From Stramenopiles sp. TOSAG23-6 (Eukaryota; Sar), in NCBI GenBank assembly GCA_900128565.1, contig LT635930.1, positions 1 to 44,021 of the forward strand: a stretch of DNA of 44,021 nucleotides, in the 5' to 3' direction. The notes beneath the pieces are model-generated. The model ran no database searches, was not told where the DNA came from, and saw only the letters and a program-made list of their open reading frames with translations. Positions 1 through 44,021 of the stretch are shown one piece after another; the stretch's first letter is position 1; every line of letters begins with the position of its first letter. The translations under genes were made by a program, and so were the position numbers.

Positions 1-27
1 CTACAAAAAATGCTATTTATCATACAT
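1..27 (+). other. Possible 3' end of an introner-type intron cut by the window edge
   Basis: The last nine bases (ATCATACAT) are identical to the 3' end of the introner at 36502-36602. The next base is G, as after most introners here. If spliced, the exon continues G-GGT-ACA in the frame of the gene at 26-1834. The 5' part lies outside the window, so this is only a suggestion. Confidence 0.35.
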
Positions 28-1834
28 GGGTACAATGGGATTCGTACCAACGACATTATCACCAATAGCTGGTTCACCATCACATAATGCCGGGGATAAT
101 GGAAATTTCTTTGGAGTAGCTATGCAAATGCAGATGCAACAGGCTGCATTACAACAGGCAGCCATTAAACACGCCGCGATGCAACAGGCAGCGATGCAAC
201 AGGCAGCAATACAGCAACAGATTATGCAAAATAGTATGGTGATGCAACAAATGCCTCACATGCAACAAATGCCTCACATGCAACAAATGCCTCATATGCA
301 CAATTATCACCAGCTCCAACAACAGCAGTTTCAACACCAGTTAATGGAAAATAATCCTGGAGGTCTAGAAATGCCACAAAATATGTATCATAGTAGTCAA
401 TACAACTCTATCCCTAGTGGCAGGAGTTATAGTTCATATCAGCATCCCAACGGAAGTAGTACCAATAGAAGTGCAGGCTATGATAATGGTTTTGATTCAT
501 CGGCGTCTGGGCGGAGTAATAGTAATAGAGGCAGTGTATTTCAACCGTATAACGCACCACCTAGTTTTAGATCAAGTAATGGTAGTTATACCAATTCATA
601 TAATACAAATATTCGGGATACAGAAAGTGTAGGTGGCACAACTAGAGATAGAAGGCATAGTGGTAGAAGAAGTAACAATAGATCGAGAGCATCTCGTGGT
701 TCATTTTCATCAACTGGATCTATGCCTAATAGAAGATCTGGAGGTGTAGGTAGCGATCGTCATCAGTCTGGAAGTGCTCGCTTATTACCCAAGCATATTC
801 AAGTTAGATTCTGTGAATCTTTGCGATCTTTTTACATTAGATATGACCCAGAGGTATTGCAAGAGCCGGGTAGATTACCAAGTATTCTACGTAGTTATAG
901 AGGGCGAGAAATGTATTTAGTTGCTGATATTGAACGACAGTTTGGATCTAGTCCAGAATCAAGAGCAATAGCGGCTGCTTTACAGACAAATAGAGGACCT
1001 CGATCAGTAAGTAGGGGTGTTGGATGGATAGGTAATAGTTCAAGTAATTCCTCAAGTGCTGCTGCAACAGCAGCGAGTGCGTCCGCAAGGCGTCTAAAAT
1101 CGCCAAGAGCCCAAGGATTGTTTGACAACTTAAAAAATGGCCCATCAGGAGCAAAAACAAGTCGACCTAATACTCGTGTATCAAAGCGAGAGGATGATCA
1201 AGGTTCGATGTCAGAAAGATCAAAATCGAAAGATAGATATCCAGTATTACTTAGTCCATTGCCAAAGACCAAAACAAATGCACCTTTAAGTAGAACATTG
1301 AGTGAATCTTCGATTAGTTCATCGGAATTATCTTCTAGCACAAAGCCAATAAGTTTTGCACTTCAAGAAGCTGCAGCGAATATCAATGATGACTTTCCTG
1401 AACTTGTTAACATAAATTCTAGTGAAGTTACAAGTGATGGATCTCCTACTAATCAACGACCAAGATTAAATCCACTTTCAGCAGGCGAAGCATCAACAAT
1501 CTCTAATCCAGATAGAATACACGACGTTGATGTTGGAAAATTTTATAAGAAGAAAAAAAAGAAAAAGAAAAAATCACCAAAAGGGCATAAAAAAAACAAA
1601 CTGAATACCCCCAAAAAGCAAAGACTTGAACGAGAAGCTGCTCTGAGATTACTAAAAAAAAATACAATAAATGTGAGACCAAAAGTTGCAGCTCCAAGAC
1701 GAGCCCCCCCTTCGGGACCCCCACCAAAACCTTCAGGGCCTCCAGTGATAAGGTCGGCAATACATTCATCTAGGTCAAGATCTTCAAGGAGTGACTTAAG
1801 TGGGCGGAGAAATGCAGTAGATAATGAATATTAA
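26..1834 (+). CDS. Met/Gln-rich low-complexity protein, unknown function (5' end possibly missing)
   Basis: No family recognised. The visible reading frame gives 602 residues. Residues about 30-110 are rich in Met, Gln and Ala, with three copies of an 18-bp unit (242-295) encoding QQMPHM-type repeats. A Ser/Asn/Arg/Gly-rich stretch follows. The only block that looks folded is near residues 255-310 (KHIQVRFCESLRSFYIRYDP and following). The rest is Ser-rich, with a Lys run near 510-525 and a Pro-rich basic tail. It looks like an intrinsically disordered, possibly RNA-associated or scaffold protein, but that is inference. The frame is open upstream to the window edge, and bases 1-27 resemble the 3' end of an introner (ending ATCATACAT). 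The ATG at 26 may therefore not be the true start, and the visible exon may begin at base 28. Stop is TAA. Confidence 0.6.
   Translation: MGTMGFVPTTLSPIAGSPSHNAGDNGNFFGVAMQMQMQQAALQQAAIKHAAMQQAAMQQAAIQQQIMQNSMVMQQMPHMQQMPHMQQMPHMHNYHQLQQQQFQHQLMENNPGGLEMPQNMYHSSQYNSIPSGRSYSSYQHPNGSSTNRSAGYDNGFDSSASGRSNSNRGSVFQPYNAPPSFRSSNGSYTNSYNTNIRDTESVGGTTRDRRHSGRRSNNRSRASRGSFSSTGSMPNRRSGGVGSDRHQSGSARLLPKHIQVRFCESLRSFYIRYDPEVLQEPGRLPSILRSYRGREMYLVADIERQFGSSPESRAIAAALQTNRGPRSVSRGVGWIGNSSSNSSSAAATAASASARRLKSPRAQGLFDNLKNGPSGAKTSRPNTRVSKREDDQGSMSERSKSKDRYPVLLSPLPKTKTNAPLSRTLSESSISSSELSSSTKPISFALQEAAANINDDFPELVNINSSEVTSDGSPTNQRPRLNPLSAGEASTISNPDRIHDVDVGKFYKKKKKKKKKSPKGHKKNKLNTPKKQRLEREAALRLLKKNTINVRPKVAAPRRAPPSGPPPKPSGPPVIRSAIHSSRSRSSRSDLSGRRNAVDNEY
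242..295 (+). repeat. 18-bp tandem repeat, three copies, in coding sequence
   Basis: The unit ATGCAACAAATGCCTCAC is repeated three times, the last copy with a C-to-T change. It encodes a QQMPHM repeat in the Met/Gln-rich protein. It is a coding microsatellite likely to vary in copy number. Confidence 0.9.
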
Positions 1835-2224
1835 AAAATATTTAACAAATAAAATTTAATTTTGGTGAAAATTTTATGAATTAATATATTTTTAGGGGTA
1901 TGGGCAATGAATACGAAGATATAGATAAAATTTCATTTCTAGATTTATTTTCATTGTGTATTGGATCAAACAAACACCAAAAGAAGAATCACTAGTAAAT
2001 ATTCGAATTATTTGTGATGTCTACGTATTCCGGTCTACAGCCGTTTTTTTGACCGTTAAAAGTTATCAGATACTAGGTGTAGTATCCTATACACGATACC
2101 CAAGCATATAATACATAGCTGTGCCTAAATATGAACTAGGAAATATTCTTACTATGATTATCCTTCAAAGAGTATATATGTTTTCATGTAGATATACTAA
2201 ATAGAAAAATGCTATAACACCGCA
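1835..2224. other. Intergenic spacer, nothing recognised
   Basis: This 390-bp AT-rich spacer lies between two genes on the same strand. It should hold the 3' end of the first transcript and the promoter of the second. I see no repeat, RNA gene or convincing ORF in it. Confidence 0.6.
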
Positions 2225-4363
2225 ATGCTACGAGATAAAACAGATGTAGCGCACTGGCGCCATCGGCGATTTGCTCTAGGAAGTGAGTGGCGTGATGGAA
2301 GTCTAGTGAGAAAAGTTGATTCTGTGTATATTACCAACAAATTTGGTTTAATGGTATCCCAGAGGAATTCAGTTAAATCACGTGAAAAAACAGGTCGTAA
2401 AAGGCAATATAGTGTACAAAGCCATTTACTCAAAGATTGTTCAAGAAGTCAAACAGAACAAAATCGTTCAACCAAACTACAGACCACACAGGAATCAAAC
2501 ACAAAGAAAGGTGCAGAATCCCTTCAAAAGAAGAACAAGAAAATCGCATGTATTTTCCCTTTGAATAAAAAGTTCAGTACACCGCCATCAATTCCAGAAA
2601 CACTTGGCATTGCACTTCCTGGACAGTGGGGTTCGGTACACGTCAAGCCTTCATCAACCACTTCTATACTAGATAGTCCAGTAGAACTCAAAAAAATAAA
2701 GGAATTGTCACCGAGGCATTGCAAATCTTCTAGAAAAGAAGTGAATAGCTTTGGAGTTGTTGCGAATTGTGATGAAAATGAGGGTGTGGAATTCCAAAAT
2801 AGAATAAAAGAATTAAAAATAAAAAAATATCAAATACTAGATGAACGGGTACATTTCGAACAAAGTCTAAATAAGGTTAATATTACACTTGCTGATTTTC
2901 AAAAGCGGATAGACGATTGTAAAAACAAAATAGAAAAGGAAAAGCTACAGCTGATAAATATGAAACACAATATAAAGGAAACAGAAAAAGGTATTTGCGC
3001 CACCAAGGAAGAAAATATCACTTATAAAGAAGATATAGAGACTTTATCTAAAGATGAACAAGCTATTGTTATTGACCGAGGTGTGGCATCCGCTACCTTG
3101 TACCTTGAAGATTTAAAGCAATCGGTTGTTGACATGGAAGAAAAGATAAAAATACATCAACGTACGATCAAAGATTTACACAACGCACATCATGAAGAAC
3201 ATAAAGCAAAGAAAAAGATGGATAAAAAAATTAGACGTTCAAAATCTGCAGAAAATAAAATAATCAAAAAGTTACAGGAATTAAATGATTTAGCAGAAAC
3301 CCATGCTATTGCAGTGGCGTCTGCTTTAGAGTCACGTCGACTCAAAGAAAGAAAAAAAGAAAAGGAAGCAAAACAAACTGAAGTGGAGGCTAGAAGAATT
3401 GAAGAGCAGAACAAAGAAAGGAAAAGAAGAGAAAATTTAGGATTGAAGTACACACCATCGAAATCATCTTTAGGTCTAAAAGTAATCCTAAATAAGCAAA
3501 ATAGTACAAAACAAAATACAAAGACATTGCATGGGGTACAGTGTATACCTTGTGGGAAGAAATTTATTCTTCAACGTGATTATGAAGCACATTGCAAAAG
3601 TGGTAAGCACCTTCGCATAATGCATCGACACAATAAAAAACAGATGCAACGGATGCAAGATGATTTTGGCATTGATGTTGGAGCATTACTAAATTATCAA
3701 GCCATGGAAAATAAAGTAAACCATCCTGTGGAAAAGAAGCGAACTCTCCCACCACTAACTAGAGAGAGACTTTTAGAACAATGGCTTGGACGAGGTTGCC
3801 ATCGTAATACAATTAATAGAAAAACACGACAACAGGGTCAAAATATTGGAATAGATAATTCACATCTCCAACAAAACTTGAAAGGGTTTCGCACACTATA
3901 TGAGAAGTACGAAAATATAACACAGTGTAAAGCAAGGAAAAAGGAAAAACAGAATCAAATACGCCGAATTAAAAAACACCGACAATCTGGAGGTCGTCGT
4001 ACATTAGACAAGAAAAAACCATACCTTCCAAAACTTTGCTTGTATACAGCCAAATTATATAGCAGCGCAGATGCAAGCCATTTCGATGTGAAGCAAAAAA
4101 GAGACATTTTGCCTCCTTTTCAGAGAAATATTCGCGATCTACCAATAAATCATAAGCGAAAGTTGGAACTTCTTTTACCAACACGAAATCTTCATATTAA
4201 AGAGCGTGCATTACTTTGTCACTTGGCAGAAACAGAAGCTATACCAGATGTACCAAAGTGGAAAGCAAATGACAATGAAGTTCTGCGAGGTATTACAGAT
4301 GCATCAGCTGTAATGCATGATCTCTATAAAACAGCTTGTGTTAGAGCAATTGAAAATAACTAA
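2225..4363 (+). CDS. Coiled-coil protein with one C2H2/U1-type zinc finger, unknown function
   Basis: The protein has 712 residues from the ATG at 2225 to a TAA stop. Residues about 190-410 form a long Lys/Glu-rich coiled coil. Near residues 438-465 there is one zinc finger of U1/C2H2 spacing: two Cys two residues apart, 12 residues, then two His separated by five (CIPCGKKF...EAHCKSGKH). The C-terminal third is basic, with Arg/Lys patches. U1-type single fingers usually bind RNA or double-stranded nucleic acid, so a nuclear RNA-related role is possible but not shown. Both flanks lack an obvious partner gene. No introner is present. The start is uncertain within the first codons, but no better ATG is seen. 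Confidence 0.75.
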   Translation: MLRDKTDVAHWRHRRFALGSEWRDGSLVRKVDSVYITNKFGLMVSQRNSVKSREKTGRKRQYSVQSHLLKDCSRSQTEQNRSTKLQTTQESNTKKGAESLQKKNKKIACIFPLNKKFSTPPSIPETLGIALPGQWGSVHVKPSSTTSILDSPVELKKIKELSPRHCKSSRKEVNSFGVVANCDENEGVEFQNRIKELKIKKYQILDERVHFEQSLNKVNITLADFQKRIDDCKNKIEKEKLQLINMKHNIKETEKGICATKEENITYKEDIETLSKDEQAIVIDRGVASATLYLEDLKQSVVDMEEKIKIHQRTIKDLHNAHHEEHKAKKKMDKKIRRSKSAENKIIKKLQELNDLAETHAIAVASALESRRLKERKKEKEAKQTEVEARRIEEQNKERKRRENLGLKYTPSKSSLGLKVILNKQNSTKQNTKTLHGVQCIPCGKKFILQRDYEAHCKSGKHLRIMHRHNKKQMQRMQDDFGIDVGALLNYQAMENKVNHPVEKKRTLPPLTRERLLEQWLGRGCHRNTINRKTRQQGQNIGIDNSHLQQNLKGFRTLYEKYENITQCKARKKEKQNQIRRIKKHRQSGGRRTLDKKKPYLPKLCLYTAKLYSSADASHFDVKQKRDILPPFQRNIRDLPINHKRKLELLLPTRNLHIKERALLCHLAETEAIPDVPKWKANDNEVLRGITDASAVMHDLYKTACVRAIENN

Positions 4364-4617
4364 TAATATGTTAATATTTTCAACTGAAAAACAACACGTG
4401 GAATATAGAGTTGAAAATGATAAAAAGTATCACTTTTATTTTTTTAAGATTATGGGACTATTTTTTGAGTAAAACATAGCTTCTGTGATATTGTATACAA
4501 TGTCTTCAATTATAGAAGAAATTGGTCAAAATATTTTTCAAGAAAGGCTACAGTTTTTTTGGACTTGCTGTGAAATTTAATGAATCTTTACCAAAGGACG
4601 ACGATAAAAATTGTGAG

Positions 4618-5280
4618 TTAGGAACAACACTTTTGCGATATACCCAATCGGTTTTGTGCAAAGTTAATTTTACTGGTAGATGAAGTGTTCCGTGCATTGC
4701 CAACAGAAGTATCTTTTTGGGCTTGATCGTAGGTCTTCATAATGAGTTTCTTGAAGGCTTTATCAATATTTTCTCCAGTCATGGCAGAAGTTCGCATACT
4801 CATCAGACCCTCTTTGCGACAAAAATCTTCGTGCTCTTCACGAGACACACAACTCGACGAATCATTTGCATTCTGTAATAAATCAATCTTATTACCTACA
4901 AGCATTATGCAATTTTGTACACCACTTTCTTCATCTGCAGAATCGCGAAGCTCTTTCAACCACGTAACTTTTGCATCCTCAAAGGATTTTACACTAGTGA
5001 CATCATACACAACTAAGGCACCAGCGGCACGCCTATAATGCGCACTAGTAATTGCACGGTATCGCTCTTGGCCAGCAGTATCCCAAATTTGTGCTTTAAT
5101 ACTCTGTCCACTCGGTGTCTCAACCACCTTGGTCCCAAATTCCACACCAATTGTAGGCTTGGACGCACTAGGTTCATATGGACCAGTTGAAGGGCGCGTA
5201 TAATATCCCAACATTTGAGTTTTACCTACACCTGCATTACCTATCAGTACAACTTTGTACACATCAGCATTAGAAGCCAT
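4618..5280 (-). CDS. RAB11: Rab11-like small GTPase
   Basis: The 220-residue protein is a Rab GTPase of vesicle traffic. The nucleotide-binding motifs are all present: G1 GNAGVGKT (14-21), switch I ending KPTIGVEF (about 41-48), G3 WDTAGQE (66-72), G4 GNKIDL (129-134) and G5 TSAMTGE (about 164-170). The run RYRAITSAHYRRAAGAL followed by WLKELRD is the Rab11-type pattern, which acts at recycling endosomes and the contractile vacuole or flagellar pocket in protists. The C-terminus KCCS supplies two Cys for geranylgeranylation. Compared with typical Rab11 there are a few extra residues before switch I (STGPYEPSAS) and after the LRD motif. It has no intron, and it shares a divergent promoter with the Rieske gene. 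Confidence 0.93.
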   Translation of the reverse strand: MASNADVYKVVLIGNAGVGKTQMLGYYTRPSTGPYEPSASKPTIGVEFGTKVVETPSGQSIKAQIWDTAGQERYRAITSAHYRRAAGALVVYDVTSVKSFEDAKVTWLKELRDSADEESGVQNCIMLVGNKIDLLQNANDSSSCVSREEHEDFCRKEGLMSMRTSAMTGENIDKAFKKLIMKTYDQAQKDTSVGNARNTSSTSKINFAQNRLGISQKCCS

Positions 5281-5751
5281 TTGCAGATGAAATCTATCCT
5301 ATTGTTGTATAAAACCGGAAAGACAATTTGAAATTCAAAAGGAGTTTGTTTTCGAGAGAGGGAGATGCTCTCGAGATAGATGCTCCTAAAAAAAACGAAG
5401 ATTGCGGAAACCCTAACCCTAATCGTAACGGATTTTTTATGATATTTCTTCTTTGTGTCAAAGGACGTTTAACTTTTATAAAACAATTCTGTCTATCTGT
5501 TGTCGGTATATCCTTGGCATGCCACAGACTGGTACATTGCGTGGTTGAATCAGTTGTAGAAATAAACAAAAGGCTCATAAATAGAATGATACGCTTATGG
5601 GGGAAACCGTGGCAGTTTCTCGCTAGAATTCCATTATCTACACAAGGTGTTTGATCTCCTTGTAGCATATTTCAAAGACTACTACGGAGGTGAACACTTT
5701 ATATAGTAAGTATTGGAAATACTACAAAGGAACGAGATTTGCTGTAAAAAC
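5281..5751. promoter_or_regulatory. Divergent promoter region with telomere-like box
   Basis: This 471-bp spacer separates the divergent Rab11 and Rieske genes. It contains a CTCTCGAGA palindrome (around 5370) and the run AACCCTAACCCTAA at 5409-5422, a telomere-type box. ORFs of 108 and 124 codons on opposite strands overlap here but have no family features and are probably chance. Confidence 0.5.
5409..5422. promoter_or_regulatory. Telomere-like box (two TTAGGG units, complement)
   Basis: AACCCTAACCCTAA lies between divergent gene starts. Short internal telomere repeats (telo-boxes) bind TRF/Myb-type factors in plant promoters; the same role here is inference from position only. Confidence 0.5.
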
Positions 5752-6622
5752 ATGCTTCTGATGTTGTATACAATACTAGTCGTGGTAGTTTGTATTTTGT
5801 TTTTACTTTTACCTTCTTGGAGTATTTTACAATTTGTTCTTTTCCTAAGTTTTGTTTTGGGTGTTTTGTATGTTACACCAACGACATCCTTGTTTACGCA
5901 GCTGCGTTCCTCTCAAAACCGTGCCATATGTAAAAAGAATAGTGTAGAGCTCAATTTGAATAATAGCAATATTATCTCTTTTAACGGAAAACAATGGGTC
6001 AAAATTGGACACACTGATATTTTTGACAAGAAAACTTCCATATTAATATCGAAACAAAATAATTTTCTGTGGTCTTCCCTTCAACTTCCACCAGTAGCTT
6101 TATTTCGGTTTGGTAGGGATTCTCCTATATATGCAATACAAGATGAATGCCCCCACGTTGCAATTGGTTCGTTGGCAGAAGGAGAAGCTGCCTCTCTCGA
6201 AGATATTGAAGACTTTTCTGATGCGACGTGTAATGCAGCTGTTTCGTGCCCGATACATAGCTTTACTTTTGATCTTTCCACGGGTCAGTGCATTTCTAGA
6301 GATTCGTGTACTTTTTTTTTTTTTATCATTTTCAAATTCATTTTTTTTTAGTAAATAATCTTATCATTATAACATAGCTAACGATTTTCAAATTAGATGT
6401 ATTTTCTTACTTATATGTGATGATGCTACTATTTATGAAACAATAATAAGTGAAGAGTTGTTTCCTTCTACTTGTGTGAAAAATAATGAAACGGGTTATA
6501 TATGGCTATGCACGAAACCTAAAAAAAGACGTGATGATGAAAAGTTTCTTATTTCGAATGTTGAAGGCGACAAAGTTCAGATGCACTTGGTGAAATTAGC
6601 TCTACAGAGAAAATATGGTTAG
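5752..6622 (+). CDS. Membrane-anchored Rieske [2Fe-2S] protein
   Basis: Exons are 5752-6305 and 6397-6622, giving 259 residues. The intron between them is GT...AG, and removing it keeps frame (Ser185 codon split). Residues 1-45 contain two hydrophobic segments, so the protein is membrane-anchored. The cluster ligands are visible as CPH (Cys133, His135) and CPIH (Cys166, His169). The loop between them is about 30 residues and acidic. The Rieske fold then ends in the second exon, followed by a short tail. No oxygenase catalytic domain follows, so this is a small Rieske ferredoxin-like protein, of the RFESD type, and not a full dioxygenase. The partner redox enzyme is unknown. The ATG at 5752 is preferred because it begins the hydrophobic segment; the longer frame starts only at a TTG. 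Confidence 0.8.
6306..6396 (+). other. Introner-like intron with canonical GT...AG ends
   Basis: This 91-nt T-rich intron in the Rieske gene starts GTGTAC, holds AGCTAACGATTTTCAAA (similar to the branch block of the introners) and ends AAATTAG. It keeps frame when removed. It matches the introner family in length and layout but uses AG at the 3' end. Confidence 0.7.
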
Positions 6623-6734
6623 GAAGTACAAAGGTTGAAGGAGATCAATTTTGTTAGATACGAAATTATATACGAAAAAAGAATCTTCCATTGGTGAACA
6701 AAACGAATTAAATTACATAGGACAAACAATAATC

Positions 6735-6774
6735 AATTAATATTTANTATAATATAATANAATATAATAGTAAA
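6735..6774. repeat. TATAA-rich microsatellite with Ns
   Basis: A TATAATATAATA stretch with two Ns lies between the 3' ends of the convergent Rieske and hydroxylase genes. Confidence 0.6.
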
Positions 6775-7983
6775 CTAAGCCCAAAGCTGTTTTTCATCTG
6801 GTCGAATATTTCTTGTTTTTTCTATTATGGCATATAAGTTATCACAAGCATCAGTGTCGTTAATATTTGATGTATTTGTATTTGTTCCATCAGTGTCGTT
6901 CATTTTTGTATTTGTTTCTTGACTTTTCTGATTAGGGTGATGGTCGCTATTCTTTGATATGCTATTCTTTTGTCTCATACTGCACAAATCATCCACATTT
7001 TGTTTTTGTATTTCATCAGTACGTTTCCCCCCTCTTCTTAATAAGACATTTTCAGTCGCTTTTTTTTCCGCACGCATTTGAGAATTTCTTAATATTTCAA
7101 AAAATTTAACTTCCTGTTGAGTCAAATCTGGATGCCATATATCAAATATCAAATTGATACGACTCTCTGATGTATCATTCCATGCTTCATGTTCAAATGA
7201 ATCATCAAAAACTATAACTTTACCTTCAATAAAGTTTCTACTTTCTGAACCTACACGAATTCTGCACTTTCCCGCATTTTTAGGAATCACTAACGGAAAG
7301 TGAATCCGTAGTTTCTTGTTTGTAGGTCCATTATGTTTTACAATATGAGTGTGTGGTGCCATAGCCGAGAAGAAAGCATGTCCATATGATCGACCAAAAC
7401 TTTTAAGTAATTCTACAGTTTGTGGGCACCTCGAACGATTTGCCTCAAAATCAACGTTATGAAGGCAGAGATAAAAAACGTTCCACTCGCCAGCATCATG
7501 CGCAGGTGCCCCAACACAAGGATCCTCTTGTATTTTGGAATCTACTTGACTTGACCAAGTGGGGGAACGATATGGTTGAAAACCACTGGTCGTATGAGCA
7601 CAAGTTGCTTTTAAAGCTAATAGTTCGCTTTTGATTATTGAAAAATTGGCTTCCAGTTGAGAAATCCAGGGAAGAGCAGCAAACAATGTATCACCTTCCC
7701 AAAAAGCGTGCGATCTTAACTTTGGTATTCGCTGAGGACACCCCATTTGCCATTGACTAAATCCTTGTGTGTGCGCTTTTGCACCAAGACCGGAAACCTG
7801 CTGCAAAACATATCCAAGAGCGCGAACATTATTTTTATCCCCAGCCATTTTGCGGATACGAAATAATGCTGCCTTTTTAGCAAAAGGAGATAGATGAAAT
7901 TCATCCAGAAAAACTCCTATTTTATTCATTATTTCATTTTCCCTATCGCACGAAGAGGTGGAATTATCGGATGAAGAATTCAT
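6775..7983 (-). CDS. Aspartyl/asparaginyl beta-hydroxylase family dioxygenase
   Basis: The protein has 402 residues from the ATG at 7983 (an upstream TTG adds five codons). The catalytic AspH/ASPH domain lies at about residues 190-300. It shows HIVKHNGPTN...LRIHFPL, then the metal-binding block VFDDSFEHEAWN, then R-I-N-L-I-F-DIWHP with the Arg that holds 2-oxoglutarate. The two His of the Fe(II) site are in RIHFPL and FEHEAWN. The family hydroxylates Asp/Asn side chains (EGF-like domains in animals) or acts on lipid A-like substrates in bacteria. No signal peptide or membrane anchor is seen, so the substrate and compartment are open. The last 100 residues are low-complexity Asn/Thr/Asp repeats. 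It diverges from the DEAD-box gene. Confidence 0.88.
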   Translation of the reverse strand: MNSSSDNSTSSCDRENEIMNKIGVFLDEFHLSPFAKKAALFRIRKMAGDKNNVRALGYVLQQVSGLGAKAHTQGFSQWQMGCPQRIPKLRSHAFWEGDTLFAALPWISQLEANFSIIKSELLALKATCAHTTSGFQPYRSPTWSSQVDSKIQEDPCVGAPAHDAGEWNVFYLCLHNVDFEANRSRCPQTVELLKSFGRSYGHAFFSAMAPHTHIVKHNGPTNKKLRIHFPLVIPKNAGKCRIRVGSESRNFIEGKVIVFDDSFEHEAWNDTSESRINLIFDIWHPDLTQQEVKFFEILRNSQMRAEKKATENVLLRRGGKRTDEIQKQNVDDLCSMRQKNSISKNSDHHPNQKSQETNTKMNDTDGTNTNTSNINDTDACDNLYAIIEKTRNIRPDEKQLWA

Positions 7984-8082
7984 CTTCTTTTTCCTCAAGA
8001 TGAAATTTGGATTTTGATCTTAATTCTATCTCGAATCTCGAATTTAGATACATTTAGATATTTGAATTGAAGGCGTACTAGC

Positions 8083-8134
8083 TAGGGTTGGGGGTTAGGG
8101 TTGGGGGTTAGGGTTGGGGGTTAGGGTTGGGGGT
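8083..8134 (+). repeat. Four tandem copies of the 13-mer TAGGGTTGGGGGT
   Basis: These 52 bp are four perfect copies of a telomere-like 13-mer lying between the divergent ASPH (start 7983) and DEAD-box (start 8223) genes. On the + strand the runs of three and five G could form a G-quadruplex. Being 89 bp upstream of the helicase ATG, it sits in the promoter or 5' UTR. Confidence 0.93.
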
Positions 8135-8222
8135 TATGTTGTGTACAAAACGACTTCGAGGAACTGGACTGGATCTTCGAGATCTCTTTTGCTGCTAGTC
8201 TGTCTACCACACGACAGCAACT

Positions 8223-10276
8223 ATGGATTCTGAGCATATATTCAATGGCATTGCTCAACAAGGGGCTCGAAAAGAGGGTGGAAGAGGCCGTGGAAGAGGT
8301 CATGGAAGTGGTCGTGGAAGAGGTCGTGGAAGAGGTCGCCGTGGAAGAGGTCGCGGTCGCCGTCACCATGCACAAAATGAAGTAAAACGTCACAATAGTG
8401 GTCACAAAAGAATTCGTGAGAGAAGTTACAGTTCATCCAGTCGTCAGGGTAGTCGTGATGCTCCGCGTACTGTAAAAGATCTGGAACAGCAGCTTTTTTC
8501 GCAAAATGTGCCGCAAGCACGCAAAAAGAATAATAAAAAACGGAGGAAAAAAAAGAAAAATTCGTTGAATATTAATGTAAATTCTGCGAATAGTTCACAA
8601 AACAATGGCGTTCGGCGTTCACCTAGAGTAATTGCAAAAACTTTTCAGAACGATACTGAGATGCCGGATTTCACACCAACTATAAGTTCCGGAAAGAAAA
8701 AAGATTTTATGACTTCTTCTACTTTTGCTTCTTTGGACATTGACACGCGTCTAAAAAGAGGTCTGGCTGAAGTAATGAAATATGTCACAATGACACGTGT
8801 CCAAGAACAAACACTTCCAACTGCTCTAAGTGGAGTTGATTTACTTGCACAAGCTAAAACAGGGACGGGGAAGACTTTGGGATTTCTCATCCCTTCGATA
8901 GACAACGTCTTACGCTGTCGACAGCGTTTGAGTGGTGTTTCCATCATTGCAATTTCACCGACCAGAGAATTAGCTAACCAAATATGTACAGAAGCATCAA
9001 AGTTATTATATTTTCATCCTAATTTTAAGACGTGTTCAATGGTGGGTGGAACAAATAAAAAAACTGATATCAAACGTATCAAAAGTGGCATCGATCTTCT
9101 CGTAGCAACTCCTGGCAGGTTGATAGATCACTTGCAGTCAACTCCAGGATTTCGTGAGCAGTGTGCTAGTGTAAAAGTTTTGATTCTCGATGAAGCCGAT
9201 CAAATGCTAGAGATGGGTTTCAGACCTGATCTTACACGAATTATTAGTTATTTACCAAAGGATAGGCAAAGTTTATTATTTTCTGCAACAATGCCTAAAA
9301 GTTTGATGGATGTGTGTAAAATTGCAGTTAAACATGATTATAAATATATCAATACAATACCAAAAGATCAGCAGCAGACTCACAAAAAAGTTCCACAAGC
9401 TGTTGTCGTTGCACCAGTGGATCAAATTACAAATATGGTTATGAAAGAAATCTCTATAGAGATGCAAAGGCATCCAAATAATTTTAAAGTCATGATATTT
9501 TTTGTGACTGCTCGTTTGACCGGATTTATGGCAACTTTATGTCGAAAAGCTCGTATACCTACTATAGAAATGCATTCAAGAAAAAGTCAATCATACCGCA
9601 CAAAAGCAGCCAAACAATTCCGTGATGGAACAAAACTGGTATTGTTTACGTCTGATGTATCCGCGAGAGGTGTTGATTACCCTGATGTGACGCTTGTCAT
9701 GCAAGTTGGTATGACTGAACGAGAGCCTTACATGTATGTTTTATTTTTTTTCAAATTCGATTTTTTTTTCATACGAAATTTTGTACCTAACGAATTTTTT
9801 TTTGAAATATTTTTCTAAAATACATTCATCGTCTTGGTCGAACTGCTCGTGCAGCAAGTGGAGTAGAAGGTCGAGGAAAGCTAGTATTAGCCCCATTTGA
9901 GTCAAAATTTTGTCTTTCATTACTTACTGAGTTACCTATACAATTTGAGACGTATGTGCCTTGCAAAGATACTCATCCAGAAGTTTTTACTCATGTGACT
10001 CGGATGCTGAATGATATAAAAAAAGATCCGGAAATGAGAAAAGCAGCTGCACAAGCGTATCAAGCATGGATTGGATTCTATAATGGTTACTTGCGAAAAT
10101 TACGTTGGAACAAACCTGAACTCGTTCGCATGGGGACGGAATTTGCAAGGTCTATCAATGCATTGGACGTACAAGGAAACCCTCCAGCTCTTCTTCGACG
10201 AACTGTTGGGAAAATGGGACTGAAAGGAATTCGTGGTCTTACGATTGTGAACTCACCAAATGATTTAGTCTACTAA
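8223..10276 (+). CDS. DEAD-box RNA helicase with RGG N-terminus, MSS116/RH26-like
   Basis: Exons are 8223-9733 and 9826-10276, giving 653 residues. The N-terminus (about 19-48) is a Gly/Arg-rich tract, followed by a Lys-rich linker. Motifs seen: Q motif (VQEQTLPTAL, about 193-202), I AKTGTGKT (211-218), Ia PTREL (246-250), Ib TPGR (296-299), II DEAD (323-326), III SAT (354-356), V SARGVDYPD, and VI HRLGRTAR (505-512). Motif VI is complete only if the 92-nt introner is removed. The C-terminal region (LLTELPIQFETYVPC) resembles the MSS116 / plant RH25-RH26-RH31 group, ATP-dependent RNA chaperones of organelle or nuclear RNA. No clear transit peptide is seen. Exon 1 ends in TAC AT and exon 2 begins T CAT CGT, so the frame is kept exactly. 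Confidence 0.92.
9734..9825 (+). mobile_element. Introner (GT...AT), 92 nt, in the DEAD-box gene
   Basis: Starts GTATGTTTTATT, contains TTGTACCTAACGAA, ends CTAAAATACAT. Removing it restores motif VI (YIHRLGRTARA) in frame. No AG occurs between the branch block and the resumption of motif VI, so a GT...AG reading is not possible without losing the motif. Confidence 0.93.
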
Positions 10277-10502
10277 ATTTCTAAATTATTTAGAAAATGA
10301 AAAATATGTCGAATTTGAAAAAAACAAAAGTCAAAAAAAAGATCAAAAAAATGCTTGTGAGATACCTTACTTACTATATAGTTCAATCAAAATTAATGAA
10401 AGTTTTATATATAATATATTATTCTTATAAATACACATATATCATTTTGTTTTTCAAGTCATTCTCGATATACCCATATCATAATCGATCCAGCAATTTT
10501 GT

Positions 10503-12158
10503 TCATCTCATTGTGTCTACCACACACAAATTCGCTTTATAATCACAACTTTTACAATCGTCCAAATCCATACCAATGCCCTGCTGATCGGGACCAGCCG
10601 TCACCCCCTCTGAAAAATCACAACCACCAAGGACGTAACAATCATCCAGATTACAGCTTTGACATTCCTCTGCGCCATCTGTAGTGCAGCCTGATAGAGT
10701 GGCGGTTTGATTTGCCTGTGTATGTGCGTTGAACCATGTGACTGTTGTATCAGACGTTGACCTTGGTGTACCGTTTGAACATGTGCATACATTTGCGGAG
10801 CAAGAAGACCCGTTCAAGTGATAATAGTTGTCGCATGAGCTGCAGATTTCCAAGCCAGAGTCACCGCAACTATCACCTGTTGCAGCTGTACCATTTGAGC
10901 AAGTGCAATCTCCTCCTGGAGTAGGTGCTGGTGTAGGTGCAGAAGTAGGAATATTTTCTGTCTCGGTCACTGTTCCACGCATTGCCGTACACCCGTACAT
11001 AGATTCTGATGTAATAGGGTTGACAGTTGTGCCGTACATCTGACGACAAGTTTTACAAAGGTCCAGATCCGAACCGATGTACTGAGCGTCAGGACCATAA
11101 CCTCCGGCTCCATTTGAGTAGTCACAACCACCAAGGACATAACAATTAGTGGTGTCACAGCTTTGACATTCCTCTTCGCCATGCGTAGTGCAGCCTGATA
11201 GAGTGGCAGTGGCTGTTCCGCCCGTTGGGATTATATCATACGTGATTGTCATAGTATAGACTGATCTTGGTGTACCGTTTGAACATGTGCATACATTTGC
11301 GGCGCAAGAGGATCCATCCAAGTGATAATAGTTGTCGCATGAGCTGCAGCTTTCTGCGCCATCACTTGTGCAGCTGCTACCTGATGCTGCTGTACCATTT
11401 GAACAAGTACACGCATATGCATTTGCAGCACAAGACAATGATCCGTTTAAGGTATAGCCGCTGTTACANGAGCTGCANATTTCGGTGCCATCAGTTGTGC
11501 AGGCACTACCTGANGCAGCTGTACCATTTGAGCAAGTACATGATGCTGTAGTAGTGACAATGTCGCAGTCTAAATAGGTAGCGTCGTTCATCGTAGTAGT
11601 GTCGTCCTCACCATCAAAGCAAGTACCATCAAATGCGGTTTGCGAGACATCTGTCAGTCCACCAGCAAAGACCATATTCTCAAGCCCAGTGTTTTTGAAT
11701 GCATTGTTCTTGATCTTCTTAAGATTTGGGCATCCTGAAAGGTCAAGACTTACAAGATTTGAGCAACCTTTGAAAGCCTTTGCTTTAATTTTTTTGAGGG
11801 TAGTAGAGACAATTGTCAAAGTCTTGATATTATCACAATTTTTGACTGCATTCGCCTCAATCGAAGTCACTGAACTTAAGTTAAAGGTAAGATGAGTGTC
11901 AGCGGATGATGGACATGGATCGAGTACTAAATCCCAATCATTTTTAGTGTCATAATTATCACCATCTCCTGAAGTGAATTCGACGACACTTTGGAGATGA
12001 CGGCGAGACGAAGTTTCGACGGACTGCGAATTCAACTGAAAAGTTACTGCGATAAGCCCAAAGATTGCAAGAACGATACTTGCACGGAAAATGCCACTGG
12101 ATCGAGACTTCTTCTCGTTCATCATAGACATATCCATGTCAACTTTGATAATCTCCAT
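10503..12158 (-). CDS. Secreted or membrane-anchored LRR and Cys-rich repeat protein
   Basis: The 551-residue protein has a hydrophobic segment near residues 26-44 after a basic start, so it is a signal peptide or type II anchor. It is followed by RRHLQ, a motif common just after signal peptides in stramenopile and haptophyte secreted proteins. Residues about 85-175 are BspA-type leucine-rich repeats (KTLTIVSTTLKKIKAKAFKG). From about residue 200 there are at least five Cys-rich modules of the form CTCSNGTxxxGxxCTxDGxExCSSC, two of them extended by a second Cys block (CQSCDxxxCYVLGGCD). A Thr/Pro-rich spacer divides the modules near residue 410. It is probably a cell-surface or extracellular adhesion protein; ligand unknown. 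Three Ns fall in the repeats. Stop is TGA. Confidence 0.8.
   Translation of the reverse strand: MEIIKVDMDMSMMNEKKSRSSGIFRASIVLAIFGLIAVTFQLNSQSVETSSRRHLQSVVEFTSGDGDNYDTKNDWDLVLDPCPSSADTHLTFNLSSVTSIEANAVKNCDNIKTLTIVSTTLKKIKAKAFKGCSNLVSLDLSGCPNLKKIKNNAFKNTGLENMVFAGGLTDVSQTAFDGTCFDGEDDTTTMNDATYLDCDIVTTTASCTCSNGTAXSGSACTTDGTEXCSXCNSGYTLNGSLSCAANAYACTCSNGTAASGSSCTSDGAESCSSCDNYYHLDGSSCAANVCTCSNGTPRSVYTMTITYDIIPTGGTATATLSGCTTHGEEECQSCDTTNCYVLGGCDYSNGAGGYGPDAQYIGSDLDLCKTCRQMYGTTVNPITSESMYGCTAMRGTVTETENIPTSAPTPAPTPGGDCTCSNGTAATGDSCGDSGLEICSSCDNYYHLNGSSCSANVCTCSNGTPRSTSDTTVTWFNAHTQANQTATLSGCTTDGAEECQSCNLDDCYVLGGCDFSEGVTAGPDQQGIGMDLDDCKSCDYKANLCVVDTMR
10560..11560 (-). repeat. Tandem Cys-rich CTCSNGT modules within the LRR protein gene
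   Basis: Module boundaries recur as the Cys-Xaa-Cys-Ser-Asn-Gly-Thr motif. The DNA of two long modules (around 10560-10790 and 11040-11300) is very similar, including the same spacer blocks. This points to recent internal duplication. Ns at 11469, 11478 and 11515 fall here. Confidence 0.75.
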
Positions 12159-12396
12159 TGTCTTTTTCTCAGCAAGATTTTTAAAGTTATCCGCGGGGAT
12201 ACAAGGAAGGATACAGTCCCTTGGATACAGAGAGCGAGTTTAAATCGTTTGGAGGGGCTTTTAATAGCATGTTTGTTCCATCAACCGTATAAGTCAAAAG
12301 TGTAGATCAAAAGGTACCATGAACAATGTATTAAAATGATTTAAATTTTATTTTGGATGAAATCAATACACTTTATTTTCATCCTGAAAATCAAAT

Positions 12397-14184
12397 TTAT
12401 GTAACTAACATTTTTTTAGCAAATGTGCTCATACAACAACCAAATGCCTGTATAGGTGAAAATGGGTATTTAAAATCTAGAGAATATACATTCCTTCTCA
12501 CTTTCCCAAAACGAAGCTGTTCTGTATCAATCCCAAATTCACTTTCTAGATGACATGTGTTGTAAAAAAATATTTTAAAAATTTGAAATTCGTTAGGTAT
12601 GGTATTTGGTACGAAAAGAATAAATTTGAAATTCATGATAAAAACGTACATGAACTTTCCACCTCAAGTAGAAAATTTTTTTTTGACGCTTTCTTTACAC
12701 GACCATCAAAATTGAGAGTCCACGCATTCAAATCTTTATTCCATTTATTGTAAAAAAATATAAAAAAAAAATCGTTAGGTACAAAAGTTTCTATGAAAAA
12801 AAAAAAAAAAAAAGTCGATATTATTTTGAAAACGTACACGATGGCTGTTTTGTACGAAATTGTAATAATTGAGACTGTTCTTGAACGCCCAAAGATGCAT
12901 ATTCATTTCTAATAACCTCCTTCTCACCTCCGGTAGGTTTCTCCTTTGTAATTCGATTTTTTTGTTCCATATCAAATCGGTCACAAAGACTCATAAAATT
13001 AGCTTTCAATGCATCTTCATCATCATGACGTGGTAGTATCACTTTCATGTATTTTGGAAAAATATTTGAAAAAAAAATTGTTCGGTACAAAATTTCGTAT
13101 GAAAAAATAAATTCGAAATAAAAAAAAAATAAAACATACATCGAGTTTGGCACTCGGGCTAAGATATTAGTCTCAAAACGAATATGGATTAAATCGTGAG
13201 CAGCATATATTTTCAAAAATACTTTACATTTTGATGTTTCTTTGTTAGGTACAAAATTTGGTATGAAAAAGATATTTATTCAATTTTGAAAAAAACGTAC
13301 ATGACTACTTTTCACCTTTAATTGAGGATTTCGTGCTCTATAATCAAAAAGAGAAAACTGCTTTCCAGTCATATTACTTATCATACACCCTAAATATACT
13401 GGACTTGACTCAGATGTTGGTATACTATCTATAGTTGTTAGCCTAAAAGTGTTATTAATTGTACTAAATATACAGAGACCCTTGTGCGTACTATTCATAC
13501 TAGCAGCCATGTNTTCGTGAAAAAATATTTTTTTTTTGTCAAAAAGCTTGTTAGGTACAAAATTGTGTATGAAAAAAAATATATATTCATGATGAAAACA
13601 TACATCATAAATTCGCCCGATTGTTTGTGAAAATGCCAAGCAGTAACAAACGCACCGACGTATCGACGAATATATCCTAAACACCATATATCAGACACGG
13701 AATCAGTTACAGGAGATAAAAATGTTGCCTTTTGTCCGTGCATTAGTTGGTGCAGACGCTGACCTTCTGGAACCTCAGCAAAGTCCGTTGTTGGTTTCTC
13801 TTTAAATATTCCTCGGAGCTTATTTGGATTATCTTTTATTGGTTCGCTTATTAAAGCATTACCCGTAGAGAGATCAAAGAGTTCATCTCCACTAGCAGAA
13901 TACTCTTCGTAGGACTCTTCGTCGTCAGAAACATTATTTGAGCCTTCTTGAGAACTGTTATCCGAGTCTTTCTTAGAATCCTCAACATCTACAGTCACAA
14001 GTTCTGCCTGTATGTTGCTTTCTTTTACAGTGGGCGTACTTAATTTATTCACGTCTGTGCTGATTGGCTCACTTAGAATACCCTTCTCTACATTTGATTC
14101 AGTCTCTAAGGGAGCTGCGTTTAAATTAGTTTCGGCTACATCACCGAAAATATCCCAAACGTCATCGAACTTTTGATCTCCCAT
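12397..14184 (-). CDS. Tubby-like protein, six exons
   Basis: Exons (minus strand, 5' to 3'): 14184-13604, 13508-13301, 13204-13140, 13046-12838, 12742-12650, 12554-12397. Total 1,314 nt, 437 residues. The N-terminal 190 residues are acidic and disordered. The tubby C-terminal domain follows. Recognisable pieces are GCMISNMTGKQFSLFDYRA, then LIHIRFETNILARVPNSMKV, then WNKDLNAWTLNFDGRVKKAS, and finally FGKVRRNVYSLDFKYPFSP. These are consistent with the domain that binds phosphoinositides and delivers membrane cargo to cilia. All five introns are introners, and only their removal as GT...AT gives one continuous tubby domain with the correct phase at every junction. Stop is TAA. Confidence 0.9.
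12555..12649 (-). mobile_element. Introner (GT...AT), 95 nt, tubby intron 5
   Basis: Sense strand starts GTACGTTTTTATC, has CATACCTAACGAA, ends ACAACACAT. Junction CAT|GTC, phase 1, in frame (SSCHLESE). Confidence 0.9.
12743..12837 (-). mobile_element. Introner (GT...AT), 95 nt, tubby intron 4
   Basis: Starts GTACGTTTTC, has TTGTACCTAACGA, ends ACAATAAAT. Junction CGT|GGA creates SWNKDLNAW. This is the one copy preceded by GT instead of AT, which excludes an AT...AC reading. Confidence 0.9.
13047..13139 (-). mobile_element. Introner (GT...AT), 93 nt, tubby intron 3
   Basis: Starts GTATGTTTTA, has TTGTACCGAACAA (one change in the branch block), ends CCAAAATACAT. Junction GAT|GAA, phase 2, in frame (PNSMKVILPR). 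Confidence 0.9.
13205..13300 (-). mobile_element. Introner (GT...AT), 96 nt, tubby intron 2
   Basis: Starts GTACGTTTTTTTC, has TTGTACCTAACAAA, ends GAAAATATAT. Junction CAT|GCT, phase 0, in frame (SSHAAHDLIHIRF). Confidence 0.9.
13509..13603 (-). mobile_element. Introner (GT...AT), 95 nt, tubby intron 1
   Basis: Starts GTATGTTTTC, has TTGTACCTAACAA, ends with ACAT (one N four bases upstream of it). Junction GAT|GGC, phase 2, in frame (EFMMAASMNST). Confidence 0.88.
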
Positions 14185-14612
14185 ATTCAGTGTAGTTCCA
14201 ATTCTTTTGTAGGCTTAAATAATGATCGTAATTTCAACTCTAATATTTTGCAAAACTTGAGCTCAGGTTTCAGATTAATCGTAAATCTCCTCAAAATAAT
14301 CAAGTTTCTACAAGGAACGAGATACGTAGCCTTCCTTTGAAGTTTGAACTGCCTGAAAGGAGGAGGAGGCTCTCTCGAGGATAATTTAACCAATTTAACC
14401 GTCGCAAAATTCACTAAAAAAAAATTAAAACTTATCAAAATAAACCGTTATTTCGATTTCGCGCTAGACGAAGATAGTACGTTCAACAGTATCGTTCAAG
14501 ATACTCTCAAGATACGCTCAAAATATCGTAAGGCGCACACACCTAGCAAGGCCTACGTAATTGTACACTTCATTTTTAAAGCCCTTTCCTCCCTTTATAT
14601 TCTAAACGCATT
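14185..14612. promoter_or_regulatory. Divergent promoter region, tubby / four-helix protein
   Basis: This 428-bp spacer separates two divergent gene starts. It contains a Gly-rich GGAGGAGGAGGCTCTCTCGAGG stretch around 14359. A 90-codon open frame that begins only at a TTG is probably chance. No RNA gene or repeat seen. Confidence 0.45.
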
Positions 14613-15470
14613 ATGAAATCAGACGTTCCAGTGTCACACGCACAACCAGTATACGTAGCGGCACCGACGCAGCCAGTATACGTCATGGCGTCACCCACGC
14701 ACCAAACACCACTTTTGAAGCAGAATCAAAAAACACAAAAAGTTCACAACAAATTCGCATACATAACAATGGTTGTACTTTTCATTGCATTTGGACTTCA
14801 AATTGGTGCACTGGGTTGGGATACGTACGGTGAAATTAAAGGTGGAATTAAAATAAAAAATTTCACAGTGAAAGGTAAGTTTGATTTGGGTTGGAAAAAA
14901 TGCAAAAGAAGTGTTTCCGTGTCGAGTCTGAAAGATACTGTTTCCGCGTCATACAAGAGTATGAAAGAGGATGGCGTCGATTACGTTGACGATATAATCT
15001 TTGCAGGAAAATTCATCTTCGGAGGCTTAATTACCTCTTTACTGCTGAATGTTATCGCCACGGCTCTAATTTTGTTGCACCAAAAGAATCTAGCTGTAAT
15101 TGTTGTCAGTCTTGCTATTGTTTCCGGAGTAACTGCTATTTGCGTATGGAAGTTTGAGGGTGAAAAGTCCGTGAAAAATTTCATAAAAGAGTGGCGTACG
15201 AGTGAACCGGCTTGGCTAAAGAAGGGGGTAAGCACCCTTCATGGGCGTCAAAAGTTTGACTATCCAAGCTTTGACTGGGACAATGAAGGGACCAATGAAG
15301 GGACCAATGAAGGGAGCTTTGACTGGCCTGACTGGACCTTTGACCATCCCGTTCACCATCCCGTGAAAATGGAATCTTCTTTTAATATGTTTGTGAAATC
15401 TACAATTTTGGGCGCGGTAGCTAATATCTTAATGTTTTGTACTTCAATTACTTATGCATGTGCAGCCTAA
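14613..15470 (+). CDS. Predicted four-helix (tetraspan) membrane protein
   Basis: No family recognised. The 285-residue protein starts with a Pro/Val-rich tail holding two QPVYV repeats. Predicted membrane helices are near residues 49-69 (YITMVVLFIAFGLQIGAL), 128-150, 155-175 and 262-284. Between helices 1 and 2 lies a Lys-rich loop; between helices 3 and 4 lies a Trp/Asp-rich loop carrying a short NEGT tandem repeat. The layout is claudin- or tetraspanin-like, but the diagnostic CCG or W-GLW-C-C motifs are not seen. Function unknown. Stop is TAA. Confidence 0.7.
   Translation: MKSDVPVSHAQPVYVAAPTQPVYVMASPTHQTPLLKQNQKTQKVHNKFAYITMVVLFIAFGLQIGALGWDTYGEIKGGIKIKNFTVKGKFDLGWKKCKRSVSVSSLKDTVSASYKSMKEDGVDYVDDIIFAGKFIFGGLITSLLLNVIATALILLHQKNLAVIVVSLAIVSGVTAICVWKFEGEKSVKNFIKEWRTSEPAWLKKGVSTLHGRQKFDYPSFDWDNEGTNEGTNEGSFDWPDWTFDHPVHHPVKMESSFNMFVKSTILGAVANILMFCTSITYACAA
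15282..15320 (+). repeat. 12-bp tandem repeat in coding sequence
   Basis: About three copies of AATGAAGGGACC encode NEGT in the outer loop of the four-helix protein. Confidence 0.85.
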
Positions 15471-15569
15471 GGGGAAAATACGAAACACTTAAATGCGCAA
15501 TGAATTTTATTTGTTTAATTTTCAAGTCAGCACAATAAAAAGAAGACAGTGTTACTCAAAATATTATAA

Positions 15570-17057
15570 TCACGCTGTTGTAGGTATTGTTGAACTAGTA
15601 TTACTGATAGTGAAAGATTTCACAGAAGAGCCACCAGTTTGCTTCATATTTGCAGTATTTGCAGCTTCATTTTCATTTTCCATTTCTTCATCGATAAACC
15701 TTCGCGATGCGTCAAACCAAGCATTCGGATGATTTCCAACATCATTTGCATCAGCACCTTTATGTGTTACTTCAAAATGCTTTCTACATGCAATTTGAAA
15801 ATGGCCATTCTTTGCAGCATCAATAATATTATTGATATCACTACCACTGACTTTGAGCTTAGATAATCGTGCTCGAAGATGAGTGTCATCCCAATGACGA
15901 AACGGGCAACCGTGACTTTGCCCTGCAGCTGGCGCAGGTCCCATTATAATTTTCATGCACCCATGTGGTGTATAGTTAGCGCGTTTACCTTCCTTACCAT
16001 AACTATGGCGTATATTGTAGGCATATTTTTTGTCAAAGTCATCGGAAGACATCTTCTTTGTAAATGTATTTTTCCAAAAGGTCATGGCGTCTTCAAGTGA
16101 AAGCCCAATCCCTTTTAAGAAAAGTCCATACTGTTGTCGACCTTCATATTTCAAATGATGTTGCTGGCGCATAGCTGTGTGTAGATTATTCATACACATA
16201 GGCATTGAGGAACGAGAGAGAGAATCAATCATTGCAGGAGTAACCTTATCAAGAATCTTCACGTCGGCACTATAATCTTTACCCAAATATTGTCTGCTAA
16301 TATTTTTCAAAAGTGGTGTCAAACGGTTGTCAGATAAAACGCGCACCATAGACTTTGCAGCCAATGCTAGAGATTTGGATAAATGTTCACGAAAACGACG
16401 CTGTAGAAGATTGATTAGATGCTCTCGTGGTACAAACGCAAAACCATCATTGACAAAAACTTGACGTCTTTGAACTAGCTCAAGAGCTTGTTCGAATGGA
16501 ACACGAAAATAGTTAATTTCTAGTTGTTCAGTTTTATTGCCATATGCATTTGCCGCGTGCACCTGTCGCAATTGTCGGGAGAAAAGTTCTCGGTCACTCG
16601 CAGATATTTGCTCATAGTTGAGTTTGTATATCCTCATAAACGCATCGACATCCTTCGGACTCTCCTCTTTAAAACGATGACGAAATAATGCGCACTCATT
16701 CGATAAAAACCAGCGACGCAGTTCCTCTGTTTGACAATACGCCAAACGAAGAATATAATGCGATATGGTATCTTTTCTTTCGTCGCCTTTAAAACGTAAA
16801 CGAAGTACTCGGTCGTGTATTTTCTTCACAGCTGCACTAAACTCCTCCCCCTTCAGACCCTGATCCTGAGCTGTTGCAATTGCTTGCAAAACCTGTAAAC
16901 GATCATATGCAAATGACTCAAACTCATCAAGAGAAACATCTTGTGATGGTGGTATTGTATACAGTGATAACCGCGTCTCCAAAGGACGGCGCCCATCACG
17001 TCCTTGTCTGCCTGTTCCAGGGGTAGTAGTTCGTTTAGATGTCGACAAGATTTCCAT
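15570..17057 (-). CDS. PRIM2: DNA primase large subunit
   Basis: The 495-residue protein is the regulatory subunit of the eukaryotic primase that, with PRIM1 and DNA polymerase alpha, makes RNA-DNA primers at replication forks. The four cluster-binding Cys of the C-terminal [4Fe-4S] domain are present: Cys288 (MCMNNLH), Cys367 (HGCMKI), Cys384 (HGCPFRH) and Cys424 (IACRKHFEVTH). The N-terminal helical domain shows the usual R-L-x-x-Y landmarks (SHYILRLAYCQTEELRRWF). Length is close to the family norm of about 500. No intron is needed. The start at 17057 is the first in-frame ATG. It diverges from the GOLD-domain gene. Stop is TGA. Confidence 0.96.
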   Translation of the reverse strand: MEILSTSKRTTTPGTGRQGRDGRRPLETRLSLYTIPPSQDVSLDEFESFAYDRLQVLQAIATAQDQGLKGEEFSAAVKKIHDRVLRLRFKGDERKDTISHYILRLAYCQTEELRRWFLSNECALFRHRFKEESPKDVDAFMRIYKLNYEQISASDRELFSRQLRQVHAANAYGNKTEQLEINYFRVPFEQALELVQRRQVFVNDGFAFVPREHLINLLQRRFREHLSKSLALAAKSMVRVLSDNRLTPLLKNISRQYLGKDYSADVKILDKVTPAMIDSLSRSSMPMCMNNLHTAMRQQHHLKYEGRQQYGLFLKGIGLSLEDAMTFWKNTFTKKMSSDDFDKKYAYNIRHSYGKEGKRANYTPHGCMKIIMGPAPAAGQSHGCPFRHWDDTHLRARLSKLKVSGSDINNIIDAAKNGHFQIACRKHFEVTHKGADANDVGNHPNAWFDASRRFIDEEMENENEAANTANMKQTGGSSVKSFTISNTSSTIPTTA

Positions 17058-17468
17058 ACTGAAACTCTAGTTTGTGCTTAAAGGCTTATCTTAGACACCT
17101 AAAGATAGACAAAGACTGAATAATCTACTGGTATGGCAGAGATACCAATACACGTATCGCCTTATGTACAATCAAATTGAAATTAGGCGGCTCGTTTAGT
17201 CTATATTGTCCTGGAAAACCTCTCTCTTTTATCCAAGTGTCCGTCAAATTTAGTGAAACATCCCGAAACATCAACGTTGAAAAAATTTATTTTGCGCGCG
17301 CGGTCAACTTTTTGGAAGTCTTCTACTAAAGCACCACGACTCCAAGTATATATAGAGAATATTAATAGATTCCACGCTCTTTGAGTATTGTAATTATATA
17401 TCAAACTCCACGATCCTAGCTACGTATTCGACAAACGTTATAAGTCATCTTCTAGATAATCCTGCAAA
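17058..17468. promoter_or_regulatory. Divergent promoter region, PRIM2 / GOLD-domain gene
   Basis: This 411-bp spacer separates two divergent starts. It contains a GCGCGCGCG run near 17295, unusual in this AT-rich DNA and similar to E2F-type sites (TTTGCGCGCGCGG), which would suit a replication gene such as PRIM2. That is inference. No telomere-like box seen. Confidence 0.45.
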
Positions 17469-19697
17469 ATGCCAAAGCGCTGGAAGCGGCGACTCCGAAC
17501 TCAAATGCGGTTGGCTCACGAAGCCAATGCATTACGTGTTCCGAATTCTTCATTGAATAACTCAAAAGTGGTTGAATCAAAGCAGCCCCAGGAATATTTC
17601 CCACTTGACGAAAAAGGTGCTGCTCGTTTTCTTAATGTAGAAGCGATGTCGAAGTCAGATTCCCCTACTGATCTGACGTATCATAGTGCTGGATTACCCA
17701 TATTATATGGTAGTTTAATTGATCTTCCTATTCCTATTCAGGAAGGAAGTGCTGATCTCAAAATAAAGTTAGTCGCCACTGGGGGAGAAATACAGTATTC
17801 TGTATCTTGGGAGTCTCTCTGCCCAGTAAAGCATTTAGGTGTATCCCCTTCGAAAGTTCAGAAATACATTGAAAGTGAGACATCGCTTAAAAATTCTAAT
17901 GAAAATTCTACAATACCTCCGAGTATTTTTGAAAAAGAAGAGTCACTAGAATTATTGCCCTTAACTAATCTGAAAGGTTCGGACAACATTTCCCTGTTTA
18001 TTCCTAAAGCTGGTGTTGTTACATTACATGTGCAAAATAGTAGTACTACCTGGCCCGTAAAGGATGTACATTTTCAAAATTGAATTTCGAATTTTTTTTT
18101 TTCATAGAAAATTTTGTACCTAACGATTTCTTTTTTTATCTACACTTTTTTTCACAATACATGATGATGTAGTATTACACTACGTTGTCTCTTTAGAACA
18201 CATTTGTCCTTTGGTAACGAAACGAAATATCATGTATTCACTTAAAAAGCAGTGTAACGATTTAAATTCGATATATCGTGATAGTCTTAGAGTTGTTGAA
18301 GAAAGTAGTCAAAATTTAGAAACACTTAGAAAGAAATTATGTATGTTTTATTTTTTTTTTTACAAAAAAATCGAATTTATTTTTTTTGAAAAATTTTGTA
18401 CCTAACAAATTTAAGGTTTTTTTTTTNAAANATTTTTNCNAAANACATAACAATAAACACTCCTGCTCCGGTGCTTGCAGGATCACAGACTGTAGTTATC
18501 CAACGTGATCCAAGTATACCATGGTATGAAAGAATGTACAATGATGCACACAAGGCAGGAAATATTCGTCTAATATCAGGTCGCGAATTATTATTTGGGA
18601 ATCCAGAAAATGATGTGCAAAAAGAACATAAAAGCAATAAGAATATTAATAATACTAATCATGATAATAAAGAAGATGGCGAAGTGGAGAGTAAACGTAT
18701 CATTCATCAGAATCCTGTAGATATTGAGCTCTCTGCGGCAGCAATCCAACGTAATAGAGCTAGAGCTTTGAAGAAAGAGCAAGAAGATAAGGAGCTTGAT
18801 CATTTCGCTGAAGCAAGGTATGAGTACTCTCAGTGGTTGGCAAATGAAGAGGAGAAACTCACTGGAAATCATGTTGAGTCTCCTATTAAAGAAAAACGTT
18901 GGAAGCCTTTTATTGGTATTCAACGATTGAAAGAATATAGAGAAGTAGAAGCGTCAAATTCACCAACAAATCGTAATTTAATTGTTGAATCTAAGGCCTA
19001 TGTCAAATCAAATGGTCCAAAAGATGCATTTGGTGATTTACGAAGAGCACAGCAAATAGAAAGGCGACAACGATTAACCAAAAAGCGCACAGGCAATATT
19101 GTACGAAAGAAGCAAAATGTTAAATCAGGTAAAAGGGTAATTAGAATGAATGAACACCATTGGGAGCATTCAGCAAAGGCTCGTGAACGAAATCTATTCA
19201 GGATGAAAAATCCAAGTACATTGCTCCAGCCCCATGGTTTTAAATCCAAGATCAATGGTAATTCGAACCAACAACAAAATCTTAGTAAACTTGAAAAGTT
19301 TGCAAAAAATAGTAAAAGTAATAAATATCAACATAGTACACTTGACACGCAACAAAATGATACAGTACAGAATATACGATTAACATCTTATGATAGGCCT
19401 ATCCTTAGTGCAGAGGAATTAGCAAAACGTCGGGCTGATATTAGAAAACAGTTTTCGCGTAAATTCTCATGCAAAAGTTCGAATAGGCGAAGAAATAATA
19501 TATCATCAAGGAGATCAAAAACATCTAGATCAAAAAGATCTGCTTCTTCAAAGGGTGAACAAAATAATAGGGAAGATAAAAGTGTGTATACATCCAAATT
19601 TCGACATCTTGACAATGTGAATACACTTTATGCACTTCGTGGAAATTCGATAATGTTTGGGTGCCCCTCCTCAATTGATTCTTCGTTTACTATATAA
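17469..19697 (+). CDS. GOLD-domain protein with long basic disordered tail
   Basis: Exons are 17469-18065, 18163-18340 and 18445-19697 (last acceptor uncertain because of Ns), giving 675 residues. Residues about 85-215 read as a GOLD beta-sandwich: KIKLVATGGEIQYSVSWE near the start, and GVVTLHVQNSSTTWPVKD, then DDVVLHYVVSL, as its C-terminal strands. The second half holds a short coiled coil (VVEESSQNLETLRKKL), a block VIQRDPSIPWYERM and a long Lys/Arg/Ser-rich region. GOLD domains mediate Golgi and lipid traffic (p24, Sec14-like, ACBD3). No signal peptide or membrane helix is seen here, so it would be cytosolic. The GOLD call rests on pattern and is moderate. Stop is TAA. Confidence 0.65.
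18066..18162 (+). mobile_element. Introner (GT...AT), 97 nt, GOLD gene intron 1
   Basis: Starts GTACATTTTC, has TTGTACCTAACGA, ends CACAATACAT. Junction GAT|GAT, phase 0. Its removal joins the two halves of the GOLD-like domain in frame; without it the frame stops after ten bases of intron. Confidence 0.9.
18341..18444 (+). mobile_element. Introner (GT...AT), about 104 nt, GOLD gene intron 2
   Basis: Starts GTATGTTTTATT, has TTGTACCTAACAAA, ends in an N-rich stretch (18427-18444). Frame requires the exon to resume at 18445 (TAC-ATA-ACA), four bases before the usual ACAT end. With T at the N at 18444 this is still GT...AT. The Ns make the exact end uncertain. Confidence 0.7.
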
Positions 19698-19759
19698 ATA
19701 TATATATAAAATTAAATATTTCTAGAGAAATTTCCTTTAATGCATACAAATAATTATAA

Positions 19760-22741
19760 TTACTTATCCCAGGAGGAATCAGAATCATCCTCGGAAGCGT
19801 TTCCGCTCGCTTTTCTAGCTTCGGCTTCTTTCTTTGCCTTCATAGCAGACATTTTAGCCTGAGTTTTCATATTTAGTCTTTTTTGTCGCGCTTTTCTATT
19901 TCGTCTTTCTGCTTGTTTTGATTCTCTCATTGCCTTTGCCTCAAGCCGGCGGCGTCGTTTTTCATATACTTTCTTATCAAGTGCATCATCTGTTGTAAAG
20001 GAAAATTCTTTAACCTTTTGTGTTTTTGATTCAATTCTTGATTTTGCTTTTTTCTTTGCTTTTGCTAAACTTTTATCCCAAGAACTGTGTAACTCATCAA
20101 AATCTGGAACTTCTTTTACCTTTGGTCGCTTATATTTTGACTTGTGAGATCTACTTGGTCTATTATTTTTCTGTTTGGATTCAAAAAGCTGCATTCGATG
20201 AGGCAGCCGACTTCTACGAAGCAATTCTTGTGAACGTCTTTCCACTCGTAATTTCCTTGCACTTTTATCCTTAGCTTCTTTCTCAAGCCATGAAATTTTG
20301 TGTTTAGGAGGTTTACTCTTTACTAGGTGAAGTGATGCTCTGTTTCGTGCTTCTTCCTGTATTCTTTTCTTCTCTTCATGTTGCTGTCGTCGAAGTAAAG
20401 CGGTGGCCTCTCGTTCTTCGATTCCTTTGAACGGATTAGAAGAATTTTGCATGTTTTCGCGTCTTTCCAATGATAATCGTATTCTACGATCTTCTTGTTC
20501 TTTTATCATCATTTCATACCGAGGTTCAAGTGTGGACTGGGGTACATCCTTTGCTTTAAAATGAAAATTGCGCATTTCTCGGATTCTATCTCGTTTTTGT
20601 TTTTTATACTCTTCGATATTTCGTTGTGCACAAGTCATTTTTGACAACTTTAGTACACCACGTCTTGAGGCTGCACGTTCTGCAGCAGCACGTTTTGCAT
20701 TTGTTTCATAATCCTCATCAAGTTTCATGTTTTTGGGAAGAGTATTTTGATATTGACGTTTTTCTTCTCGACGACGTGCACCTCTCCAATCAAACATTCC
20801 TTGGTCATCAACTTGCATATGAATTCCATATTGTTTAAATTTTTCATTCATACTCTGTTTCACTGTTGTTTCTTCCTGGTTATCTGAGGGAGTAGGGATA
20901 TTTTCTTGTTTTTCTTTTGTATTTATTACACTATGCTGGGGTATTTCGTCACTTGCTGGACCTTGTGTTGTTTCCTCAGGATCGTTTTTTTTATTATCTT
21001 CAGTTAAACTTGTATCACCCTCCTTCACATTTTGTTCATCTAAATCTTCCTTGTTGAAGTTTAGTTCTTGAGCAACTTGCGTAGGTGTAACTTCATTCGC
21101 CGCCACTGCCTGCAAAAGATTAGATTGGACTTCATTTTTATTCTGTAAAGTCTCGATTAATTCAAGATTTCGCAAGTGTTCCTCTCTCAACTCTAGAAAC
21201 TTTGATAATAAAACAGGATCAATTTTTGGATTTCTACTATCATCTGATTCTGAGTACGAATCATAAGAATCCTGTATGCTACCTGATTGTGGATCTGATT
21301 GAATATCAGATTGTCCATCCTCAACCGAGGAATCATAATTTTCAAGTAAATCATTGGAAGCTCGTTCTTCACGCTCAAGAACAGCCACTTCATTTTGTGC
21401 AGCAGAAAGAATTTCAGCTCGAAATTCCCGCTCTTCTTGTGAAATGTCTTTTTGCTCTGCGGATTGGCGCAATGATTCCAATAATTGTTTTGAATGATGT
21501 AAAACATCGACACGCTCTTTTTCGGAATCTTTTTTCTTTTCAGTGCGAAGTACAATAAGACGACGGTTAGTCATTCCCAATTCCTTTTGCAACGAATAAA
21601 AGTCGGTAGTTGCATCACCAATGACAGACAAGATTTTTTCTGTCTGAATCGTAGTTACTGGATTTTTAGAGCTATCTTCCTCTTGATTACTCCGACCTAA
21701 TTTCACCCGAGAACTGTTTGCTCGATTTTGCTGAACACGAGTATCAGCATACATTCGTGCCATATGATCAGCTAATTGCTCACCACTTTCAGTAATTGAG
21801 TTGTCGTTTTCACGTGGATGGCGGCGATGGGACCAAGGATCATTACTACTCAGATTATATGAATGCTCTTTAGGTCCTTCTTCAAGGCAATCCATCCCAT
21901 GTTTTTGTACCACCAAATCTCTCTCGTTTATATTTGCCGTATCTATTTCATTACTTTGTGTAATTTCCTCGGCATAGTCATGAGGAATTCCAAGTGTTGT
22001 TGCCAAAACCCGTACATTATGACCCTCGGCGAGATTTTTTGCCATTTGTTTTGCATTCGATACTATATTATCAACTGTATCTCGTGATGGCCGACGATAC
22101 TTGGCAAAATCTACTGATGTGGTTATATCTCCCGTTGCAAATGGAATCGATTGATTTGACATTTTATCACTTCTACTACCGTAGGAAGTTACAGGACGTC
22201 TGCTTGTCGATGGTCGTATCCGCCCAGAAGCTGTATTGACAGGTCTTCGGGCGGATTTTGGACGCCTTGAAGAAATTGGACGTTTCGTTCTGCTTGAGCT
22301 CAAAGATCTATTCCATGACTCTGGTAAGGGTTTCCGTTTACCCCAACTTTCTCTCATTAGTTTCTGTTCCATTTGAATAGGTGTCAAATACTCAGGCTCA
22401 GCATTATGTGACTGTGTAGGGATTCCATTGTTGAAATCAAACGTTTTTAGCGCACTAGGAAAAGTGTTTCGTTGACTTTTAGGTCTTAACTTTCCTCGCA
22501 TTGGCTGTACTCGAAATATGTTGTTCCTTTGTTGTGGTTTTGGTGCCGTCATTGGTCGAGTCTTTTGAGAAATACTTACATTTATGGGTGAGTTTGGTCT
22601 GTCGTTACGCCTGGAGTCTTGGGATTCTTTCAGCCTTGAATTCGTCGCAGCTCTTCCGCCAGAGTATTGACTCTTTTTTATTTTAGTCTTTCTTTTTAAC
22701 CCTTTAGTTCTCCGCCTTTGAGCAGATGATGGTCTTGGCAT
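19760..22741 (-). CDS. FAM161-like basic coiled-coil protein (cilium / basal body)
   Basis: The 993-residue, strongly basic protein has a Ser/Arg/Pro-rich N-terminus, acidic coiled coils in the middle (about 360-560) and a Lys/Arg-rich C-terminal half. Residues about 730-790 carry the pattern FKAKDVPQSTLEPRYEMM followed by KEQEDRR and then NPFKGIEERE. This resembles the FAM161/UPF0564 domain of animal and protist basal-body proteins (inner scaffold of the centriole). The match is by pattern and not by search. If correct, it implies a flagellated cell. No intron is seen. Its promoter region has two telomere-like boxes. Stop is TAA. Confidence 0.6.
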   Translation of the reverse strand: MPRPSSAQRRRTKGLKRKTKIKKSQYSGGRAATNSRLKESQDSRRNDRPNSPINVSISQKTRPMTAPKPQQRNNIFRVQPMRGKLRPKSQRNTFPSALKTFDFNNGIPTQSHNAEPEYLTPIQMEQKLMRESWGKRKPLPESWNRSLSSSRTKRPISSRRPKSARRPVNTASGRIRPSTSRRPVTSYGSRSDKMSNQSIPFATGDITTSVDFAKYRRPSRDTVDNIVSNAKQMAKNLAEGHNVRVLATTLGIPHDYAEEITQSNEIDTANINERDLVVQKHGMDCLEEGPKEHSYNLSSNDPWSHRRHPRENDNSITESGEQLADHMARMYADTRVQQNRANSSRVKLGRSNQEEDSSKNPVTTIQTEKILSVIGDATTDFYSLQKELGMTNRRLIVLRTEKKKDSEKERVDVLHHSKQLLESLRQSAEQKDISQEEREFRAEILSAAQNEVAVLEREERASNDLLENYDSSVEDGQSDIQSDPQSGSIQDSYDSYSESDDSRNPKIDPVLLSKFLELREEHLRNLELIETLQNKNEVQSNLLQAVAANEVTPTQVAQELNFNKEDLDEQNVKEGDTSLTEDNKKNDPEETTQGPASDEIPQHSVINTKEKQENIPTPSDNQEETTVKQSMNEKFKQYGIHMQVDDQGMFDWRGARRREEKRQYQNTLPKNMKLDEDYETNAKRAAAERAASRRGVLKLSKMTCAQRNIEEYKKQKRDRIREMRNFHFKAKDVPQSTLEPRYEMMIKEQEDRRIRLSLERRENMQNSSNPFKGIEEREATALLRRQQHEEKKRIQEEARNRASLHLVKSKPPKHKISWLEKEAKDKSARKLRVERRSQELLRRSRLPHRMQLFESKQKNNRPSRSHKSKYKRPKVKEVPDFDELHSSWDKSLAKAKKKAKSRIESKTQKVKEFSFTTDDALDKKVYEKRRRRLEAKAMRESKQAERRNRKARQKRLNMKTQAKMSAMKAKKEAEARKASGNASEDDSDSSWDK

Positions 22742-23032
22742 TTCTTTATTTGAAGTTGAATTTGAAGTAGCAAGACTTGCACGGACTTCGGATCTCAGAT
22801 CTAAAGATCTTTATGTGTGACGAAACGTTACTTTTCCCCAAGATACGTTATTTTCTCAAGAAAAAATCAAATATTTATCTAGCTAGGGTTAGGGTTTCTG
22901 AATCTTGCAAGAAATAACTAGGGTTGGGGTAAAATTTATTTTTTAAAATTTATTTTACAAAAAATTTAAAATTTAATTATTTCAATTGGGGTTTGAAACA
23001 TTTTTTCACAATACATTTCATTTCATAATATT
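22742..23032. promoter_or_regulatory. Spacer with telomere-like boxes upstream of the FAM161-like gene
   Basis: It contains TAGGGTTAGGGTTT (22887-22900) and TAGGGTTGGGG (22919-22929), the same types of box seen at 5409 and 8083. At 22999-23023, next to the 3' end of the giant gene, the + strand reads TTCACAATACAT, identical to the 3' end of the introner at 18066-18162; no host gene is on that strand. Confidence 0.5.
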
Positions 23033-26000
23033 CTATTGAACTTTCTTTTTTTTCTTCCGTTTTTTTCTAGTTTTTTTCTTACTATTACTATTACTTTTAT
23101 TATTCAAATTTTCTTTTTTTTTTCGTTTCGTCATCTCTTGAGCATGTGCAGTCCAATACGTTTCACCTGTTTTAGACGACGCAGCTTTCCCTAAGATAGT
23201 TCGAGTGAAATCTTCGCGATTGGGCAACTCGGCATTATTTTTGTTCGCAACATTTATTTTTGGCACATTCTGAATGTTATTAGAAAATGTATTGTTGTTA
23301 GGTAATGGATTGGGTACGATATTTTCTTGCATACGTTGTATGGAGTTTCCATGTGGAGCAATAATATTTGGATACGAAACGTTTTGTCGTTGCATTTGCC
23401 ACATTCTTTGAAATTCGATTTGTTCTTTTTGGTTGTACAAACTCAACTCGGGTAATTTTGCACCACACACTCGTTCAGCCTCAAGCCTTGCATTTTTATT
23501 TTCTTCTGCGATATTCCACTGAACAAACTTCATCATTGCATCGTTTAATTTATTAAGATCAGCGATACAGTATTTCTGTCTCTCATTCCAGACAAAATTA
23601 GCATCGTAACGCTTTTTAGCCTCGGTACATTCCGACCAAAACTTTTGAATTGTTTGGGCATAATAATTCAAACCTACTAAAAATGGTCCAGTTTGTAATG
23701 ATGTTCGTCGATGAAGAATAAATCTTACATATGCAGCAGCAGTATGTATAGTCACTGCAGGTTGCAACACATTCGGATTTTTATTAAAGTACCAACTAAT
23801 ATAATCATTGAAACTTTTTTTTTTTGCAATATGTTCCAAAGATGCATTATGAGTTGCCTTGTCAGTGTTTTCGATTATTCCACACCAAGGACATTTAAAA
23901 TTATTTTGAACATTATTTGAAAGACTGGGCCATGCTTCATCGTGTGTATTAAAGTCTTCAGCAGCTGACTCTATGCTAAAATATACTTGTCTATCCTGTT
24001 CCATAGTACGCGGCCATTGATTGTTATAAAAATTAAAAATTTGACGCATATTTGCCTGATACACATCATATTGATGCCGTAGATTAAGATCAAGACACAT
24101 ATAATTGTAATGTTTTCTATTCTTTTCTTGAATTTCCAATCTTTGTTCAACATAAACATCTTTGGTTTCATCGATCGATTTATAATTTTGCCATTTCAGA
24201 AACGCCTCGGCAACTTTAACCTTTTCAAATATTTTTGAAATTCGGTCAAGTTTTTTTACACGATTTTCGTTCGCAATACGTTGAAGCTTTTTCTTTTTCC
24301 ATTCTCGCCAATATTGTTGAATTGTCCGAGCTGCCAATTGAAGGCTTCCGATATCAGTTAAGTCATCAGTAGTATCAGCATTTCGAGACGAAGATACATT
24401 TAGAGTTTGCTGTAAATCAATGTCTTTCTTCATATTTCTCGGTTTCAGTTTTGTTTTATCAGTATCCATCTCCCAATCCCAACTAGGCGGAATTCTTTCA
24501 TATTCAACAACATTAAGAAATAATTTAGACTTTGTTTTTTCCTTCTTCTCTCCTGGATTTTCAACGTCAAACTTGCCAACTTGTGTCCATTCTACTTCCG
24601 TTTCGGTATATACACCTTTGTCCTCTTTTTCAAGCTTCAGTTCTACAATTTTGTCATTTTGATCAACTTCTTTCAAAATATCCGTTACAGCTTGACGAAA
24701 TCCAATCCAATGTATCGGTGAAGTTGGATTATCTTTACTTTGTAAAGCTTTCAATGTTTTCTTTGTAGATGGAAATACCTCTTTAAGGAAACCGAAATGA
24801 TTTGACATACGAAGAAGTTGAAATAATATGACGTGTCCTTCATCTGTTGAACCAATATTCATTACAATCACAAGTAATGCAATAAATGCTCGTCTCCATT
24901 GTTCGCCTTCTTTACGATCGCGAAGTCCACCAAAGAAACCAAGCCCAAAAGCAACTGCGGCAAAACCATCCATTATTCTTGTTGCAAACTTACTCGTCTC
25001 ATCAGGTTTCTTGACATTGCATAAACTTTGACGTAATTTTGATCCACGCTTAAAATAACGATTCATCCAAGATTGAGGTACACGTAACGTTTTACTATCC
25101 GATGCAGAATACGAAGCCATAGGCAAAGTCATTGCGACGAGCTGTTCAAATAACGCAGCGCGTACTCTCATCGGTGCTTCAAGTTCCTTATAACGAATTC
25201 GACCAATACGGGAATCATTGCGTTTTTCTTTTTGGAACCATCGCACGAAATCTGAAAACTTTTCTAAAGCCAAATAAAAATGACTAGAATCGAGACTTTC
25301 TTCAGAATCAATGAAAATACGCCAGAAGAAAAGTGTTTTCTTCATATTTGGATAATAAAATACAAACGGAGGATCATTAGGGCGCCATGACAAATGCCAT
25401 TTTCGTTTTTTAACTTGATTATAATGATACAATTTCTTAAATTCGGATTCGGTGTACGCTGTTGCATCAACTGGATCAAATCGTATTTCCTTATCATTAT
25501 CATTTTTTTTCATCTTTTTTAACTTGAGATTTGCACTGCTAATTTTTGTTTTGAAAGAAACGTCTTTTTCAATTGCATCCATCAATGAATTGACTGCTTT
25601 TTTGTACGCTCCATCGTTTGGTTTACATATTTTCATGTTAATTAACAAATCAAAAATTGATTGAGATGATAGGGATGACGCAGATAATTTATCTTTTTCT
25701 TCAGATGATATTAAAAACTGCCACATCAAATCTAAATTCAATGAACGAAGTATTTCGCTTTTTTCATTTTTTAACTTTACAATATATTTTCTAATCTCAT
25801 CATACTTAGATGGAAGCACAGAAGTATCAAGGATAAAATATCCTAGATTATTTTTACACTTCAATTTCAATGATTCACAGTGACCAGAAAGAATCTTTCC
25901 GAAAGATGTAGATGAAAGTGAAGGATTTTTGTTTTTCACGATACCGGGTAAGAGTGACTGATGATTACGACTATTCTGTTTATCCAAATAATTCGCGGAA

Positions 26001-29000
26001 TTCCAGAATAGAAGGTGTTTAAAACCAACAGAGGACTCATCGGAGTTTTCCAAATCTTCATGATATCGCTTAGAACCAATAGGAAAGTCCAGAGATTCCT
26101 GTGTAGTTTTTACAATATGTCCCGTTAGATATCTTTGAAGCGACGATTGTATTGTATTGAACCATAAACCAATTAGAATATGCATTTCCGATATCAATAT
26201 TCTGGGTTCCTCAAGTTTGGTCTTACTCTTATTTCCATCGCTATCACAATAATCAAGCATACGAAAGAAATGTAAATTTGCTTGAATGTCATTCTGAATG
26301 TCATACGAATTAAAATGTAATTCCGAAGGCTCCAATTCAAAGAACACTTCAATGTCACGGGCAAGAGAACGAGTAGACTCTTTATCAGGATGCAAAGACA
26401 TTTCAAACGCCATTTTTTGTCCTTTTACAAGATTTCTCAATAATTTTATAATGATGTGATATACGTAATCTAATGACCGAATCTCAGTTGAACTAAACGA
26501 TTTTTCTTGTACACCTTGATTTCGTTTTTCCCACTGAGATTTTATATGTGCTAATAATTTTTTCTTATTTACTCTTTTTCCCTTAAACTTTGCAGGTATT
26601 TCGAAAGACTCTTCGGCTGCATATTTTAGAATTTTTTTGGTGGAATCTGAAGTCGTGGGTAGAGGTTTTATTTCGATCTTTTTAGCATCAACTGACTTGG
26701 ATGGTTGTAAATTCTTGACTTCATTGAAAATCTTTACAAGTATATCTTCTCTTTCCACAAAAGCATATGCTGCATATGCGATACGAATAATATTTTTTGA
26801 CTTTAATGCAGTTATTAAACTAGACCAAGATGATTTATGATCATTCAACGATACAGATTTCCACCAGGAAACTTCTTCTACTCTAGATTTCAGATTGATT
26901 TCTCTGAATAAAGTTTCTGCTTTATCAAAATATCCGACTTTTTCGGAATCTTTTGCACGAAATCCTAAATGAAAATTAGACCGAGCCATGAGACTTTTCA
27001 CTTCTGTATTTTTGGTCTCAGATTCAGGTAATTCATCAAAAGTCTTTATTGCATCTTGAAATCTTCCAGCGCGCACATATTCTCGTATTACGTCAACCAA
27101 ACGATTATTTTCACGCAAAATTTGTATACATTGATCTACACATCCATTAGTACGAAGAAATTTCAATGCTTCTTCAACATCTAAATTGCGTAAAGTTGTC
27201 ATCATTTCTGAAATATTATTACGTTTTAAATATGATTTAGCAGATAATTTTTGAAGAACAAGTAAATCATAATTTGGACCCGCATCTTTAAAAATCTTCT
27301 CATGTTCTTTCACGACTTTTAAGGCATCATTATAAAATTCTTTTTTTAAATAAAAGTCTACGACAAATTTATAATCACCTCTCTTCAAATGACACTCTGC
27401 TGCTTTACCAAATTCAGATAAAGACTCATATAAACGAGCTGCGTCATTATACAATCCAACACGAGAACTAATGTGAGCTTCAAGGTGTATTGTTTCGTTC
27501 TTCGATATAGTATTAGAGTCTTCTCTCGATGCAGTATCAAGACAAGCAATTCCAAGACGAATAAAAGTTTCCATTTCTTTTCTTTGAGCTTTAGTCAAAC
27601 TATTATTACCTACATCACCACCAGCATTCTGAGCACCCCTGAGAAACATCTCTGCTGCTTCAAAGAGTTTCTCAGAGCGCTGCAAAAATGTACCTTTAAA
27701 GAAAAAGTACAACTTACTACGATCATTCGCTTTATCTAAACATTGAATAGCTCTCTCAAGCATAGACAATTGAGTTTCTACACTATTATCACCATCTTCT
27801 GAAAGTTTATAAAAATTCGTTGCACGTTCGATCCATTCTGCAGGTGTACTTTTTTCATTACCCGCAAAAAGATTATTACTATTTGAGTCGTCGTGAACTT
27901 TCACAAGGTTCATTTTTCTCCAAAGTTCAAACATAGGTAATCTGGCTTCCTTATCTTCATCAAAAATCCAAACATTTACTCGCGCTCGTGTTATTGCGAC
28001 ATACAAAGATTTCAGTTCAGATTCTAAAATTCGGTGTTTTGATTCGCTAAAAGGTAACTTACGAACATTACCCCAAGTTGAACGAGAACCTACGGTATTA
28101 TCTTCTGTCTTTGCATCTATTTCTTCAGCATCATCCCACATAGATGTTGACTTTATACATCTCCAAGCTTTGTGACTTTTACTATCTCTAAAGAAATTGA
28201 ATAATAAAACATCATCAAATTCTAAACCCTTTGCTTCATTCACAGTAAAAACACAAGGATGTGAGTTCAAGAAATCAATTTTTTTCAGTTCAGCTTTAGC
28301 TTTTGTATCTCTTACAATAACAGCTTGATGAGCTCCGAGTTCAATTTCACTGGTACCCGAGTCTTGACTTCCTACCATTGTACATCCTAACTGATTTCTA
28401 TCACTCACTGCCATTACTAATGGTGCTGGACCTTCAAAAATACCTTCGTCATCAGGCAATTTATCAAGAGAATCTTTGAATAGAATATTTAAAAGATTTA
28501 CAACTGAGGAAGCAAGTTTCAAAATTCCAGAATGAGATCGATAATTATGAGAGAGTTTTTGTAACGCTGGTGTTCTAATTTCTTGTTTTTTGTATATTTC
28601 GTTAAATTGGTGAAATAAAACTTTGACATCCTCAAAACGAAAATGAACACCCGGTGCGATAGATTGTGCCGTATCACCCACAAGTACTAAGTCGTTGGGA
28701 CATTGAGAACAAATTAACATCAACCATAATTCCGCTTGGGTTGCATCCTGTACTTCATCGACATATATTTGATGAATGGGTAGCATATTTTTTTCACCAC
28801 GTTTCATTTGTGCTTCACGCCTCCGTACTAAATTATAAACAAGCATTCCTTTATCGTACTCACAATTCTTCACGCGAAGTTTTTCATATAATTCAAAAAA
28901 TGCATACACTTTCTCTTTCTGTGCATGAGAAAAATTCGATCTTTTGGCACCAAGTTTCTGATACTGGCGTAATGATAGACATCCAGGCCTCAATCGGATA

Positions 29001-32000
29001 TTGCTCTTTTTCGTGTCTTTTTCGTCTGTATCGTCGTCTTCTGTATAATGACTTGTCACCGATGCAATACTACCTTTAATAAATGATACGATTTCGCCCC
29101 ATACGACACTTGGTGAGAATGCTTCAATATCAACACCTTTTGCCACGGCAGACTTTTCCATTTTTGGCCAATATTTGTCAGTAAAAGACGAAAAAGTGAC
29201 TTGCCCACGCCAAACACCACCATTATTATCATCATTTTTTACATCAGCAACTTCATTATCAACAATATCATTATTCATCTTCAATTGATTCACACGATTT
29301 CGACCTAGTCTCATAACGTCGTCTTCTTCCTCACTATCACTAGCATCGGCCCAAGCACCAGCAGCAACAGGTATTTCAGTTAAACATCCAATATCTTCTG
29401 AAAATGTCACTCCTTGCACAAAATCCTCATTTTGACGATGTTGTACAAAAAACGGTTCAATAATATTATCGTCTTCTTCAGCAGTGCCAAGAGAATTATC
29501 TAATATATTGAGAAATTCTGATGTACGTAAAAACATAGGCCATTGTTCTTCACTGATATAACCAGTAAAAGACTTTGGTAACTTGCTCGGTAAAAATTTA
29601 TCACGTGGTAAATCTAAAGTTCCAGTGACAGAAGCACGCATACCTCGGAAATTACGCCACACTTCTTTACGCAGTACGGCATTTCGGGTCATAAAAACCT
29701 GATGCAAATGTTCTTTTTCAAACTTTTTATAATTGATTGGATCGTCTTGTACATTATTGTCGTCATTATTAGCCTCTTCAAGATCTATTCCATTTTCTAT
29801 TTGAAGAGCTCGCTCAGCAGAAGCACGCATTTTTGCACGAGCAACAGGAACGTTAAAGGTACCACCAAATTCAACACCTTCACCCATTATTTTCATTTTT
29901 TCCCAATGCCTTTGAAAACAATTCCACATCTTAAATATACAGCATGTAGTCTTTCCTGTCCCTGAGCGTCCTAATAATAGTAGTGAAGTGGGGGGGTTTG
30001 GTTGATAATAAATAATTTTCCATTCTTTCTCAGTTACACGAAACGGAATTTCTACTTGTATATCACTTTTACTCGTACCTTGATTCAAAATTGCAGTACA
30101 AAACTTTGAATTAAAGTCATAAAACTTCAAAATATTAAAAGCACCAGGTCTGTGTTCACCAGGAGGGTATACCTTCAATGGACTCATAGTAGTTACACCA
30201 GCACTTGAATACGTTTTTGGAAGATGTTGTTCAATGCCAGTACTAGTTCTTTCAATACCACCACCAACACCAGAATCTTCTAATTCTTTGGTAATACGAG
30301 CCTCTCCACCACGTTTCAGGCATAAACGAATATCTTCAATCTTTCTACTTAATTTATCGTGATTTAAAACTACACACCAAATTGTAATCATGTATTTTCG
30401 AAAAATATGACACAAAAAAANTNTTNGGNTACAAANTTNGNTATGAAAAATATATATCAATCTGAAATTGATAATTACAACGTACATATCGACATAAATG
30501 AAAACATCATTTTTTGCATCATTTCGATTTTGCGACAAACCAATATCTTGTTGCCATATGATTCTTGCACCACTGGTTAATTTTGTTTCGTACACTTTAT
30601 ATTTGGAAATAAGACTCTTTGCTTGTTTATAAGAACCCCAAAAACCTTTAGATATCGTAATAATTTCCTCAAATACTTGAATGATTAACCTCATATCTCG
30701 TTTTCGTTTTTTCTTTATCCAACGATACATTTCAGGTGACATTTTTACTTTCCACGGATTCTCTTTTAGTTCTTCATACTTACTTTCTAATTCTTCTTCT
30801 AATGTTTTAACTTTTTTCGGAACGTTTCGAATATTTCGAATGGCGTTGTAGCTTCTGATTGCTGCTTCATCTTCTTCTTCCATCAAATCATCATCATCGT
30901 CTGATTCGCCGGATTCTTCATCATCACTACTGCTTCCATTATCTTCACTATCTCCGTCACTAAGACTATTGCCTTCATCACTATCTTTCTCTGGGAAAAG
31001 AAGAAATAATCCAGGAATTTGATCCAAAAGTTGAGAAATTCTGACACGTATTGCTTTACACTCCGCTTCACGTTGTGCCAACTTTTGTTTTTTCGTAAGA
31101 GTTTTCACTTCTTTCTTAGTGAGAGATGTTTCAATTTTAGTTGTAGAATCTTTGATATCTATCTTTGATCGATCATTCGACTGTTCAGATTTTGCATTTA
31201 CATCATCATCTTCTGATTCGTCATCAAATTCACCATTTTGTCGCTGCTCCCATGCAATCTTTGCATTTTCAAATTCCTTTTCAAATTCTACTATCAACCC
31301 ATATCTCACCTTTTTTTTATTGTTTCTAGGCATATACTCTATTGCCGTTTTACCTTTAGCATTAACCAAAAGAGGATTTATTTTACCTTTATGCTTTTTG
31401 AGAAGATGGATAATAATGGCGCATTTTCGAGAATGTTTTGATTTAGTATGAAGTAATTTGAAAGCTGCATGAAGAGGAGTGTCTTTGTCATCAGATTCTT
31501 CATTATTCCAATTTGGATTTGCTTTCACTTTTAAAAGTTCTGCAACTAATGTGACTGATCGAGTTTCCACAACAGCATTGTATAGAAACAAATTGAATAT
31601 ACCATCAAGAGAATTTAACAATATTGAAGCTTTCGTTGATTTACTTTCGACTAACTGTCCTGAAGATATTTGTTTACGTAAATTCATCATCAGATGTTTC
31701 TGAATTTTTCGATACTTTGGAATAAAACATTCATATATTTGCTTATCTGACAACTTCGAATTTTTCAACAATGTCGAACCCTTCTCTTTCACACCTGATA
31801 AAAACAATTCTACTGGACACAAACCATCACGATTACCTAATAATAAGTCATAATCTTTGTTGCCAAAAAAGAAATCAAGCTTCACTTGATAAAACTGGCT
31901 AAACATAAAATTTGTGATATCCGCTTCTTCAACGTCTTCGGGCAATGAATTTTTAAAAAATTCTCTGCGAATTGATACATCTCTATTATCGGCATCAGAT

Positions 32001-35000
32001 TCATAATGTGTCAAATCGCGAATTGCTACATGTAAAATGGAACCAGTGCGATCTTTAGGATCATTCCAATAAACGTCGGCTCCAGCTTTAATTAGAGCGT
32101 CGTATATATCTACATCTAAAACCGGAAACAAATTTAACTTAAAAAATTTGAACAATAATCGATTTAACCAATTTTGTAACTCTTTTTTCTTTTCCAAACG
32201 CCAATCTCTCTTTTTATTCGCTTTATTCGGTTTTGGATTTTGAGATTTTTCTTTAGGAGTTATTTTTGATTTTTTAACATTTTCGTCATCACTATCACTA
32301 TCACTGTCACTGTCACTGCTGCTCGAATCAGCAATTCGATCTAAAGTTGGCATTTCGGAACTATCAGAATTACAATCAAAATCAGAATCGCTATTCACTG
32401 CGACTAAATCAGGTATTGAATCTGAATCACTATCACTTTCTTTATCAATTGTTTTACTTTTCTTTGCCTTTTTTGAAGAAGGTTTTTCAACATTTCTTTC
32501 TTCATCTTCATCTTCATCTTCGGGTATTTCAGGATCAATGTAATCAAAAGGATAAAACTTCATAAAAACATGGACAAATTCAAGAACATCAAACGCTTTC
32601 GACAATATTTCCTCTACTACCAAGCCTTTAAAACGACCAGTAGAAAAACGAACTGATTTTGGAGAACCTTGAGATTCAGAATAACATTGAAAAAATTTTA
32701 AAATTTCTGAAAAAGTATCATCTAAGATACATTGAAAATTTGCCCTGCCATCATTATTTTCAATTCCGAACTGCCAAACAAATTTATCTATAGTAGAAAT
32801 ATATTGATCTTCACCAAGAAGGAGTATACAAGCGTAATTAAAGAAGAACGTTTTCGCGCCTACTAAATATGTTTCCAACCAATACTGAAAAACGACAGTC
32901 GACAATTCCGATGATTGAAATATTCCTCTAACAAAATCACCTATTTTCGGAAACTCGGGAGCGATTGCAGTAGTATATATTTTTAAATCTTCTTCTTGTT
33001 TTTTGCCATCTTTAGGCCACATTGAACACGAGTCGTTGTATGCTCTTTTAATTTCGAAATCAGATTCCAGAGACTGATGGTCAAGGGAGAAATGATTAAA
33101 AGGCTGTAAAGATCTCTCTCGTATCTCAAAAAGGTGTTGATATACTGCATGAGATTCTTGGTTTATTGTTTTGTTTTCATGACTCGAAGCTGATTCATAA
33201 ACAAAACAGATGACATTAGTAATACTTGAAATTGATTTAGCAACATATTCACCTTTTACTTTATGTGCACGATTGATAAGTACATCTACGGACGGAAACT
33301 TTGGAAACGATTCATTTAAGATAGCGTTACTGATTATTCCTTTCAACTCTTCACCTGTTGCTAAAAATTGAGCCCAAACCCAATTTTTATCGATAACATT
33401 TGAAAATGCCATGTTGTCAACTGCGACTAAATATGTTTCGTACAATGTAGTATCTTTCACGATGTCTAAAGCGGTTGGTTTTTCTTTTGGTTGTACTTTA
33501 GGTTGTGACTTTTTCGTTTTCTTTTTCTTCGTATTACTTTTTAAATGAGCAAATTCGTCATCATCTGAACTTTCAGATGCACTTGCTATAGGGATAAGAC
33601 ATGGTATACTATCATCACTATCACTATCACTATCCGAATGTATAGGTTGTAGCTTTGGCATATCATCACTATCACTATCACTATCACTATCTGAATTCAT
33701 AGGTTGTAACTTTGGCATATCATCACTATCACTATCTGAATGTAAATGTTGTAGCTTTGGCATATCATCACTATCATTACCAGTGTCTTGTTTAATTTCA
33801 TCTTGTATTTGCATATCGTCAAAATCATCAGGTAATTTATGAAATGTCATTCGTGCTAACATTTCATTCAAAAGTGTATAATGCTTAGTGTAATGGTCAT
33901 GAATTTGCTTCTCTTCTATTTTTTTAACTTTTTCACTTTTATCAAACCAGGAATTGATTACAGATTTATTGTTTTCTATTTCGACAGTGAGTAAGATACA
34001 ATCCAGTGATCGATTACAATCTTCTGCCGACCATTTCATTCTCAATAAATCAGAAGCATTCAGTTCTGTTGTCCAAAGAATACGCCTAGGGTTGCAGCAC
34101 TCGCAAGAATTCTCAAAGTAATCCAAAATAACATCCTTATAAATTTCTACATGACCATCTGACGAGACTTCGCTTGAACAGATTCCAAACATTCTCATCG
34201 AAACGGTCGAATTTACTAATGTCTTACGATCATAATCATGTATTGTGAAAAATAATTGTAGAATTATTTTTGTTAGGTACGGAATTTCATAAGAAAAAAT
34301 ATTAGATAAAACATTCAATTGTAAAAACATACATGGCTTTCCAATGATATAGAGATTTTACGATTTAGGTCTCCACCGAAAAAAGAAGAAATTTCAAAAT
34401 ACTCATCATCCTCAGGTTCGTCTTCATTTGAGTATGAATAGCTAATTTTCAAACTCCAAGTTGAACAATCTGAAGCAATTATGTTACTAAAGGTTAATTT
34501 GAACTCGTAATCTAAAACATCTCCATCTTCTTCAACTGTCTTTGAGTCTGCTAATTTTTTTATACTAAAATATTGTTTTAGAATTATTCGTTCACTAAAG
34601 ACATCCTTAGGTGATGCATATCGTCGAAAGTCCTTTTCTTTTAATCTTTCTAGAGCATTGCCTAGCGAAAGTTTTAATTCTGGATAAAAACAAGAGGTAT
34701 TATCGTGTACACTATCTTTTAGTTTTGGTACAATCATATCGTTGAAAAGTTGCAATACATCAATATCACCTTGATCGGCAGCTTCTACTAAAATGTTCCA
34801 AAATAATCCACCCAACGTACTAAAATCTGTTTTTTTACAATTCTTTCTAAAATATTCTATAACACGTTTTATACCATATTTGCTACCCGCTGGATGCGGA
34901 CCTAATTTTAAATACGGTACAAAAGAAGTAGTTTGTAACGAATACTCAAGACAATGCATTAGCCATTTTACATCTATACAATCCCAAAATGCTTTTGCAA

Positions 35001-38000
35001 ATGCAATATCACAGCGAGAATAAGTTTCAAAATACAGAGTCTTTACAATATTTGATTTCAGAACATGATCTTCACTAATTTTGATTTTTTTCGTCTTCGT
35101 CTTTGGTGACACCGGAATTGTAGATGGATTGCAATATGAATCAGGTAACACTACTTTTGACTCATTTCGCCAACGAATCCATTCACGTTTAAATCTTTCT
35201 AACTTTTGTACAGCTAATAATTGATCTGGAGAATAATAGCCATATTCGACATATTCCGTGGCAAAACGCCTCATTAATTGATGCATATTGGGGGCATAAT
35301 CTAATGTAATTGTCATTAAATCTGAACGAACGCGTTCAAAATTTTTGATAATTTTGTAAATTTGAAATTTATCTCGTACTTTGGTAATGGGAGAAATGTC
35401 TTTTATCTTAAAAGGACCATTACCATTCTTATAAGGACCAGAAGTATTACCACGAAATATAGGATGATAAGTTGTCACAGTTCCAGGATATTCATTTGAT
35501 CTATTTGATACTAAGGCATCTATAAGATTACGGGTCTTCTGTGACTTGATGAGACGCCACTCGACTTCTTTATCTACTATATTTCGACATTCCGCTTCAG
35601 CGACAACGCGCATTTTCCAGTGAGATGTACTTGTTTTTATATCGTTTTTATTTATACGAGTTCGCATCACAGCATCAATCATAAATTCAGGCATATTTTT
35701 GGGCGCAATTTCTGTCGTCACTATGCAGAGTTGCCATACAATATCGCCATTATTTTTTACAATTGGTCGAATCACAGGACAATCATAATGTGTAATCAAA
35801 TCTTCATCTCCCACAAGAGTAGTCGTATCCTCACCAATATAAGTAGGTAGTCTCAGATCAGTCAGTTTAATGTTTGATCTTATATAGGCACCACTAACAG
35901 AAACATTATCATCATACCAATTAACTACAAACGAATCACTTTGATTTTCGAAATCAAGTTTATCCGAGGTTTTTCTACGAGCAGATAACCACAAAAAATT
36001 CTCACAATCAGGATTGTATCCCTGTCCATGCAATAATAAAAGAGTACCCATATGTTTTGGCGTTTCCACTACAAATTTCGACATAATCGACAGAACACTT
36101 TCAAATCGATTCAAGCACAATGTTTCACTACAACCATATTTTTTACCACATTCATAGACACACCCTTCGATATTCGTTTTTTTCCCAATATTTTTCACAG
36201 TAGAAACAAGACCAGAAATACTTTTCATCGCCGTAGAAAAAATACCAGAATCTTTCTTTGAGTTTTTATTAATCAACACACATGTCTTTTCATGATTTTT
36301 CACATTTTCATACAGACCAAAATAGCCACATTTTGCAGTACAACAAAAACGTTTGGAAAATTTTGCCTCTGATATAACGATTGTTTTACTAGGGTTCGGA
36401 CCACCAACTTTTTTATTCTTTTTTATTTCACCACTTTTGAGTAATTCAACTTTATATTTGTTCTTCTCGGTGTTAAATGAAAGAATTTTACCAGCAGTTC
36501 CATGTATGATGAAAAGATATTTCAAAAAAAAAACTAAAATTTGTTAGGTACAAAATTTCATACAAAAAAACATGTAGACAAAAAATTGAAATGAAAACGT
36601 ACATTGTACTTTAACGCTTTTGGATTTTTCAAACCATTAATCAAAATTATATCACCAACGTAAATTGTTTCATCGACTGGTTCACATTTAATTTTTTCTA
36701 TTTCAGCAACTTTTATATTCGATGATTTATTCGATGATCCATTTAGAGACGTTTCAATAGTATCTGGAGAAGTTGAACGAGAGCTCGATTTAGGGTTAGG
36801 GTTAGTGTTTTGTTCTTTTGAATCTTTTGAATCTTTTGATGTATTGATTTGTGATGAAGATTTGGCGTCATCTTTATTTTTCTTCTTTTTCTTCTTTTTC
36901 TTCTTCTTCGACTTTTTCGCAACATTTGTAGACGTCTGCGCATTAGTCTTAGGGTTCGAACGAGAATTTGCTTTTTCAACTTTCTCCGATGTAGACTTAC
37001 TCTCATTTCTTGCTTGTTTTAGGCGAGCTATTTTCGCAGCATGTTCTTCAATAATTGCAGCTTCCTTCAATTGTTGCTCTCGTACAACTCTTTCCTCATC
37101 TGCAGCGATTTTAGCGACTCTTTTTTGCTCTTCCAAGATTTGTTTTTCTTTCTGAATTCTTCGTAATTCTTTTTCTTTTGCAATTTCAGCAGCCTTGAGA
37201 CGTTTTTCTTCGGCAAGCTTCTCCTGTTCAATACGTCTTTGTTCCTCATTCTTTTCCCTTAAACGCTTTTCTTCAGCAAGTTTCTCCTGGTCTCTTTTTC
37301 GTTGCAACTCTTTATTTTCCTTCATACGCTTCTTTGCAGCAAACTTTTCCTCTGCCTTACGACGCGCTAATTCTTTCTGTTTTCTCTTATCTCACTTAGC
37401 TATTTTGGTTTTGAACGTAAAGTGGAAGCTAGCATTGTATTGTTCTTGTGTTGTTTGATTTTACACGTTTCTCTTCAGCAAGCTTAGTCGCAATTTCCCT
37501 TTCACGCTTAAGTAAGGCTTCCACTTTTCGTCGTTCTTCATCAAGTTTCTCTTCCTGTACATTGCGATTGGCGATATTAGAGTGTGACATAGTCTCAAGC
37601 TGAGATGGCTGAGGTTCGAGCATGCCTAGTGCCTGTGTGAGCGTCAACACACCCTGCTGCACCAAATCGCGCAGGTCATTGGTCAAGGCACTCATCCCTT
37701 TCGAAGCAACTGTGCGATAAAACTGCTGGTCTACTTCTGGTTGAATAGCACTATCTGAACGTTCGAATGGGTCATTAATCACGGTCTCCGTTCCACTGGA
37801 AGCGACTCTGCTGTACGACTGCTGGTTCAAGGAAACCCTTGGCTGGTTTACTTCAGGTTGAATAGTACTATCTGAACGTTCGCGCGTGTCATCAGTCAAG
37901 GCACCTATTCCATTGGAAGGAACAGCGCGATGAAACCGTTGCTTTACTTGTCGAACGACAATGTCTGGACGTGGATTTCTGCATACTCTGCAAATTATAC

Positions 38001-38058
38001 ACTTATCAGCCCCGTCTGAAACATTTTTGATATAGCATACACGACAAGTCCAAGTCAT
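23033..38058 (-). CDS. Giant TRANK1-like SF1 helicase protein, six exons, about 4,881 residues
   Basis: Exons (5' to 3'): 38058-37465, 37376-36603, 36501-34333, 34237-30486, 30389-23033; total 14,646 nt. (Five coding exons are listed; four introns.) N-terminus: RanBP2-type zinc finger WTCRVC...CIIC (residues 3-23), then a Lys/Glu coiled coil and Lys run. Residues about 440-480 hold NGLKNPKALKYNGTAGKILS, contiguous only after introner removal. Acidic SD repeats lie near 1,360 and ankyrin-like stretches near 1,905 and 2,095. The SF1/UvrD helicase follows: Walker A GRSGTGKTT (about 2,570), DEVQD (about 2,971), GDTAQSI, NYRSH (about 3,045), EAKGLEFDD (about 3,151) and YVAITRARVNVW (about 3,230). 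TPR/clathrin-like helical repeats come next, then an IQ motif (IQQYWREWKKKK, about 4,450) and a C2H2 finger (CPWCG...H...H, about 4,595). The order helicase plus TPR and ankyrin is that of TRANK1, whose molecular role is poorly known. Confidence 0.85.
30390..30485 (-). mobile_element. Introner (GT...AT), 96 nt, giant gene intron 4
   Basis: Starts GTACGTTGTAATT, has an N-rich copy of the branch block, ends GAAAATACAT. Junction TAT|GAT, phase 2 (YVDMITIWCVV). Unlike the others it happens to be open in frame, so it could be missed. Confidence 0.85.
33610..33776 (-). repeat. Degenerate coding repeat (Ser-Asp) in the giant gene
   Basis: Three blocks of alternating Ser-Asp codons, each followed by MPKLQ, from GATAGTGAT-type hexamer repeats. 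Likely length-variable. Confidence 0.85.
34238..34332 (-). mobile_element. Introner (GT...AT), 95 nt, giant gene intron 3
   Basis: Starts GTATGTTTTTAC, has CCGTACCTAACAAA, ends CACAATACAT. Junction CAT|GAT, phase 0 (SLESHDYDRKTL). Confidence 0.9.
36502..36602 (-). mobile_element. Introner (GT...AT), 101 nt, giant gene intron 2
   Basis: Starts GTACGTTTTC, has TTGTACCTAACAAA, ends CATCATACAT. Junction AAT|GGA, phase 0. Removal joins NPKALKYN to GTAGKILSFN. Confidence 0.92.
36787..36803 (-). repeat. Telomere-like repeat within coding sequence
   Basis: The run TTAGGGTTAGGGTTAG on the + strand is read on the minus strand as TNPNPK in the low-complexity linker of the giant protein. Confidence 0.75.
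37377..37464 (-). other. Canonical GT...AG intron 1 of the giant gene, inside an inverted repeat
   Basis: This 88-nt intron starts GTAAAATC and ends GAAAACAG, with AGCTAAG as a possible branch site. Removal joins LAEEKR to KELARRKAEEK in one coiled coil, phase 0. All but its last ten bases lie in the 82-bp inverted repeat. Confidence 0.85.
37387..37468 (-). repeat. 82-bp inverted repeat, arm in intron 1
   Basis: Perfect reverse complement of 38133-38214, 664 bp away. It covers intron 1 of the giant gene from the last codon of exon 1 to ten bases before the acceptor. Confidence 0.95.
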
Positions 38059-38425
38059 GACTAAACTTTGACCATGTGGCGACGCAAAAGTTAGTAGTTT
38101 TAGTCAACTGCTACAATATAAATTCCCACTTTACGTGTAAAATCAAACAACACAAGAACAATACAATGCTAGCTTCCACTTTACGTTCAAAACCAAAATA
38201 GCTAAGTGAGATAAAGGTCAGACAAACCAATCCTACAAGTTTGGTAGCTGCGAAGAAACGATGATGATAGTGTTTCTGGCCATGCGCGGTCACTTGAGTC
38301 AGGCAGATCGCATCATAAATCAAATGTTACCGGGTAATCTAATGGCCAATCAAAAATCTTTCATTTCTTGACTCATTCATGATATAAATAATATCTTGTG
38401 CGAAAAGATGGTCATTTTAGTCTAA
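38059..38425. promoter_or_regulatory. Divergent promoter, giant gene / pyrophosphatase
   Basis: This 367-bp spacer serves both genes. It holds the second arm of the 82-bp inverted repeat (38133-38214). No telomere-like box is seen. No other ORF or RNA gene is convincing. Confidence 0.5.
38133..38214 (+). repeat. 82-bp inverted repeat, arm in the divergent promoter
   Basis: Perfect reverse complement of 37387-37468. It lies in the 367-bp spacer between the giant gene (start 38058) and the pyrophosphatase gene (start 38426). Confidence 0.95.
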
Positions 38426-40268
38426 ATGGCTTCGTCACCAGTGACCAGCGATATGAAGCTGAGGCCATCTCATGCAGAAAAAGCTTTGACATTTTATGAA
38501 GCTGTGGCCAAAGTTGTTGCTTTACGTCTTGAGGATAAAAATGCTGAAGAAAAAGAAGAAACTTGTTCTTTAGGTGTTTTCATCCCTGATCTGGCAAATT
38601 GTATTTTTACAGGTCACACAAATACAGACATGGATTCCATAGCGTCAGCAATTGCAGCTGCACATCTATATCCTGGGGGTATTGCTGCCCGAAGTAGTGA
38701 CATCAACTCTGAAACTGAGTTTTGTCTGAAACGTTGGGTAAGTCAAAACATACTAACACTCTCTTGTTTACTTCACTAATTGTTTTTTTTTTCTGTTGTA
38801 CACCATATTATTAAAACCAACTCATTTAAACTCTGCAAACATTTACATTACAGGATATACCAATGCCTATTCCGTTTATTGAAGCTTTGGATGCTCAAAG
38901 GAAGCAGAATGCAATTATCAACATGGAAAATTCACCTGAACATACAAGCCGTGTCTGCTTAGTTGACCACAACCAAATTACGCAAAGTCCTGCTCAATTA
39001 GAAGAGAGTTTTGTTGTAGGAATAATAGATCATCATGCTATGCAAAAAAAAACTATATGTACAGATAAACCTGTGTTTGTTGATATTCGCCCTTGGGGCT
39101 CCGCATGTAGTATGTATGTTTAATTTTTTTTTAATTTCAATTTTTTTTTCGTACGAAATTTTGTACCTAACAAAAATTAATTTTTTTTTTGAAATATTTC
39201 TCCAAAATAAATTATTACAAGTCAGTATTTAAATCAGAGTAAGCAAATCCCAAAAAAGTATACTATATTTATTTCAAGCAATACCGCAATATATAGGCCC
39301 TACTACAATTTTACACCCTTTTATACTAACCTATTTTTCATTGAACACACATTTGACATATATTACAAATAATAAAATTGCAGGTATGCTATTATCTGGA
39401 ATTCTCTCGGATACATTAAACCTTCAGTCTCCAACAACAACAAATCATGATCGTCTTGCAGTTGCAACTTTAGCTTCTATTGCTGGTGTTGATGACATCA
39501 ATACACTTGCAATTGAGCAGTTTCGTGCGAAAAGTACGAGTTTAGCTTCGCTCTCTGCATATCAAATTGTATGCGGTGATCGAAAGATATTTGATTGTGG
39601 TGGTGAAATTATGGCATTTGGAACTTGTGAATTTTACGGTGGTATGAATTCTCTTTTAGGACGCATTTCAGAATTTATGTATTTTTTATTTTTTTTCAAA
39701 TTTGATTTTTTTTTCGTACGAAATTTTGTACCTAACAATTTTTTTTTTTAATATTTTTCCAAAATACATACATGAACTGCGAGCATTGACAAAGGAAGAA
39801 AAACTGCGGTATAATTTCTTGACACTAGTTGATATAGAAAATATGCATTCCATTTTAGTTATGCCAACTATGGCCGAAGTTTTACTTGCCAGATGTGCCT
39901 TCAAAACAACTAATAAAGATAATAAAAACATAGAACCTTTACACTATAGTGGAGTTTTCGAATCCTTACAAGAGATCAAGAAAATCGAAAATGAAGTTCA
40001 AAATGCAGGTGTCCTTGATCTAGGAAATCGTGTTTCAAGAAAACATGATTTTATTCCACCATTAGCTGCGGCTATTAATGATGGTTTCGTACTACCCGAT
40101 GATGTTAAAAAGAGTATTAGTGATGAAGAAGAAACTGCTGAATATGGACCTGTTGTTTTAGCTTGTGGCGAACATGTATGTGGTCTTCAAAGAATAAGTA
40201 TGAAAGGACTAGGCCTTGGAGTATTGGCGTGTATTCGACTATCAGAATGTGTAGGTCATTGTCATTAA
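38426..40268 (+). CDS. DHH/DHHA2 family-II pyrophosphatase or exopolyphosphatase (PRUNE-like)
   Basis: Preferred exons: 38426-38737, 38854-39113, 39213-39238, 39384-39678, 39770-40268, giving 463 residues. Metal-binding motifs: GHTNTDMDS (the family's HxxxDxD), VDHNQ, and DHH in GIIDHHAM. The block RPWGSAC precedes MLLSGILSDTLNLQSP, and the DHHA2 domain ends with LGNRVSRKHDFIPPL. The family cleaves pyrophosphate or short polyphosphate with Mn(II). Four introns: one canonical GT...AG, one introner, one GTAAGC...GCAG intron, and a second introner. Exon 3 is a 26-nt microexon in the preferred reading. The preferred model lacks the usual IPxxIAG before MLLSG; the genomic bases for such a segment (SKQIPKK and KIAG) exist at the ends of intron 3, so the boundary there is unsure. 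Confidence 0.85.
38738..38853 (+). other. Canonical GT...AG intron with TACTAAC branch site
   Basis: 116 nt, starts GTAAGTC, contains ATACTAACAC early in the intron, ends TTACAG. Junction TGG|GAT, phase 0 (KRWDIPMPIPF). Confidence 0.92.
39114..39212 (+). mobile_element. Introner (GT...AT), 99 nt, pyrophosphatase intron 2
   Basis: Starts GTATGTTTAATT, has TTGTACCTAACAAA, ends CCAAAATAAAT. Junction TAT|TAT, phase 2 (GSACSIITSQYLNQ). Confidence 0.85.
39239..39383 (+). other. GT...AG intron 3 of the pyrophosphatase gene (boundaries uncertain)
   Basis: Starts GTAAGC, has TATACTAACC, ends ATTGCAG; phase 1, in frame. The alternative that keeps more family residues would need a non-AG acceptor about 15-20 bases upstream. 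Confidence 0.6.
39679..39769 (+). mobile_element. Introner (GT...AT), 91 nt, pyrophosphatase intron 4
   Basis: Starts GTATTTTTTATT, has TTGTACCTAACAA, ends CCAAAATACAT. Junction TAT|ACA, phase 2 (ISEFIHELRALT). Confidence 0.9.
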
Positions 40269-40301
40269 TTGTTTATAAATTTAAATTTAAATGTTTTATT
40301 T

Positions 40302-43300
40302 TTATTGCGTTTTAACAAGCATTTGTAAGACATTCTCTTCATGAACGCCATGAAAATGTAAGGATTGGCGGTCTTCCATTTGTCGTCCACCAAAAATTAA
40401 AAGTACGCGATTTGCCTCAACACCTTCAAGCCGTGCAATCTTTTCCTTTACTTGTTGGACTAAGTCACTCGTCAAACATAATACAGAAATGAAAGTACCA
40501 TCTATTCGTTTGATTTGTAAGCGAATTTGTCCCAGTATATCAGATTGAGAAAGTGACATATTTCCCATACTACTATTTATAGAAAATTGAGACTCTCCAA
40601 TACCTAACATTTGATTATTGATATTTTCGTTTACTGATAACTTTTGTATTCCAGGTAACAGTATTCGTCTATGTACAGGTCTAATTTTCATTTCTTCCAT
40701 ATCTTCAGTGGTAATTAAAGAACAAGCAGAAAGTGTATCAAAACCTTCATGCTCAAAAGCTTTCGTGACATAACAAACAATGCGATCATGAAGGCCAAGG
40801 CTTGAAATCCAACGTACGACACGATTCTCTCTATCCAAATTTGCAATATCAAGACTTAATGTAGTGTTATCTTTTGTACTATTACTAGGAGATGCGTTTA
40901 ACTGTGGGGGTGGGGGTACATCATATATTTCACAAGAATCTCCTTTTTCATATAGTGAAACGGCACCAACATAAGACTCACCTCTAGGCAAATCTGCCCA
41001 GGCAACACCTTGATCTACACCATTCAAATAAAAGCGAAGTGTTCCCATTGTTGCATCTAATTCAACATCGACCACACTTTCAGATTCTACGAAACGATCA
41101 CCATACAAATCTGAAGCTGGTCCTCCATGACCTTTCTTACCATTTGATTGATAATATCCCCAACCTTTATCAGTCTTATTAACATAACTATCAATCTCAA
41201 CATCACGTAGACATACACCAACAGTTGCTTTTGTCCCTTTTTTAAGTATGAAACTCCATTGAGCTTTGCCAGCATTTACAACAGGTCCAATTAAGACAAT
41301 TCCATTGTCCCAACTAGTTGCTGATTTTTTAATTTTAATTTGATTGTCTTTTCCTCGTTCTACTTTAGTAGAAGCTCCCCTATCAACTACCGTTGGAGCC
41401 CACACCTTTGTATGCGCCGTTGTTGCTCGTACTATTAGCTCTTTTTCCCTCGCTGCAGCTTCTAAACCTTGGTTCAAATCGCATTCCTTATCTAATTGAC
41501 GTTTTGTAGCTGCTGGTGACTTCAGACCTTCAAGAATACCAGGAAAAGGACGACCACTAGCGACTGTAACACATTTCAGAATACTCACGCCATCACCATG
41601 GCCATACAGAGAAAATGCACCAGTAAATCCATTGTTTTTACCCACGGGAAGTTTCAAATCTGACCACGCTACACCTTGATCTACACCATTCAAATAAAAG
41701 CGAAGTGTTCCCATTGTTGCATCTAATTCAACGTCTATAATACTACCAGCTTCCTTAAATTTTTGACCATATGGTGTACTTGCTGGACCAGCATGTCCTT
41801 TCTTACCATTTGATTGATAATATCCCCATCCTTTATTAGTTTTATTCACATAACTTTTCATATCAACATCACGAAGACACACACCAACAGTAGCTTTCGT
41901 GCCGGAGTCTACTCGAAAACTCCAACGAGCCTTGCCAGTAACTACTACAGGCCCCACAAGTACAAGACCATTTTGCCATCCACTCCCGACTTTTATAACT
42001 GAATGCAAAGCCGGGGAAAACTCGGTTGCAAAAGGTGCCATGCCACTTCGAACGGAAGAAGACATTGCAAGTACAGGACTTTTGCCAAATAATCCAGAAG
42101 TATCTGGGATAACTAAACCATCTGCATGAGATGAAAGACCATGAGCAGCTAATACAGTCACAGCGTCGCCTGCATCAAATAGCGAGACAGCCCCAACAAA
42201 TTGTGCACCTTTAGGCAAATCTGTCCACGCTACACCTTGATCTACACCATTCAAATAAAAGCGAAGTGTTCCCATTGTTGCATCTAATTCAACATCTACA
42301 ACACTTCTACATTCCCGATAACGTTCGCCATACGGTGTGCTTGCCGGGCCTCCGTGGCCTTTCTTACCATTTGATTGATAATATCCCCAACCTTTTTCAG
42401 TCTGATTTACATAACTATCCATATCAACATCACGGAGACATACACCAACAGTTGCCTTCGTTCCCTTCTCAAGACGAAAACTCCACATTGCTTTCCCAGA
42501 AGATACTGGAGCGCCGACAAGTATCATTCCGTTTTCCCAACTACGCGTTGATTTGGAAAGAACGTTTCCAGAAACTTTCGTCGCAGCACCTTTAGCAAAT
42601 ACCAATGAAGCAGCAGCAGATGAGGCTTTTTTATGCTTCTGAACGCTAGAACTTCGACGACGAGCTTTGTTATTGATAACATCTTCGTGCTTTTCATCGT
42701 GAATATTTTGGTGAGGTGATATCAAAGGAGCTACATCTTTTTTTTTTACATCTATAATAGTTACCATATCACCAACATCAAATAATGAAACAGCTCCGAC
42801 AAATTGTGCACCTCTAGGTAAATCTTTCCAAGCTATACCTTGATCTATACCATTCAAATAAAAGCGAAGTGTTCCCATTGTTGCATCTAATTCAACATCT
42901 ATCACACTACCAGGTTCCTTGAATTTTTGACCATATGGTGTACTTGCCGGACCACCATGTCCTTTCTTACCGTTAGATTGATAATATCCCCAGCCTTTAT
43001 TAGTTTTATTAACATAACTATCCATATCAACATCACGAAGACATACACCAACAGTAGCTTTTGTCCCCTTATCAATACGAACTCTCCATTTGGCTTTCCC
43101 CGAAGATACAACTGGTCCAAAAATTACTAAACCATTTTCCCAGCTTCTAGATATTTTTATGAATCCGCTTGCAGGTAAGGCTTCAATTGCTGAACCATGT
43201 GATATAACTAACGCCGCCTCATTTAGATTTTTCATTACGGGTAAAGCAATTGGAACAATTGGAGGGCCATTAGCGTCCCCTATTACAATGTGTTTAGGAG

Positions 43301-44021
43301 ATTGAGGATCATCAACATTATAATGACGATGAACATGAATATGATACTCATTTTTTGTATCTATAACAGTTACCATATCACCAACATCAAATAATGAAAC
43401 AGCTCCGACAAATTGTGCACCTCTAGGTAAATCTTTCCAAGCTATACCTTGATCTATACCATTCAAATAAAAGCGAAGTGTTCCCATTGTTGCATCTAAT
43501 TCAACATCTATCACACTACCAGGTTCCTTGAATTTTTGACCATATGGTGTACTTGCCGGACCACCATGTCCTTTCTTACCGTTAGATTGATAATATCCCC
43601 AGCCTTTATTAGTTTTATTAACATAACTATCCATATCAACATCACGAAGACATACACCAACAGTAGCTTTTGTCCCCTTATCAATACGAAATCCCCATTT
43701 GGCTTTCCCCGAAGATACAACTGGTCCAATAATTACTAAACCTTTTCCCCAACTTTTAGAAATCTTTTTGAATTGATTTCCATTCTGTTGAATTTGTGTA
43801 CCTTTAGCTAAAATTTCAGGAGATACTAAAACACGAGGATCTGGAACGTTTGGAGGAACTATACGAGGATCACGTGGTACAGGCACAATTGCAGGGGGCG
43901 GCGATACATTGTGGTTTCTTCTTTGTTCGTATCTGCATCCCATTAAAGTGACTTGATCACCTAAAGCAAATAATGAAACAGCTCCGACAAATTGTGCACC
44001 TCTAGGTAAATCTTTCCAAGC
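40302..44021 (-). CDS. Multi-SPRY protein with SAM and ubiquitin-like C-terminus (5' end outside window)
   Basis: The frame is open to the right edge, so this is a partial gene of at least 1,239 codons. Five complete SPRY-like domains and the end of a sixth are visible. Each reads W-x-NG, GKAxWxFR, GTKATVGVCLRDV, GWGYYQSNGKKGH, a variable YG block, VDVELDATMGTLRFYLNG, and FVGAVSLFD-GD. Approximate positions on the + strand: 43770-43360, 43160-42750, 42560-42150, 41990-41580 and 41290-40930. Next come a SAM domain (VRWISSLGLHDRIVCYVTKA to about 40640) and a C-terminal ubiquitin-like domain (IRLQIKRIDGTF...RVLLIFGGRQMEDRQSL). SPRY domains bind peptides; SAM and ubiquitin-like domains suggest an assembly or ubiquitin-pathway scaffold. 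There is no catalytic domain in view. The stop is 33 bp from that of the pyrophosphatase (convergent). Confidence 0.85.
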   Translation of the reverse strand, partial: AWKDLPRGAQFVGAVSLFALGDQVTLMGCRYEQRRNHNVSPPPAIVPVPRDPRIVPPNVPDPRVLVSPEILAKGTQIQQNGNQFKKISKSWGKGLVIIGPVVSSGKAKWGFRIDKGTKATVGVCLRDVDMDSYVNKTNKGWGYYQSNGKKGHGGPASTPYGQKFKEPGSVIDVELDATMGTLRFYLNGIDQGIAWKDLPRGAQFVGAVSLFDVGDMVTVIDTKNEYHIHVHRHYNVDDPQSPKHIVIGDANGPPIVPIALPVMKNLNEAALVISHGSAIEALPASGFIKISRSWENGLVIFGPVVSSGKAKWRVRIDKGTKATVGVCLRDVDMDSYVNKTNKGWGYYQSNGKKGHGGPASTPYGQKFKEPGSVIDVELDATMGTLRFYLNGIDQGIAWKDLPRGAQFVGAVSLFDVGDMVTIIDVKKKDVAPLISPHQNIHDEKHEDVINNKARRRSSSVQKHKKASSAAASLVFAKGAATKVSGNVLSKSTRSWENGMILVGAPVSSGKAMWSFRLEKGTKATVGVCLRDVDMDSYVNQTEKGWGYYQSNGKKGHGGPASTPYGERYRECRSVVDVELDATMGTLRFYLNGVDQGVAWTDLPKGAQFVGAVSLFDAGDAVTVLAAHGLSSHADGLVIPDTSGLFGKSPVLAMSSSVRSGMAPFATEFSPALHSVIKVGSGWQNGLVLVGPVVVTGKARWSFRVDSGTKATVGVCLRDVDMKSYVNKTNKGWGYYQSNGKKGHAGPASTPYGQKFKEAGSIIDVELDATMGTLRFYLNGVDQGVAWSDLKLPVGKNNGFTGAFSLYGHGDGVSILKCVTVASGRPFPGILEGLKSPAATKRQLDKECDLNQGLEAAAREKELIVRATTAHTKVWAPTVVDRGASTKVERGKDNQIKIKKSATSWDNGIVLIGPVVNAGKAQWSFILKKGTKATVGVCLRDVEIDSYVNKTDKGWGYYQSNGKKGHGGPASDLYGDRFVESESVVDVELDATMGTLRFYLNGVDQGVAWADLPRGESYVGAVSLYEKGDSCEIYDVPPPPQLNASPSNSTKDNTTLSLDIANLDRENRVVRWISSLGLHDRIVCYVTKAFEHEGFDTLSACSLITTEDMEEMKIRPVHRRILLPGIQKLSVNENINNQMLGIGESQFSINSSMGNMSLSQSDILGQIRLQIKRIDGTFISVLCLTSDLVQQVKEKIARLEGVEANRVLLIFGGRQMEDRQSLHFHGVHEENVLQMLVKTQ
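42755..43754 (-). repeat. Two near-identical SPRY units, 609-bp period
   Basis: Bases 42755-43145 and 43364-43754 differ at only a few positions over about 390 bp. The next copy starts at about 43959. Older units to the left (42150-42560, 41580-41990, 40930-41290) are more diverged. This shows recent tandem duplication or gene conversion at the 5' side. Confidence 0.9.

What the first reader, a model, noticed from the sequence alone, without database searches (positions are those of the whole stretch)
9734..39769. A family of at least 13 introners with GT...AT ends
Thirteen introns of 91-104 nt in four genes plus the giant gene share a 5' GTAYGTTTT, a TTGTACCTAAC block and a 3' CAAAATACAT. 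Removing each exactly restores frame at all 13 sites and recreates known protein motifs: helicase motif VI, the tubby domain, DHHA2. The 3' end is AT, not AG. In the DEAD-box gene no AG exists before motif VI resumes, and in at least six others the next AG breaks the frame. AT...AC is excluded by the copies at 12743-12837 and 39114-39212. Introners are known in several algae and fungi; GT...AT termini as a family rule would be unusual (my recollection of the literature, not checked).
Basis: partly seen in the sequence, partly recalled or inferred. Interest (0 to 1): 0.9.

Follow-up and report, generated by a model that had tools for sequence, protein, structure and literature searches.

The report
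Mobile introns ending AT, not AG
An uncultured marine protist appears to carry a very large family of near-identical mobile introns that begin with the usual GT but end in AT instead of the near-universal AG, so ordinary gene-finding software misreads the genes that hold them; there is no RNA proof yet.

Summary
The family is real and large. All 13 window copies lie where stated; exact removal restores the frame at 12 of 13 (18341-18448, which holds Ns, fails). The core AATTTTGTACCTAAC occurs 1433 times in the 8.0-Mb assembly, its reversed control 0 times. Of 93 full copies, 88 give open sense frames, in all codon phases; 79 start GT, 81 end AT, 70 have both. With the 5' cut fixed, the AT end is the best 3' cut at 8 of 8 tubby and HSP70 junctions (11 of 13 with a distant AAA gene); the next AG is worse at 13 of 13. 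A 2-nt target duplication makes AT..AC nearly equivalent, but flank-divergent copies favour GT..AT. Ordinary GT-AG introns and PRP8 coexist. A EukProt record of the same gene bears a MAST name (marine stramenopile) and its model is wrong at these sites. Best reading: introners excised by a U2-type spliceosome using an AYAT acceptor. Frames and homology support the ends; splicing and machinery are inferred. GT-AT introns occur in print singly; I found none as a mobile family.

The parts
9734..9825 (+). introner, 92 nt, GTATGT..ACAT, in the DEAD-box helicase gene, splits motif VI
   Evidence: Helicase_C 51.9 bits in the unspliced ORF, 66.3 after removal
9781..9791 (+). conserved block TTGTACCTAAC, putative branch site (CTAAC), branch A 35 nt from the 3' end
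   Evidence: branch role inferred
12555..12649 (-). introner, 95 nt, tubby gene
12743..12837 (-). introner, 95 nt, ends AAAT, splits the codon of a Trp invariant in 16 tubby homologues
13047..13139 (-). introner, 93 nt, tubby gene
13205..13300 (-). introner, 96 nt, ends ATAT, tubby gene
13509..13603 (-). introner, 95 nt, one N, tubby gene (GEFM|MAAS)
18066..18162 (+). introner, 97 nt, in gene 17460-19697
   Evidence: frame restored
18341..18448 (+). introner copy, 108 nt, with Ns; exact removal does NOT restore the frame
30390..30485 (-). introner, 96 nt, with Ns in the block, giant gene
   Evidence: 4688-aa frame open after three removals
34238..34332 (-). introner, 95 nt, giant gene
36502..36602 (-). 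introner, 101 nt, giant gene
39114..39212 (+). introner, 99 nt, ends AAAT, DHH/DHHA2 gene
39679..39769 (+). introner, 91 nt, DHH/DHHA2 gene
   Evidence: DHHA2 36.1 bits
38738..38853 (+). ordinary intron GTAAGT..TTACAG, 116 nt, in the same DHH gene: canonical splicing coexists

Best explanation
The elements are introners: a mobile family of about 82-124 nt (median 98) intron-making inserts in the nuclear genome of an uncultured stramenopile. An insert places GTAYGTTTT...CCTAAC...TTTTYCAMAATAC beside a duplicated target dinucleotide, usually AT. In the transcript the sense copy is removed as a U2-type-like intron: GTAYGT as the 5' splice site, CTAAC as the branch site, a U-rich tract, and AYAT (from the duplicated AT) as the 3' splice site instead of AG, about 33-46 nt after the branch. 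Supported here: copy number, sense orientation, exact frame restoration, 3' end by homology, AT held while the exon-side AT decays. Inferred: that removal happens in RNA, that the spliceosome does it, branch use, and what reads AT.
For: 1433 exact cores, reversed control 0. 57 of 61 frames open for exact removal against 20-25 of 61 for out-of-frame shifts and 16 of 61 antisense; 88 of 93 in the profile set, phases 31/26/31. Retained, 65 of 88 would bring a stop and 15 more a frameshift. 3' scan of 97 ends with the 5' cut fixed: AT end best in 8 of 8 tubby and HSP70 junctions, 11 of 13 with the AFG2-like AAA gene; next AG lower in 13 of 13. Residue-level matches at junctions: HSP70 IPPM|LRGVPQ in two relatives, tubby GEFM|MAAS. 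Tub 138 bits after removal, none in the unspliced ORF scanned. Flank-divergent copies: GT..AT against AT..AC in Pfam bits Rad4 73.0/66.7, MFS_5 104.0/100.4, AAA 132.9/129.6; human XPC has Ile where GT..AT gives Val and AT..AC gives Asp. By divergence thirds left AT falls 26, 24, 18 of 31, right AT stays 27, 28, 26 (left p 0.049, right p 1.0). Left changed with right AT kept 15 of 88, reverse 4 of 88, p 0.019. Donor variants include GC 4 of 93. CTAAC in 75 of 83. PRP8 present. Ordinary GT-AG introns at 38738-38853 and in C282 HSP70.
Against: No RNA read or cDNA was seen. The profile was built from copies chosen for GT and AT ends, and 61 of 155 hits that did not reach both model ends were dropped, so end percentages are biased. 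One window copy and four others do not give 20 open codons on both sides. Actin-related copy: AT..AC scores slightly better (181.2 against 180.6), though that copy ends AG. Two AFG2 junctions score best at other ends (+60; +30 to +36) against 36-42% identical references. Retention would be harmless in 8 of 88. No U2 or U6 RNA was found, but those searches were uninformative: their prokaryote controls cannot ring. My scan for GTAAGT..YAG introns did not rise clearly above its controls (3 of 97 donors against 1 and 2 of 97, and 2 of 257), so how common ordinary introns are is unknown.
Confidence: 0.78

Rival explanations
1. The same introners are cut two nucleotides further left, as AT..AC (or one left, TG..CA); the duplicated dinucleotide hides the register.
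For: 64 of 93 copies have AT on both sides, where the mRNA is the same. AT..AC fits A-C terminal pairing known from AT-AC introns (recalled).
Against: Under this reading the first dinucleotide would be AT in only 68 of 93, while GT in the other register is 79 of 93. Three of four informative Pfam pairs favour GT..AT, and the one-left register also loses in MFS_5 (100.7 against 104.0). Position -3 is C in 70 of 93 (27+22+21) and pyrimidine in 92 of 93, so AC would not be uniform. The right AT is held where the left has changed. Two window copies end AAAT.
Confidence: 0.09
2. They are removed from RNA by a non-spliceosomal route guided by pairing of the ends, as proposed for nonconventional introns of euglenozoans and Amoebophrya.
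For: Short terminal inverted repeat ATGTAY/ATACAT with the flank; terminal pairs 1.47 on average against 0.60 in shuffles, mean folding z -0.9, in 60 copies.
Against: The pairing is weak. The elements carry a clean GTAYGT donor and CTAAC, unlike the low-consensus ends reported for Amoebophrya and hemistasiid diplonemids (passages).
Confidence: 0.06
3. U12-type introns with relaxed ends: U12 work allows a 5' G to join a 3' T (passage).
For: Strong conserved internal block; GT-AT is a permitted U12 combination in that passage.
Against: U12 donor RTATCC 0 of 83 and TTCCTTRA 0 of 83 (motifs recalled); branch to 3' end mostly 33-46 nt, long for U12 (recalled).
Confidence: 0.03
4. Splicing ends at an ordinary AG, upstream or downstream, and the apparent AT end is a coincidence of frame.
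For: The next AG is in frame in 26 of 61 copies, and 31 of 61 joins to it stay open. Some copies have AG after the branch (20 of 79, 15 of them 10-16 nt from the branch A).
Against: The next AG scored lower at 13 of 13 tested junctions and would remove the invariant tubby Trp.
Confidence: 0.02
5. DNA-level excised sequences (like ciliate IESs) in a germline genome.
For: Short AT-rich elements with 2-nt direct repeats at the ends.
Against: One strand only: 57 of 61 open in sense against 16 of 61 antisense, with a donor-like and a branch-like motif; a DNA mechanism need not be strand-biased.
Confidence: 0.02

Closest known systems
Introners of diverse eukaryotes (Gozashti et al. 2022, PMC9860276; passages seen)
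   Same: Many similar short introns in unrelated genes of one genome; target duplication supplying a splice site (the paper reports families that co-opt the 3' site from the duplication); mRNA length unchanged by insertion.
   Different: The passages describe GC and GA donor variants and GY/AG core sites; an AT acceptor is not in the passages I saw. Duplication here is 2 nt (3-9 reported for earlier families).
Introner elements of Amoebophrya (Farhat et al. 2021, PMC7789003; passages)
   Same: Marine protist, repeated non-canonical introns with direct and inverted repeats.
   Different: There no consistent terminal dinucleotides and long hairpins; here a clean GTAYGT, CTAAC and AT, with weak end pairing.
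Non-canonical introns of the tunicate Fritillaria borealis (PMC13326754; passages)
   Same: 3' ends other than AG, including AU, removed by the spliceosome; divergent U2AF paralogues proposed as the cause.
   Different: There most introns of the genome escape GT/AG; here one mobile family has GT..AT beside ordinary GT-AG introns.
GT-AT introns in print
   Same: Same terminal dinucleotides: one rarely spliced Giardia intron (PMC10711314, passage); U12 mutational work cited in PMC4176328 (passage); a statement that most predicted introns of Oxytricha granulifera show 'GT-AT' (PMC13185551, passage; possibly a slip, figure not seen).
   Different: None of these passages describes a mobile family.
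Tara Oceans MAST-3 single-cell genomes (Seeleuthner et al. 2018, PMC5778133; passages)
   Same: Probable source organism: EukProt records named GSMAST32 share exons with two genes here.
   Different: The passages I saw do not describe these introns; assembly sizes in its table (18.9 and 21.1 Mb for MAST-3A and 3F) differ from the 8.0 Mb held here.

Membership tests
Introners | Many near-similar introns in non-homologous genes of one genome | tested here: met
   1433 exact cores; unrelated genes
Introners | Copies sit in sense orientation and removal restores the frame | tested here: met
   88 of 93; antisense 16 of 61
Introners | Mobility signs: target duplication or inverted repeats (present in many, not all, families) | tested here: met
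   Locus-specific match at -2: 76 seen, 66.9 expected (sd 1.5), 0 of 500 shuffles; none at -3 to -5; slight at -6 and -8 (29 and 38 of 500); -1 80 against 77.9. Short inverted repeat
Introners | Spliced out of RNA | not testable with these tools
   no RNA data held
Canonical U2-type GT-AG introns | 5' splice site of GTRAGT/GTATGT kind | tested here: met
   GT 79, GC 4 of 93; GTATGT 42 and GTACGT 27 of 93
Canonical U2-type GT-AG introns | branch-like CTAAC/CTRAY motif | tested here: met
   75 and 80 of 83; use as branch not shown
Canonical U2-type GT-AG introns | 3' AG | tested here: not met
   AG 1 of 93; in a tight subfamily 13 AG against at least 234 AT
U12-type introns | RTATCCTT donor and TTCCTTRAC branch site | tested here: not met
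   0 of 83 each, in shortened forms RTATCC and TTCCTTRA (motifs recalled)
Euglenozoan/Amoebophrya-type nonconventional introns | no fixed ends, strong pairing of the ends | tested here: not met
   fixed ends; 1.47 against 0.60 terminal pairs
Ciliate-type IES | no strand bias relative to genes | tested here: not met
   57 against 16 of 61

The most novel reading that the evidence does not exclude
A mobile intron family has rewritten part of the splice code of its host: the spliceosome of this MAST lineage, or a dedicated 3'-site factor such as a diverged U2AF1, reads AYAU as an acceptor for over a thousand introns while AG still serves ordinary introns, because the insert's duplicated AT target supplied the only 3' site available at birth. 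Selection then holds that AT while the exon copy decays.
Probability: 0.45. Interest if true: 0.9.

Novelty: new variant of a known kind. Interest (0 to 1): 0.8.

Why it matters
The 3' AG is among the most conserved signals in eukaryotic genes. A clonal family of introns that uses AT, next to AG introns in the same genes, would give a natural experiment on how the last intron base is read, and shows how a transposon's target site could set splice-site sequence. It also means that the public gene models seen here are wrong at these sites (8 of 8 introner junctions in two genes), and that introner surveys assuming GY-AG ends could miss such families.

Tried and rejected
AT..AC register, AG acceptors, U12 type, hairpin excision and DNA-level excision were weighed and rated low (see rivals). 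The joint 5'/3' slide scan was set aside: its window start moved with the cut, so scores shift by about one residue. It did not favour (0,0) alone: other registers scored higher at several junctions, e.g. 344.0 for AT..AC against 338.7 at AFG2 junction 3, where both give the same protein. U2 and U6 RNA searches gave nothing, uninformative. A scan for ordinary GT-AG introns gave no clear excess. Attempts to name the MAST-3 lineage failed: the label GSMAST32 is in no held paper. TCP-1 loci were used only to look for cores. Of the 21 flank-divergent copies with open frames compared, 15 differ in protein between registers; four of those had a Pfam hit when tested (a fifth tested pair, L019, had none), plus one more AAA junction found by hand: Rad4, MFS_5, actin-related and AAA are the four pairs scored. 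The others were not scored.

Dropped rows: one search set aside 59 core hits lacking an end; one search had 155 profile hits, 94 full-length, 93 used after edge and duplicate filters. Duplicated contigs were not removed from genome-wide counts.
Full report
What is there. The 13 elements lie at the stated places and all start GT and end AT. Removing each restores the frame at 12; the copy at 18341-18448, which contains Ns, does not. After removal the tubby gene scores 138 bits for Tub (the unspliced ORF I scanned had no family), Helicase_C rises from 51.9 to 66.3 bits, DHHA2 appears (36.1 bits) and three removals open a 4688-codon frame.

How many. The exact core AATTTTGTACCTAAC occurs 751 times on one strand and 682 on the other in 8.03 Mb; the reversed pattern 0 and 0. 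Some contigs are near-duplicates or palindromes, so independent copies are fewer. In about 282 kb searched with a profile there are 155 hits, 94 reaching both ends, 93 used, median length 98, range 82-124.

Frames and orientation. With 61 copies selected for GT and AT ends, exact removal leaves at least 20 open codons on both sides in 57; shifts of the 3' cut that are not multiples of 3 do so in 20-25, the antisense strand in 16. In the 93-copy set 88 are open, phases 0, 1, 2 in 31, 26, 31. Retention would give a stop in 65 of 88 and a frameshift in 15 more.

Where exactly is the 3' end. With the 5' cut fixed I scored every 3' end from -36 to +60 against independent relatives. For five tubby and three HSP70 junctions the AT end was the single best in 8 of 8. 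For an AFG2-like AAA gene with distant references it was best in 3 of 5. The next AG scored lower than the AT end in 13 of 13. The spliced tubby aligns with nine close environmental relatives (P0121-P0129) without a gap at the junctions, save one extra residue in P0124 beside the fifth. The spliced HSP70 aligns without a gap at its three junctions with P0174 and P0175. The helicase junction aligns on YIHR-GRTAR of MSS116, with a one-residue length difference five residues upstream.

Which register. Left exon and right intron end share the same dinucleotide more often than shuffling allows at -2 (76 against 66.9, 0 of 500) but not at -3 to -5: a 2-nt target duplication, usually AT, with some GT and TT pairs. 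So GT..AT and AT..AC give the same mRNA in most copies. Copies with unequal flanks decide. Pfam bits for GT..AT against AT..AC: Rad4 BHD_3 73.0/66.7, MFS_5 104.0/100.4, AAA 132.9/129.6, actin-related 180.6/181.2; the one-left register in MFS_5 gives 100.7. Human XPC carries Ile at the place where GT..AT gives Val and AT..AC gives Asp. In thirds of increasing divergence the left AT falls 26, 24, 18 of 31, the right AT stays 27, 28, 26, and exon +1 G rises 13, 19, 20. Left changed with right AT kept is 15 of 88, the reverse 4 (p 0.019). This is what a held 3' splice site and a free exon copy predict; the numbers are modest.

End composition. In the 93 copies: 5' GT 79, AT 7, GC 4, others 3; 3' AT 81, GT 4, AC 3, TT 2, AA 2, AG 1; both GT and AT 70. 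The profile came from copies chosen for GT/AT, so a less biased view is a pattern count over the whole assembly: after CAAAATAC, ACATG alone 234 (slightly different pattern), other ends 38 (AC 15, AG 13, AA 10) and 25 (TT 15, CT 5, GT 5). AG is no commoner than AC or TT.

Machinery. GTAYGT and CTAAC (75 of 83) are ordinary U2-type signals; U12 motifs are absent in 83 of 83. In 20 of 79 copies an AG lies between branch and AT, in 15 of these 10-16 nt after the branch A, and is apparently passed over. Two ordinary introns supported by their genes are GTAAGT..ACAG at 38738-38853 and GTAAGT..CAACAG in an HSP70 on C282. PRP8 is encoded (PROCN 766.8 bits). That the spliceosome removes the introners is inference.

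Organism. The EukProt protein GSMAST32.ASY1.ANO1.2481.1 matches the AAA gene exactly over shared exons but departs at all five introners, and GSMAST32.ASY1.ANO1.212.1 does the same at all three of HSP70. The name points to a MAST; by the Tara Oceans paper (passages) probably a MAST-3 single-cell assembly, lineage not settled. Inverted and duplicated contigs fit single-cell amplification (inference).

Literature. Listings seen; passages of eleven papers. I found no introner family with an AT acceptor in these. Single GT-AT introns are in print, and one paper says GT-AT for most predicted Oxytricha granulifera introns. Papers outside the held library were not searched.

Verdict. A new variant of a known kind: an introner family whose 3' splice site is AT. 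The single missing item is RNA.

Noticed in passing
window 37387-37468 and 38133-38214: 82-nt perfect inverted repeat with 664 nt between the arms, perhaps an amplification or assembly chimera.
   Followed up: no
G000 contigs C2, C4 and C13/C14: Core positions are mirror-symmetric in C2 and C4 and shifted by 2 between C13 and C14: palindromic and near-duplicate contigs, so genome-wide counts are inflated.
   Followed up: partly
L023 plus strand near 7047-7600 and L020 minus strand near 9510-9589: Compound copies with two cores close together, as if one introner had inserted into another.
   Followed up: no
P0001 and P0170: EukProt GSMAST32 models lose or add residues at all eight introner junctions of two genes, so downstream analyses of that proteome may suffer.
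   Followed up: yes
L044 minus strand 1022: An introner copy in an actin-related gene that ends ACAG, an ordinary acceptor at the AT position.
   Followed up: partly
window 40302-44021: Open frame with at least five repeats of about 100 codons, two of them 99% alike over 300 nt.
   Followed up: no
window 8070-8147: Short tandem TAGGGTTGGGGGT array, telomere-like, inside the contig.
   Followed up: no
window 22900-37400 minus strand: A 4688-codon frame after three introner removals, with P-loop and helicase-like and acidic repeat segments (domains judged by eye).
   Followed up: no
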